Part shown: in pieces, positions 1 to 55,292 of the stretch
How the letters are laid out: each line of letters starts with the position of its first letter
How positions within the stretch are numbered: the stretch's first letter is position 1
Assembly (NCBI GenBank): GCA_944321185.1
Contig: CALUKH010000009.1
Span: 1 to 55,292 of the forward strand
Direction: 5' to 3'
DNA from: an uncultured Alistipes sp.
GTDB lineage: Bacteria; Bacteroidota; Bacteroidia; Bacteroidales; Rikenellaceae
DNA length: 55,292 nucleotides
The notes under the pieces: model-generated
The model's input: only the letters and a program-made list of their open reading frames with translations
Database searches by the model: none
Told to the model about the DNA's origin: nothing
Position numbers and translations under genes: made by a program

Positions 1-1494
1 GACGGTCTGCAGAACGACCTCGAAAAGATGGAGGGACTGTTCATCGCCCGCGGCTCGATCACCGATCCGGTGGATTTCGACGCCGAATGGGACTTCACTC
101 CGCTGGCCAAGGCCGGCGACAAGGTCTCGGCCGCTTCGTGGCTGGGCGAGGTGCAGGAGAAATGGGTGCGCCACAAGATCATGGTCCCCTTCACGATGAC
201 ACAGAGCTATACGGTCAAGAGCGTGGCTCCGGCCGGCAAATACAAGGTGCGCGACACGGTGGCCGTGGTGACCGACGCCGAGGGGCATGATCATGCAATC
301 ACGATGGTGCAGAAGTGGCCCGTCAAGCAGGCCATCCGCTGCTATCGGGAGAAGCCGCGTCCGTCGCGCGTCATGGAGACGGGCGTGCGGGCCATCGACA
401 CGTTCAACCCGATGGCCGAGGGCGGTACGGGCTTCATCCCCGGACCGTTCGGCGCCGGAAAGACCGTGCTGCAGCACGCCATTTCGAAACAGGCCGATGC
501 CGATGTGATCATCATGGTGGCGTGCGGCGAGCGAGCCAACGAGGTGGTGGAGATCTTCAAGGAGTTCCCCGAACTGGTCGACCCCCGCACGGGCCACAAG
601 TTGATGGAGCGTACGATCATCATCTGCAATACGTCGAACATGCCCGTTGCGGCGCGTGAGGCGTCGGTCTATACGGGTATGACCATCGGCGAGTACTACC
701 GTTCGATGGGTCTGAAGGTGCTGGTGATGGCCGACTCGACGTCGCGTTGGGCCCAGGCGCTGCGTGAGATGTCGAACCGTCTGGAGGAGCTTCCGGGTCA
801 GGACGCCTTCCCGATGGACCTCTCGGCCATCATCTCGAACTTCTACTCGCGTGCCGGTCTGGTGAAGCTCTCGAACGGGGAGACGGGTTCCGTTACGTTC
901 CTCGGTACGGTGTCGCCCGCGGGCGGTAACCTCAAGGAGCCGGTGACCGAATCGACCAAAAAGGCCGCACGCTGCTTCTACGCCCTCTCGCAGGGACGTG
1001 CCGATTCGAAGCGCTATCCGGCCATCGATCCGCTGGAGTCCTACTCGAAATACCTCGAATATCCCGAAATCCGCGAATACCTCGACCAGCATATCGAAAA
1101 GGACTGGGTCGATCTGGTCTATGCGGGCAAGACGCTCGTGCAGCGCGGCAAGGAGGCCAACGACCAGATCAACATCCTGGGTGACGACGGCGTGCCGGTG
1201 GAGTATCACGAGCGTTTCTGGAAGTCGGAACTGATCGACTTCGTGATCCTGCAGCAGGATGCCTTCGACGCCATCGACGCCAACTGCCCGATCGAACGTC
1301 AGAAGATGATGTACGAGATGGTGCTGGGCATCTGCCGGCAGAACTTCTCGTTTGCCGATTTCGAGCAGTGTTCGCAGTTCTTCAAGGGTCTGATCAACCT
1401 CTTCCGCCAGATGAACTACTCGGAGTGGAAGTCGGAGAAGTTCGAGAATTACAAGCGACAGATCGAAGAGTACGTGAGTGAAAAAAACAACTAA
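1..1494 (+). CDS. ntpA: V-type ATP synthase subunit A (catalytic), 5'-truncated by window edge
   Basis: Catalytic A subunit of the V/A-type rotary ATPase, which hydrolyses or makes ATP in the cytoplasmic V1 head. The reading frame is open from base 1, so the gene starts outside the window. 497 residues are visible against about 585 in the family, so roughly 90 N-terminal residues are missing. The P-loop GPFGAGKT lies at about residues 148-155 of the fragment, followed by CGERANEV, the conserved catalytic glutamate region. ADSTSRWAQALRE is the typical A-subunit segment that separates it from subunit B. The stop is followed after 3 bases by the ATG of subunit B, so the two are co-transcribed. 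The methionine at base 28 is internal and not the start. Identification is very secure. Confidence 0.97.
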   Translation, partial: DGLQNDLEKMEGLFIARGSITDPVDFDAEWDFTPLAKAGDKVSAASWLGEVQEKWVRHKIMVPFTMTQSYTVKSVAPAGKYKVRDTVAVVTDAEGHDHAITMVQKWPVKQAIRCYREKPRPSRVMETGVRAIDTFNPMAEGGTGFIPGPFGAGKTVLQHAISKQADADVIIMVACGERANEVVEIFKEFPELVDPRTGHKLMERTIIICNTSNMPVAAREASVYTGMTIGEYYRSMGLKVLVMADSTSRWAQALREMSNRLEELPGQDAFPMDLSAIISNFYSRAGLVKLSNGETGSVTFLGTVSPAGGNLKEPVTESTKKAARCFYALSQGRADSKRYPAIDPLESYSKYLEYPEIREYLDQHIEKDWVDLVYAGKTLVQRGKEANDQINILGDDGVPVEYHERFWKSELIDFVILQQDAFDAIDANCPIERQKMMYEMVLGICRQNFSFADFEQCSQFFKGLINLFRQMNYSEWKSEKFENYKRQIEEYVSEKNN

Positions 1495-1497
1495 GCC

Positions 1498-2820
1498 ATG
1501 ACAACACGCGCATTTCAGAAGATATACACCCGCATTGACAACATCACCAAGGCGACGGTCACGCTGCGGGCCCAGGGCGTCGGCAACGACGAACTGGCTA
1601 CCGTGGGCGGCAAACTGGCCCAGGTGGTGAAGATTATGGGCGAAAACGTGACGCTTCAGGTTTTCGCCGGCACCGAGGGCCTCTCGACCGATTCGGAGGT
1701 CGTCTTCCACGGCGAGCCTCCCAAGCTGCGGGTCTCGGACGCCCTGGCCGGCCGCTTCTTCAATGCCTACGGCGAACCGCTGGAGGGCGGTGAGATCGTC
1801 GAGGGCGAGGCCCGCGAGATCGGCGGCCCGACGGTCAACCCCTTCAAGCGTATCCAGCCCTCGGAGCTCATCGCCACGGGTATCGCCGGCATCGACCTCA
1901 ACAACACGATCGTGACGGGTCAGAAGATCCCCTTCTTCGCCGACCCGGACCAGCCCTACAACGCCGTAATGGCCAACGTGGCCCTGCGCGCCAAGGCTGA
2001 CAAGATCATCCTCGGAGGCATGGGTCTGACGAACGACGACTTCCTCTACTTCAAGTCGGTCTTCGAGAACGCCGGTGCGCTGGACCGCATCGTGTCGTTC
2101 GTCAACACGACGGAGAATCCGCCCGTCGAGCGACTGCTCGTGCCGGACATGGCGCTGACGGCCGCCGAGTACTTCGCCGTCGACAAGGGTGAGAAGGTGC
2201 TGGTGCTGCTCACGGACATGACGCTCTATGCCGATGCCCTGGCCATCGTCTCGAACCGTATGGACCAGATCCCGTCGAAGGACTCGATGCCCGGATCGCT
2301 CTACTCGGATCTGGCGAAGATCTACGAGAAGGCCGTGCAGCTGCCCAACGGCGGTTCGATCACGATCATCGCCGTGACGACCCTCTCGGGCGGCGACATC
2401 ACCCACGCCGTGCCCGACAACACGGGTTACATCACCGAAGGTCAGCTCTTTCTGCGCAACGACTCGGATACGGGCAAGGTGATCGTCGACCCGTTCCGTT
2501 CGCTGTCGCGTCTGAAGCAGCTCGTGATCGGCAAGAAGACGCGTGAGGACCACCCGCAGGTGATGAACGCCTGCGTGCGTCTGTATGCCGACGCGGCCAA
2601 CGCCAAGACCAAACTCGAAAACGGTTTCGACCTCTCGGACTACGATGAACGGGCCCTGAAATTTGCCCGCGACTACTCGGAAAAACTGCTGGCCATCGAC
2701 GTCAACATCGGCATCACGGAGATGCTCGACACGGCATGGACGCTCTTCGCGAAGTACTTCTCGAAGGAGGAGGTGGCCATCAAGGAGGAGCTGATCAAGA
2801 AATACTGGAAGGAGGCGTAA
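1498..2820 (+). CDS. ntpB: V-type ATP synthase subunit B
   Basis: Non-catalytic B subunit that alternates with A in the V1 hexamer. The 440 residues match the family length. The protein has the beta-barrel N-terminus, a central nucleotide-binding-like core with no intact Walker A motif (as expected for B), and the conserved stretch SNRMDQIPSKDSMPGSLYSDL near residue 255, where A-type subunits carry SNRLEELPGQDAFPMDLS. The start ATG lies 3 bases after the subunit A stop, and the gene is followed after 6 bases by subunit D. No alternative function is plausible. Confidence 0.97.
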   Translation: MTTRAFQKIYTRIDNITKATVTLRAQGVGNDELATVGGKLAQVVKIMGENVTLQVFAGTEGLSTDSEVVFHGEPPKLRVSDALAGRFFNAYGEPLEGGEIVEGEAREIGGPTVNPFKRIQPSELIATGIAGIDLNNTIVTGQKIPFFADPDQPYNAVMANVALRAKADKIILGGMGLTNDDFLYFKSVFENAGALDRIVSFVNTTENPPVERLLVPDMALTAAEYFAVDKGEKVLVLLTDMTLYADALAIVSNRMDQIPSKDSMPGSLYSDLAKIYEKAVQLPNGGSITIIAVTTLSGGDITHAVPDNTGYITEGQLFLRNDSDTGKVIVDPFRSLSRLKQLVIGKKTREDHPQVMNACVRLYADAANAKTKLENGFDLSDYDERALKFARDYSEKLLAIDVNIGITEMLDTAWTLFAKYFSKEEVAIKEELIKKYWKEA

Positions 2821-2826
2821 CGCACC

Positions 2827-3435
2827 ATGGCCATCAAGTTCCAATACAACAAGACCTCGCTGGGCGAACTCGGCAAGCAGCTGAAAATGCGGCAGAAGGC
2901 GCTCCCTACGATCAAAAGCAAGGAGTCGGCGCTTCGATCCGAGGTGAAGAAGGCGAAGGACTCCGCAGGCGACTTCCGTCGACGGCTCGAAGCCCTGAAG
3001 ACCGAGTACGACTACATGGTGTCGCTGTGGGGAGAGTTTGACAGTGACCTGCTCCGCATCGCGGACGTGGACCTCACGGTCCGCAAGATTGCGGGGGTGC
3101 GCATCCCGGAACTGGAGGGTGTCCGCTTCGAGGAGAAGGAGTATGATCTGTTCTCGTCGCCGGCGTGGTTTGCCGACGGAGTGGAGATCCTCAAGCGGCT
3201 GGCGCGGCTGGGCCTCGAGTGCGAGGTCTACACGCGGCGCATGGAGCTGCTGGACTTCGCCCGGCGCAAGACCACGCAGAAGGTGAACCTCTACGAAAAG
3301 GTCCAGATCCCGGGCTATGAGGATGCCATCCGAAAGATCAAACGCTTCATGGAGGACGAGGAGAATCTCTCGAAGTCGGCCCAGAAGATCGTCAAAAACA
3401 AACAACAAGCCGCCGGGGAGGGCGCCATGTTATGA
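2827..3435 (+). CDS. ntpD: V-type ATP synthase subunit D (central stalk)
   Basis: Subunit D forms the long coiled-coil rotor shaft inside the A3B3 head. The 202 residues are rich in Lys, Arg and Glu. The N-terminal stretch (KTSLGELGKQLKMRQKALPTIKSKES) and the C-terminal stretch (about 150-190) are both helical and coiled-coil-like, with a short middle domain, which is the D-subunit pattern. The gene ends in an ATGA overlap with the next gene (TGA at 3433-3435, ATG at 3432-3434), suggesting translational coupling. In this phylum D is normally encoded between B and I, as here. Confidence 0.93.
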   Translation: MAIKFQYNKTSLGELGKQLKMRQKALPTIKSKESALRSEVKKAKDSAGDFRRRLEALKTEYDYMVSLWGEFDSDLLRIADVDLTVRKIAGVRIPELEGVRFEEKEYDLFSSPAWFADGVEILKRLARLGLECEVYTRRMELLDFARRKTTQKVNLYEKVQIPGYEDAIRKIKRFMEDEENLSKSAQKIVKNKQQAAGEGAML

Positions 3436-5270
3436 TAGCCAGAATGTCGAAATACGACTTTGTGCTCTATGCGGCACAGAGTGAGGATTTCATCGAGAAG
3501 CTGCGTGAACTCGGACTGGTGGACATCACCACGACGGGTTGGGAACCCTCGGAGGAGGACCGTCAGCTGCTGCTCGATATCGAGGGTTGTGGCCGTGCCG
3601 CGGAGTTCCTCAAGGGGTTCCGGGCCGATCCGGCGCATGCCGCCCTGCGGGGCGAGCCCTTTGCCTCGGGTCGCGAGGCTTACGAACACTATGCGGCGGC
3701 GCAGCGTGAGGCGGCGTCGATCCGTTCGGAGATCGCCCGGCTCGAAAAGCTCGCCGACGAACTGCGTCCGTGGGGACCGTTCGATGTCGAGCGCACCGCC
3801 AAACTGGCCGAGCAGGGCATCGTGCTGCGTTACTTCTCGACGCAGCGCGCCACGTTCGACAAGCAGCGGGAGCAATGGGCCGAACTCTACACGCTCACGG
3901 AGATTACGCGCACGGATTCGACCGTATGGTTCGTCGTGGTGGCGGCTCCGGGCGAGGAGGTGACGATCGACGCCCAGGAGATGAAGACCCCGCAGATGGA
4001 TATTCGCGAGGCGGAACGGCGTGTGGCCGACGAACAGGCGAAACTCGCGGCGCTGGATGCGGAGTTTGCCCGTGTGGCAGCCTCCGAGACGCTGCTGACA
4101 GCCTACGCCGCTGAGCTCAAGGAGCGCCTGCAGGGGGTACGGGTCGTCGCTACGGCCCGCAGGGAGGCCGACGGATCGCTGGCCCTGCTCGAAGGGTGGG
4201 CCGAGACCGAGACTTCGGCCCGGGTCGACGCGCTGCTCGAATCGTACCCCAACGTGGTGTGGATCAAGAGTGATCCCACGCCCGAGGACGATACGCCCGT
4301 CAAACTGAAAAACAACCGCTTCGCGCGGATCTTCGAGATGATCGGCGATCTCTATGCGCGACCCAAGTACGGCACGCTGGACCTGACGCCCTATTTCGCG
4401 CCGTTCTACATGCTCTTCTTCGGCATCTGTCTGAACGATGCCGGCTACGGACTGATTCTGCTGGCGGCGGGTCTGGTGATGCTGCGCAAGTTCCGCGAGC
4501 CGGGCATGATGCGGCGTGCGGCGTGGTTTGCCACGCTGTGTGCGGTGGTGACGATCGTCTTCGGCGGCATCTGCGGCTCGTTCTTCGGTCTGAGCCTCAA
4601 GGAGTACTTCCCGTCGATCCCGTTCTTCGACTTCCAGGGTCGCTTTTTCATCATCTCGCTGGTGATCGGTCTGGTGCAGATCCTCTTCGGCATGGCGCTC
4701 AACATCTGGACGACGACGCGCTGCTTCGGCATCTCGCACGCCTTCGGACAGTTGGGATGGTTTGTGATCCTCGTGTCGTGCGCTCTGGCCGTGGCCCTGC
4801 CCATGGCCGGGATCACGATTCCGGGCTTTGCCTCCGATTCGGTGGCCTTCTACGTGGCACTGGCCATCGGCGGCGTGCTGCTCCTGCTGCTCAACAACCC
4901 GCGGCGCAATCCGCTCATCAACGTCGGTGCCGGCCTGTGGGACCTCTACAACAACATCACGGGACTGTTGAGCGACGTGCTGTCGTACATCCGACTGTTC
5001 GCCATCGGACTCTCGGGCGGTGTGCTGGCGCTGGTCTTCAACACGCTGGCCGAAGGCTTCGTTCCCGAGGGGGCGAACATCGTGGTGCGGCTGCTGGTGA
5101 TGATCCCGATCCTGCTGATCGGTCACGGCATCAACCTCTTCATGTCGACCATCTCGTCGTTCGTCCACCCGATGCGACTGACCTTCGTGGAGTTCTTCAA
5201 GAACGCCGGCTTCGAGATGGCCACGCGGTCGTTCGACCCGATCCGCAAAATGAACACACGTGACGAATAA
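3432..5270 (+). CDS. ntpI: V-type ATP synthase subunit I (membrane stator, a-subunit)
   Basis: Subunit I carries the two ion half-channels against which the K ring turns, and anchors the peripheral stalk. The 612 residues divide into an N-terminal cytoplasmic half (about 1-300, coiled-coil-rich) and a C-terminal membrane half with several hydrophobic segments. The conserved loop LFFGICLNDAGYG lies near residue 330. SYIRLFAIGLSGG, near residue 520, carries the arginine expected to face the rotor carboxylate. The start chosen overlaps the subunit D stop (ATGA). A second ATG at 3444 (MSKYDF) is an equally good start by sequence. A 38-base gap separates it from subunit K. Confidence 0.95.
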   Translation: MIARMSKYDFVLYAAQSEDFIEKLRELGLVDITTTGWEPSEEDRQLLLDIEGCGRAAEFLKGFRADPAHAALRGEPFASGREAYEHYAAAQREAASIRSEIARLEKLADELRPWGPFDVERTAKLAEQGIVLRYFSTQRATFDKQREQWAELYTLTEITRTDSTVWFVVVAAPGEEVTIDAQEMKTPQMDIREAERRVADEQAKLAALDAEFARVAASETLLTAYAAELKERLQGVRVVATARREADGSLALLEGWAETETSARVDALLESYPNVVWIKSDPTPEDDTPVKLKNNRFARIFEMIGDLYARPKYGTLDLTPYFAPFYMLFFGICLNDAGYGLILLAAGLVMLRKFREPGMMRRAAWFATLCAVVTIVFGGICGSFFGLSLKEYFPSIPFFDFQGRFFIISLVIGLVQILFGMALNIWTTTRCFGISHAFGQLGWFVILVSCALAVALPMAGITIPGFASDSVAFYVALAIGGVLLLLLNNPRRNPLINVGAGLWDLYNNITGLLSDVLSYIRLFAIGLSGGVLALVFNTLAEGFVPEGANIVVRLLVMIPILLIGHGINLFMSTISSFVHPMRLTFVEFFKNAGFEMATRSFDPIRKMNTRDE

Positions 5271-5308
5271 ACAACAATAATCAAATAATCAACAACTTTC
5301 AAAACATT

Positions 5309-5776
5309 ATGGAAACAACAACAGCATTGGTAATGGCTTACGTCGGCGTAGCGTTGATGGTGGGCCTCGCGGGCATCGCATCGTCTATCGGTACGGCCAT
5401 CGCCGGTCAGGCGTCGGTCGGCGCCATGAAGAAGAACAGCGGTGCATTCGGTAGCTACATGATCCTCTCGGCGCTTCCGGGTTCGCAGGGTCTCTACGGA
5501 TTCGTCTGCTTCTTCCTGGTGCAGGGCGGCCTGACGAACCCCACGATGACGCAGGGCGCCGCCATTCTGGGTGCCGGTATTCTGGTGGGTATCGTCAATC
5601 TGGCTTCGTCGATCTATCAGGCGAAGATCTGCGCCAACGGTATCGCCGCCATCGGCAACGGCCACGACGTGATGGGTAAGACGCTGATTCTGGCCGCCTT
5701 CCCGGAGTTGTACGCAATTCTGTCGGTAGCCGCTACCTTCCTGATCGCCACGCTCGATGGCGTGAACCTCTTCTGA
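5309..5776 (+). CDS. ntpK: V-type ATP synthase subunit K (proteolipid rotor ring)
   Basis: Rotor-ring proteolipid with four hydrophobic helices in 155 residues, a duplicated hairpin as in V-type K subunits. The ion-carrying glutamate is Glu133, in FPELYAILS of helix 4. Leu56, Ser59 and Gln60 (LPGSQGLYGF, helix 2) and Gln104 (SIYQAK, helix 3) occupy the positions that bind Na+ in the Enterococcus hirae K ring, with Ser in place of Thr. This suggests sodium coupling, but that is inference from residues recalled for one homologue. It is the last gene of the operon and is followed at once by a strong hairpin terminator. Confidence 0.95.
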   Translation: METTTALVMAYVGVALMVGLAGIASSIGTAIAGQASVGAMKKNSGAFGSYMILSALPGSQGLYGFVCFFLVQGGLTNPTMTQGAAILGAGILVGIVNLASSIYQAKICANGIAAIGNGHDVMGKTLILAAFPELYAILSVAATFLIATLDGVNLF

Positions 5777-5791
5777 CGCGGTTCGTCCGAG

Positions 5792-5829
5792 AAAAAGGAG
5801 GCTCCCGAATTTCGGGAGCCTCCTTTTTT
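5792..5829. terminator. Bidirectional intrinsic terminator after V-ATPase operon
   Basis: A perfect 13-bp GC-rich stem (5797-5809 with 5811-5823) is flanked by A5 on the left and T6 on the right, so it can terminate from either side. It lies between the end of subunit K and the convergent end of the oxidoreductase gene at 5901. Confidence 0.92.
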
Positions 5830-5900
5830 GTGTGGCGGGTCTTGCTGGTCGGACCGGGGCTTGTTTTTATGGCGGGGCTCCGTCCGGGGCCGTGCATGGG

Positions 5901-7154
5901 TCAATCATCCAGGCGGATGGTCTGGCCCGTGAGCCGGCTGCGCTCGGCTTCGTAGCAGATGCGGTGGCTCTCGACCGACTGCTCGATCGAGGTGCGGAAG
6001 TCATGCTCGCGACAGGCCAGCGTGTGGACGAAATCCTCGATCAGATTGAGGTCGGCGCCGGCGTGGAAGGGTGTCCCGACGATCGACGAGAAGTCGAAGA
6101 TCTTCTCCCGTGCGCCGCGGAACCAACGCAGACGCAGCGTACGTTCGTCGCCGTCGATCTCGCCGTGCGTCAGGCGGATATGGGTCTGGCGCTGGTCGTC
6201 GAGGGTGAAGGGGTCCATCGTGAAGGAGATCGTGACGTCGTCATCCATCTCCATGGCAATGGTCTGATGATCCACCACGTCGTTGTCGCAGCGGAAGACG
6301 CAACGTCCGTAGGGCCCTTCCCTCAATTCACGGTCGATCACCTGGTCGATGGTTGCACCCTGCGGGACGTCGAAATTCGAGATCCAGTCGCGGCGCGTGC
6401 GGTAGAGGTCGACGGCCGAATAGGGGCACGAGGGCTCGATCGGACAGTCGATGCAACGATCGGTGCTGCCGGCCGGGGCATTCTCCGCGCGGAACCAGCG
6501 CAGCGACCCGAACGAGGCGAGTTTGCGGCACCGCGACGAGGTGATCCACAGCAGGAAATCGATGTCGTGGCAGCACTTCGAGATGAGGATCGGGTTGGTG
6601 ATCTCCTCGCGGCGCCACATGCCGCGGACGTATCCGTGGGTCATGCGGTCGATGCCGACGGCGGCGTTGTGGTTGATCGAGATGATCTGACCGAGTTCGC
6701 CCGAATCGACGATCTGCTTGATGCGCATGAAGTAGGGGTGGTAGCGCAGCACGTGGCAGACGCCGACGATGACCCCCTTGCTGCGGGCGGCCCGGGCAAT
6801 GGTCCGGCATTCGTCGAGGGTTCGGGCGATGGGTTTTTCGAGCAGCACGTGGTAGCCGGCCTCGATGGCGCGCATGCAGGGATCGAAGTGGAGGTTTTCG
6901 GGGGTGGCGATCAGCACGGCATCGGCCTGAAGCGGATGGCGGAAGAAGCACGCGTAATCCTCGAAGCATTGTGCGGCTTTCAGCCCGAATTTTTCGGCCA
7001 GGGCGTGACGCCGCAGCGGATTGGGCTCGACGAGCCCCACGAGCCGCAGTCGCTCGGGATGCCGCACGGCGTATTCGAGGTATTTGTTGGTGCGGTTGCC
7101 GCCGCCGATGGCGACGATCGTCACCGGTGCATTCGGGAAGTTGGTTTCATCCAT
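5901..7154 (-). CDS. Gfo/Idh/MocA family oxidoreductase, no export signal
   Basis: NAD(P)-dependent sugar oxidoreductase of the Gfo/Idh/MocA superfamily, 417 residues from the chosen start. A Rossmann motif, VAIGGGNRTNKYLEYA, sits close to the N-terminus. The family signature EKPIARTLDE follows at about residue 105, then the alpha/beta substrate domain (HVLRYHPYF, MTHGYVRGMWRREE). A cysteine cluster (CRKLASFG, then CIDCPIEPSC) near residue 215-250 could bind a metal or be structural. No signal peptide or Tat motif is seen, so it is probably cytoplasmic, unlike the related enzyme at 10049-11332. An in-frame ATG at 7169 is an alternative start. The ATG at 7205 falls inside a hairpin and is unlikely. 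It is the last gene of the PUL. The substrate is unknown; a 3-keto sugar or an unsaturated-uronate product is plausible from context. Confidence 0.88.
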   Translation of the reverse strand: MDETNFPNAPVTIVAIGGGNRTNKYLEYAVRHPERLRLVGLVEPNPLRRHALAEKFGLKAAQCFEDYACFFRHPLQADAVLIATPENLHFDPCMRAIEAGYHVLLEKPIARTLDECRTIARAARSKGVIVGVCHVLRYHPYFMRIKQIVDSGELGQIISINHNAAVGIDRMTHGYVRGMWRREEITNPILISKCCHDIDFLLWITSSRCRKLASFGSLRWFRAENAPAGSTDRCIDCPIEPSCPYSAVDLYRTRRDWISNFDVPQGATIDQVIDRELREGPYGRCVFRCDNDVVDHQTIAMEMDDDVTISFTMDPFTLDDQRQTHIRLTHGEIDGDERTLRLRWFRGAREKIFDFSSIVGTPFHAGADLNLIEDFVHTLACREHDFRTSIEQSVESHRICYEAERSRLTGQTIRLDD

Positions 7155-7190
7155 GGTTTGCTGACACATTTGTAGTACGTATGGGCGTCT

Positions 7191-7223
7191 GGAAAAGGCC
7201 CGCATCCGATTCGGGATGCGGGC
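7191..7223 (-). terminator. Hairpin between HEAT-DUF1080 gene and last oxidoreductase gene
   Basis: A perfect 10-bp stem (7198-7207 with 7214-7223) with a 6-base loop. Read on the - strand it is followed by CCTTTTCC, a short T run. It may end part of the PUL transcript just upstream of the last gene, or act as an attenuator or processing site. Confidence 0.6.
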
Positions 7224-7241
7224 TTTTACCGGCGGGGTCGG

Positions 7242-10019
7242 TCAGAGTTCCTTGATGCGGATGTTCCGGAACTGGATGCCGGGGCCGTGGCCCAGCAGAC
7301 CGATGTGTCCGCGTTTGTTGAAGAGTCCCGGATGGTTGCGGCCGTCGACCGTGTAGGGATTCTTGTTCGAGCCGTCGGGGGCGACGTTGTGGCCCTTGCA
7401 GGCCTGGCGGATATTGCCGTCGAGGATCACCTCGCCGTTGACCGTGACGGTGATGCGGTCACCCACGGCGCGGATCTCTTCGGTATTCCACGTGCCCAGT
7501 TCGCCGAACTGGACGTGTTTCTGGGCGGGGATGATGCCGTAGACCGAACCGTGCTGCTGGTAGATGCGCAGGTTCTTGTAGATCGGGGCGTCGTGGTCGA
7601 GCACCTGGATCTCCATGCCGTGATAGGCGGCGTCGACGCCCATCGGCGTGCGGATGCCGATGCCGTTGTTGACCCCCGCGCGGTCGAAGGCGAATTCGAA
7701 GCGCAGGATGAAGTCGCCGTACTCCTTGATGGTGTAGAGGTTGCCGCTGCCGCCGAACTGGGCCGTGACATAGATCGTGCCCTCCTGGGGGACATAGTTG
7801 GTCTTGTTGCCGGTCCATTTTTCGAGCGAGAGCCCGTCGAAGAGGACCTCGAAACCTTCGGCAGCCTCGTCGGCCGGGAGTTCGAAGCGCGGAATGGCCG
7901 CATAACGGGCCAGCAGTCCCTTGATTTCGTCGACGGCATAACCGGCATCGGGATCGCTCTTGGCACGTGCGGCATAGCTGTCACGTGCCTTTTCGAGTGC
8001 AGCTACTACGGTCTCGCCACCCATGCCGGGATTTTTGGCCGCGATGGTCTTGACGGCTTCGGCGGCCGCCATTTCGGTCTGCGGATCGTCGAGATAGGGG
8101 GAGATGATGGCGACGGCCGGCAGCGATGCGGTCCGGGCCAGGGCACGGAGCATTTTGTTGCAGACGGCGGCCGAAGGCTTCAGTTCGAGCCCCTTGCGGA
8201 AGCCGTCGACCTGTTTGTCTGCGGCAGCTGCGGCGACGAAATCGACGTAGCGCGTCAGGGCGTCATCGGCCCATGCGGGGTTCTGTTGCGCCAGGTTGTA
8301 GAGAACGTTGGCCATTTCGGGATTCTCGATCGTCAGGAGCGCCCGGAATGCGGCCTCACGCTCCGGAGCGGCAAGCAGATCATCGATCGCCGCACGAACG
8401 CCCGACTGGGACAGCAGCGGATAGTAACGTGTCTTTTCGGGGGCCGCGGCCAGACGTTCCGAGACTTTGGCATATTGCGTCTCGGGTTGCTGCGAGGCCA
8501 GGGCATTCTTCAGGGCGGCCTGATACTTGCCGATCTCATCGCCCGAAGCCTTGTCCAGCAGATCGCACAGCGGGCCGAACTCCTGCATCGTGCAGATGCC
8601 CGACAATGCCTCCACGGCAGCATCGTGAACCGCACGGTTATCGGACGCAAGCAGCGTGAAGACCCGTTCCGAGGCGGCCGAGATGCGGCGTGCGGCGATC
8701 AGTTTCAGCGCCTGGATCTGAATCTGCGGCGTGCGGTCGAGGGCAGCAATCAGGCCGTCGTTCACCTTTCCGTTGAAGGCCCGCAGAGCGGAGGCGGCTT
8801 CGGCGGCGTGTTGGCCGTCGAGGGCCGCGATCAACGTCTCGAGCGCCTCATTGCCGCCGATTCGGCCGGCTGCGCGGATGGCAGCTGCGGTCAGTTCGTC
8901 GTTCGTCGAGCGGATCAGCGGCGTGATGACTTCGATCTGCGATGCGGCGTGGCGGCTTCCCAGCCAGTTGACCACATCCGTGCGGGCTTCGTCATCGAGC
9001 GACGAGAGCGTCCCGGCAACGGCTGCCTCCAGCGTCTCGTCCGCAAAGTCGTTGGCGGCATCGAGCGCTGCTCCGCGATATGCGCGATTCGAATCCTTGA
9101 GGGCTGTCAGCAGCAGTCGGGTGCGTTTGCCGGTGTCGTACTTGAGTTGCAGCTCGAGGGCGGCGGCGCGTACGTTCGCACGGGCCGTGGCCTTGCCGAG
9201 CGATCGGGCGGCCGAGAGGGCACTCTTCGTGTCGCCCTGTTCGGCCAGCCGGTTCAGCAGCCGGAGGTAGGAGGCCGTGGCGTCGTACGGAGCAAAGTCA
9301 TAATCCGAAGCGGCGGCCGCATCGGCCAGTGTCCGGAGCGAGGCCTTGCCTCCGCAGCAGCCCAGCGCATGGTAAACGGCTTCGCGTGTCGGGTCGTCGC
9401 CGGCCTTCGCGGCCCATTCGAGCAGCGTCGGCTCGACCTCCGCAAGCCCTTTTGCGGCGGCGGCATCGGCCAGACGGATGACGGGATGGTCGCTGTGGCG
9501 GATCAGATCGGTCAGCACAGCCTCGCTGCCCGGCGTGGCGATCAAACCCCGCACGGCCGCGTCGGCCAGGTACTCGTCCGTGACGTATTTTTCAAAGACA
9601 CGGGCATCTTCGGCCGTCGAGCAGATTTGCAGCAGCGAGAGCAGAAAGGCCTGATTGGGTTTGTCCGTGCAGGCGGCCACGCTCTCGGCCAGTCCGCGCC
9701 GGACTTCTGTACGGGCGGCTTCGCGGCCGCTGGCCGTGACGTAATGCACGACGCCGCTCAGGGCATACTCCACCGGAGCGTTCGGCCCCTTGGCGGCCGG
9801 GACGAGCATGCCGGCCATTTCGCGGATGCCGGCAGCTCCCGTGGCGGCCAGCTCCTTCATCAGTTCGTCGTAAAGTTCGGGTGTCTGGGCCGGAAGCTGG
9901 GCCAGGGCGTCGGCAATGATTGTCGACGTGGTGCGCTGTCGTTCGTCGCGGAGCTCCTGGGCCCCCGAAACCAACGGCAGCAGCAGTCCGGCAAGCAGTA
10001 TGAGGATCAGTTTCTTCAT
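7242..10019 (-). CDS. HEAT-repeat protein fused to a C-terminal DUF1080 domain, secreted
   Basis: A 925-residue exported protein. It has a signal peptide (MKKLILILLAGLLLPLVSGAQ), then about 650 residues of short Ala/Leu-rich helical repeats resembling HEAT/PBS-lyase-like repeats (for example ELTAAAIRAAGRIGGNEALETLIAALDG). From about residue 715 a DUF1080 domain (3-keto-disaccharide hydrolase family, concanavalin-like fold) starts at GFEVLFDGLSLEKWTG and ends with IGLLGHGPGIQFRNIRIKEL. No lipobox is seen, so it is probably periplasmic. Other DUF1080 proteins are known to hydrolyse or eliminate 3-keto-glycosides; that this copy is catalytic is inference. The helical solenoid may bind a partner protein or a long glycan. 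It is encoded 29 bases after the Tat-exported oxidoreductase, which may make its substrate. Confidence 0.85.
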   Translation of the reverse strand: MKKLILILLAGLLLPLVSGAQELRDERQRTTSTIIADALAQLPAQTPELYDELMKELAATGAAGIREMAGMLVPAAKGPNAPVEYALSGVVHYVTASGREAARTEVRRGLAESVAACTDKPNQAFLLSLLQICSTAEDARVFEKYVTDEYLADAAVRGLIATPGSEAVLTDLIRHSDHPVIRLADAAAAKGLAEVEPTLLEWAAKAGDDPTREAVYHALGCCGGKASLRTLADAAAASDYDFAPYDATASYLRLLNRLAEQGDTKSALSAARSLGKATARANVRAAALELQLKYDTGKRTRLLLTALKDSNRAYRGAALDAANDFADETLEAAVAGTLSSLDDEARTDVVNWLGSRHAASQIEVITPLIRSTNDELTAAAIRAAGRIGGNEALETLIAALDGQHAAEAASALRAFNGKVNDGLIAALDRTPQIQIQALKLIAARRISAASERVFTLLASDNRAVHDAAVEALSGICTMQEFGPLCDLLDKASGDEIGKYQAALKNALASQQPETQYAKVSERLAAAPEKTRYYPLLSQSGVRAAIDDLLAAPEREAAFRALLTIENPEMANVLYNLAQQNPAWADDALTRYVDFVAAAAADKQVDGFRKGLELKPSAAVCNKMLRALARTASLPAVAIISPYLDDPQTEMAAAEAVKTIAAKNPGMGGETVVAALEKARDSYAARAKSDPDAGYAVDEIKGLLARYAAIPRFELPADEAAEGFEVLFDGLSLEKWTGNKTNYVPQEGTIYVTAQFGGSGNLYTIKEYGDFILRFEFAFDRAGVNNGIGIRTPMGVDAAYHGMEIQVLDHDAPIYKNLRIYQQHGSVYGIIPAQKHVQFGELGTWNTEEIRAVGDRITVTVNGEVILDGNIRQACKGHNVAPDGSNKNPYTVDGRNHPGLFNKRGHIGLLGHGPGIQFRNIRIKEL

Positions 10020-10048
10020 TGTATGCAGTTTTTTGGGATGGTTGGCGG

Positions 10049-11332
10049 TCAGATTTTCCAGGGTGAGCGCATCGGTTGATCGATCAGGCGGTTGGCAGCC
10101 TCATCGCCGACGAAGAGCTGTTTCTGCGGGTCGAAGTGCAGCGTGCGGTTCAGGCGCAGGGCGCAGAGGGCCATGTTGACCAGCGTGGCGCTGTGATAGC
10201 CCTTGATCTCGTCCAGGGCGAAGCGTTCACGGGTGTGGACGCAGCGGATGAAGTCGGTGTTCTGCGGTTCGGGATCGGGCAGCTCGGCGATGCGGTTCAT
10301 CACGTCGGGGATCGTGCACTCGAATCCCTTGTAGACCTTGCCCTTCGGTCCCTCGATGTAGGGCACCTTGCCCTTGCTTTCGTAGCCCTCGCCTTCGAGG
10401 ATGATCTGACAGCCGTCGTCGTAGGTGTAGACGATGCGGCGCCAGATGCCGATGGCGTCGGGATGCTGCTGCGGAGCGTCCACCTCGACCTTCACCGGCG
10501 AGGTCTGGTCCTTGCCCAGCAGATACTGCACGGGGTCCATGTAGTGCTGGCCCATGTCGCCCAGACCGCCGCCGTCGTAGTCCCAGTATCCGCGGAAGGT
10601 CTGGTGCGTGCGGTGTGCGTTGTAGGGCTTGTAGGGGGCCGGACCCAACCACAGGTCATAGTCCAGCTCCGCGGGAACGGGCTGCGGGGTGAGGTTCTCC
10701 TTGCCCACCCAGAAGAATTTCCACGTGAAGCCCGTGGCGCCCGAGATGGTTACCTTCAGCGGCCATCCGAGCAGCCCGCTGTCGACGAGTTTCTTGAGCG
10801 GTTCGACGGTCGTCCCCAGCCCGTAGAAGGTGTCCTGGAAGCGGAACCACGTATTCAGCCGGAAGATCCGGCCGTTCTGCTTGACGGCCTCCATGACGCG
10901 TTTGCCCTCGCCGATGGTGCGAGTCATCGGCTTCTCGCACCAGATGTCCTTGCCGGCGCGCGCCGCCTCGACGGCCATGATGCCGTGCCAGTGGGGCGGG
11001 GTGGCGATGTGGACGATATCGACGTTCGGGTCGTTGATCAGGTCGCGGTAGAAGTGGTAGGCCTTCAGGGTCTTGCCGAACTTCTTGCGGCCCAGTTCCA
11101 CGGCGCTGTCCAGGTGGTTCCGGTCGACGTCGCAGACGGCAACCAGCCGACAGCGTTCGTCGCTGGTGAAGTGGTAGCTCGAGCGTCCGATGCCTCCGAC
11201 GCCGATGATGCCTTTGGTGAGCTGATCGCTCGGGGCGACGTGCTTCGGCCCGCCCAGCACCCACCGCGGTACGATGGTCAGGAGCGTTGCGGCACCCGCC
11301 GTTTTCAAGAAATCTCTACGATTGAGTCCCAT
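10049..11332 (-). CDS. Tat-exported Gfo/Idh/MocA family oxidoreductase
   Basis: Gfo/Idh/MocA oxidoreductase of 427 residues with an N-terminal twin-arginine signal: RRDFLK at residues 5-10, then a mild hydrophobic stretch (TAGAATLLTIVPRWVLGG). The Rossmann motif GVGGIGRSSYHF is near residue 45, and the signature CEKPMTRTIGEGKRV near residue 130. The substrate domain includes YWDYDGGGLGDMGQHYMD, typical of the periplasmic members in this phylum. Tat export implies that it folds around its nicotinamide cofactor in the cytoplasm and works in the periplasm. It lies between two DUF1080 genes, 34 bases after one and 29 before the other. A C3 oxidation of a glucoside feeding the DUF1080 enzymes is a reasonable inference; the actual substrate is unknown. 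Confidence 0.92.
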   Translation of the reverse strand: MGLNRRDFLKTAGAATLLTIVPRWVLGGPKHVAPSDQLTKGIIGVGGIGRSSYHFTSDERCRLVAVCDVDRNHLDSAVELGRKKFGKTLKAYHFYRDLINDPNVDIVHIATPPHWHGIMAVEAARAGKDIWCEKPMTRTIGEGKRVMEAVKQNGRIFRLNTWFRFQDTFYGLGTTVEPLKKLVDSGLLGWPLKVTISGATGFTWKFFWVGKENLTPQPVPAELDYDLWLGPAPYKPYNAHRTHQTFRGYWDYDGGGLGDMGQHYMDPVQYLLGKDQTSPVKVEVDAPQQHPDAIGIWRRIVYTYDDGCQIILEGEGYESKGKVPYIEGPKGKVYKGFECTIPDVMNRIAELPDPEPQNTDFIRCVHTRERFALDEIKGYHSATLVNMALCALRLNRTLHFDPQKQLFVGDEAANRLIDQPMRSPWKI

Positions 11333-11366
11333 GGTATGATGAAGTTTTTCGGTTGTGAATCGGGGT

Positions 11367-12671
11367 TCAGAGCGTTGTCAGTCGCAGGCTGCGCCATTGT
11401 ACCTTGATGCCGCCGCCGTCGTGGATCTGGAGGGCGATGCGACCCTGTGCGGCGCCGATTTTGGCGTCGTGCAGGTCGACGATCTTTTCGCCGTTGAGCC
11501 ACGTCTGGACGTGGTCGCCCTCGACGCGCAGCCGAATCATGTTCCACGACCCCTCGTTGAGCATCACCTCCTTGTCGGCAGGCGTCTGGGCGAGCCATCC
11601 ACGTCCGTAAGATTCATAAATGCCGCCCGTGCCGTGGTTGCGCGGCGCCACCTCGCACTGCCAGCCGTGGATCCGTGCGTCGGGTTCGACGAACGAGCGG
11701 AAGAAGATCCCCGAATTGCCGTTCGACAGTTGGCGGAATTCGGCCATCAGTTCGAAATCGTCGTAGTATTCGCGTGTGGCCAGATAGCCGTACTGCTTGT
11801 CGGGGCCGCTCTCGCAGACGAGGTTGCCGTCGGCATCGACATACCATTTCTCCGTGCCGTAGATCTCCCAGCCGGTGAGGTCCTCGCCGTTGAAGAGGTC
11901 GATCTCGCGTCCGGCCTTGCGCGGCAGCTCCTTGATCTTCAGGTTGCGGAACGAGGCCGGATACCCATGGTCCTGCAGGCAGATCACTCCGCGGTGGGCC
12001 AGTCCGTATTCGGGGGCGTTCTCCCACTTGCCGCTGTGTTTGCGCGAGAACCAGTCGTCGGTCCAGGCCTCGAATTCGAGGATCTTGCGGCCGTTGAGCC
12101 AGTGTTCGACATGGCCGTTGTCGAAGACGATGCGCGAAGAGTTCCATTCGCCCTGCGGATGGACCACCATGGCGGCCTTGTCGGGCAGGTGCATGGCGTA
12201 GTCGACGCCCAGCCGCTGCCACTCTTCGAGTTTCGTGGGGGCGTTGTCCTCTTCCCAACCCGCCTCGTCGATGAGCTGATACTCCGGGCCGGTGACGTAG
12301 GGCACCGCAAAGTAGGGATCCTCGACCACGTGGTAGAGCATGCCGCTGTTACCGCCGTGGGAGAGTTTCCAGTCCCAGTCGAGGATGAAGTTTTCGTACT
12401 GTCGGCGCGTGACGATGTAACCCGTCAGGTCGCTGCCGTCGCCGGCCGCCTGGATGCAGCCGTCGACCACGTGCCACGGCATGGTCAGCGAATCGCCGTT
12501 GTAATCCTTCCACTGATCGAGCGTCCGGCCGTCGAAGAGCAGCTGCCAGCCGTCGGCAATCTCCTTTTTGGTCAGCGTGTTGGGCTGCGGCGTGCATGCT
12601 GCGGCTCCCAGCGCAAGCACGACCGCTCCGCACAGGGGAACAAGCGATTGTTGGTTCTTGAAGAGGTTCAT
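11367..12671 (-). CDS. Lipoprotein with two DUF1080 domains (putative 3-keto-glycoside hydrolase/lyase)
   Basis: A 434-residue lipoprotein whose signal ends in GAAAC. It contains two tandem DUF1080 domains. The first runs from about residue 35 (ADGWQLLFDGRTLDQWKDYN) to 240 (HGYPASFRNLKIKELP). The second runs from about 247 (IDLFNGEDLTGWEIYG) to the end (IQIHDGGGIKVQWRSLRL). Both show the family start (LFDG or LFNG, then W) and the inner NSGMLYHV or NSGIFFRS strand. The family includes 3-keto-disaccharide hydrolases and related lyases. The start MNLFKNQQS was chosen because it opens a good lipoprotein signal. It lies 20 bases after the HTCS stop, so it is probably co-transcribed with the regulator. 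The duplication could give two specificities or one catalytic and one binding copy. Confidence 0.87.
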   Translation of the reverse strand: MNLFKNQQSLVPLCGAVVLALGAAACTPQPNTLTKKEIADGWQLLFDGRTLDQWKDYNGDSLTMPWHVVDGCIQAAGDGSDLTGYIVTRRQYENFILDWDWKLSHGGNSGMLYHVVEDPYFAVPYVTGPEYQLIDEAGWEEDNAPTKLEEWQRLGVDYAMHLPDKAAMVVHPQGEWNSSRIVFDNGHVEHWLNGRKILEFEAWTDDWFSRKHSGKWENAPEYGLAHRGVICLQDHGYPASFRNLKIKELPRKAGREIDLFNGEDLTGWEIYGTEKWYVDADGNLVCESGPDKQYGYLATREYYDDFELMAEFRQLSNGNSGIFFRSFVEPDARIHGWQCEVAPRNHGTGGIYESYGRGWLAQTPADKEVMLNEGSWNMIRLRVEGDHVQTWLNGEKIVDLHDAKIGAAQGRIALQIHDGGGIKVQWRSLRLTTL

Positions 12672-12691
12672 GGTATTGGGTTTTAAGTAGT

Positions 12692-15600
12692 TCAGTCGTT
12701 TCGGGACGTTTTGTCGTCTGCGTTTGCATCGTTCTGGCACTGCTTCATGTAGTCCTTCGGGCGCATGCCGAACTGCTTGGAGAAGCACTTGGCAAACCAC
12801 GACATGCTGCTGAAGCCCGTCATGAAGCAGATCTCGTTGATGCGCAGCTCGCCCTTGCGGAGCAGTTGGGCCGCTGTCTTGAGGCGCACGAGCTGGATGT
12901 ATTCGTTGGGCGAGGTGCCGGTCAGCCCCTTCAGCTTGCGTTGCAGGCTCGAACGGCTCAGCGCCATCCGCTCGACGAGCAGATCCACCGACAGCGCCTC
13001 GTTGGTGAGGTTTTCGGAGATGATGCCCGTCAGTTTGTCGAGCCAGGCGCGGTCGCTGCTGCCGATCGTGTCCTTTTCGTACTGCAGGTTCGGCTCCGAG
13101 GCGAAGTGGCGGAAGGCACGTTCGCGATTCTCGAGCAGACTCTCGACCGTCGCCTTGATGTAGCTCAGCGAGAAGGGTTTCTCGATGTAGGCATCGGCTC
13201 CGGACTCCAACCCCTTGATCTTCGAATCGACCGAATCGATCGCCGAAAGCAGGATAAAGGGGATGTGGCAGAGCAGTTCATCGTTGCGGACCCGTACGAG
13301 GAGTTCGTAACCGTCCATCTCGGGCATGAGGATGTCGCTGATAATCAAGTCGCACGAACGTTTCTTGAGGATGTCGAGCGCTTCGCGGCCGTTCCGGGCC
13401 GGGAGCACGTCGTACGTATCCTCGAAATTCTTGTAGAGGAACTCCAGCATGTCGGGCGTATCCTCGACGATCATGATGCAGTGCTGCTTCGTGGCGGCGG
13501 TCTCCTCGTCCTGTGCGGCGGACTCCTCCCCGGCGGCCGCATCCGTCGTGGACGCCTGTGCGGCGGGTTCGCGGATGTCCGGAATCTCGATCGAGAGTTC
13601 GCATCCGCCCGTCGGGTCGGCGTCGTTGATGGTGACTTTTCCGTTGTGCTTCTCGACGAGCAGCTTGACCAGGCTGAGGCCGATGCCGACCCCCTGACCC
13701 GAATAGGGGTTCTCCTGGTAGAAGGCCTCGAAGACCTTCTTGCGGCTGCTGGCCGGGATGCCCGGACCGTCGTCGCGGACCGACAGCCGGAACCTCCGGT
13801 CGCCCTTGCGCGCATCGCTCAGATCGCTCAGCGTGACGCGGATCGTGTGCCGGGCATATTTCAGGGCATTGGCCAGCAGGTTGCTCAGGATCTTGGTCAG
13901 CGCCTCCTTGTCGACGTGGAAGATCATCGGGGTCTCGGGCAGTTCGGTCTCGATCGTGATTTCGCCGGCCGACGTGCGGAACCGGGCGACGGTCTCCCGG
14001 ATGAGCAGGGCGATGTCCGTGTCGCTGCACCGCAGGCGGAACCCTTCGTCGCCGATCTTGCGGAAGTCGAGCAGTTGGCGGATGAGCTCCAGCAGCCGGT
14101 CGACGTTGCGTTTCATGATGTTGAGGTTGGCCGCCACGTCCGTGTTCCAGCGTCCGGTCTCGATGACGTGCTCGAGCGGCGACTTGATGAGCGAAACCGG
14201 CGTCTTGATCTCGTGGACGATCTGCGTGAAGAAGTTGATCTTGGTCTCGATGAGTTTCTGTTCCTTCTTTTCGTTCTGCCGCCTGAGGATCAGCTTGACG
14301 GCCAGCCCCGTAAGCAGGAGCACGATCAACAGATAGCCGATCTTGGCCAGCGGGCTCAGGAACGGATGGGGCAGTACGCGGATCTCCAGATCGCGCGAAG
14401 CGGGGCTCCAGTAGCTGTCGTTGTTGCAGCCCATGACCGAGAAGGTGTAGTGGCCGGCGGGCAGCTTCATGAACGAGACCGAATGCTGGTCGGTGTAGAC
14501 CCAGTCGTCGTTCAGTCCGTTGAGTTTCCAGGCGTAGCGGTTGCGGCCCGGAGCCACGTAGCTCAGACACTCGAAGTTGATGTCGAACGAGACGGTCTGG
14601 CTGGGGATCTCCAGACTGCGGTCCGGGATGATGCGCCGCTCGGAGCAGGTCGAGACCTGGTTGGTGCCGTGCATGCACACCGACGAGATGGCGATGTTGG
14701 GCTTGACCTTGTTGACCGAGATGCTGAAGGGCGAAAAACGGTTGAATCCGTTGATGCCTCCGAAATAGAAGGTCCCGTCGCTGGCCTTGTACGACGAGCG
14801 GAAGTTGAACTGGTTGCTTTGCAGACCGTCTTCGGTCGTGTATCGGATGTGGGTGTGCAGTTCGGGGTTGTAGCGGATGATTCCCTGGTTGGACGAGAGC
14901 CAGAGATTGCCCGCACCGTCGTCGATGATGCCGTAATAGACGCTGCTGGGGAGCCCCTCGCCGGGTCCGAAATTCTCGAATCCGTCGATGGTCGGGTCGT
15001 AGCGGCAGATGCCGCCGCTCTCGCCGCAGAACCATACGCGCCGGTCCGTGTCGATGTAGACGCGGATGAACTTGTCGCCCGCCGGCGATGCGGGGTCGAG
15101 CGGATCGTGGCGGTAGTTGGTCCACGTCTTGTCGCGTTTCGAGTAGCGGTAGATGCCGTGTACGCGCGAGGCGACCCAGAGGTTGTCGTGATCATCCTCG
15201 GCGATGTCGTAGATGAAGTAGCTGGCCAGCTCCCGCACGCGGGTGAAGTGCCCCGTGCGGGTGTCCAGGATGCACAGCCCGCTCATCGTCCCGACGTAGA
15301 GTTGGTGGTCGCCGACCTTGTAGATGACGTAGACGTAGTCGTTGCTCAGCGAGGTGGAGTTTTCGGGGATGTTGCGGTAGTTGGTGACCTTTCCCGTGCG
15401 GAGATTCATGCAGTCGAGCCCCCGCGAGAAGGTTCCGATCCAGAGATTCTCGCCGTCCAGACAGAGGGCATGGAGGTTGTTGTGGCTTTTGGCGGTGTAG
15501 TCGGTGAAGGTGGCGGTGTGCGAATCGAAGTAGTTCAGACCGCCGTTTTCGGTGGCGATCCAGAGGTTGCCCTTCTCGTCCTCGCAGAATTGGCTGACGG

Positions 15601-16648
15601 CATTGCCCTGCAGCGAGGAGGGGCGTCCGTCGTCGTAGTACCATTTGATCTCGTCCTGACGGGGCGAGAGGTAGTTGACCCCGCAGAAGAAGGTTCCGAT
15701 CCAGAGTCCGCCTTCGCGGTCGCGGAAGCATTTGTAGACGCTTTCGTTGGCCAGATCGTCGCCCGACGAGGCCCACGTGTGGTCGAGCCGGTTGAAGTAG
15801 AAGAGTCCGCTGTCGGAGCCGACGAGGTAGAGGTGGGCCGATTTGCGGAAGATCGTATGGATGCGCGTGACCGAGAAGGCACGGCCGGAGGCATCCACGG
15901 CCGGGAAGGCGCGGAACGTTTCGCTGTCCAGATCCAGCTCGGTGAGCAGACCGTTCTGGGTTCCGATGAGGAGTTTTCCCGGTTCGGGCTGAACGATGGC
16001 CGTAATCTCGTTGTCGCCCTGGACCTGACTCTCGGGCAGCGGCCGCAGCGGTCGGCGAAATTCCCCCCCCCGCAGATTTCCGAAGCGGTAAAGACCGTCG
16101 GTGGTTCCCACCCAGACATCTCCGTGGTTGTTTCCGGTGATGATGCGGATATCGTCACACGCCCCTTGGAGTTTGTAGCGGTTCAACTCTCCGTTGGTTT
16201 CGTTCCAGCGGTAGAGGCCTTCGTTGGTGCCGATCCAGAGGTTAGCCGACTGATCGTAGTAGAGGCTGTTGCAACTTGAGATGAGGAATCCGTCGTTGCT
16301 GCGTATCTCGAAGCGCTGCAGGCTTTCATCCTTGGGATTGAAGAGCATCAGGGCATGCGTGCAACCGAGCCAGATGCGTTCGCCGTCGATGTGCGGGCAG
16401 ATGACGTCGATGTTGAGGAGGTTGCCCGTGAGCGACGATCCGAAAACGTCGAACTGGATTCCGTTGAAGCGGTTGAATCCGTCCTTCGTAGCGAACCACA
16501 TGTACCCTTTGCTGTCCTGGCAGATATCCTTGACGCTGTTGTCGGACATGCCGCTGCGGACGTCGTAGCGGCGGTAGGGGTTGATCCCCGCAGCCGGCAG
16601 AACGACGCCGAGCAACAGCAGCAGTATCGAGATTGGGAGTTTCCTCAT
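12692..16648 (-). CDS. Hybrid two-component system sensor/regulator (HTCS) of the PUL
   Basis: One-protein sensor and transcription factor of 1318 residues. Order: signal peptide (MRKLPISILLLLLGVVLPAAG); a periplasmic sensor of many propeller repeats (about 25-690, recurrent DVWVGTTDGLYRF-type units); a Y_Y_Y domain (about 695-760); one membrane helix (YLLIVLLLTGLAVKLIL, about 775); a histidine kinase with phospho-acceptor His812 in HEIKTP and ATPase motifs NLLANALKYA, DDGPGIP and GVGIGLSLV; a receiver with phospho-acceptor Asp1105 (SDILMPEMDG); and a C-terminal AraC-type HTH. Such proteins bind a breakdown oligosaccharide in the periplasm and switch on the surrounding PUL. The start at 16648 was chosen because the upstream in-frame stretch is not signal-like and runs through the preceding gene. 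A run of nine G at codons 193-196 may be phase variable. Confidence 0.96.
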   Translation of the reverse strand: MRKLPISILLLLLGVVLPAAGINPYRRYDVRSGMSDNSVKDICQDSKGYMWFATKDGFNRFNGIQFDVFGSSLTGNLLNIDVICPHIDGERIWLGCTHALMLFNPKDESLQRFEIRSNDGFLISSCNSLYYDQSANLWIGTNEGLYRWNETNGELNRYKLQGACDDIRIITGNNHGDVWVGTTDGLYRFGNLRGGEFRRPLRPLPESQVQGDNEITAIVQPEPGKLLIGTQNGLLTELDLDSETFRAFPAVDASGRAFSVTRIHTIFRKSAHLYLVGSDSGLFYFNRLDHTWASSGDDLANESVYKCFRDREGGLWIGTFFCGVNYLSPRQDEIKWYYDDGRPSSLQGNAVSQFCEDEKGNLWIATENGGLNYFDSHTATFTDYTAKSHNNLHALCLDGENLWIGTFSRGLDCMNLRTGKVTNYRNIPENSTSLSNDYVYVIYKVGDHQLYVGTMSGLCILDTRTGHFTRVRELASYFIYDIAEDDHDNLWVASRVHGIYRYSKRDKTWTNYRHDPLDPASPAGDKFIRVYIDTDRRVWFCGESGGICRYDPTIDGFENFGPGEGLPSSVYYGIIDDGAGNLWLSSNQGIIRYNPELHTHIRYTTEDGLQSNQFNFRSSYKASDGTFYFGGINGFNRFSPFSISVNKVKPNIAISSVCMHGTNQVSTCSERRIIPDRSLEIPSQTVSFDINFECLSYVAPGRNRYAWKLNGLNDDWVYTDQHSVSFMKLPAGHYTFSVMGCNNDSYWSPASRDLEIRVLPHPFLSPLAKIGYLLIVLLLTGLAVKLILRRQNEKKEQKLIETKINFFTQIVHEIKTPVSLIKSPLEHVIETGRWNTDVAANLNIMKRNVDRLLELIRQLLDFRKIGDEGFRLRCSDTDIALLIRETVARFRTSAGEITIETELPETPMIFHVDKEALTKILSNLLANALKYARHTIRVTLSDLSDARKGDRRFRLSVRDDGPGIPASSRKKVFEAFYQENPYSGQGVGIGLSLVKLLVEKHNGKVTINDADPTGGCELSIEIPDIREPAAQASTTDAAAGEESAAQDEETAATKQHCIMIVEDTPDMLEFLYKNFEDTYDVLPARNGREALDILKKRSCDLIISDILMPEMDGYELLVRVRNDELLCHIPFILLSAIDSVDSKIKGLESGADAYIEKPFSLSYIKATVESLLENRERAFRHFASEPNLQYEKDTIGSSDRAWLDKLTGIISENLTNEALSVDLLVERMALSRSSLQRKLKGLTGTSPNEYIQLVRLKTAAQLLRKGELRINEICFMTGFSSMSWFAKCFSKQFGMRPKDYMKQCQNDANADDKTSRND
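16063..16071 (-). repeat. G9 homopolymer in HTCS coding sequence (C9 on + strand)
   Basis: Nine consecutive G on the coding strand encode the end of Arg193, Gly194, Gly195 and the first base of Glu196 in the first propeller. It is the longest homopolymer noticed inside a gene in this window. Slippage by one base would shift the frame and truncate the regulator before its membrane helix. Confidence 0.9.
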
Positions 16649-16675
16649 GGTAAGAATCGGGATCTTGTGGGATAA

Positions 16676-16713
16676 GTCCGCTCCCGGATCCGGTATAGGA
16701 TCGGGGAGCGGAC
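16676..16713 (-). promoter_or_regulatory. Stem-loop in the leader of the HTCS gene
   Basis: A 10-bp stem (16676-16685 with 16704-16713) is extended by an inner GATCC/GGATC pair. It lies between the stop of the upstream lipoprotein gene (16725) and the HTCS start (16648). No good T run follows on the - strand, so it may be an attenuator, an RNA-stability element or a weak terminator. Confidence 0.55.
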
Positions 16714-16724
16714 GGTTTTTCCGG

Positions 16725-18404
16725 TCAGGGTTTTTCGCCGGACAGGTCGGCCATTCGGAGCAGGGTGACGATCGAGGCGTAGGTGCAGTTGGTCCAGAAT
16801 CCGCGGATCTTGTTCTTGGCGCCGCCGCGTACGTCGAGCGACGTGGGGATGAGTCCGTCGAGGGCATTCTGCACCACGGTCAGGTTGTCGATCAGGGCCT
16901 TGGCCTTGGCATAGGCCAGGCGGTCGCCCGTAGCCTCGTAGAGATCCAGCAGGGCATTGGCCACCACGCACGTACTGTTGTCGATCGGCACCCGGTAGCC
17001 GTACTGTTCGTAGACCGAGGGGGTGCAGATCGTCCGCACGCCGTCGGGCGTGGGCAGCACGTCCCAGCAGACGAACTGATCCTCGCTGAAGCGGATCAGA
17101 TCGACGGCATCACGCATCTGTTGCTCCGTGCGGTCCGCCTTCTTCAGCAGCCACGACGCATAGGGCGCCGAGGCACAGTTGGTCAGGTTCTGATAGGGCT
17201 GCTGGTTCAGAACGGTCATATCCTCGAACTGTCCGGTCATGTCGAACGAGGCGAGGGCGACGTCGTTCATCCACCGTTCGGCGCGGAGCATGTTCTCGTG
17301 GTAGTCGGTGATTCCGTAGTCGCGCTCCAGCCGGAGGAAGTACTCCATCAGCACGGTGAGCATGGCCTTGCCGTTGTTGACCGGCACTCCTGTCCGGTAA
17401 TCGACCTTGATCGGGCAGGAGCCATCCTCGGCCTGCAATCGGGCATAGGTCGAGGCGATGGCCAGCGCGCGGTCGAGATAGATCCGCTCGCCGGTGGCGT
17501 CGTAGAGATCGAGCAGCGCATTGCCCGCCGCGCAGGCCTCCATGGTCATCGTTTTGCCCTGATTCTCTTCGCGCGACGAGGAGATCAGATTCGCGTAGTA
17601 GGTCGGCGGGAAGAAGGCCAGCGGGGCATCGGCCGGCTGGCTCTGATCCATCAGGAAGCGGGCGGCGTTGCGGGCGATGGTCAGCGCCTCGTCGCGATGG
17701 CGGGGCAGCAGCTCCGCGATCAGCACCTCGAGCTGGATCGTTGCACCGATGATCTTGCAGGCGTAGGTGTTGTGACGATAGCTCATGTCGGGCTCGTCGG
17801 AGGTCAGCCAGTGCTGGATAGCCGGCAGTTCGTGGATGTAGAGAGCCGCCATCCGGGCCGCCTCGCGGTACGAGCGCACGGGACCCGGATAGGGGGGCTG
17901 AAAGGGGAAGTCGCGCAGGAACTCGCGTTCGCCGGCTACACCCATGACCTCGCCCCGGGCATCGAGCCCTTCGACCCGCACGCGGACCTTGCACACCGGA
18001 ATGTCGTTCCACACGGGTGCAAGCGAAGCCTCGGGCGTATCGGCCTCGAAACTCCAGAAACGCCCCGTGGGTTCACCTTCGGCAAGCCCCCAGCGCGGTT
18101 CGGGATCCTCGGTCAGCGCATCCTTGCGGTAACGGGTCGATTCGGTCATGGCGGTGCCCAGATCGTAGATCGTGAAGCGGTACCTGACGGCGCCCTCGAC
18201 CGGCTGGAACCCGAATGCCGGAGCGTAGATGAACTTCGTGGCAAAACCGTTCCAGTAGGGGTTTCGGCCTTCGTATCCCGGACGGATCGGCTCGAGATAC
18301 TCCTGCATGGCAGCTTCGTGCAGTTTCTGCTCCTCGGATCCGGCGCACGATCCCAGAAGAGCTCCGAGGAGGAGTGCCGTCAGAAGAAGTATGCTGTTTT
18401 TCAT
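16725..18404 (-). CDS. PUL lipoprotein of predicted alpha/alpha-barrel fold, function unassigned
   Basis: A 559-residue lipoprotein (lipobox LLGSC). I do not recognise a named family with confidence. Residues 25-175 look like a beta-rich N-terminal domain (YRFTIYDLGTAM, CKVRVRVEGLDARGE). From about 180 the protein is helical, with repeated units such as GNALLDLYDATGERIYLDRALAIA and ANALLDLYEATGDRLAYAKAKALI. This pattern is typical of the six-hairpin (alpha/alpha)6 enzymes that include GH88, GH105 and many polysaccharide lyases. A conserved-looking stretch, SYRHNTYACKIIGATIQLEVL, lies near residue 210. It sits 22 bases after the second heparinase-like gene and before the HTCS, so it probably acts on the same glycan. 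A hydrolase, lyase or epimerase role is possible; none is shown. Confidence 0.75.
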   Translation of the reverse strand: MKNSILLLTALLLGALLGSCAGSEEQKLHEAAMQEYLEPIRPGYEGRNPYWNGFATKFIYAPAFGFQPVEGAVRYRFTIYDLGTAMTESTRYRKDALTEDPEPRWGLAEGEPTGRFWSFEADTPEASLAPVWNDIPVCKVRVRVEGLDARGEVMGVAGEREFLRDFPFQPPYPGPVRSYREAARMAALYIHELPAIQHWLTSDEPDMSYRHNTYACKIIGATIQLEVLIAELLPRHRDEALTIARNAARFLMDQSQPADAPLAFFPPTYYANLISSSREENQGKTMTMEACAAGNALLDLYDATGERIYLDRALAIASTYARLQAEDGSCPIKVDYRTGVPVNNGKAMLTVLMEYFLRLERDYGITDYHENMLRAERWMNDVALASFDMTGQFEDMTVLNQQPYQNLTNCASAPYASWLLKKADRTEQQMRDAVDLIRFSEDQFVCWDVLPTPDGVRTICTPSVYEQYGYRVPIDNSTCVVANALLDLYEATGDRLAYAKAKALIDNLTVVQNALDGLIPTSLDVRGGAKNKIRGFWTNCTYASIVTLLRMADLSGEKP

Positions 18405-18426
18405 GATACGGGTCGGTTGTCGGGTA

Positions 18427-20505
18427 TTACTTTGCGGTCACTTCGCTCAGCCGGAATTCGTAGCGACCCTTGACGGGGGCATCCTTCTCCGAGGTGAGGT
18501 TGATGCGCCGCAGGTTCGGGCCCCAGACCTTGCTCAGCTTCGGATCCGTGAGCTCCTGAACATCCACCGAGGCCTTCAGCGTCCGCGGGTAGGTCATCCG
18601 GACGGTGATTCCCTCCGGACAGCGGATCAGCAGCTCGCCCTCGGCAATCGTGCGGCCCTCGAACTGCTCGCCCGGCAGGAGCACCTCTCCCTTGACCAGG
18701 AAGTGTTCGATGTCGGCAGCCACCCGCTCGTTGAGCGCATAGGTGTCGGTAATGGTGAGCGTCGGCGTGCCCTTCATCGTCAGCCGGTAGGCGCGCACCC
18801 AGCTTCGGCAGGCGGCCTCTTCGGGATAGGCTCCCGCCAGTTCGAGTGAGAACGTCCCCTGCTTCAGGTTGCATTGGGCGTTGCGGGCCCGGTACTTTCG
18901 GCCGAAGGGCTGGGCCACACCGTTGATCATCGGCAGGTTGTGCCAGTCGCACTGCATCGACCAGATCGAGTAGCGATCCTTGCTGAAGGTCTGTTTGGTG
19001 TAGGTGCCCACGCCGGCATCGACCAGCACCGGAATGTCCCGGATGTAGAGGACACACGTTCCGATGTCGTTGTGGTTGTGGCTCTCGTCGTTATAGCCGC
19101 CCTTGGTGCCGAGGAACCATTGCGAGGCGTTGCGCATGAAGCACATCTCGGTTTCGGGGTACCACGTGGCCGTGGGAACATCCCCGCGCAGCGACTGCAG
19201 GATCTCCTCCATCGAATGGCTCTTGAGCTCGCGGTTGAGCGAATCGACGGCCTGGCGGATCAGCGGATTGAAACGCATGTTCGCGATGCCGCGGTAGGCG
19301 TCGTTGTTCTGGTAGACGGGCATTTTGAAGCGGTTGTTCTTGCGGTCGGCCATGCGGTAGAGGGCGAAATTGGTCATCTCGCTGCTGCCGACGGCATGCC
19401 CGTAATTCCAGACCAGCTCGTTCGGGACATCCTGCACGGCGCTGGCATCGGCGAAGTTGACCACATAGCGGTCGCCGATGTAGGCGCGCGAGACGAATTC
19501 ACCCATGCGGCGGATGCGGTCGTTGTCGAAGACCGAGAAGTTGCCGCCCGAAGCATCGTAGAGGATCTGCAGCCAGTCGTAGAGTTTGCCGGCGGCGGCA
19601 CCCCAGTATCCGGGGCCTTCCTCGCAGGCGCCGTCCTTCTGGATGTAGTTCAGGAAGCGGTCCATCGACTTCACCGACTGGGCAATGGCACGGTCGAGCC
19701 GCTCCTGGTCCTTCTCCATGAGCAGGAAGCTCAGCATGACGTCCGAATTGCACCACGGTGTCCAGTTGTTCAGCGTGGGGTTGGCGCTTGCCAGTCCCAG
19801 CCACCAGTTGGCCCGCAATTCGGCCGGATCCAGATACGGGTCGAGGATGTTGCGCTTGACGGCCTGTTCGACGGCGTACGAGATCGACGGATCGAGCTTG
19901 TCGAACTCCTCATGGAAGAAGTGGTAGGCGATCGAGACGATCGAACCGAAACGGCCCGAAGCCAGATCGATGAAATGTTCGCGCATGTCGGGCAGGGCTC
20001 GCTTGGTTCGTTGATGGCTCTGATGAGCCGACAGCACCCAGGAGTATTGCTGCGAAGCCTGCCAGACGCCGTTGGCAATCTGGTCGATGAAGCGTCCCTT
20101 GCCCTCGGCGAGCTCCGCAAGGATCAGTTTGATCAGGGCGCCACGGTTGGCTCCTTCGGGATTCTCCATGGCACGACGGTCGCCCGTGCGTTCGAAGGCC
20201 AGGTAGGACGATGCGGGGATGACCTTCCATTCGAAATCGAGCAGACTCTCCCCCTGTTTGATAAGTTTGCGGGCTTCGTCGCCGAGCAGTTCATCCCAGG
20301 CCTTGCGGTCCTCGTAGGCGGGCAGCGGGAACCATGCCTTGCCTGCCACGAACGACTTTGCCACGCCGGGTTTGGCATAGGCGGCCTGCAACAGATCGGT
20401 CTCTGCGGGCTGATTCGGCACGGCGGCCGTCGCAAAGAGTCCGGCGCAGCCCAGCACAAGGCTCAGAAAGGCGGTTTTCATGGGTCGGTTGATCATGGGC
20501 GTCAT
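18427..20505 (-). CDS. Heparinase II/III family protein, probably periplasmic polysaccharide lyase
   Basis: A 692-residue exported protein with an N-terminal helical toroid and a C-terminal beta-sandwich, the heparinase II/III architecture. NNWTPWCNSDVMLSFL and EEGPGYWGAAAGKLYDW in the helical part, and ESHNHNDIGTCVLYIRDIP near residue 475, are the conserved blocks that usually hold the catalytic Asn, Tyr and His. Such enzymes cleave uronic-acid glycans by beta-elimination, leaving a 4,5-unsaturated uronate. The exact PL family is not assigned here. The signal (MKTAFLSLVLG...ATAAVPNQ) looks like type I, so the enzyme is probably periplasmic. Its ATG overlaps the previous gene's stop (ATGA), suggesting coupled translation; the ATG at 20481 is a better signal-peptide start. 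A GH88 gene at the head of the PUL fits the expected product. Confidence 0.88.
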   Translation of the reverse strand: MTPMINRPMKTAFLSLVLGCAGLFATAAVPNQPAETDLLQAAYAKPGVAKSFVAGKAWFPLPAYEDRKAWDELLGDEARKLIKQGESLLDFEWKVIPASSYLAFERTGDRRAMENPEGANRGALIKLILAELAEGKGRFIDQIANGVWQASQQYSWVLSAHQSHQRTKRALPDMREHFIDLASGRFGSIVSIAYHFFHEEFDKLDPSISYAVEQAVKRNILDPYLDPAELRANWWLGLASANPTLNNWTPWCNSDVMLSFLLMEKDQERLDRAIAQSVKSMDRFLNYIQKDGACEEGPGYWGAAAGKLYDWLQILYDASGGNFSVFDNDRIRRMGEFVSRAYIGDRYVVNFADASAVQDVPNELVWNYGHAVGSSEMTNFALYRMADRKNNRFKMPVYQNNDAYRGIANMRFNPLIRQAVDSLNRELKSHSMEEILQSLRGDVPTATWYPETEMCFMRNASQWFLGTKGGYNDESHNHNDIGTCVLYIRDIPVLVDAGVGTYTKQTFSKDRYSIWSMQCDWHNLPMINGVAQPFGRKYRARNAQCNLKQGTFSLELAGAYPEEAACRSWVRAYRLTMKGTPTLTITDTYALNERVAADIEHFLVKGEVLLPGEQFEGRTIAEGELLIRCPEGITVRMTYPRTLKASVDVQELTDPKLSKVWGPNLRRINLTSEKDAPVKGRYEFRLSEVTAK

Positions 20506-22442
20506 TCGTTGGGTGAGAGTTTGACGGTGAAGGTATCGGTCTGTCCCGAGGTGACGCGGGCTTCGAATCCGGCCTCATAGTAACCGGCGTTGCTGGCGTC
20601 GTACGATTCGCCGACCGTCGACCAGGTCTTCAGCGTGATTTTGACGCCTTTTTCGCTCGAAACCGTCAGGTAGAGGTTCTTGTTCTTGCCCTGGAGCACG
20701 ATCCGGTTCGCTTCCACGACCGGCATGGCCTTGGTGACCATCGTCCAGCGCACGTCGGCCGCCTTGTTGTAGTAGGCCTTGATCTGGTCCTTGACGATCA
20801 GATCCGTGTCGTTGTCGAGCGTGATCGTTCGGGTGGCCTTTTCGCACTCGTCGTCGAGAATGTCGGTCATGTCGATCACACCGCCCTTCGAGGTCTCGGA
20901 GTCGATTACGCTGGTGATTTCGGCACGTCCGCTGGCCTTGTGCAGGGCATCGTTGATCGTGATGGTGCTGTGGTTGTAGTTGTTGTAGCGGAAGACGGCC
21001 CAGCGGAAGGCTCCCTGGTCGTAGCTGCCGAAGTTGCCGGTGTAACCGGGCAGCGTGACATTTTCAATGGTTCCGTAGCTCTGCAAACCCAGATCGGCCG
21101 ACCAGCGTGTGCCGTAGGCGTCGTAGACGAACGATCCGACGTCCATGTGTCCGTGGCTGTAGTTGGCTCGTCCGGCCTTCATGCCGAGGAACTTGTCCGT
21201 GTCGGAGAAGCTCCAGTCGCTGTGAACCAGCACCACCGGATTGATGCCCTTGCCGCTCCAGATCTTGTCGGTCGGCGGCGTGACGGCATTCAGGTCGAAC
21301 TTGCTGGCGTAGACGATCGCCATCGGAAAGTATTTCTGTCCGTCGTAGGAGGTGTAGCGTCCGTCCTTGAGCTTGATCAGCTCGCCGTAGAGCAGCGACT
21401 GGTCGTTGAACTTGTAGGCCAGGTACCACAGCGGCGGGAAGGCCACGCTCGACGGAGCGCAGTCGCAGTAGTTGAAGGCCTCCTTGTTCATGCCCTCCAT
21501 GAAGAGAATCCACTTGCCGGTCTTCTTGAAGCCCTCGATGTTGGCCAGCCCGTTGTCAGTTCCGGTGCAGGACTCCATGGCGGCGAGCATGATGCACTCG
21601 AAGGCGGTGCCGTAGCCCCAATAGCCGTAGCCTTCGGGGTAGTTGCCGTCGGGGTTGTACATCTCGTCCATGGCCGAGGCGTTGCTCTCGATGGCCTTGT
21701 CGATGATCTGCTGGGCCTGATCGGGGCAGGTCTCGTAGATGGCCAGCGCCGCAACCACCAGTCCGCCGTTGCAGACCTGGTTCCAGTTGGTGGCCGATTC
21801 GTAGAAGTTGAGGTTCCACTTGCCGTTCAGCGCGCAGTAGAAGGCGTAGTCCTGAATGGCCTTTTCGGCGCTCTGGCGGGTGGCGTCGTCGAGTTCGTTG
21901 TAGAGCCAGTCGTAGCCGATGCCCACGCCGTGGGCCATTTCGGCTCCGTCGAGGAAGTGGGTTGCGGAGTTCCAGTCCTTGAAGGCGCAGACCGTCTGGA
22001 GGTCTTTTTTGGCCTTGTCGAGGTATTTGGTTTCGCCCGTAAGTCGCCAGGCGTACGAGCAGGAGATGATCCGGTTGGCGGCTTCGGTCGAGACGTCGAG
22101 CAGTCGTTTCCCTTTCACCTCGTAGACGAGATCCTTGGCCGTGAGAGTCTTGTCGGCATAGTTGATGATGCAGTCGTGCAGGGCCTTCAGGTTGGCATCG
22201 GTGCCGGCATCGAGTTTGGTGCGGATGGCCGTCACGTCCTCTTCGGTCATGATGATGCGGGGGTGATTGGCCGCCGTGAGCTGCGAGTAGTCGCCTCCGC
22301 CGCTCGGGGTATTGCCTCCGTTGCCGCCGCCCTGAGTGGTTCCGCCGCTTCCGGGGGTGAAGGTAGCCTTGTCGTCGTCCGAGCAGGCCGACAGCGTGCA
22401 GAACAGGGCCACGATCCAGATTGCTCTTGTTAACAGTTTCAT
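20502..22442 (-). CDS. Heparinase II/III-like surface lipoprotein, probable polysaccharide lyase
   Basis: A 646-residue lipoprotein. The lipobox LSAC is followed by SDDDK, matching the acidic surface-export signal of this phylum, and then by a Gly/Thr/Ser linker (about residues 30-52). The mature part begins NHPRIIMTEEDV and has a helical toroid with GVGIGYDWLYNEL and NYPEGYGYWGYGTAFE. The C-terminal beta-domain carries SHGHMDVGSFVYDAYGTRW near residue 430, the His-containing block of heparinase II/III-like proteins. This suggests a beta-eliminating lyase that works at the cell surface, upstream of the periplasmic relative encoded next. The two share fold and motifs but little obvious sequence, so they probably attack different linkages or chain lengths. 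Confidence 0.87.
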   Translation of the reverse strand: MKLLTRAIWIVALFCTLSACSDDDKATFTPGSGGTTQGGGNGGNTPSGGGDYSQLTAANHPRIIMTEEDVTAIRTKLDAGTDANLKALHDCIINYADKTLTAKDLVYEVKGKRLLDVSTEAANRIISCSYAWRLTGETKYLDKAKKDLQTVCAFKDWNSATHFLDGAEMAHGVGIGYDWLYNELDDATRQSAEKAIQDYAFYCALNGKWNLNFYESATNWNQVCNGGLVVAALAIYETCPDQAQQIIDKAIESNASAMDEMYNPDGNYPEGYGYWGYGTAFECIMLAAMESCTGTDNGLANIEGFKKTGKWILFMEGMNKEAFNYCDCAPSSVAFPPLWYLAYKFNDQSLLYGELIKLKDGRYTSYDGQKYFPMAIVYASKFDLNAVTPPTDKIWSGKGINPVVLVHSDWSFSDTDKFLGMKAGRANYSHGHMDVGSFVYDAYGTRWSADLGLQSYGTIENVTLPGYTGNFGSYDQGAFRWAVFRYNNYNHSTITINDALHKASGRAEITSVIDSETSKGGVIDMTDILDDECEKATRTITLDNDTDLIVKDQIKAYYNKAADVRWTMVTKAMPVVEANRIVLQGKNKNLYLTVSSEKGVKITLKTWSTVGESYDASNAGYYEAGFEARVTSGQTDTFTVKLSPNE

Positions 22443-22511
22443 AAGGTTTTCGTTTTCAGTAATAATGTCTTTTCGTCGGTTGGATGTCTTGATGGCATCT
22501 CTCCGGTGATG

Positions 22512-22546
22512 ACGGGGCTGTCTGACCTTTGGTCGGACAGCCCCGT
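22512..22546 (-). promoter_or_regulatory. Long intercistronic stem-loop
   Basis: A 16-bp stem (22512-22527 with 22531-22546, one G-T wobble) with a 3-base loop lies between the fimbrillin-like surface protein gene and the first heparinase-like gene. No T run follows on the - strand, so it is more likely an RNA-stability or processing element, or a partial terminator, than a full stop. It would help give the upstream SusCD segment a higher transcript level than the enzyme segment. Confidence 0.65.
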
Positions 22547-22573
22547 GGCATCAGCCGTGTGAGAGAGAAGTCG

Positions 22574-24601
22574 TTACCGGTTGTCGGTGTCTTTCATGCA
22601 ACGTACCGACATGCCGGCGGCGCGACCGCCTGCGTCACTCCACGTTCCCTGCGAGGTGCGGTAGTAGATCTGGTAGACATTGTGATCCGAGGCGTCGTAT
22701 CCGTGATACGAGGAGTTCGACCAAACGCCGACAATATCGTTCATGTTGTTGTTGGGGTTACCTCCCGACGAAGCCCACTTCAGACCGCTGAAGTGCCAGT
22801 AGGCCTTGTTGATGCCGTCGTATTTGTAGATCATCGACTGTACGGATCCATTCGTCTCAAAATCACTCTCCTTTCCTTCAATTACCTCCTTGTAAATGGT
22901 CGGTGATGCTACCATCCAGCCCTTCGGGCACGGGTCGTAGATCGATTTGGTACCCTTGTCGGGCGATCCGGCCTGAGCCGTGGTGTTGGGATTGCCCCAG
23001 AAGTCGTCCTTGCGATCCGTGCGGGCACCCTGCCAGTCACCCAGCCACCAGTCGCCGTTGTGACGTTCGGCACCGTCCGTCTTGAAGAAGATATCCGGGT
23101 TCTTGGCCGAAATCTTCAGATCGGTGACGTTGGTCGTAGCGACCTTGTAGGTGGTGCTGCCCCACGAGAAGGCGAACGGACGGCCCCACTGGAAGTAGGC
23201 ACCCACACCGTGCCAGTTGGTATAGTCCGGAGCGTAGCTGTCGCCGATGTAACGGTCCATTACCACGCCATTCTTGTAGGTATGCTCTACGATACCGCCG
23301 GGGAGATACCATACGTTGAATGCCCAAATATACTCTTTTTCTGCATTCATGATACCCACTTTTCCGAACCAACCTTCGTAGCTTCCCTTCGAGGTCTTGA
23401 TAGTCAGCGTGTAATCGCTGTTGATTTCCACGTCTTTGGCGTAGTCACTCGGCGATTGGGGGTTGTTGCGCTTGCCGTTGATGGCCAGGGTGTAGTTCGT
23501 GCCGTTGAGGTTGTTCGTAAAGATGATCTTGGCGTACTTGGGCTCTTCGCAGCCGTTGAAGTAGCCGCGGGCCTTGACGTCGATGGTGAACTCCTCGCCG
23601 TCCGTCGTCGTGACGAAGGTATTGGCCTCGCCATAGGCCCAGCCGGCAGCCAGGTAACGCGTCTCTTCGGGCTCGTACCACGGAATGGTGTTGTCAGCCA
23701 TGCTGACGTTCGACAGCGTGATCGTATTGACGGCATTGGCCTTCAGCTGCTTGACGTCGATCTTGCGGGGAATGGTGACGTTCTTCGTGCCGTCGCTCAT
23801 CGAGATCGAGGCGTAGACCTCCTTGCCCGTCAGATCCACGGGCAGGGTAACCAGCCACAGCTCCTGGGTCGACGAGAGGGCCTGGGGCTCCTCGACCAGC
23901 ACCGTTGCATAGTTGCGCGGGGTCTCGGTTTTGGTCTCACCGGTGGAGAGGTTGACGGCCAGATCGCCGGCAATGGCTTCACCGTCGCTCCACAGCGAGA
24001 CGCCGTTGAGTTTGTACGATGCGAATTCCGAACTCGAAACGACGAACTTCACATAGGCAACGGCGTGCTTGAGCGAGAAGTTCACCGTCGGGGATTTGCC
24101 CTCTTCGGCCAGAGCGGGGTCGATCGACGAGGTCGCGTAGGCCAGCGTGTATTTGCCGACGTGCGAGTTGTCGTTCGGGCGGGCCTGTTTCTGCTCCATC
24201 GGGACAACCGAGTGCAGAGCCCCCTCGCTGTAGGAGGTGAAACTGCTGTAGGGGTAGTAGATGATCAGATCCATCTTGGTCTCGACCGGAGTCTCCGTAT
24301 CGAGGACGAAGATTCCGCTGTTCTTGCCGGCGTCGCTGGCATTAAGCGTGGCGCTGGCATTCTGGAAGGTGGTCTCTACGGGCGAGATGATACCGATCTG
24401 GTCGCCCTCGCTCCACAGAACGGGATAGGTGGATCCCTCCTTGTCCCCGATTTCGATGCGGGTTCCGGGGGCAAAGGTCTCACCGACGAAGGTGATGCTG
24501 TTTTTACCGTTTTCCGGGGTGGCGTTCATCTCCGGCTCTTCGGTCGTGCAGGAACTCAAAGCCAGCAGAACGATTCCCGAGGTATAAAGTAGTTTTTTCA
24601 T
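22574..24601 (-). CDS. Fimbrillin-like surface lipoprotein, probable glycan-binding protein (SGBP)
   Basis: A 675-residue lipoprotein with lipobox SSC followed by TTEEPEMN, an acidic surface-export signal. The N-terminal half resembles fimbrillin/Mfa-like domains (SITFVGETFAPGTRIEI, then VLWSEGDQIGIISPVE; YYPYSSF). The C-terminal part (about 480-675) resembles the FISUMP/major-paralogous domain, with YDPCPKGWMVASP and the typical end MSVRCMKD. Lying downstream of SusC and SusD at the usual SGBP position, it is probably a surface glycan-binding protein rather than a fimbrial subunit. The binding site cannot be seen from sequence. Each gene of this surface group is separated from the next by fewer than 50 bases. 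Confidence 0.8.
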   Translation of the reverse strand: MKKLLYTSGIVLLALSSCTTEEPEMNATPENGKNSITFVGETFAPGTRIEIGDKEGSTYPVLWSEGDQIGIISPVETTFQNASATLNASDAGKNSGIFVLDTETPVETKMDLIIYYPYSSFTSYSEGALHSVVPMEQKQARPNDNSHVGKYTLAYATSSIDPALAEEGKSPTVNFSLKHAVAYVKFVVSSSEFASYKLNGVSLWSDGEAIAGDLAVNLSTGETKTETPRNYATVLVEEPQALSSTQELWLVTLPVDLTGKEVYASISMSDGTKNVTIPRKIDVKQLKANAVNTITLSNVSMADNTIPWYEPEETRYLAAGWAYGEANTFVTTTDGEEFTIDVKARGYFNGCEEPKYAKIIFTNNLNGTNYTLAINGKRNNPQSPSDYAKDVEINSDYTLTIKTSKGSYEGWFGKVGIMNAEKEYIWAFNVWYLPGGIVEHTYKNGVVMDRYIGDSYAPDYTNWHGVGAYFQWGRPFAFSWGSTTYKVATTNVTDLKISAKNPDIFFKTDGAERHNGDWWLGDWQGARTDRKDDFWGNPNTTAQAGSPDKGTKSIYDPCPKGWMVASPTIYKEVIEGKESDFETNGSVQSMIYKYDGINKAYWHFSGLKWASSGGNPNNNMNDIVGVWSNSSYHGYDASDHNVYQIYYRTSQGTWSDAGGRAAGMSVRCMKDTDNR

Positions 24602-24622
24602 GACTTCGATTCATTTAGGGGA

Positions 24623-25102
24623 TTATTGCTGCGGATTGTCTTCGAGGTTGCCGGCGGAGTTCTCGTCGCTGATACCCTCCGGTACACCGTCGGCCGTGAA
24701 GGTGACATAGCTCGAGGCGCAGGCGCGGCCCGTGCCGTCGTAGACGATCACGGCGCACAGGTAGTCCTGTTCGAAGACCAGATTGCTCAGTTCGGTGGTG
24801 TAGGGCAGGCCGTCGATTGCGGTGCCGTTCTCCTCGACGTACTTGATGAGCTGAATCTCACGCGTGTAGTCGAAATCCAGCGTGGAGATGCGGATGCCCG
24901 TAACGACCTTTGCGCCGTAGAAGTCGCCGCTGGTCAGCGAGGCGGTGATGGTTGCCTTGTTGTCTGCAATGTTGCTGGCTTCGATCTTGACGGTCGGGGC
25001 ATTTCCTGCGCTGCCGCCGTCCGAATCCGACGAGGAGTCGCCGCAGGATCCGCCGAGGAATCCCAGAACGAGTGCAACGGAAATCAATAGGTACTTTTTC
25101 AT
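24623..25102 (-). CDS. Small PUL lipoprotein, function unknown
   Basis: A 159-residue lipoprotein (lipobox LGGSC, followed by a Ser/Asp-rich linker, GDSSSDSDGGSAG). The remaining ~120 residues form one beta-rich domain (PTVKIEASNIADNKATITASL, then ASSYVTFTADG), which looks like a fibronectin type III or similar Ig-like domain. A low-complexity acidic tail ends the protein. It lies between susD and the fimbrillin-like gene, 39 and 21 bases away, so it is part of the surface complex operon. It could be a second small glycan-binding protein or a spacer/assembly partner. No named family is assigned. Confidence 0.75.
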   Translation of the reverse strand: MKKYLLISVALVLGFLGGSCGDSSSDSDGGSAGNAPTVKIEASNIADNKATITASLTSGDFYGAKVVTGIRISTLDFDYTREIQLIKYVEENGTAIDGLPYTTELSNLVFEQDYLCAVIVYDGTGRACASSYVTFTADGVPEGISDENSAGNLEDNPQQ

Positions 25103-25141
25103 AAGGTTAGGTATTTTCAGGTATTGAATCGGTTTGTCGCA

Positions 25142-26962
25142 TCAATAGATCCATCCCGGGCGGACCGTCAGAGCCGGATTGCGCTGGTATTCACCCTGCG
25201 GAACACTCCACGGCCAGAGGCAGTCGTTCCAGTACCAGGGGTACTCGACCGTGTCGTCGCCCCACCACGACTGACCGCCGTGGACGTCCTTGCCCTGGAA
25301 CTTGGTCTGCTTGTAGGTTCCCCAACGCACTTCGTCGAAGTAGTTCAAAGCCTCGACCGGGAACTCCACGCGGCGTTCGTAACGGACGGCTTCGCGCATC
25401 TCCTCGAGCGAGCCGATCTGGATGCCCGGCATGTGGGCACGCGTGCGCACCTGGTCGATCAGATTCTTGGCCGTCGAGAAGTCGTTCAGCTCGATCAGCG
25501 CTTCGGCCCACTGCAGCAGCACGTCCGTGTAGCGGATCAGCGGGAAGTCGGTGTGGCAGCGCTGACGGTCGATCAGATCGCCCTTCAGGAAGTAGACATA
25601 CTTGCGGTAGCAGTAGTAGGCCGACGTACGCTTGTCGAGCCAGAAGTCGCCGCCGCTGGTTCCCTGCTGGTAGAGCGGCCAGCGGAGAGCCTTTCCGATC
25701 ATGTTTTCGTCGTTGTTGTAGTTGGGCGTATAGCAGTCGACGGGCTCGTAGGGGGTCAGGATCGTCTGCTTCAGACGCGGGTCGCGGTTCTCATAGGCGG
25801 CCTTGATACGGGCTTCGTTTCCGTTGTCGAGGTAGTACTTGTCGAAGGTATCCTGACCGCAGACGCCGATGGCCTGGGTCTTCTGCGATGCGAGATCGGA
25901 GTTGCTCTTCAGGCCGTCGCGGCAGAAGAAGACGGCACGCTGTTTGGGGGTGAGCTGATCCCAGTCCTCAAGGCCCGGAACCTGGCTCCATTCGAACTTC
26001 GAACCGTCGGCATTCTGGTAGTAGTCGACGAAATCGGCTGCGGGTTTCACCTCGTCCCAGCCGCCGTAGGTGTCGCGAGCGCCGACCGCCTGCTGGATGT
26101 TGTCGCAGTAGCCCGACTCCTCGTCGTACTGGATGGCGAAGATCATCTCGTTGTCCTTTTCGTTGGCGGCGGTGAAGAAGTCGGCGTATTCGCCCTGCCA
26201 GAGGTCGTATCCGCACTTGCTGACCTGGCTGAAGTCATTGGCGGCATTCTGCCACTCCTTGAGCCACATGTAGGCCATGCCACGCAGGGCATAGGCGGCG
26301 CCTTTCGACGGACGGCCGTAATTCTCGGTCAGGGTGTTGTCGGGGAAGTTGGCGCTGTTGATGCAGTCGTTCAGGTCGGGCAGCACCACTTCGCGCCACA
26401 CGTAGTCGGCCGACTCCTGCGTACGCGTGCACTCCTCGTTGGAGATGGGCTCCAGGTAGACCGGCACGCCCTGCCAGAACTTGTTCAGACGCGAGTAGGC
26501 CCATGCACGGATGAACTTGGCCTCGCACAGATAGCGGTCGTAGGTCACCTCGTCCAGACCGGCCTTCTGCAGGTTGGCGATGGCGTCGTTGGCGGCGTGT
26601 ACGATCGTGTAGCAGAACTTCCATTCGTGGTTGATCTGCCAGTCGTTGGCCGTCTTGGCCTGGTTGTAGAGCAGGTAGATCGGGTAGTTGTTGGCGTAGT
26701 AGTCGGTGCAGAAACCGAGGGCTTCGATACCGTACTTGTTCAGTCCGTCGAGGTTCTCCGAACGAACCTGGGTACCGTTGCTCTGCTTGCGGTTGTAGAA
26801 GGTCTCGTAGAGTCCGTTCATGCCCTTCAGGGCAAGTTCGGGCGTCGTCCACATGTTCTCGCTGGCAATCTGGTTCTCGGGCGAGGTATTGAGCATATCC
26901 ACGCAGGAGGTGGCCGTCAGAGCGGCAACTGCGACGAGGAGGGTGTTATATATCTTTTTCAT
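25142..26962 (-). CDS. SusD/RagB family nutrient-binding outer-membrane lipoprotein
   Basis: A SusD-like lid lipoprotein of 606 residues that binds glycan and closes over its SusC partner. The signal ends in TATSC. The mature N-terminus (DMLNTSPENQIASENMWTTPELALKGMNGLYE) is the classical SusD start. Helical TPR-like segments follow, and the C-terminal SusD domain has LIRYTDVLLQWAEALIELND and RRVEFPVEALNYFDEVRWG near residue 490-540. It starts 6 bases after the SusC stop, the usual tight pair. Glycan specificity cannot be read from sequence. Confidence 0.96.
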   Translation of the reverse strand: MKKIYNTLLVAVAALTATSCVDMLNTSPENQIASENMWTTPELALKGMNGLYETFYNRKQSNGTQVRSENLDGLNKYGIEALGFCTDYYANNYPIYLLYNQAKTANDWQINHEWKFCYTIVHAANDAIANLQKAGLDEVTYDRYLCEAKFIRAWAYSRLNKFWQGVPVYLEPISNEECTRTQESADYVWREVVLPDLNDCINSANFPDNTLTENYGRPSKGAAYALRGMAYMWLKEWQNAANDFSQVSKCGYDLWQGEYADFFTAANEKDNEMIFAIQYDEESGYCDNIQQAVGARDTYGGWDEVKPAADFVDYYQNADGSKFEWSQVPGLEDWDQLTPKQRAVFFCRDGLKSNSDLASQKTQAIGVCGQDTFDKYYLDNGNEARIKAAYENRDPRLKQTILTPYEPVDCYTPNYNNDENMIGKALRWPLYQQGTSGGDFWLDKRTSAYYCYRKYVYFLKGDLIDRQRCHTDFPLIRYTDVLLQWAEALIELNDFSTAKNLIDQVRTRAHMPGIQIGSLEEMREAVRYERRVEFPVEALNYFDEVRWGTYKQTKFQGKDVHGGQSWWGDDTVEYPWYWNDCLWPWSVPQGEYQRNPALTVRPGWIY

Positions 26963-26968
26963 GGTGTT

Positions 26969-29900
26969 TTAGAATGTGATTTGGGCTCCGAAAGTTACTG
27001 AACGCATAAGGGGATAACCGATCGTGGATCCCTTCTCCGGATCGAGACCGGGATAATCGGTGATGGTCAGCAGGTTCTCTCCCGAAACGAAGAAGCGAAG
27101 CTGCTGGACGAAGAACTTCTTGGTGATGTGCGACGGCAGCGTGTAGCCGATCTGGATGTTCTTCAGCTTGAGGTAGTCGCCCTTGTACTCGTAGAATTCG
27201 CTGTCGATGCGGTTGCTCATCGGCGTACCGTAGGTCAGACGCGGATAGGTGGCCGTGAGGTTGGTCCGCGGGTCGCTCGGGTTCGAGGGATCGAAGAAGT
27301 AGTGGTCGTTGGCCACGCGCTCGCTGATACCGTGGCCGTTGGTGGTCTGGGTACCGTTGTAGTAGAGGGCGTTGTAGATGATCCAGAAGTCGAAGGCGCC
27401 CGACCACGTCATGTTCAGATCGAGGCCTTTCCAGGCGAATCCGAGATTCAGACCGAGGTTGTACGACGGAGTGCTCGTACGGCCGTTGAAGTCGCGGTCG
27501 TCCTCGTCGCCGTAGTTGCCGTCGCCGTCACGGTCGGCGTAGATCATGTCGCCGTACCAGAGCTGGTCCTTGCTCATGGCCGAAACGCCGTTGAACGTAT
27601 AGCCCGATTCCATCATGGCCTCGACCCACTGGAAGTCCTTCTCGGTGCGGATCATACCGTCCGTCGGACCGGCATTGATGTCGACGGCACCACCCGAATA
27701 GCCGGCACCCGTACCGTTGTAGATGCGGCGCAGATAGTGCTCGCCCAGAGCGTGGCCTTCGCAGAGCTTGCCGCTGCCGTAGCCGGCCGTCACGTCGGAG
27801 AGGTTGTTGGTGTACTCACCATCGACCCACTGCTTGACCAGATCACCCTTGAACTTGGTGACGCGGTTCTTGTTGTAGGAGAAGTTCACGCCGGCGTAGT
27901 AGGTGAAGTCCTTGCCGATGTGGCTCTTCCAGTTCAGGGCCAGTTCGACGCCTTTGTTGACGACGCTGCCCAGGTTCGAGGGTACGCCCGAAACTTCACC
28001 CATCGTCATGTAGATGGTCGGCGTATAGAGGATGTCGGTGGTATTCTTGCGATAGTAGTCGATTTCGGCCGTGAGTCGGTTTTCGAAGAAGCCGAGGTCG
28101 AGACCGATGTCGGTCGTTGCGGTGGTCTCCCACTTGAGGTTGGAGTTGCTCAGCGAGGAGATGTAGAGGCCCTTCGTTGCGCCGCCGTCGACTACGACGT
28201 TCTGCGTGGCGTAAACGGCCTGCCAGGCGTAGTTGCCGATGCCCTGGTTGTTACCGGCTTCGCCCCACGATGCACGCAGCTTGAGGTTCGAGAGCCAGCC
28301 CTCGGTGCCGTCCATGAAGCTCTCCTCGTGGATCTTCCAACCGGCCGAGAACGACGGGAAGATACCGTAGCGGTTGTTGATACCGAAGCGCGACGAACCG
28401 TCGGCACGCAGATTGGCTTCGAACAGGTAGCGGTTCTTGTAGGCGTAGTTGATACGTCCGAAGTAGGAGCGCAGACCCCAGCCGTTCTTGGCCGTGCTGG
28501 ACGATCCGGAGAGGGTTTCGAACGTACCCAGGTCGTTCAGAATCCAGTCCGTGGCACCCTTCTTGCTGACGCCCCAGCCCCACGTGCGATACTCCATGGC
28601 GGAGTAACCGGCCAGGATGCCGAAGTCATGCTCGCCGATGGTCTTGGTGTAGCGGGCCAGGATTTCCGACGAGATGTAGTAGTTTCTCGAGGTGGTGTTC
28701 GATACCGACGAGTTGGCCAGGTCGGAACTCGAGTAACGCGTATTGGTCGTGTAGTCCCAATAGCCGTTTTCGCGGCCGTAGGAGTGTCTTTCGCCGAAGG
28801 TGGGCGAGTAGTTCATCGTGGCCTCGATCGAGAGATCCTTGTAGGGGCGGAACTTGGCGTAGATCGATCCGTTGACACGCGTCGAGACGTTGTAACCGCC
28901 CGAGCCGTACATCATGCCGAAGATGTTGTTGGCATTCGACGACTCCTCGGCGTTCAGGGCGGGACGGCCCCAGGCGTTGACATCACCCGGATAGACGCCC
29001 GGCGTGGTCTGATAGAGGGCGTTGAAGGCGTTGGAGATGGCGGCCAGACCGTAGTTCTGACGCTGACCGAAGATGCGCACGCCGGCGGTGAACCACTTCG
29101 TCACGTCGGCTTCGAGGTTCGTACGGAAGTTGAGCTTCTGGGTCGACGAGTCGATGCCGAAGCGTCCCATGACGCCCTGGTTGTCGAGATAACCCATCGA
29201 GATGAGGTAGCGGACCGTCTGCGAACCGCCCGAGATCGAGAGGTTGTGCTCCTGCGAGTAGCCGGTCTGGAAGATTTCGTCGAACCAGTCGGTGTTGGGG
29301 TAGGCGGCGTAGTTGGGCACGCCATACTCGGTCAGACCGTAGGGATCGAGGGCCTTTTCACGCCAGAGGTCGATGTTCGACTGCGAGAAGATGCGCGAGG
29401 TGCCGATGTTGTCGCACGACTCGTTGATGAGCTCCATGTGGCGGGCGTAGTCCGAGACGAAGTGGAGCTTGTTGTAGGGCATCTGCAGAATACCCTTGTA
29501 CGAATAGCTGATCTGGGGTTTGCCCACCATACCGTTCTTGGTGGTGATCAGGATAACGCCGTTGGCGGCACGCGTACCGTAGATCGAGGCCGAGGCGGCA
29601 TCCTTCAGAACGGAGATCGAGGCGATGTCGTTCGGGTTGACGTTGTCCATGCTCCATTCGATACCGTCGACGAGCACCAGCGGGCCGTTTGCACCCGAGG
29701 TGAACGAGCCGTCGCCGCGGATGCGGATCGTGGCGCCGTCCGAACCGGGCTGGCCCGAACTCTGGGTCACGTTCATACCGGGAGCCAGACCGGCCAGTGC
29801 GGCCGACGTGCTGACGATCGAGCGGCTGTCGGAGGTCTTGGCAAAGTCGATCGACGATACCGAACCGGTCAGGTTGACCTTCTTCTGCACGCCGTAACCG

Positions 29901-30235
29901 ACCACCACGACATCTTCGAGCATCATGTTGTCGGTTTCGAGCGTAATGTCGATCACGCTGCGGCCGTTGATGGCCTCCGAGGCGGGTTTGTAACCCATGC
30001 AGGAGATCTGCAGGGTAGCCTTCGGATTCTTGACCTCGAGGGTGTAGACACCTTCGGTGTTGGTTGTCGTGGCTTCTCTGGGCGAAACCATCACGACTGC
30101 GCCGACAACGGCCGATCCGTCGTTGCCGATGACCTTTCCGGTGATTGTGTGGGTGTCATTTTGCTGCGCAACGGCCGGCAAGGCCATGGCGAACAAAAAT
30201 ACCGAACACAGCAGTTTGGTCAGTTTTTGTCTCAT
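26969..30235 (-). CDS. SusC/RagA family TonB-linked outer-membrane transporter
   Basis: TonB-dependent outer-membrane barrel of 1088 residues that imports oligosaccharides captured by the paired SusD. After a signal peptide (ends PAVAQ) comes a carboxypeptidase-regulatory-like domain (TITGKVIGNDGSAVVGAVVMV; about 28-105), then a TonB-box-like segment (EDVVVVGYGVQKK). The plug domain follows (TIRIRGDGSFTSGANGPLVLVDG; ISVLKDAASASIYGTRAANGVILITTK), then the beta-barrel, ending in the aromatic signature MRSVTFGAQITF. No N-terminal STN domain is present, so signalling through an anti-sigma factor is unlikely; the HTCS is the expected regulator. It lies 50 bases downstream of the GH88 gene. Confidence 0.97.
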   Translation of the reverse strand: MRQKLTKLLCSVFLFAMALPAVAQQNDTHTITGKVIGNDGSAVVGAVVMVSPREATTTNTEGVYTLEVKNPKATLQISCMGYKPASEAINGRSVIDITLETDNMMLEDVVVVGYGVQKKVNLTGSVSSIDFAKTSDSRSIVSTSAALAGLAPGMNVTQSSGQPGSDGATIRIRGDGSFTSGANGPLVLVDGIEWSMDNVNPNDIASISVLKDAASASIYGTRAANGVILITTKNGMVGKPQISYSYKGILQMPYNKLHFVSDYARHMELINESCDNIGTSRIFSQSNIDLWREKALDPYGLTEYGVPNYAAYPNTDWFDEIFQTGYSQEHNLSISGGSQTVRYLISMGYLDNQGVMGRFGIDSSTQKLNFRTNLEADVTKWFTAGVRIFGQRQNYGLAAISNAFNALYQTTPGVYPGDVNAWGRPALNAEESSNANNIFGMMYGSGGYNVSTRVNGSIYAKFRPYKDLSIEATMNYSPTFGERHSYGRENGYWDYTTNTRYSSSDLANSSVSNTTSRNYYISSEILARYTKTIGEHDFGILAGYSAMEYRTWGWGVSKKGATDWILNDLGTFETLSGSSSTAKNGWGLRSYFGRINYAYKNRYLFEANLRADGSSRFGINNRYGIFPSFSAGWKIHEESFMDGTEGWLSNLKLRASWGEAGNNQGIGNYAWQAVYATQNVVVDGGATKGLYISSLSNSNLKWETTATTDIGLDLGFFENRLTAEIDYYRKNTTDILYTPTIYMTMGEVSGVPSNLGSVVNKGVELALNWKSHIGKDFTYYAGVNFSYNKNRVTKFKGDLVKQWVDGEYTNNLSDVTAGYGSGKLCEGHALGEHYLRRIYNGTGAGYSGGAVDINAGPTDGMIRTEKDFQWVEAMMESGYTFNGVSAMSKDQLWYGDMIYADRDGDGNYGDEDDRDFNGRTSTPSYNLGLNLGFAWKGLDLNMTWSGAFDFWIIYNALYYNGTQTTNGHGISERVANDHYFFDPSNPSDPRTNLTATYPRLTYGTPMSNRIDSEFYEYKGDYLKLKNIQIGYTLPSHITKKFFVQQLRFFVSGENLLTITDYPGLDPEKGSTIGYPLMRSVTFGAQITF

Positions 30236-30285
30236 AGGTGAATAGTTTTAGTGGTTTGGTTGAATTTGGAAGTTCTCGTTTTCGT

Positions 30286-31485
30286 CTATTTAGGCTGGGT
30301 GTCGCATGTTTTTTTGTATTTTAGCAGGGCTTCGAGGAAATAGTAGTCGGCATAGGTCAGCGGGACATCGATCTCCGAGTTGTCGGGGCGCGAGCCGACG
30401 CTGTGTTTCAGAATGAAGTTTCCGTTCTCGCCGACGGCGGCCAGATATTCGTCCGAGGCGAGCGTGCGGAGTTGTTTTTCGGCCATGGCGAGGTATTTGT
30501 CGCGGTTTTCGGACTTGTTGGTCAGCGAGCTCAGGTCGACGAACGCCGAGGCCATGATGGCGGCGGCCGAAGCATCCTTCAGGTCGTTGGGGATCTGATC
30601 GGAGTCGAAGTCCCAGTAGGGGATCCCGTCGTCGGGCAGCCGGCCCAGCAGCATTTCGGCGATGTTTTCGGCCTGGTTGAGGTAGCACTCCAGACCGCTG
30701 TAGCGGAACATCATCGTGTAGCCGTAGAGGGCCCAGGCCTGACCGCGGGCCCAGGCCGAATCGTCGCTGAAGCCCTGCACGGTCTCACGGCTGCGCACGT
30801 GACCGTCCTCGGGATCGTAGTCGACCAGGTGATAGGTCGTGAAGTCGGGGCGGAAGTGGTTGCACATGGTCGTATTGGCGTGGTTGATGGCCACCTCCTT
30901 CAGGGAGTCGTTTCCGAAGAGCTCGCCGGCATAGTTGAGCAGTTCGAGATTCATCATGTTGTCGATGATGACCGGATACTTCCAGTCGCGGCCCTTGCGG
31001 ACGAAGTCCCAGCTGCGGATGACGCCCGTGACGGGCGAGTAACGCTTGGCCAGGATGCGGGCCGAACGCTCCAGTGGTTCGAGATACTTGGCGTCGCCGG
31101 TCAGACGGTAGGCGTTGCCGAAGCTGCAGTTCATCTGGAATCCCAGATCGTGGTCCGTACCTTTATATTGTAGGGGAGCGAGTTTGAGGGTATTTTTCTC
31201 GGCGAGTTGCTTGACGGTTTCGTCGCCCGTATATTCATAGATGTACCACAGCGAGCCGGGGTAGAAGCCGCTGCCCCACCAGCGGATGTTCGAGTTGGCG
31301 ATCTTGCCGTCGGCGTAGTAGGTCTTGGGGAGCGAATCGGGAGCCAGCCGTTCGTCCATCGACTTGTATTGAGCCGAGGCCACGTTGAAAACCCGGTCGG
31401 TCAGTTCAGGCATGGTTTCCTGATGGGAGCATCCTGCCGCCAGAACGATCGACAGAAATACCGCATAGTAGGATCTCTTTTTCAT
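30286..31485 (-). CDS. GH88 unsaturated glucuronyl hydrolase, lipoprotein
   Basis: Family GH88 enzyme that removes the 4,5-unsaturated uronic acid left at the non-reducing end by polysaccharide lyases. It does this by hydrating the double bond. The 399 residues include a lipoprotein signal (lipobox LAAGC). HDLGF contains Asp113 and IDNMMNLELL contains Asp175. These two aspartates match, in motif and in their 62-residue spacing, the catalytic pair of the Bacillus enzyme (Asp88 and Asp149, as I recall them). DDSAWARGQAWALYGYT near residue 241 is also typical. It is the first gene of the PUL and explains the need for the heparinase-like lyases further down. The sugar next to the uronic acid cannot be predicted. 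Confidence 0.94.
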   Translation of the reverse strand: MKKRSYYAVFLSIVLAAGCSHQETMPELTDRVFNVASAQYKSMDERLAPDSLPKTYYADGKIANSNIRWWGSGFYPGSLWYIYEYTGDETVKQLAEKNTLKLAPLQYKGTDHDLGFQMNCSFGNAYRLTGDAKYLEPLERSARILAKRYSPVTGVIRSWDFVRKGRDWKYPVIIDNMMNLELLNYAGELFGNDSLKEVAINHANTTMCNHFRPDFTTYHLVDYDPEDGHVRSRETVQGFSDDSAWARGQAWALYGYTMMFRYSGLECYLNQAENIAEMLLGRLPDDGIPYWDFDSDQIPNDLKDASAAAIMASAFVDLSSLTNKSENRDKYLAMAEKQLRTLASDEYLAAVGENGNFILKHSVGSRPDNSEIDVPLTYADYYFLEALLKYKKTCDTQPK

Positions 31486-31551
31486 GGGTAGTTTGGGTTG
31501 GTGGTTGTGGTTGTTGGCAGAGGGGGTTCACGACCTCCGTTTTTGCCTATC

Positions 31552-31559
31552 CAAAATTA
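31552..31559 (-). promoter_or_regulatory. Putative PUL promoter -7 box (TAATTTTG)
   Basis: On the - strand TAATTTTG fits the Bacteroidota -7 consensus TAnnTTTG, 66 bases upstream of the GH88 start. No convincing -33 TTTG is present at 19-21 bases, which would fit a promoter that needs HTCS activation. Confidence 0.4.
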
Positions 31560-31693
31560 CATTTTTGGGGCCGTAGAGAACATTCCGATCCGGTCAGAAA
31601 ACGATACGATCCGGTCGAAGTGCCCGCCGGAGTGCATTCCGGAGCGGAATTCGAAAAAACAGCGTCATTTTTGATGCGGGGATGCCCCGGTCG

Positions 31694-31928
31694 CGGGGGC
31701 GGCATTTCGGGGGCGTTGCCGAGCCTTTTCCGGCGCATCGCGGGGGTGGCATTCCGGGGGTGTTTCCGGGTCTTTTTCGGCGGGCTGCGGGACCGGCATT
31801 TCGGGGGTGTTGTCGTGCCTTTTCCGGCGTATCGCGGGGGCGGCATTCCGGGGGCGTTGCCGAGCTTTTTTCGGCGCATTGCGGGGGCGGCATTGCGGGG
31901 GTGTTGTCGTGCCTTTTCCGGCGCATCG
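31694..31928. repeat. Five tandem imperfect 47-bp repeats
   Basis: Five head-to-tail units at 31694-31740, 31741-31787, 31788-31834, 31835-31881 and 31882-31928, with no gaps. Each starts CGGGG (CGGGA in unit 3), carries GGCATT then a second G5 run, GTTG or GTTT, a CTTTT or TTTTT stretch and CGGC. Units 1 and 4 share a GTTGCCGAGC core, units 3 and 5 share GTTGTCGTGC, and unit 2 is the most divergent. 47 is not a multiple of 3, so the array is not shaped as a coding repeat. There are no spacers, so it is not a CRISPR. Confidence 0.92.
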
Positions 31929-32168
31929 CGGGGCGGGTTCGGACGGCTTTTCGGGAGACGGCCGACGCTTGGGGCGGAGCTCCGGCTGACGGCTCGGCCG
32001 ACTCGGTCGGAACCCTCCGGGAAGGGGCGGACCTGCGGCGGATCGGAGCCTTTGAACCGGACCCCGGGTGACTGTACCGAACGTCTCTTGTGCGGAGGCT
32101 TCCTTGTCCGCCGCTTCCGTCTTCGGAATCTTGACCGGGAGGACACCTTGTTTTTATAGGCATTCGGC

Positions 32169-32200
32169 CTTGTCGATTCCCGCTTATTCGCTATATTTGT
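32169..32200 (+). promoter_or_regulatory. Putative promoter for GH76/GH97
   Basis: CTTG (32169-32172), a 19-base spacer and TATATTTGT (32192-32200). The latter matches TAnnTTTG exactly. It would give a leader of about 140 bases before the GH76 start. Confidence 0.55.
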
Positions 32201-32344
32201 GCTTAAAAAACCGAAACTGATCCATGACCCGGTCCGTGATTCCGTGCGTTGCAGAGGCCACCGGTGCCACGCCGTGTGGCGGAACGCCCGATCCGGACCT
32301 GTCACAGAGACGGTCGGCTCCGAATCCAAACACCCTGTAAATAA

Positions 32345-33529
32345 ATGAAAAAGACCCTTATCTCACTGGTTGCGGCCGTCGGACTTCTGGTCGGCTGCAA
32401 GAACACCACGCCGCAGGCTCCGGCGAACAATTTCGAGCGTGCTACGGCGACCCTCGATTCGATCTATCGTTACTACGGCATTCCCGATACGCCGCTGTTG
32501 CGGGAGAACTACCCCTTCGATGCCGATTACCGGGCCGGGTATCTGGCCTCGGAGGAGCAGGCGCAGCCGAATCCCTACTCCTATTTGTGGCCCTATTCGG
32601 GGACGTTGTCGGCTGTGAGCGCGCTGATGGAGACGGATCCATCGTGCGAGCGGTTGCTCGACGAACGGGTGCTGCCCGGATTGTCGCAATATCTCGATAC
32701 GTTGCGCAAACCGGCGGCCTATGCTTCCTACGTCAATACGGCTCCGGCGTCGGATCGGTTCTACGATGACAACATCTGGCTGGGAATCGACTTCTGCGAT
32801 CTGTATGCCACGACGGGCGAGGAGCGTTTCCTCGATCGTGCGCGGATGATCTGGCAGTTTATCGAGAGCGGTATGGACGACGTGCTGGGCGGCGGCATCT
32901 ATTGGTGCGAGCAGAGCCGGCGCTCGAAAAATACCTGCTCGAATGCTCCGGGGGCGGTCTATGCGCTCAAGCTCTATGCCGCAACGAAGGATGCCCGCTA
33001 CCTCGAGCAGGGCAAGGCGCTCTATGCCTGGACGCGCGAACGGCTCGAGGATCCGACCGACGGGCTCTATTTCGACAACGTGTCGCTCGAGGGGAAGGTC
33101 TCGCCGGCGAAGTTTGCCTACAACAGCGGACAGATGATCCAGGCCGGTGTGCTGCTCTACCGCGCGACGGGGGAGAGTGCCTACCTGGAGGAGGCCAAAC
33201 GTACGGCCGCAGCGTGCTATGAACGCTTCTTCGAGCCCTTCGATCCGGGTGACGGGACTTCGGTGCGCGTGCTGACCAAGGGCAATGTCTGGTTCTCGGC
33301 CGTGATGGTGCGGGGCCTGATCGAGCTGTATGAGGAGGATGGCGTCTCGACCTATGTCGATGCCGTACGCCAGAGCCTGGATTCGGCCTGGGAGCGGGCT
33401 CGCGACGGACACGGACTCTTCGAAACGGACTTCACGGGCGTCGACCGCCAGGAGAAGAAGTGGCTGTTGACCCAGGCGGCCATGGTCGAGATGTTTGCCC
33501 GTGTACACCGGCTCGACAGCCGGAAATAG
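32345..33529 (+). CDS. GH76 family glycoside hydrolase lipoprotein (alpha-1,6-mannanase family)
   Basis: A 394-residue lipoprotein (lipobox LLVGC) of the GH76 (alpha/alpha)6-barrel family, whose characterised members are mainly endo-alpha-1,6-mannanases. The paired acidic residues Asp141-Asp142 (RFYDDNIWLGIDF) fit the family's catalytic Asp-Asp. GGGIYWCEQSRRSKNTCSNAPGAVYALKLY and FAYNSGQMIQAGVLLYRATGE are further GH76 blocks. It is encoded divergently from the PUL and upstream of a GH97 gene (124 bases). The substrate might be a mannan or another alpha-linked glycan; there is no second mannan enzyme here to support that. Confidence 0.9.
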   Translation: MKKTLISLVAAVGLLVGCKNTTPQAPANNFERATATLDSIYRYYGIPDTPLLRENYPFDADYRAGYLASEEQAQPNPYSYLWPYSGTLSAVSALMETDPSCERLLDERVLPGLSQYLDTLRKPAAYASYVNTAPASDRFYDDNIWLGIDFCDLYATTGEERFLDRARMIWQFIESGMDDVLGGGIYWCEQSRRSKNTCSNAPGAVYALKLYAATKDARYLEQGKALYAWTRERLEDPTDGLYFDNVSLEGKVSPAKFAYNSGQMIQAGVLLYRATGESAYLEEAKRTAAACYERFFEPFDPGDGTSVRVLTKGNVWFSAVMVRGLIELYEEDGVSTYVDAVRQSLDSAWERARDGHGLFETDFTGVDRQEKKWLLTQAAMVEMFARVHRLDSRK

Positions 33530-33653
33530 GAGCCGAAGCGGCGACAGGATCTCTGCCCCGGTGCGGAGCCCGGGCTTCCGGGCCGACCGACGACGGTGAG
33601 GGGCGGGACCCGGCCGCGGATCGAGTAATACAAATCTTGAAATACGGCGAGAA

Positions 33654-35594
33654 ATGAACCGATTCCTGAGTATGTTGGCCTGCCTGTTGATCGTGACGGG
33701 CACGGCCCGGGCGCGGAGTTTCGAGGTGACGTCGCCCGACGGACGGCTGCGGATGACCGTGGAGGTCGGTGAACGGATCGACTGCCGGTTGCAGGCCGGC
33801 GGACGGACCCTCACCCTGACGGAGGGGCTGGCCCTCGAACTGACCGATCGCACGCTGGGCCTGCAGCCCCGGGTGCGACGCGTGAAACGCTCCTCGGTCG
33901 ATGAGCTGCTGCCGCGGATCAACCCGACGAAAAACGCCGAGGTCCGTAATCGCTACAATGCCCTCAGCCTCGAATTTGCGGGGAATTACGCCCTGGAGTT
34001 CCGCCTCTTCGATACGGGGGCGGCCTACCGTTTCGTGACGTCGCTGCCGGGCGAGATTGAGGTCCGCGACGAACGCTTCCGCATCGCGCTGGAGGCGGGA
34101 AGTGAGGCCTGGATCTCCTCGGTCGGAGGATTCCGCACGATGTGCGAGGAGCCCTATTCGCGGGTTTCGTTGTCGGAGGCGGATGTCGCGGGACGGTTTT
34201 CCTATCTTCCGATCCTGGCCGCACTGCCCGATGGCGTCAAGCTGCTCTTTGCCGAGGCCGACGTGCGCGATTACCCCTGCCTGTTCCTGCATCGCAACGG
34301 CGTGGCGGGATTCGAACCCCGCTTCCCGCGGGTACCGGCCTCGTATGGACCGGACGGCGACCGGAGCCTGAAGATCCTTGCCGAGGAGCCGTTCATCGCC
34401 CGCACGCAGGGTTCGCGGAGCTTTCCGTGGCGATTGACGGTCGTGGCTGCGGAGGATGCCGACCTGGTGCGCAACGAACTGGTCTGGCTGCTTGCCGAAC
34501 CGGTCGCCGACGAGGACTGGAGCTGGGTGAAACCCGGACTGGTCAGCTGGGACTGGTGGAACGGCATGCGCCTGACGGGGGTTGATTTCCGGGCCGGGCG
34601 CAATACCGAATCCTACCGCTATTATATCGATTTCGCGGCCCGTTACGGGATCCCCTATATCATCATGGACGAGGGCTGGTCGGCCTCGACGACCGATGTC
34701 GAACACCCCAATCCGGACCTTGACCTGCAGCAGCTGATTGCCTATGGACGCGAACGCAACGTGCGGATCATCCTGTGGTTCACGTGGCTGTCCGTCGACG
34801 AGGATATGGAGCACCTCTTCGCAACGCTCGAACGATGGGGCATCGCGGGCATGAAGATCGATTTCATGGACCGCAGCGATCAGTGGATGGTCAACTTCTA
34901 CGAACGCGTTGCGCGCTGCGCGGCCGAGCATCATCTGCTGGTCGACATGCACGGCTCCTATACGCCCAAGGGGCTGTATCGCACCTATCCGAACCTGTTG
35001 ACCTACGAGGGGGTTCTGGGACTGGAGCAGGGGGCGCGTTGCCGGCCTTCGAACAGCAATCTGCTGCCCTTCATCCGCAATGCGGTCGGACCGATGGACT
35101 TTACGCCGGGTTCGATGTTCTCGGCCCAGCCCGAGGAGAACCGTTCGACGGGCAGCAATCCCATGGGTTCCGGCACGCGGGCCTATCAGATGGCGCTTTA
35201 CGTGCTCTTCGAGAGTCCGCTCCAGATGTTGGCCGACAACCCGGTGCTCTACGAGCGCGAACGACCCTGTACGGAGTTCATCGCTTCGGTGCCCACGACG
35301 TGGGACGAACTGCGGGTTCTGCATGCCTCGTGCGACGGACAGCTCGTCGTGGCGCGCCGCAAGGGCGACCGCTGGTATATCGGCGGCATGACGGCCGACA
35401 AACCCTTCGAGATGCGACTCTCGCTGGATTTCCTGCCCTCCGGGCGTTCGTTCCGCATGACCTCGTTCGAGGACGGGGTGAATGCTGACCTGCAGGCCAT
35501 GGATTATCGGCGACAGGTGCGCGAGGTCGACTCGTCGAGCCATATCGAGATCCGGATGTGCCGCAACGGTGGCTGGGCCGCCGTGCTGGAGTAG
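33654..35594 (+). CDS. GH97 family alpha-glycosidase
   Basis: A 646-residue exported GH97 enzyme: signal peptide (ends TARAR or nearby), N-terminal beta-sandwich (about 20-290), a catalytic (beta/alpha)8 barrel (about 295-560: PGLVSWDWWNGMR, YIIMDEGW, RIILWFTWLS, GMKIDFMDRSDQWMV) and a C-terminal beta-domain. GH97 holds both inverting alpha-glucosidases (SusB) and retaining alpha-galactosidases. Asp403 in KIDFMD sits where retaining members have a nucleophile, and Glu452 or Glu458 (YEGVLGLE) could be the acid/base. So an alpha-galactosidase-type retaining enzyme is more likely than a SusB-type one, though this rests on motif memory. It follows GH76 on the same strand and ends at a strong terminator. 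Confidence 0.92.
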   Translation: MNRFLSMLACLLIVTGTARARSFEVTSPDGRLRMTVEVGERIDCRLQAGGRTLTLTEGLALELTDRTLGLQPRVRRVKRSSVDELLPRINPTKNAEVRNRYNALSLEFAGNYALEFRLFDTGAAYRFVTSLPGEIEVRDERFRIALEAGSEAWISSVGGFRTMCEEPYSRVSLSEADVAGRFSYLPILAALPDGVKLLFAEADVRDYPCLFLHRNGVAGFEPRFPRVPASYGPDGDRSLKILAEEPFIARTQGSRSFPWRLTVVAAEDADLVRNELVWLLAEPVADEDWSWVKPGLVSWDWWNGMRLTGVDFRAGRNTESYRYYIDFAARYGIPYIIMDEGWSASTTDVEHPNPDLDLQQLIAYGRERNVRIILWFTWLSVDEDMEHLFATLERWGIAGMKIDFMDRSDQWMVNFYERVARCAAEHHLLVDMHGSYTPKGLYRTYPNLLTYEGVLGLEQGARCRPSNSNLLPFIRNAVGPMDFTPGSMFSAQPEENRSTGSNPMGSGTRAYQMALYVLFESPLQMLADNPVLYERERPCTEFIASVPTTWDELRVLHASCDGQLVVARRKGDRWYIGGMTADKPFEMRLSLDFLPSGRSFRMTSFEDGVNADLQAMDYRRQVREVDSSSHIEIRMCRNGGWAAVLE

Positions 35595-35633
35595 GCCGCC
35601 GCAGGCTCCGGATTTCCGAAGCCGCTGCAAAGA

Positions 35634-35671
35634 AAAGAGCCGCTATCCTTTTTCGATAGCGGCTCTTTTTT
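35634..35671. terminator. Bidirectional intrinsic terminator between GH97 and rnr
   Basis: A perfect 12-bp stem (AGAGCCGCTATC with GATAGCGGCTCT) with a T-rich loop, A4 on the left and T6 on the right, between two convergent genes. It can serve both strands. Confidence 0.92.
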
Positions 35672-35698
35672 GTGTCCGAGACGGGCGATGGTGCCCCG

Positions 35699-37951
35699 TT
35701 ATCTGCCTTTCCGGCGCGAGGAGTGGCTGATCTTCGGAGCCTTGCCGCCGCGACCTTTGTCCCGATGCTCGGCGGATCCCGTGTGACGGTTTGCCAGACC
35801 GGGCAGCAGCAGCTCGAAATCGAGCTGACGCTTCTGCAGATCGGCGCGTTTGACGCGTACGCGGGCCGGGCTTCCGAGCGTGAGCCGGATGCCGGTCGAG
35901 CGGCCGACGATCTCGTACTGCTGATCGTCGAAGAGGAAGAAGTCGCCCTGGATGTCGCGCAGGAACGACATGCCCTCGATGTGCGTGTCGTCGAGCTCGA
36001 CATAGACGCCCCATTCGGTGAGACCCGAGATGTGGCCGTCGAACTCCTCGCCGATGTGCTCCTTCATGAATTCGACCATCTTGTACTTGATCGAGGCGCG
36101 TTCGGCCTCGGCGGCGATGATTTCGCGGTCCGAGGCGCGGGCGCACAACTCCTCGACGGGCTCCTTCGGAACCGACTTGCCGCCCTCCAGATAGTGGGCC
36201 AGCAGCCGGTGAACCATCATGTCGGGGTAGCGGCGGATCGGCGAGGTGAAGTGCGTGTAGTAGGGGAAGGCCAGACCGTAGTGGCCGATGTTGTCGGTCG
36301 AGTAGTAGGCCTTGGCCATCGAGCGCACGGCCATCGTCGTGACGGCATTCTCTTCGGTCGAGCCCTTGACCTGTTTGAGCAGCTTGTTCATCTCCTTGGC
36401 CACGGCGCGACCCTTCGAGGCCTTGAAGATGTGGCCGAAGCGGAGGATGAACTGCCGGAAGCGGTCGAGTTTCTCCTCGCTCGGGGCGTCGTGTACGCGG
36501 AAGACCATCGTGCGCGGCACGGCCCGACCCTTTTCGTTGCGGCGGTGGGCGCAGAACTCCGCCACGCGGCGGTTGGCCAGCAGCATGAACTCTTCGATCA
36601 TCTGGTTCGACTCCTTCTGCTCCTTGAAGTAGATGCCCAGCGGCTTCCCGTCCTCGTCGAGTTTGAACTTCACCTCCTGGCGTTCGAACGAGATGGCGCC
36701 GTTCTTGAAGCGGCGTGCGCGCAGGGCCTGGGCCAGGCGGTTGAGCGTGAGGATCTCCTCGGCAAAGTCACCGCGGCCGGTCTCGATCACCTCCTGGGCC
36801 TCGGCGTAGGTGAAGCGGCGGTCGGAGTGGATGACCGTGCGGCCGAACCACTCGTCGAGGATTTCGAGATCCTCGTTCATCGTGAAGACGGCCGAGAAGC
36901 AGAGGCTCGTCTCGTTGGGGCGCAGCGAGCAGAGTTCGTTCGAGAGGCGTTCGGGGAGCATCGGCACGGTGCGGTCCACCAGATAGACCGACGTGCCGCG
37001 TTCGACGGCCTCGTCGTCGAGCACCGAGTGGGGCTTGACGTAGTGGGTGACGTCGGCGATGTGGACGCCGATCTCCCAGACGCCGTCGCGCACCTTGCGG
37101 ACCGAGAGGGCGTCGTCGAAATCCTTGGCGTCGGCCGGGTCGACCGTGAAGGTCACCACCTGGCGGAAGTCGCGCCGCCGGGCGATTTCGTGGGCCGTGA
37201 TGCGGCCGTCGATGGCCTTGGCGGCCTCTTCGATTTCGGGTTCGAAGCGGTAGGGGAGTTCGTATTCGGCCAGGATGGCGTGCATTTCGGTGTCGTTGTT
37301 GCCGGCGATGCCGAGCCGCTCGACCAGCTCGCCCACGGGGCTCTTGCTGCCGGGCTGCCAGTCGGCGATGCGCACGACGACCTTTTCGCCGTCGCGCACC
37401 TCCGGATAGTCACGCTTCGAGAGGTAGATGTCCATCGGCATGTGGCGCGAATCGGCCTTGACGAAGATCTGGTGGGCCCCCACTTCGGCCACGCCGACAT
37501 AGGGTTTGCGCGAGCGTTCGATGATGCGGGTGATCTCGCCCTCGAAGCGGTTGTCACGGCCGCGGTGGATGACGGCCACCTCGACGCGGTCGCCGTCCAG
37601 CGCATTGGCCGTGTTGCGGGGATTGACGAAGATATCCTCGTCGAGCCCCTCGACCTCGACGTAGACGGCCCCCGACTGGGTCATGCTGGCCACACCCTCG
37701 TAGAGGGGCCGGTGCTGCTGCGAGAGGCGGTACTTTTCGCGCGAGCACTCCTCGACGATCCCTTCGTCGAAGAGCCGCCCGAGGATTTCGAACGTCTCGC
37801 GCCGTCCCTCCTTCGAGGCGCCTCCCGAGATCGAGGCGAGGTATTTGAGCGTGAACTGCGTGTTGGGGAAGTCGCGGAACATGTGGAGAATGATCTCCTC
37901 GCGACTGGATCGTCTGGCACCTTTCGGGGCTTTTTGTTGTCTCTTGTTCAT
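35699..37951 (-). CDS. rnr: Ribonuclease R (3'-5' exoribonuclease)
   Basis: RNase II/RNB-family exoribonuclease of 750 residues that degrades structured RNA in the cytoplasm. There is a basic N-terminal tail and helix-turn-helix-like region (about 1-75), two cold-shock/OB domains (about 80-230), and the catalytic RNB domain with TVDPADAKDFDDALS near residue 275, holding the metal-binding aspartates. A C-terminal S1 domain (about 640-725: GEEFDGHISGLTEWGVYVELDD) and a basic tail (RDKGRGGKAPKISHSSRRKGR) follow. Length and domain order are those of RNase R, not RNase II. It starts 10 bases after the amidohydrolase gene. Confidence 0.96.
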   Translation of the reverse strand: MNKRQQKAPKGARRSSREEIILHMFRDFPNTQFTLKYLASISGGASKEGRRETFEILGRLFDEGIVEECSREKYRLSQQHRPLYEGVASMTQSGAVYVEVEGLDEDIFVNPRNTANALDGDRVEVAVIHRGRDNRFEGEITRIIERSRKPYVGVAEVGAHQIFVKADSRHMPMDIYLSKRDYPEVRDGEKVVVRIADWQPGSKSPVGELVERLGIAGNNDTEMHAILAEYELPYRFEPEIEEAAKAIDGRITAHEIARRRDFRQVVTFTVDPADAKDFDDALSVRKVRDGVWEIGVHIADVTHYVKPHSVLDDEAVERGTSVYLVDRTVPMLPERLSNELCSLRPNETSLCFSAVFTMNEDLEILDEWFGRTVIHSDRRFTYAEAQEVIETGRGDFAEEILTLNRLAQALRARRFKNGAISFERQEVKFKLDEDGKPLGIYFKEQKESNQMIEEFMLLANRRVAEFCAHRRNEKGRAVPRTMVFRVHDAPSEEKLDRFRQFILRFGHIFKASKGRAVAKEMNKLLKQVKGSTEENAVTTMAVRSMAKAYYSTDNIGHYGLAFPYYTHFTSPIRRYPDMMVHRLLAHYLEGGKSVPKEPVEELCARASDREIIAAEAERASIKYKMVEFMKEHIGEEFDGHISGLTEWGVYVELDDTHIEGMSFLRDIQGDFFLFDDQQYEIVGRSTGIRLTLGSPARVRVKRADLQKRQLDFELLLPGLANRHTGSAEHRDKGRGGKAPKISHSSRRKGR

Positions 37952-37961
37952 ATCGTGTGTC

Positions 37962-39089
37962 TTATTTTTCGAGGATCTGGAGCGCCAGCTTGTGCATGAA
38001 GTCGACGCCGGTGTCGATGGCCCGTTCGTCGGGCAGGAAGGTGGCGGTGTGCGAACGGCCGGCCTGGGCGCCGACGCCCAGCCGGTAGAAGAGCGAGGGG
38101 TACTCCTTGCAGTAGAATCCGAAATCTTCGGCCGTGGTCCGCAGCGGGAGCATCTCGATGTGGAGATTCTCGCGGCGGGCGAGCGTCACGGCGAGTTTGA
38201 CCAGCAGTTCGTCGTTGACCACACACGGGTATCCGTGGCTGATCTCCACACGACTCTTGACGCCGTAGCGCGAGTCGATTTCGGCGGCGATGTTGGCGAT
38301 TCGCTGGTGGATGATCTTGCGCTGGCGTTCGTCGAAGGTGCGCAGCGTGCCCTCCATGTAGACGTCGTCGGGGACGATGTTCGTGGCGCCGAGGGCCTCG
38401 ACGCGGCCGATCGACAGCACGCACTCCTCGCCGTTGAGGGCCACTAGCCGCGAGAGCAGTTCGGCGCCGGCCGCCACGGGATCCTTCAGCAGCTGGCGCA
38501 TGGCGCCGTGGCCTCCCGTGCCGTGGATGTACAACCGCAGTTCGTCGCTCGAGGCCATGTACTTTCCGGCGCGGAATCCGAGGCTGCCCACCTCGAGCTG
38601 TGCATCGACGTGTTCGCCTACCACGGCCAGCACGTCATACCCTTCGAACGGTTTTTCGGCCAGCACGAGCGAGGCGCCGCCCGGGTTGCACTCCTCGCCG
38701 GGCTGGAACAGTCCGAAGAGGGTGCCGCGGAAGTCGGGCCGGGCGGCCATGCGCTGCAGCACGCCGTAGAGGATGGCGGCATGCATGTCGTGGCCGCAGG
38801 CGTGCATCACGCCGTCGTGCTGCGAGTGCCACGGGCAGTCGTTCTGTTCGGTGATGGGCAGGGCGTCGATGTCGGCGCGCAGCACGAGGGCCCGGTTGTT
38901 GTCGGGGCCTTTCGATCCGCGGATCGCGGCCAGCACGCCGGTCTGGGCGATCCGGCGGTGTTCGATTCCCAGCGCATCGAGCTGTTCTTCGATGTAACGG
39001 GCCGTTTCGTGCTCCTGGAACGAAAGTTCGGGATGAGCGTGCAGGTGGCGTCGGAACTCGACGGGGGTTATCTCTTTGTTGCTTTCCAT
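37962..39089 (-). CDS. M20 family amidohydrolase/peptidase
   Basis: Zinc-dependent M20D-type amidohydrolase (375 residues), the family of N-acyl-amino-acid and aminoacyl-conjugate hydrolases. HACGHDMHAAIL (residues 96-107) is the metal-binding motif, and GEECNPGGASLVL near residue 135 holds the catalytic and second metal-binding acidic residues. The dimerisation lid follows (YIHGTGGHGAM), and a C-terminal TTAEDFGFYCKEYPSLFYRLG. No signal peptide, so cytoplasmic. MESNKE at 39089 is preferred as start over an ATG 24 bases upstream, because family members begin close to the EFRRHLHAHPELS helix. It lies 152 bases after metF and just before rnr. The true substrate is unknown. Confidence 0.9.
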   Translation of the reverse strand: MESNKEITPVEFRRHLHAHPELSFQEHETARYIEEQLDALGIEHRRIAQTGVLAAIRGSKGPDNNRALVLRADIDALPITEQNDCPWHSQHDGVMHACGHDMHAAILYGVLQRMAARPDFRGTLFGLFQPGEECNPGGASLVLAEKPFEGYDVLAVVGEHVDAQLEVGSLGFRAGKYMASSDELRLYIHGTGGHGAMRQLLKDPVAAGAELLSRLVALNGEECVLSIGRVEALGATNIVPDDVYMEGTLRTFDERQRKIIHQRIANIAAEIDSRYGVKSRVEISHGYPCVVNDELLVKLAVTLARRENLHIEMLPLRTTAEDFGFYCKEYPSLFYRLGVGAQAGRSHTATFLPDERAIDTGVDFMHKLALQILEK

Positions 39090-39241
39090 TGTGTAACCTT
39101 GAAAATATCTCATCGGAGGCCATCGGACGTGGATTGAGGTCCGGCTGCGCTCCGTTATTCTCTTTGCGGGGATCGGGGACGGGCTGTTCTATGTTCTCTT
39201 TTTTGCATCTCTCGCTCCTGTGGCTTCATCCCCCCCCTTGG

Positions 39242-40198
39242 TCAGAAGAGCGCCGAGACGATCTTCTGGATGTTGGTCGTGCGGCTCATCGTGTAGTAGT
39301 GCAGCACGGGGACGCCGGCGGCCATCAGTTCGCGGCTCTGGGCGATGGCCCATTCGGTGCCGATTTCGCGGGCCTGGTCGGGATGGGCCTTCACCTCGCA
39401 GGCCAGCTCGTCGGGGATCGAGACGTGGAACGTCTCGGGCAGCACCTCCAGATGGCGCAGCGTCGAGAGGGGCTTCAGCCCCGGAATGATCGGCACGGTG
39501 ATTCCCGCCTCGCGGCAGCGGCGCACGAAGTCGAAGTACTTGCGGTTGTCGAAGAAGAGCTGCGTGACGACATATTCGGCTCCGGCATCGATCTTGGCCT
39601 TCAGATGGGCGATGTCCGCCGTGATGTCGCGGGCCTCGAAGTGGACTTCGGGGTATCCGGCCACGCCGATCGAGAATTTCGAATGGTGGCACTCCTCGAC
39701 CTCGCCGTCGATGAACCGGCCGTGGTTCATGCCGTCGATCTGCCGCACGAGGTCGATGGCGTGGGCATGGCCCTGTGGGTGGGGCATGAAGCGGCGTTCG
39801 TTCTGCGACTTGTCGCCGCGCAGGGCCAGCACGTTGTGCAGTCCGAGGAAGTCCATGTCGATGAGCGTGTCCTCGATGTCGTATTTCGACAGCCCGCCGC
39901 AGATCAGGTGCGGCACCACCTCGACACCGTATCGCTGCTGGATGGCGGCCGAGATGCCGACCGTACCGGGGCGCCGCCGCACAACGTGCCACTCGATGCT
40001 GCCGTCCTCGCGCACGGTCTCCTTGATTGCCTCGCGGTGGAACGTGATGTTGATGTAGGCCGGGCGGTAGGGCATCAGCGGCTCGATGGCGGCGAAGATC
40101 TTCTGACTGCCGTCGCCCTTGAGCGGCGGGAGGAGTTCGAAGGCGAAGCGGGTACGCTTCGAGGCGACGGCTTCGCGGATGATGTCGACGACGTTCAT
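39242..40198 (-). CDS. metF: Methylenetetrahydrofolate reductase
   Basis: FAD enzyme that reduces 5,10-methylene-THF to 5-methyl-THF, the methyl donor for methionine synthase. The 318 residues match bacterial MetF. FAFELLPPLKGDGSQKIFAAIEPL at the N-terminus, THRE-like FHREAIKETV, GGLSKYDIEDTLIDMDFLGLHNVLALRGDK and IIPGLKPLSTLRHL are the family blocks. It starts 3 bases after the metH stop, so reductase and methyltransferase are made from one transcript. Eight C (39230-39237) lie just downstream of its stop in the gap before the amidohydrolase gene; nothing else recognisable is in that gap. Confidence 0.96.
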   Translation of the reverse strand: MNVVDIIREAVASKRTRFAFELLPPLKGDGSQKIFAAIEPLMPYRPAYINITFHREAIKETVREDGSIEWHVVRRRPGTVGISAAIQQRYGVEVVPHLICGGLSKYDIEDTLIDMDFLGLHNVLALRGDKSQNERRFMPHPQGHAHAIDLVRQIDGMNHGRFIDGEVEECHHSKFSIGVAGYPEVHFEARDITADIAHLKAKIDAGAEYVVTQLFFDNRKYFDFVRRCREAGITVPIIPGLKPLSTLRHLEVLPETFHVSIPDELACEVKAHPDQAREIGTEWAIAQSRELMAAGVPVLHYYTMSRTTNIQKIVSALF

Positions 40199-40201
40199 GT
40201 C

Positions 40202-43834
<3,633 letters not shown>

Positions 43835-43847
43835 GTGTCGGTGATCG

Positions 43848-44675
43848 CTATTTCAGTTCGATGATCTCAATTTCAAAGAGTTTGCTCCAGTTCTTGCCCG
43901 TGACGAAGAGGCGTTTCGAGGCCGGATCCCACGCAATGCCGTTCAGTACGTCGGTCGTCGGCGTGCGCTCCGTGTCGGGGAGCAGCCCCGTGAGGTCGAC
44001 CACCCCCTCGACGCGTCCCGAGGCCGGGTCGATGATGACCAGCTGGTCCGTCGTGTAGACATTGGCCCAGATGCGGCCGTCGATCCACTCCAGTTCGTTC
44101 AGATAGGGGACCGCTTCGCCCTTCCAGGTGACGGTCACGTGGCCTTCGCGGCGGAACGTCGTCGGATCGACCGTGTAGAGGTTGGCCGAACCGTCGGTCA
44201 TGTAGAGCTTCCGTTCCTCGGGATCGGAGGTCAGCCCCCAGCCTTCGCCCGCATAGCGGTGGTCGCGGATCTTCTCGAGACCCCTCTCCGTGAGGCGGTA
44301 GACGTGTACGGTATTCGACTGCCAGGTGAGCTGGAAGAGTTCGTCGCCCGCGATGGCAATCCCCTCGCCGAACTCCGAGCGCGGCAGGCGGGTCAGGACG
44401 TGGCTCTCGCCCGAGGCCAGATCGAGCGTCTGGATGACCGATTCGCCGTTCTGTCCGGTCCCCTCCCACAGACGGCCGTCGTGCCAGAGCAGCCCCTGCG
44501 TGTAGGCCTTCGTCGAGTGGGGATAGGCGGCCAGGATGCGGTAGGTATAGCGTTTCGGCTCACTCGGGGCGGCGGTCGACGTCGTGTTGCTCACGGCGTT
44601 GCGCGTGCGGGCCGGGGAGTTTCCACAGGCCGTCAACACGACGGCAGTCAGAAGAAGAATGGTCGCGAGTTTCAT
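43848..44675 (-). CDS. Glutaminyl-peptide cyclotransferase (glutaminyl cyclase), lipoprotein
   Basis: Plant/bacterial-type glutaminyl cyclase, a five-bladed propeller that converts N-terminal Gln to pyroglutamate. The 275-residue protein is a lipoprotein (lipobox VLTAC) with a Thr/Ser/Asn linker. The family blocks are PHSTKAYTQGLLWHDGRLWEGTGQNGES near residue 52, EGWGLTSDPEERKLYMTDGSANL near 145, YLNELEWIDGRIWANVYTTDQLVIIDP near 190 and LNGIAWDPASKRLFVTGKNW near 245. It would act on exported proteins or peptides, including lipoproteins and proteins whose mature end begins with Gln. It is the first gene of the operon that carries metH and metF, a combination with no clear functional link. Confidence 0.93.
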   Translation of the reverse strand: MKLATILLLTAVVLTACGNSPARTRNAVSNTTSTAAPSEPKRYTYRILAAYPHSTKAYTQGLLWHDGRLWEGTGQNGESVIQTLDLASGESHVLTRLPRSEFGEGIAIAGDELFQLTWQSNTVHVYRLTERGLEKIRDHRYAGEGWGLTSDPEERKLYMTDGSANLYTVDPTTFRREGHVTVTWKGEAVPYLNELEWIDGRIWANVYTTDQLVIIDPASGRVEGVVDLTGLLPDTERTPTTDVLNGIAWDPASKRLFVTGKNWSKLFEIEIIELK

Positions 44676-44696
44676 CTGTTCGGTGCAATGTAGCCT

Positions 44697-44728
44697 ACAA
44701 AGTTACGAAAAGCAAACCAGAAATCATA
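44697..44728 (-). promoter_or_regulatory. Putative promoter for glutaminyl cyclase-metH-metF operon
   Basis: On the - strand TAACTTTGT (44705-44697) matches TAnnTTTG. TATG (44728-44725), a 3/4 match to TTTG, lies 19 bases upstream. The leader would be only about 15 bases. Confidence 0.6.
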
Positions 44729-44755
44729 ATTTCACCTATAATATGGAGCTATCTG

Positions 44756-44787
44756 TTGGGCGGATTCGAATAATTTCGTATCTTTGC
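44756..44787 (+). promoter_or_regulatory. Putative promoter for trigger factor
   Basis: TTG (44756-44758), a 20-base spacer, and TATCTTTGC (44779-44787), a full match to the Bacteroidota -7 box. The expected leader is about 45 bases. It is divergent from, and about 30 bases away from, the promoter of the operon on the other strand. Confidence 0.75.
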
Positions 44788-44838
44788 CTCCCGATTCCGA
44801 GTGGAAAAACGTAAGAAAACAGATATAACACATTCATT

Positions 44839-46164
44839 ATGAAGATCGTAAGAGAACAGCACGGCGAAAACAATTCGCTGATCCGCGTGACCGTCGGCGA
44901 GGCCGACTACGGCCAGGAGGTTGAAAAGGCCCTGCGCGAGTACCGTCGCAAGGCCAACATCCCGGGATTCCGCCCCGGCATGGTCCCGATGAACATCATC
45001 CGCAAGATGTACGGCAAGGGCGTCGTGGCCGAACAGTCCTACCGCAAGGCCTCGAACTCCGTCTTCGAGTACCTCCAGAAGGAGAACATCGACTACCTGG
45101 GCGACGTGATCCCCGCCGAGGAGCAGGGTGCCTTCGACTTCGAGAACAATACCGAATTCGAGTTCGTCTTCGAGATCGGCGAGGCTCCCGCCATCAACCT
45201 CGAACTCTCGGACAAGGACAAGCTGACCTACTACTCGATCAAGGTCGACAAGAAGATGCACGACGACTACCGTTCGAACTACCTGCGCCGCTACGGCCGT
45301 CTGGTCGACGCCGACGAGGTCACCTCGGACGAGGCGCTGACCGTGACGCTCGACAACGGCGACATGAACGTGGCCGATGCCTACGTGGGTCTGATCTCGA
45401 TGAGCGACGAGGAGCGCAAGCCCTACCTGGGCAAGAAGGTCGGCGACAAGATGAAGGTCAACATCAACGAACTCTACAAGACCCCGGCCCAGCGTGCCGC
45501 CTGCCTGCAGGTCAAGGAGCATGAGCTCGAGGGCATCAACCCCGAATTCGAGATGGAGATCACCAAGATCCGTCGCTTCGCCGAGCCCGAACTCAACGAG
45601 GAGTTCTTCAAGATGGCCTTCCCGCAGGGCAACGTGACGGACGAGGCCGGCTTCGACAAGCTGATCGACGAGCAGATCGCCGCCGAACTGCGCCGTGAGA
45701 GCGACTACCTCTTCACGCTGCAGCTGCGCGACTACCTGGTGAAGAAGGCCGATCTGAAGATGCCCGTACCGTTCCTCAAGCGCTGGCTCTACACGATCAA
45801 CGAGGGCAAGTTCACGATGGAGGAGATCGAGAAGGATTTCGACCAGTTCCTGAAGATGTTCACCTGGAACTACCTCCAGAAGCACTTCATCAAGGCCGAC
45901 AACCTCACCGTCACCAAGGAGGAGGCTACGGCCGAGGCCAAGGCACTGGCTGCCGCCCAGTTCGCACAGTACGGCATGCCGTCGGCTCCGGATGACATGC
46001 TGGCCGGCTATGCCGAGAAGATCCTCGCCGACAAGGACCAGGGCCAGAAGATCTACGAGAAGCTCTTCGAAACGAAGGTTGTCGACGACATCAAGTCGAA
46101 GATCAAGGTGACGGAAAAGGCCGTTTCCGCAGAGGATTTCGCCAAATTGGCAAAGGAGCTTTAG
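44839..46164 (+). CDS. tig: Trigger factor (ribosome-associated chaperone)
   Basis: Ribosome-bound chaperone for nascent chains, 441 residues. The ribosome-docking signature is GFRPGMVP at residues 43-50 (consensus GFRxGxxP). A middle domain at about 155-240 is a strongly divergent version of the FKBP-like prolyl isomerase domain and lacks clear active-site residues. The C-terminal helical arms (about 250-430) are Lys/Glu-rich. Its own promoter is seen upstream and it lies before clpP-clpX, the widespread tig-clpP-clpX order. Start choice is clear; only weak Shine-Dalgarno sequence is visible. Confidence 0.95.
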   Translation: MKIVREQHGENNSLIRVTVGEADYGQEVEKALREYRRKANIPGFRPGMVPMNIIRKMYGKGVVAEQSYRKASNSVFEYLQKENIDYLGDVIPAEEQGAFDFENNTEFEFVFEIGEAPAINLELSDKDKLTYYSIKVDKKMHDDYRSNYLRRYGRLVDADEVTSDEALTVTLDNGDMNVADAYVGLISMSDEERKPYLGKKVGDKMKVNINELYKTPAQRAACLQVKEHELEGINPEFEMEITKIRRFAEPELNEEFFKMAFPQGNVTDEAGFDKLIDEQIAAELRRESDYLFTLQLRDYLVKKADLKMPVPFLKRWLYTINEGKFTMEEIEKDFDQFLKMFTWNYLQKHFIKADNLTVTKEEATAEAKALAAAQFAQYGMPSAPDDMLAGYAEKILADKDQGQKIYEKLFETKVVDDIKSKIKVTEKAVSAEDFAKLAKEL

Positions 46165-46190
46165 GATTCGCGGAATTTTGATTATCTTTG
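46160..46190 (+). promoter_or_regulatory. Possible clpP promoter overlapping the end of tig
   Basis: TTTA (46160-46163), a 19-base spacer and TATCTTTG (46183-46190), the -7 consensus. It overlaps the tig stop codon and abuts the terminator hairpin that starts at 46190. The predicted start (about 46197) would lie inside the hairpin. Confidence 0.5.
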
Positions 46191-46224
46191 GACTTTGCAG
46201 GCGCGATGTTTGCAAAGTCCTTTT
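46190..46224 (+). terminator. Intrinsic terminator after tig
   Basis: A perfect 10-bp stem (GGACTTTGCA, 46190-46199, with TGCAAAGTCC, 46211-46220) and an 11-base loop, followed by four T. It stands 26 bases after the tig stop and 123 bases before clpP. Confidence 0.7.
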
Positions 46225-46346
46225 CTTGTGTAAAGGCCGCCGTTCGGGAGCCCCGGACCGACGGCCGGATCAGAGCCCCGTATCCCGGTGGAAGACCCTT
46301 CCCGGACCGGAAAACGGGCCGAATCGGAAAAAACGATTGAAAGAAT

Positions 46347-47015
46347 ATGTCTGAATTTGAAAAATACGCCCGGAAACAGTGCGGCATCAGTTCGCTGAAA
46401 CTGCACGATTTCCAATCGATCAGCGCAGCCTATGTCTCGCCGACGATCATCGAGGAGCGCCAGTTGAACGTCGCTACCATGGATGTCTTCTCGCGGCTGA
46501 TGATGGACCGCATCATCTTCCTCGGTGCGCCGATCTACGACGATGCCGCCAACATCATCCAGGCCCAGCTGCTGTTCCTCGAGTCGGTCGATCCCGACAA
46601 GGACATCCAGATCTACATCAATTCGCCCGGCGGTTCGGTTTCGGCCGGACTGGGCATCTACGACACGATGCAGCTCGTCGCGTGTGACGTCGGGACCATC
46701 TGCACGGGGCTGGCCGCCTCGATGGGAGCCGTGCTGCTGACGGCCGGTGCCGCCGGCAAACGCGCGGCGCTGCCCCATGCCCGGGTGATGATCCACCAGC
46801 CGCTGGGCGGTGCCCAGGGCCAGGCCTCCGACATCGAGATCACGGCCCGCGAGATCATGAAGACCAAACGCGAACTCTACGAGATCCTTGCGGCCCATTC
46901 CGGCGTCTCGATCCGCAAGATCGAGAAGGATGCCGACCGCGACTACTGGCTCTCGGCCCCCGAGGCCAAGGAGTACGGTCTGATCGACACGGTGCTTTCC
47001 AAACGTGAGAAATAA
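46347..47015 (+). CDS. clpP: ATP-dependent Clp protease proteolytic subunit
   Basis: Serine peptidase barrel of the ClpXP protease, 222 residues. The catalytic triad is visible: Ser125 (AASMGA), His150 (VMIHQPLGG) and probable Asp199 ([18 protein letters not shown]). [19 protein letters not shown] forms the oxyanion/substrate groove. The N-terminal ~25 residues extend beyond the mature family start and could be a cleaved propeptide. It lies 5 bases before clpX, so protease and unfoldase are made together. The leader between the tig terminator and this gene is about 120 bases, GC-rich and otherwise featureless. Confidence 0.97.
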
Positions 47016-47020
47016 CCTCC

Positions 47021-48298
47021 ATGGCACAGAATCGCAACAACAATAACAACCCGAAGAACGGCGGCGACTGCTGCTCGTTCTGCGGCGCCAAACGCTCCGA
47101 AGTGGAGATCATGTTCCAGGGTGTGGACGGCGCCAACATCTGCAACAAGTGTATCGAAAACGGCTACCGCATTCTGCTCGAAAACGATATCGTGGGCGGT
47201 CGCAAGGGCCGCTCGTCGGCGGCTCCCCTCAAGAAGGAGGAGTTGTTGAAACCGGCTCAGATCAAGGAGTTCCTCGATCAGTACGTCATCGGTCAGGATG
47301 CCGCCAAACGCTACCTTTCGGTGGCGGTCTACAACCACTACAAGCGGCTGCTCTACGCCCCGAAGGAGAACGACGTCGAGATCGACAAGTCGAACATCCT
47401 GCTGGTCGGACCCACGGGCACGGGCAAGACGCTGATGGCCCGTACGATCGCCAAACTGCTGAAGGTCCCCTTCACGATTGTCGATGCCACGGTGCTCACC
47501 GAGGCCGGCTACGTGGGCGAGGATGTCGAGAGCATCCTCTCGCGGCTGCTGCAGGTGGCCGACTACGACGTCGAACAGGCGCAGCGCGGCATCGTCTTCA
47601 TCGACGAGATCGACAAGATCGCCCGCAAGAGCGACAACCCCTCGATCACGCGTGACGTCTCGGGCGAGGGCGTGCAGCAGGCGCTGCTGAAGATCCTCGA
47701 GGGAACGGTGGTCAACGTGCCGCCCCAGGGCGGGCGCAAACACCCCGAACAGAAGTTCATCCAGGTCGATACGCGCAACATCCTCTTCATCTGCGGCGGC
47801 GCGTTCGACGGCATCGAGAAAAAGATCGCCCAGCGGCTCAATACGCGCGCCATGGGCTACGGACGCATCAATGCGGATCCGGTCGACCGCTCGAATCTGA
47901 TGCAGTACATCACGCCGCAGGATCTCAAGTCGTTCGGACTGATCCCCGAACTGGTGGGGCGTCTTCCGGTGCTGACCTACATGCAGCCGCTGGGACGCGA
48001 CGCCCTGCGATCGATCCTCACCGAACCGCGCAATGCCATCATCAAGCAGTATGTGCGGCTGTTCGAGCTGGACGGCGTGAAGCTGACCTTCACCGACGAG
48101 GCGCTGGATTACATCGTCGACAAGGCCGTGGAGTTCAAACTCGGAGCGCGCGGTCTGCGTTCGATCTGCGAGGCGATCATGATGGACACGATGTTCGAAC
48201 TGCCGTCGAGCGGCGCCCGGGAGTTCACCGTGACGCTCGACTACGCCCGCCAGAAGGTCGAAAAGGCCAATCTCCCGGTGCTGAAGCAGGTGGGATGA
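47021..48298 (+). CDS. clpX: ATP-dependent Clp protease ATP-binding subunit ClpX
   Basis: AAA+ unfoldase that feeds proteins into ClpP, 425 residues. An N-terminal zinc-binding domain has C18-x2-C21 and C41-x2-C44, preceded by an Asn-rich tail (residues 4-11). Walker A is GPTGTGKT (130-137), Walker B is IVFIDEID (Asp195-Glu196) and the pore loop is GYVGED (163-168). The ClpP-docking tripeptide, IGF in Escherichia coli, appears as Met-Gly-Tyr (278-280). The sensor/arginine-finger region [23 protein letters not shown] and C-terminal [10 protein letters not shown] are intact. It is followed 51 bases later by transketolase on the same strand. Confidence 0.97.
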
Positions 48299-48349
48299 CA
48301 CGTGGGCGAGACACACTACGACAACCAATACTTAAATAACTACAAGACA

Positions 48350-50386
48350 ATGTCTACAACGAATTCAAAACTGACGCGCGTAGCCGACAACGTCCGTATC
48401 CTGTCGGCGGCGATGGTGGAAAAGGCGAAATCGGGACATCCGGGCGGAGCCATGGGCGGTGCCGACTTCATCACGGTGCTCTATGCCGAGTTCCTGCGCT
48501 ACGATCCCGACAACATGGCCTATCCCTATCGGGACCGCTTCTTCCTCGATCCGGGGCACATGTCGCCGATGCTCTATGCGACGCTCTCGCTGGCCGGACA
48601 CTACTCGACCGAGGATCTGCAGTCGCTGCGCCAGTGGGGCAGCGTCACCCCCGGACACCCCGAGGTCGACGTCCTGCGCGGAGTGGAGAATACGTCGGGT
48701 CCGCTCGGTCAGGGTCATGCCATGGCTCTCGGCGCCGCCATTGCCGAGCGTTTCATGGTGGCGCGCTTCGGCGAGTGGATGGCCCACCGGACCTATGCCT
48801 ATATTTCGGACGGAGCCGTTGAGGAGGAGATCTCGCAGGGCGTGGGCCGCATCGCCGGCCACCTGGGACTCTCGAATCTGGTGATGTTCTACGACGCGAA
48901 CAACATCCAGCTCTCGACGACGGTCGACGAGGTCGATACGGAGAACGTCGCCATGAAGTACGAGGCCTGGGGCTGGAACGTGCTGTCGATCGACGGACAC
49001 AATATCAACGAAATCCGCGAGGCACTGGTTGCGGCGCAGAGCGAGACGGAGCGTCCGACGCTCATCATCGGCCGCACGACGATGGGCAAGGGTGCCCGGG
49101 GCCCCGAGGGCGAGAGCTATGAAAACCGCGTCTCGACCCACGGTCAGCCGCTGACGGCCGCCGGAGCCGATTTTGCCGCCACGGTGAAGAATCTGGGCGG
49201 TGATCCGGAGAATCCCTTCGCCGTCTTCGAGGAGAGCCGCGAGGTTTTCGCCGAGCGTCGCGAGGCGCTGAAGGCGTGGGCCGCCGAGCAGGCTGCCGTC
49301 GAGAAGTCGTGGCGCAGCGAACACAAGGAGCTGGCCCGCAAACTGGACGATTTCCTCTCGGGCCGCATCCCCGAAATCGACTACAAACAGGTGGCCGTGA
49401 AGCCCGACGTGGCGACGCGTGCCGCATCGTCGTCGGTGCTGGGGGTCTATGCCGACAAGTTCGACAACATGATCGTGGCGTCGGCCGACCTCTCGAATTC
49501 GGACAAGACGGACGGTTATCTGAAAAAGACCAAGGCCTTCACGAAAGGCGACTTTACGGGAAAATTCTTCCAGGCGGGCGTCTCGGAGCTGACGATGGCC
49601 TGCGTGATGAACGGCATGGCGCTGCACGGTGGGGTGATTCCCGTGTGCGGCACGTTCTTCGTCTTCTCGGACTACATGAAGCCGGCCGTTCGTCTGGCCG
49701 CACTGATGCGTCTGCACGTGATCTACGTCTGGTCGCACGACTCGTTCCGTGTGGGTGAGGACGGCCCGACGCACCAGCCCGTCGAGCAGGAGGCTCAGAT
49801 CCGGCTGATGGAGCATCTGAAGAACCATCACGGCGAACGTTCGATGGTCGTACTGCGTCCGGCCGACGCCGAAGAGACGGTGATTGCCTGGAAACTGGCC
49901 GTCGAGGAGCATCGTCCGGTGGCACTGGTGCTGTCGCGTCAGACGATCAAGAACCTCCCCACGCTGGGAGCCGCAAGCCGCCGCGAGGAGGCCTTCCAGG
50001 TGACCAAGGGCGGTTATGTGGTGATGGATGCCGCCAAACCGGCCGCCGTGCTGATCGCTTCGGGTTCGGAGGTCTCGACACTGGTCGAAGGGGCCGAACA
50101 GCTGGCTTCGGAGGGTATCGCCGTGCGCGTGGTGAGCGTGCCGAGCGAGGGCCTGTTCCGCGATCAGCCCCGTTCGTACCAGGAGACGGTGCTGCCGGCC
50201 GGACTGCCGCGTTACGGCATGACTTCGGGCCTTCCGGTCACCCTGCAGGGGCTGGTCGGCGAAAAGGGCATGATCCACGGTCTGGACCACTTCGGCTACT
50301 CGGCGCCCTACAAGGTGCTCGACGAGAAGTTCGGCTACAACGGCGCCACGGTGGCTGCCGAGGTGAAGAAGATGCTGGGCCGGTAG
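48350..50386 (+). CDS. tkt: Transketolase
   Basis: Thiamine-diphosphate enzyme of the non-oxidative pentose phosphate pathway, 678 residues from ATG 48350. KSGHPGGAMGGADF near residue 29 and GPLGQGHAMALGAAIAE near 118 are the N-domain signatures. GDG-type metal motif is represented by SDGAVEEEISQGV near 158. GEDGPTHQPVEQ near 470 is the transketolase signature in the pyrimidine domain. An in-frame GTG at 48302 would add 16 residues of no family similarity, so the ATG is preferred. A terminator follows. The gene provides ribose-5-phosphate and erythrose-4-phosphate and has no evident tie to the Clp genes upstream. Confidence 0.95.
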   Translation: MSTTNSKLTRVADNVRILSAAMVEKAKSGHPGGAMGGADFITVLYAEFLRYDPDNMAYPYRDRFFLDPGHMSPMLYATLSLAGHYSTEDLQSLRQWGSVTPGHPEVDVLRGVENTSGPLGQGHAMALGAAIAERFMVARFGEWMAHRTYAYISDGAVEEEISQGVGRIAGHLGLSNLVMFYDANNIQLSTTVDEVDTENVAMKYEAWGWNVLSIDGHNINEIREALVAAQSETERPTLIIGRTTMGKGARGPEGESYENRVSTHGQPLTAAGADFAATVKNLGGDPENPFAVFEESREVFAERREALKAWAAEQAAVEKSWRSEHKELARKLDDFLSGRIPEIDYKQVAVKPDVATRAASSSVLGVYADKFDNMIVASADLSNSDKTDGYLKKTKAFTKGDFTGKFFQAGVSELTMACVMNGMALHGGVIPVCGTFFVFSDYMKPAVRLAALMRLHVIYVWSHDSFRVGEDGPTHQPVEQEAQIRLMEHLKNHHGERSMVVLRPADAEETVIAWKLAVEEHRPVALVLSRQTIKNLPTLGAASRREEAFQVTKGGYVVMDAAKPAAVLIASGSEVSTLVEGAEQLASEGIAVRVVSVPSEGLFRDQPRSYQETVLPAGLPRYGMTSGLPVTLQGLVGEKGMIHGLDHFGYSAPYKVLDEKFGYNGATVAAEVKKMLGR

Positions 50387-50415
50387 ACATTTCCGTCATC
50401 GGCGATACGCAGCGA

Positions 50416-50451
50416 AAAAGAGGGGCGACCTGTCAAGGCCGCCTCTCTTTT
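50416..50451 (+). terminator. Intrinsic terminator after transketolase
   Basis: An 11-bp outer stem (AAAGAGGGGCG with CGCCTCTCTTT, one G-T wobble) around a 12-base loop, followed by a T-rich tract. It lies about 30 bases after the stop. Confidence 0.8.
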
Positions 50452-50496
50452 ATATATAGGTACGGGGCTGATGCGGTAAAAATTTCGGAAAATCCA

Positions 50497-50527
50497 TTGC
50501 CAATCCGCAAAAAGGAGTTATCTTTGC
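50497..50527 (+). promoter_or_regulatory. Putative metK promoter
   Basis: TTG (50497-50499), a 19-base spacer, and TATCTTTGC (50519-50527), a full -7 match. The predicted leader is about 135 bases, long for this region, and contains two AT-rich hairpins. Confidence 0.7.
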
Positions 50528-50580
50528 GGACCCGTCTGTCAAGCGGGGAATGTGGAAAGATTTGACTGATTGCAAACCAC

Positions 50581-50688
50581 AATAAAAAATCGCTAAAACA
50601 GCACATTTTTTATTCCCAACAGCCAATTTTTCCCATTTTAGACGTTTAACCTTAAAAAACGATTCAAAATGGGTTTTTTATTTACGTC
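50581..50688 (+). promoter_or_regulatory. Structured metK leader with start codon inside a hairpin
   Basis: First, a perfect 10-bp inverted repeat, AATAAAAAAT (50581-50590) with ATTTTTTATT (50605-50614), loop of 14. Second, TAAAAAAC (50653-50660) pairs with GTTTTTTA (50673-50680), with the metK ATG (50669-50671) in the loop. An outer GACGT (50641-50645) pairs with ACGTC (50684-50688). This could control metK translation. I see no match to a known SAM riboswitch class. Confidence 0.45.
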
Positions 50689-51973
50689 GGAGTCCGTCTC
50701 GGAAGGACACCCCGATAAGGTCTCGGATCAGATTTCCGATGCCATTCTCGACGAATTTCTTCGTCACGATCCCAATTCGAAGGTCGCCTGCGAAACGCTC
50801 TGCACCACGGGTCTCGTAGTTGTGGCGGGTGAAGTGCGCTCGGAGGCCTATGTCGACGTGCAGGGTGTGGCCCGCCGCGTGATCGAACGCATCGGCTACA
50901 CCAAGAGCGAATATCAGTTCGACTGCAATTCGTGCGGCATTCTCTCGGCCATCCACGAGCAGTCGTCCGACATCAACCAGGGTGTCGAACGCGACGAGGA
51001 GTACGAGCAGGGTGCCGGCGATCAGGGCATCATGTTCGGCTACGCCTGCAACGAGACGCGTGAGATGATGCCGGCGACGCTGATCCTCTCGCACGTCATC
51101 CTGAAGGAGCTGGCCGTCATCCGCCGCGAAGGGAAGGTGATGACCTATCTGCGCCCCGATTCGAAGTCGCAGGTGACGATCGAATACGACGAAAAGACCA
51201 ACAAACCGCTGCGCGTGCATACGATCGTCGTCTCGACGCAGCACGACGAATTCATCCGTCCGGGCGAGGGTCTCGACGAGAAGCAGGCCGAACGGCAGAT
51301 GCAGGAGCGCATTCGCGAGGATGTGCGCACGATCCTCATCCCGCGTGTGAAGGCGCGTTTGGAGCGTGCCGGCGACAAGCTGGCCGATCTGATCGGCGAC
51401 GACTACATCCTGCACGTCAACCCCACGGGCAAGTTCGTCATCGGCGGCCCTCACGGCGATACGGGCCTCACGGGCCGCAAAATCATCGTCGACACCTACG
51501 GAGGCCGCGGAGCCCACGGCGGCGGCGCCTTCTCGGGCAAGGACTCCTCGAAGGTCGACCGTTCGGCCGCCTATGCCGCCCGTCACATCGCCAAGAACCT
51601 TGTGGCCGCGGGCGTCGCCGACCAGATCCTCGTGGAGCTGAGCTACGCCATCGGCATCGCCGAGCCGCTGTCGATCTACGTCGATACGTACGGATCGCCG
51701 CGTCCGAAGGCCCTCGAGGGGATGACCGACGGCGAGATCGCCCGCCGTATCGGCAAGCTGTTCGATCTGCGTCCGGCCGCCATCGTGAAGCGTTTCGGAC
51801 TGAAGAACCCGATCTTCGAGGCTACGGCTTCGTACGGCCACTTCGGAAACCGCCCCTACAAAAAGGTGGTGAAGGTCTGGGAGAACGGCCGCGAGGTGGA
51901 GCGCGAAATCGAATTCTTCGGCTGGGAGAAGCTCGATGCCGTGGATGACATCCGCCGCGAGTTCGGACTTTAG
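50669..51973 (+). CDS. metK: S-adenosylmethionine synthetase
   Basis: Makes S-adenosylmethionine from methionine and ATP, 434 residues. GHPDK (13-17) is the ATP-binding start, GAGDQG (115-120) the first MetK signature and GGGAFSGKD (near 283) the glycine-rich phosphate loop. The length is slightly above the usual 380-400, mostly from insertions between about residues 165 and 235. It is encoded alone between two terminators, with its own promoter and a structured leader. Functionally it takes the product of metH and metF, which lie 7-11 kb away on the other strand. Confidence 0.97.
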
Positions 51974-51990
51974 TGCACGGAAATTGCGAC

Positions 51991-52025
51991 AATCGGGGCA
52001 TCGACAGCGATGTCCCGATTTTTTT
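51991..52025 (+). terminator. Intrinsic terminator after metK
   Basis: A 13-bp stem (AATCGGGGCATCG with CGATGTCCCGATT, one G-T wobble), loop ACAG, followed by T5. It stands 17 bases after the stop. Confidence 0.88.
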
Positions 52026-52143
52026 GTGCCGTGCGGCATACTAACCGGACGATTCGGACCGTTTGTCCCACAAAGGAAATTCAGAACATTGCCTATGCGA
52101 AGAAATTGCCTCTGATCAATAGACACTAAACTCTTGAACAACT

Positions 52144-53622
52144 ATGAAAAAGGCATTTTTGATTTTAGGACTTGTCGCCGTATCGGCCGCAGCAGGCGGT
52201 CTGACGGCATGGGCCGTCGGCGGAGAGGGCGGACAGAGCGTCTCCTATGTCGAGCGCGAGGTCGAGCGTACGCCGGCCCTGGGCAATCACTTCACCTCTT
52301 ACCAGAATGAACAATATCCCGACCTGACCTATGCCGCCGAGAATGCGGTGAAGGCCGTCGTCAACATCGAAGCGATCCAGCAGGTGGAGATGCCGCGCCG
52401 TTCGTACGATCCCTTCCTGGAGTTCTTCGGCATCCCGCAGGACTACGGCTATGGCGACGGACGTCCGCAGTATCGTGAACAGCGGGCCGGCGGTTCGGGC
52501 GTGATCATCTCGGAGGACGGTTACGTGGTGACGAACAACCACGTTGTCGACGGTGCCACGAAGCTCCGCGTGAAGCTCAACGACGGACGTACGTTCGACG
52601 GCAAGCTGATCGGTACGGATTCGGCGACGGATCTGGCCCTGGTGAAGATCGATGCGAAGGATCTGCCGACGCTGCCCTTCGGATCGTCCGATGCGCTGCG
52701 TCTGGGCGAGTGGGTACTGGCCATCGGTTCGCCGTTCGACCTGCAGTCGACCATCACGGCCGGCATCGTGAGCGCCAAGGCGCGTCAGCTCGGCGCCATC
52801 CCCAACGACTTCCGTATCGAATCGTTCATCCAGACCGATGCGGCGGTCAACCCCGGCAACTCGGGCGGTGCGCTGGTCAACACCCACGGTGAGCTGGTCG
52901 GCATCAATACGCTCATCAAGTCGCAGACGGGCAGCTACGTGGGCTATTCGTTCGCCATTCCGGAGTCGATCGTGCGCAAGGTGGTGGTCGATCTGAAGGA
53001 GTACGGCGTCGTGCAGCGCGCCATGCTGGGCATCCAGTTCCGCGTGGTGGATCAGGACTTCCTCGACACGGAGGGCAAGGAGCTCGGTATCAAGGATCTG
53101 GGCGGTGCCTATGTGGCCAGTGTCACGGAGGGCGGTTCCGCTTCGGAGGCCGGCATCCGCAAGGGTGACGTCATCCTCGATATCGACGGCGTGAAGATCA
53201 CCGAACCCTCGACGCTCCAGGAGCAGATCGCCAAGCGCCGACCCAACGATAAGGTTAAATTGTCGGTAAAAAGGGACGGTCACGTGAAACAAATTGAGGT
53301 CACTTTGCGTAATAAGGCTGGTAAAACGGAATTGATGACCAAAGAGGACGTCGACGTGGTCGATGCTCTCGGCGGCAAATTCGCCGATGCCGGTGCGAAA
53401 CTGTGCCGTGAACTCGATATCCGGGGCGGCGTGCAGGTTGTCGGCATCAAGGCGGACGGAATTCTGGCCCGCGCCCGCGTCAAGCAGGGATTCGTGATCA
53501 CCCACATCAACGACCGGCCGGTCTACTCGCTCCAGGATCTGCAGCGCATGACCGAAAAGGTCCGTTCGATCGACGGTATCTATCCCAACGGCCGCTCGGC
53601 AAGCTACATGCTCGTCGAGTAG
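52144..53622 (+). CDS. htrA: Do/HtrA family periplasmic serine protease
   Basis: Periplasmic quality-control protease, 492 residues. An N-terminal hydrophobic segment (AFLILGLVAVSAAAGGLTAWAV) serves as signal or anchor. The trypsin-like domain carries His133 (TNNHVVDG), Asp163 (ATDLALVKID) and Ser240 (NPGNSGGALVN). Two PDZ domains follow (about 287-385 and 405-480). All catalytic residues are present, so it should be active. It is transcribed alone: a terminator lies upstream and 67 bases separate it from the sigma factor gene. The stretch 53251-53340, at the end of PDZ1 and in the linker, has AT-rich codons (AAA, TTG, AAT) unlike the rest of the gene. Confidence 0.96.
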   Translation: MKKAFLILGLVAVSAAAGGLTAWAVGGEGGQSVSYVEREVERTPALGNHFTSYQNEQYPDLTYAAENAVKAVVNIEAIQQVEMPRRSYDPFLEFFGIPQDYGYGDGRPQYREQRAGGSGVIISEDGYVVTNNHVVDGATKLRVKLNDGRTFDGKLIGTDSATDLALVKIDAKDLPTLPFGSSDALRLGEWVLAIGSPFDLQSTITAGIVSAKARQLGAIPNDFRIESFIQTDAAVNPGNSGGALVNTHGELVGINTLIKSQTGSYVGYSFAIPESIVRKVVVDLKEYGVVQRAMLGIQFRVVDQDFLDTEGKELGIKDLGGAYVASVTEGGSASEAGIRKGDVILDIDGVKITEPSTLQEQIAKRRPNDKVKLSVKRDGHVKQIEVTLRNKAGKTELMTKEDVDVVDALGGKFADAGAKLCRELDIRGGVQVVGIKADGILARARVKQGFVITHINDRPVYSLQDLQRMTEKVRSIDGIYPNGRSASYMLVE

Positions 53623-53640
53623 CGATGATCCGGAGGCGGG

Positions 53641-53672
53641 TTTCGTATCGAATGGAACTGTAACTATTTTAG
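53641..53672 (+). promoter_or_regulatory. Weak candidate promoter for the primary sigma factor gene
   Basis: TTTC (53641-53644), a 20-base spacer and TATTTTAG (53665-53672), each one base off the consensus boxes. It lies in the 67-base gap before the gene. An A/G-rich stretch AGGAAAAGGA precedes the start codon. Confidence 0.3.
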
Positions 53673-53689
53673 GAAGTTAGGAAAAGGAT

Positions 53690-54550
53690 ATGCGTCAACT
53701 CAAGATTACAAAGTCCATCACCAACCGGGAGAGTGCCTCGCTGGACAAATACCTGCAGGAAATTGGCAAGGAGGAGCTCATCACGGTGGAAGAGGAGGTG
53801 GAACTCGCCCAACGTATCAAGAAAGGCGATCAGGAGGCCCTCGAGAAACTCACCAAAGCGAACCTTCGCTTCGTGGTTTCCGTCGCCAAACAGTACCAGA
53901 ACCAGGGTCTGAGCCTGCCCGACCTGATCAACGAGGGTAACCTCGGTCTGATCAAGGCCGCCGAGAAGTTCGATGAAACCCGTGGTTTCAAGTTCATCTC
54001 CTATGCGGTGTGGTGGATCCGTCAGTCGATTCTTCAGGCGCTGGCCGAGCAGTCGCGTATCGTGCGTCTGCCGCTGAACCAGGTCGGCTCGCTCAACAAG
54101 ATCAACAAGGCCTTCGCCCGCTTCGAACAGGAGCACGAGCGTACGCCGTCGCCCGAAGAGCTGGCTACCGAGCTGGAACTCCCGAAGGAGAAGGTGACCG
54201 ATACGCTGCGGGTGGCAGGACGCCACGTCTCGGTGGATGCGCCGTTTGCCGACGGCGAGGACAACTCGCTGCTCGACGTGCTGGTCAACCCCGATTCGCC
54301 CAACGCCGACCGCGGACTGATCAACGAATCGCTGTCGACCGAGGTTGAACGGGCGCTCGAGACGCTGACCGAACGCGAACGCGACATCATCAAGTACTTC
54401 TTCGGCATCGGCTGCTCGGAGATGACGCTCGAGGAGATTGGCGAAAAGTTTGACCTCACGCGTGAACGTGTGCGTCAGATCAAGGAGAAGGCGATCCGTC
54501 GTCTGCGCCATTCGTCGCGTTCGAAACTGCTGAAATCCTATCTGGGATAG
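53690..54550 (+). CDS. rpoD: Primary (housekeeping) RNA polymerase sigma factor, RpoD/SigA family
   Basis: Sigma-70 family factor of 286 residues, the short form typical of the primary sigma factor in Bacteroidota, with no long region 1.1. Region 1.2 ([19 protein letters not shown]), region 2 ([39 protein letters not shown], core binding and -10 recognition), region 3 ([19 protein letters not shown]) and region 4 with its HTH ([29 protein letters not shown]) are complete. It should recognise the TTTG/TAnnTTTG promoters seen in front of tig, metK and other genes in this window. It is followed by a strong terminator. Confidence 0.96.
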
Positions 54551-54572
54551 AAAGTCCGGTAACGGAATATGG

Positions 54573-54604
54573 AAAAACCGGAGGCTGCGGCCTCCGGTTT
54601 TTTT
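54573..54604. terminator. Intrinsic terminator after rpoD
   Basis: A perfect 9-bp GC-rich stem (ACCGGAGGC with GCCTCCGGT), extended by A4/T4, with loop TGCG and seven T at the right. It may also serve the convergent ung gene, though that ends 140 bases away. Confidence 0.9.
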
Positions 54605-54745
54605 GTCGGTGGAAGAGATCGGTTGCTGCAGTCGGTTTGCGGTTTTCAGCCGGTATTTCACCGGATTGTGGCTGATCGCGGGGGGCGCTGCCGGCTTTTT
54701 CGGCAGGTTGCGGCGGGAGGCGTTGCTGCCGGGCGGTGGCGAGAG

Positions 54746-55292
54746 CTACCAGACGATCGGCTCCTTGCCCTGACTGACGAGGTATTCGTTGGCGCGCGAG
54801 AAGTGGTGACAGCCGAAGAATCCGCGGTAGACCGAGAGCGGCGACGGATGGACGGCCTTCAGCACGAGATTGCGCGTAGGGTCGGCAATGGCGCCTTTCC
54901 GCTGGGCGTAGCTTCCCCAGAGCATGTAGACGATGCCTTGCCGGCGTTCGGCGATGGCCCGCACGACGGCATCGGTGAAGGTCTCCCAGCCGTGGTTGGC
55001 GTGCGAGGCGGCCTCGTGGGCGCGGACCGTCAGTACGGAGTTCAGCAGCAGGACGCCCTGTTCGGCCCAGCGGTCGAGGTTGCCGCTTGCGGGGATCGGA
55101 CGCCCCGTGTCGTCGGCCACCTCCTTGAAGATGTTCTGCAGCGAGGGCGGGAAGGGGATGCCGTCGGCCACCGAGAAGCAGAGCCCGTTGGCCTGACCCG
55201 GACCGTGATAGGGGTCCTGACCGATGATGACGACCTTCAGCCGCTCGGACGGGCATTTGTCGAAGGCCCGGAAGGGGGTGCTTCCGCGCGGG
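54746..55292 (-). CDS. ung: Uracil-DNA glycosylase, 5'-truncated by window edge
   Basis: Removes uracil from DNA in base-excision repair. The frame is open to the right edge of the window, so the N-terminus (roughly 40 residues) is missing. The visible part contains the water-activating motif [18 protein letters not shown], with its catalytic Asp. It also has [10 protein letters not shown] (the Asn-containing uracil pocket), [13 protein letters not shown] and [21 protein letters not shown] (the His-containing DNA-intercalation loop). This is a family-1 UDG with all motifs intact. It is convergent with rpoD. The 140-base gap between them holds no gene that I can recognise. Confidence 0.96.

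Follow-up and report, generated by a model that had tools for sequence, protein, structure and literature searches.

The closest described locus that we found is PUL25 of Bacteroides caccae, which holds a PL35 lyase, a GH88, a GH109 and a GH154 dehydratase (PMC12269599). A chondroitin disaccharide derived by PL35 is cleaved by GH88, and saturated terminal glucuronides in PUL25 are handled by the GH154-type dehydratase together with GH88 (PMC12269599). Glycosaminoglycan-active PL33 enzymes, for their part, stop at disaccharides (PMC11848413). We analyzed a 55,292-nucleotide stretch of DNA from an uncultured Alistipes sp. (GCA_944321185.1, contig CALUKH010000009.1; hereafter the window), in which a lyase/GH88 PUL adjoins four genes for DUF1080 proteins and Gfo/Idh/MocA oxidoreductases. 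The nearest counterpart of this quartet is the BT2156-BT2160 pathway for 3-keto-glycosides, which a 2024 Nature paper reportedly describes as a 3-dehydrogenase, a DUF1080 lyase/hydrolase, a hydratase and a reductase.

The locus spans positions 5901-31485 and comprises 13 genes, all on the minus strand, with intergenic gaps of -4 to 131 bp. Transcription order begins with GH88 and ends with the Gfo/Idh/MocA gene at 5901-7205, and the HTCS gene (12692-16648) lies between the PUL half and the quartet. A gap of 76 bp separates the last PUL gene from the HTCS start codon (ATG at 16648), only 20 bp separate the HTCS from the first DUF1080 gene, and gaps downstream of the HTCS are 20-36 bp. A previous sequence-only reading had claimed this gene content, order, strand and set of coordinates, and had described a glycuronan PUL physically joined to a DUF1080/oxidoreductase module. 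Pfam searches and the 20-bp gap bear out both claims, and the families it named were recovered, but its inventory missed a 559-aa gene between PL33 and the HTCS. Promoter-like sites found by consensus scans were about as frequent as in shuffled sequence (1 against a shuffled mean of 2.4, and 4 against 3.8). Sites resembling terminators numbered 10 and 20, against shuffled means of 11.3 and 15.2. The scans are therefore uninformative on co-transcription. An ARAGORN call at 40441-40522 falls within metH on the opposite strand and was taken as spurious.

The SusC/SusD pair, CAZymes and regulator that define a PUL were all identified with Pfam. The GH88 unsaturated glucuronyl hydrolase (30286-31485) has a lipoprotein signal, read from its N-terminus, scores 43.7 bits against PF07470 (cut-off 26.6, E 2.4e-11) and matches the solved structures 3wiw (E 1.3e-102) and 1vd5 (E 5.7e-50). 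It is followed by a SusC-like TonB-dependent transporter (26969-30235; Plug, TonB_dep_Rec_b-barrel and CarbopepD_reg_2) and a SusD-like lipoprotein (25142-26962; PF07980, E 1.6e-41). Two further lipoproteins, of 159 aa (24623-25102) and 675 aa (22574-24601), have no Pfam or NCBIfam match and keep the same position in five related loci (L005, L006, L007, L009 and L010); its position suggests that the larger one is probably a surface glycan-binding protein. The HTCS carries Reg_prop, Y_Y_Y, HisKA, HATPase_c, Response_reg and HTH_18 domains.

Two heparinase II/III-like lyases could be assigned to families. The first (20502-22442) is of the PL35 type, matching 8khv (E 4.1e-117), 8khw (1e-115) and the PL35 structure 9o3q (8.2e-61). 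Its catalytic residues N219, Y274 and H430 are intact and correspond to N192, Y246 and H401 of GAGase II. Its N-terminus reads CSDDD, which we take to be a surface-export signal, and the protein is probably a surface lipoprotein. The second lyase (18427-20505) is of the PL33 type and subfamily 1-like. It aligns over approximately residues 30-688 of 692 with solved PL33 enzymes at E 9e-193 to 3e-189, and 8r6z, 8r75, 8r70 and 8r73 all match at E 3e-189 or better. Its N247, Y300 and H476 correspond to N238, Y291 and H444 of BtPL33-HA, and Trp251 corresponds to Trp242 of PL33_1; residue numbers for both lyases were obtained by counting along pairwise alignments. The 559-aa lipoprotein (16725-18404) is predicted to fold as a beta domain and an (alpha/alpha)6 barrel. 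It gave no significant sequence match in the PDB with a single query or a 6-sequence profile and none in a plasmid search. No row named GH154 occurs among its 50 listed fold matches, an observation that leaves room for a GH154 identity.

The sequence-only reading held that the substrate was not recognizable. That view does not survive the assignment of the lyases, because PL33 and PL35 are described families (families and catalytic residues: PMC11848413 and PMC12088678) that indicate unsulfated, glucuronate-containing glycosaminoglycans. Judged from its lyase families, active-site residues and GH88, the first half of the locus is predicted to be a PUL for such polymers. Consistent with the earlier remark that no sulfatase is present, none was detected among the window's ORFs put through Pfam (34, then 3 further).

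It had also been proposed that the locus works by an obligatory two-step route, in which beta-elimination comes first and the glycoside that GH88 leaves can be cleaved only after oxidation at C3. The genes' physical linkage and their operon-like spacing fit this proposal. However, since glycosaminoglycan-active PL33 enzymes proceed to disaccharides and GH88 splits the PL35 disaccharide of chondroitin, the repeat would be fully consumed and no leftover glycoside of it would need oxidative cleavage. The PUL of relatives also occurs without an adjoining quartet, and P0003 had no match at E 1e-60 in three of the five PUL genomes besides G061 (G062, G065 and G066; completeness not given). We consider an obligatory oxidative step highly improbable.

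We compared the PUL half to the described loci. PUL25 and the window share PL35 and GH88, a sulfatase-free locus and a glucuronate glycosaminoglycan as substrate (the predicted one in the window); we also count as a likeness that PUL25 pairs its lyase route with an enzyme for saturated ends. Unlike PUL25, the window has PL33 and the DUF1080/Gfo-Idh quartet. PDB sequence searches, run with the 559-aa protein and the Tat-exported Gfo/Idh/MocA protein, gave no GH154 or GH109 relative, and an M60-kind peptidase is absent among the ORFs scanned. The PL33 protein resembles BT4410 from PUL80 of B. thetaiotaomicron (PMC11848413, PMC12877422) in its PL33_1 type and its catalytic Asn/Tyr/His, and the tunnel loops of the two are nearly identical. 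The neighbor of BT4410, BT4411, is a DUF4627 protein, whereas PL33 in the window is flanked by PL35 and the 559-aa protein, which has no DUF4627 match. As the sequence-only reading had supposed, the combination of a lyase/GH88 PUL with a DUF1080/oxidoreductase module appears undescribed in the titles and abstract openings of the literature matches listed, a set that mostly excludes subscription papers.

The quartet begins with a DUF1080 protein (11367-12671) that we read as a lipoprotein. The sequence-only reading correctly counted two DUF1080 proteins, but it overlooked that this one carries two DUF1080 domains (PF06439 in two stretches, 281.3 bits, cut-off 26.8, E 5.7e-84) and that the other (7242-10019) consists mostly of HEAT repeats (PF13646) with a C-terminal DUF1080 domain (124.1 bits, E 8.9e-36). 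The tandem protein matches 3u1x (E 1.4e-63), 8tda (1e-27) and 8rr2 (3.4e-28). Between the two lies a Tat-exported Gfo/Idh/MocA oxidoreductase (10049-11332; PF19051 E 3.1e-141, PF01408 and TAT_signal), whose best PDB matches are 8tdf and 8tdh; none of its 12 PDB matches at E 1e-10 is named GH109 or N-acetylgalactosaminidase. The last gene (5901-7205) encodes a Gfo/Idh/MocA protein with no evident signal peptide (PF01408 E 4.4e-25, PF22725) that reaches no NCBIfam cut-off. We regard the Tat protein as a candidate glycoside 3-dehydrogenase and the 5901-7205 protein as a candidate cytoplasmic keto-sugar reductase.

With BT2156-BT2160 the quartet shares Gfo/Idh oxidoreductases, DUF1080 proteins and the PDB neighbors 8tdf and 8tda. 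The differences are considerable. Against the BT_2158 glycoside 3-dehydrogenase (BT_2158_fam, NF058561, equivalog cut-off 750 bits), the Tat protein scores 143.7 and the 5901-7205 protein 38.4; against the BT_2159 disaccharide 3-dehydrogenase (NF058563, cut-off 650 bits), they score 27.2 and 41.3, respectively. One DUF1080 protein is HEAT-fused, and the module is joined to a glycosaminoglycan PUL. AP_endonuc_2, presumably the best-characterized hydratase type of the 3-keto-glycoside route, was not found in the cluster or elsewhere in the window; the genome has one such gene, on contig 16, adjoining another DUF1080 gene. Such clusters can be dispensable: growth on raffinose-family sugars is reported to be unimpaired after deletion of BT2157 or BT2158 (PMC11501099). 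Alternatively, the DUF1080 proteins could be ordinary GH16-like endo-glycanases, with the oxidoreductases acting on unrelated sugars. One planctomycete DUF1080 protein is indeed reported as an endo-xanthanase/glucanase (PMC10881899; PMC9007349). The sequence match to 8tda and 8rr2, and the fact that 19 of 20 loci pair a Gfo/Idh gene with a DUF1080 gene, fit 3-keto chemistry better, and we find the endo-glycanase alternative barely credible.

The distribution of the two halves suggests how they came together. The PUL core was found in six of 34 PL33 loci (L005, L006, L007, L009, L010 and, in part, L027), several of the others being truncated by contig ends. A genome-context search for the gene set, as the sequence-only reading had proposed, located the full set in one close relative, and the quartet follows the HTCS in only one of the six PUL relatives. 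In that second species (L005/L101/L102, genome G061), gene order is the same at 86-97% identity, with the quartet conserved at 88-97%; because the order recurs, the arrangement is more than chance. The joined PUL and quartet were seen only in these two species. In Candidatus Alistipes intestinipullorum (L006/L112), the HTCS directly abuts a V-ATPase operon, the same flank as at the window's locus, which represents an empty site. Outside the genus, the Tat-oxidoreductase/HEAT-DUF1080 pair is adjacent and free-standing in 19 of 20 loci, with varying neighbors. These comparisons support the view that the second half is an add-on to the PUL 3' end in one Alistipes lineage.

An add-on need not share a substrate with its neighbor. 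The quartet could be a general 3-keto-glycoside unit that landed by the PUL and serves other glycosides, a reading we hold to be a real possibility, if short of probable. The varied contexts of the pair and the empty site fit it. Among 393 Bacteroidales genomes, the Tat oxidoreductase occurs in 39, PL33 in 33 and both in 16 (Fisher p 1.4e-9), but an unrelated GH76 control, present in 31, overlaps the oxidoreductase in 17 (p 2.4e-11). The association with PL33 is thus not specific, and we dropped it as proof of shared function. In the 362 GH76-negative genomes, the overlap of 6 (p 7e-4) is weak and ignores genome size and kinship. Furthermore, PL33 and the oxidoreductase were not seen as neighbors in any of the 15 other genomes with both genes (on different contigs of drafts in 14 and more than 1.2 Mb apart in one). 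Set against the unshared-substrate reading, quartet units that are dispersed in relatives are gathered behind the HTCS, with 20-36 bp gaps, and kept so in the window's species and that of G061.

A link to glucuronate comes from uxuA, which lies beside the Tat-oxidoreductase/HEAT-DUF1080 pair in all six same-genus relatives carrying the pair, so that action on saturated glucuronides remains plausible. The link has limits. uxuA adjoined none of the 20 pair loci examined outside the genus, and the genome that the window comes from carries it on a separate contig (C3). In G061, the sole other species with the joined locus, no member of the UxuA family was found (completeness not given), a negative that also fits the unshared-substrate reading. 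In a tree, the window's HEAT-DUF1080 protein groups with Cryptobacteroides-type and G423 copies and not with uxuA-linked copies (99/98).

On balance, by a slight preponderance, we favor a PUL for glycosaminoglycans to which a 3-keto-glycoside module has been appended; the module would have an accessory use on glycosides beyond the reach of lyase and GH88, such as saturated glucuronides. The lyase families and residues, GH88, the DUF1080 and Gfo/Idh families, the empty V-ATPase site, the free-standing modules elsewhere, the uxuA link, the 20-bp HTCS-DUF1080 gap and the conservation of the quartet in the second species support this explanation; the limits of the uxuA link, the tree placement, the GH76 control, the missing AP_endonuc_2 and the DUF1080 protein described as an endo-glucanase (PMC10881899) count against it. 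By family and active site, surface PL35 would cut a glucuronate polymer with little or no sulfation, namely hyaluronan, chondroitin or heparosan, and the oligosaccharides would be imported via SusC/SusD. Periplasmic PL33 would trim them to unsaturated disaccharides, which GH88 would cleave to 5-keto-4-deoxyuronate and hexosamine. In the periplasm, the Tat-exported oxidoreductase, carrying NAD(P) as a bound cofactor, may oxidize a glycoside at C3; elimination of the aglycone by the DUF1080 proteins, which may also hydrate what remains, would give a 3-keto-sugar that the cytoplasmic Gfo/Idh protein may reduce. The likeliest targets would be glycosides inaccessible to lyase and GH88, such as saturated terminal glucuronides, and the quartet would act as an accessory rather than as the obligatory next step. 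It is plausible that both halves act on the same molecule.

A bolder proposal, which we think unlikely though worth stating, is that the quartet is an oxidation-dependent glucuronidase that removes saturated terminal glucuronate through oxidation at C3 followed by elimination, hydration and reduction, recruited from a free-standing Tat-oxidoreductase/HEAT-DUF1080 unit like those found next to uxuA in its congeners and perhaps acting on other glucuronides too. In the breakdown of glycosaminoglycans it would then take the place of beta-glucuronidase or of the GH154/GH88 pair without being homologous to them. Since the empty site, the joined locus and the free-standing module all exist in sequenced relatives, the matter is open to gene-deletion tests. 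If the quartet acts on glucuronides, gut bacteria would possess an additional means of removing saturated glucuronate ends that is invisible to CAZyme-based annotation and that would bear on the metabolism of glycosaminoglycans and drug glucuronides. Even otherwise, the locus is a clean example of how a PUL can capture a module for sugar chemistry.

The cluster comprises 13 consecutive minus-strand genes running from 31485 to 5901, with intergenic gaps of -4 to 131 bp. In the direction of transcription these genes encode GH88, SusC, SusD, a small lipoprotein, a large lipoprotein, a PL35-type lyase, a PL33-type lyase, a 559-aa lipoprotein, a hybrid two-component regulator (HTCS), a tandem DUF1080 protein (11367-12671), a Tat Gfo/Idh/MocA oxidoreductase (10049-11332), a HEAT-DUF1080 protein (7242-10019) and a second Gfo/Idh/MocA oxidoreductase (5901-7205). 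The tandem DUF1080 gene starts 20 bp from the HTCS stop codon, and a plus-strand V-type ATPase operon lies past the final gene. These data confirm the observation in the sequence-only reading that a lyase/GH88 cluster is joined to a DUF1080/oxidoreductase cluster. The locus is a polysaccharide utilization locus (PUL) of a known kind with an unusual extension, the quartet of genes behind the HTCS, that is specific to one lineage.

The lyase half belongs to described families. The PL33-type lyase (18427-20505) matches four solved PL33 sequences (E 3e-189 or better). Its catalytic residues, counted on the alignment with reference residues from PMC11848413, are N247, Y300 and H476. W251 corresponds to the PL33_1 tryptophan, and the tunnel loop around Y470 and F475 of BtPL33-HA is almost the same as in that hyaluronan enzyme. 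For the PL35-type lyase (20502-22442), the matches are GAGase II and GAGase VII, both PL35 enzymes, and B. caccae PL35. Its equivalents of the triad given in PMC12088678, also counted on the alignment, are N219, Y274 and H430, and a threonine precedes the catalytic asparagine, as in the aligned B. caccae enzyme. GH88 matches unsaturated glucuronyl hydrolases, the best being the heparin-specific 3wiw. Described substrates are hyaluronan, chondroitin sulfate, heparosan or gellan for PL33, with disaccharides as end products of the glycosaminoglycan-active enzymes (PMC11848413), and hyaluronan, chondroitin sulfate, heparan sulfate and, for one enzyme, alginate for PL35 (PMC12088678). B. caccae PL35 converts unsulfated chondroitin mainly to an unsaturated disaccharide that B. 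caccae GH88 splits (PMC12269599). Based on these matches, residues and family substrates, we regard a glucuronate glycosaminoglycan without sulfation as the most probable polymer; sequence does not discriminate between hyaluronan, chondroitin and heparosan. The earlier statement that the substrate was not recognised is therefore not supported for this half, whose two lyases fall into PL33 and PL35, families with described glycosaminoglycan substrates.

The nearest described locus we found is B. caccae PUL25 (PMC12269599). It shares PL35 and GH88 and likewise has no chondroitin sulfatase, but it additionally contains a GH109 enzyme, and its GH154-type glucuronate dehydratase makes saturated glucuronate ends ready for GH88. 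PDB sequence searches surfaced no GH109 or GH154 counterpart in the window, although either may still be present.

We compared the locus with its relatives. By PL33 identity in one scan, the closest named relatives are an uncultured Alistipes (L005, 88%) and Candidatus Alistipes intestinipullorum (L006, 75%). When window proteins were run by tblastn against 34 PL33 loci from one scan, the PUL core was found in six (L005, L006, L007, L009, L010 and L027, the last cut by a contig end). Among these six, the quartet stands behind the HTCS in L005 alone. The rest of the L005 record (L101) carries all four quartet genes at 88-97% identity, followed by the V-ATPase. In L006 and a longer stretch of its contig (L112), the V-ATPase K subunit gene directly follows the HTCS and RNase R lies ahead of GH88; this is the same site as the window's, minus the quartet and the 559-aa gene. 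A search at E 1e-60 gave no Tat oxidoreductase (P0003) in 7 of 10 genomes examined (completeness unstated), including those of L006, L009 and L010. In the L007 and L027 genomes it is paired with HEAT-DUF1080 on a different contig, beside lipoprotein genes. The quartet was either gained in the window/L005 lineage or lost in L006, and its absence behind the HTCS in other PUL relatives favours gain.

The GH88 end of the site also differs by gain or loss. One GH76 gene (32345-33529, plus strand) and one GH97 gene (33654-35594, plus strand) sit between RNase R and GH88 in the window; both are missing from the 88% relative (L102; RNase R end 10742, GH88 start 10977) and from L112 (605 and 931). The 559-aa lipoprotein (16725-18404), between PL33 and the HTCS, has strongly conserved motifs and occurs in five of the six PUL relatives (L005, L007, L009, L010 and L027, not L006); no family assignment was reached.

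Module genes are dispersed among 61 near relatives, the window's own genome (1.97 Mb, 79% complete, the window being contig 9) included. HEAT-DUF1080 is present in 11, tandem DUF1080 orthologues (E below 1e-150, our choice) in 10 and both in 9 (Fisher p 3e-8, relatedness not corrected). Leaving out the window's genome, none of the eight genomes with both has them on a shared contig. Tandem DUF1080 was separate from the remaining module genes in all nine loci fetched, and by our reading a metal-type ABC transporter adjoins it in five. The second Gfo/Idh has a 56% relative in one genome (G014), which is also separate from other module genes. The pair adjoins uxuA in all six same-genus carriers among 36 genomes searched (G001, G010, G014, G015, G016 and G033). 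The window's genome has uxuA on contig 3, and UxuA was not found in the L005 species genome (G061). Contig 16 of the window's genome holds a third DUF1080 gene next to an AP_endonuc_2-type gene (L111, 1253-3182), an arrangement similar to the BT2156/BT2157 pair.

By our reading of the N-termini, the Tat oxidoreductase has a Tat motif (also a Pfam TAT_signal match), tandem DUF1080 a lipoprotein cysteine and HEAT-DUF1080 a Sec signal; no export signal was read in the second Gfo/Idh. These signals suggest an order of compartments modelled on the 3-keto-glycoside pathway (summarised in PMC13273386; also PMC9007349). The Tat Gfo/Idh, cofactor bound, would oxidise a glycoside in the periplasm, elimination and hydration would follow there, and reduction would occur in the cytoplasm. 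The PUL context and the uxuA neighbourhood in relatives point to saturated glucuronides as the putative substrate. Of 32 HEAT-DUF1080 copies, 2 stop short of the terminal HG motif; the other 30, whose C-termini are complete, all have the histidine of this motif, which we take to be equivalent to the catalytic histidine mutated in the B. theta lyase.

The two-step glycuronan route proposed earlier, lyase/GH88 followed by oxidation-dependent cleavage, is retained as far as both modules are physically joined, but not as an obligatory second step. The lyase/GH88 route alone is complete for the repeat and the PUL occurs without the quartet, which argues against a required joint route. For joint action, units dispersed in relatives have been gathered behind one regulator and retained in two species. 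It is possible, at a low probability, that the quartet is an oxidation-dependent glucuronidase serving glycosaminoglycan breakdown. Co-occurrence of PL33 and the oxidoreductase was rejected as a functional link: 16 genomes have both, but a GH76 control gave 17 with the oxidoreductase. The remaining 15 genomes with both (mostly drafts) showed no case of the two as neighbours.

Across Bacteroidales (393 genomes, 207 genera), the Tat oxidoreductase (PF19051) occurs in 39 genomes from 27 genera. Neighbourhoods were fetched for 20 of its 41 other places (L145-L164): HEAT-DUF1080 is adjacent in 19, the second Gfo/Idh in one (G423) and uxuA in none, and other neighbours are very varied, including another DUF1080/Gfo-Idh cluster in G318. 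In two Cryptobacteroides-type loci (L103 and L104), several large lipoprotein genes in a row precede the pair, and their products show weak similarity to the 675-aa lipoprotein of the window. In a HEAT-DUF1080 tree, the window and L005-species copies group with Cryptobacteroides-type and G423 copies (99/98), not with uxuA-linked copies; the window copy's composition departs from that of the alignment (tool warning). This placement suggests an origin outside the genus for the window's module, perhaps within the set of bacteria among which the PUL is shared; the oxidoreductase tree does not settle the grouping. An NCBIfam search of the HEAT-DUF1080 protein gave no match. The Tat Gfo/Idh and HEAT-DUF1080 genes are a conserved, widespread two-gene unit (L145-L164, L054-L063 and window positions 7242-11332) whose role seems to be undescribed, and as a general question this unit may be a better one than the fusion of PUL and module.
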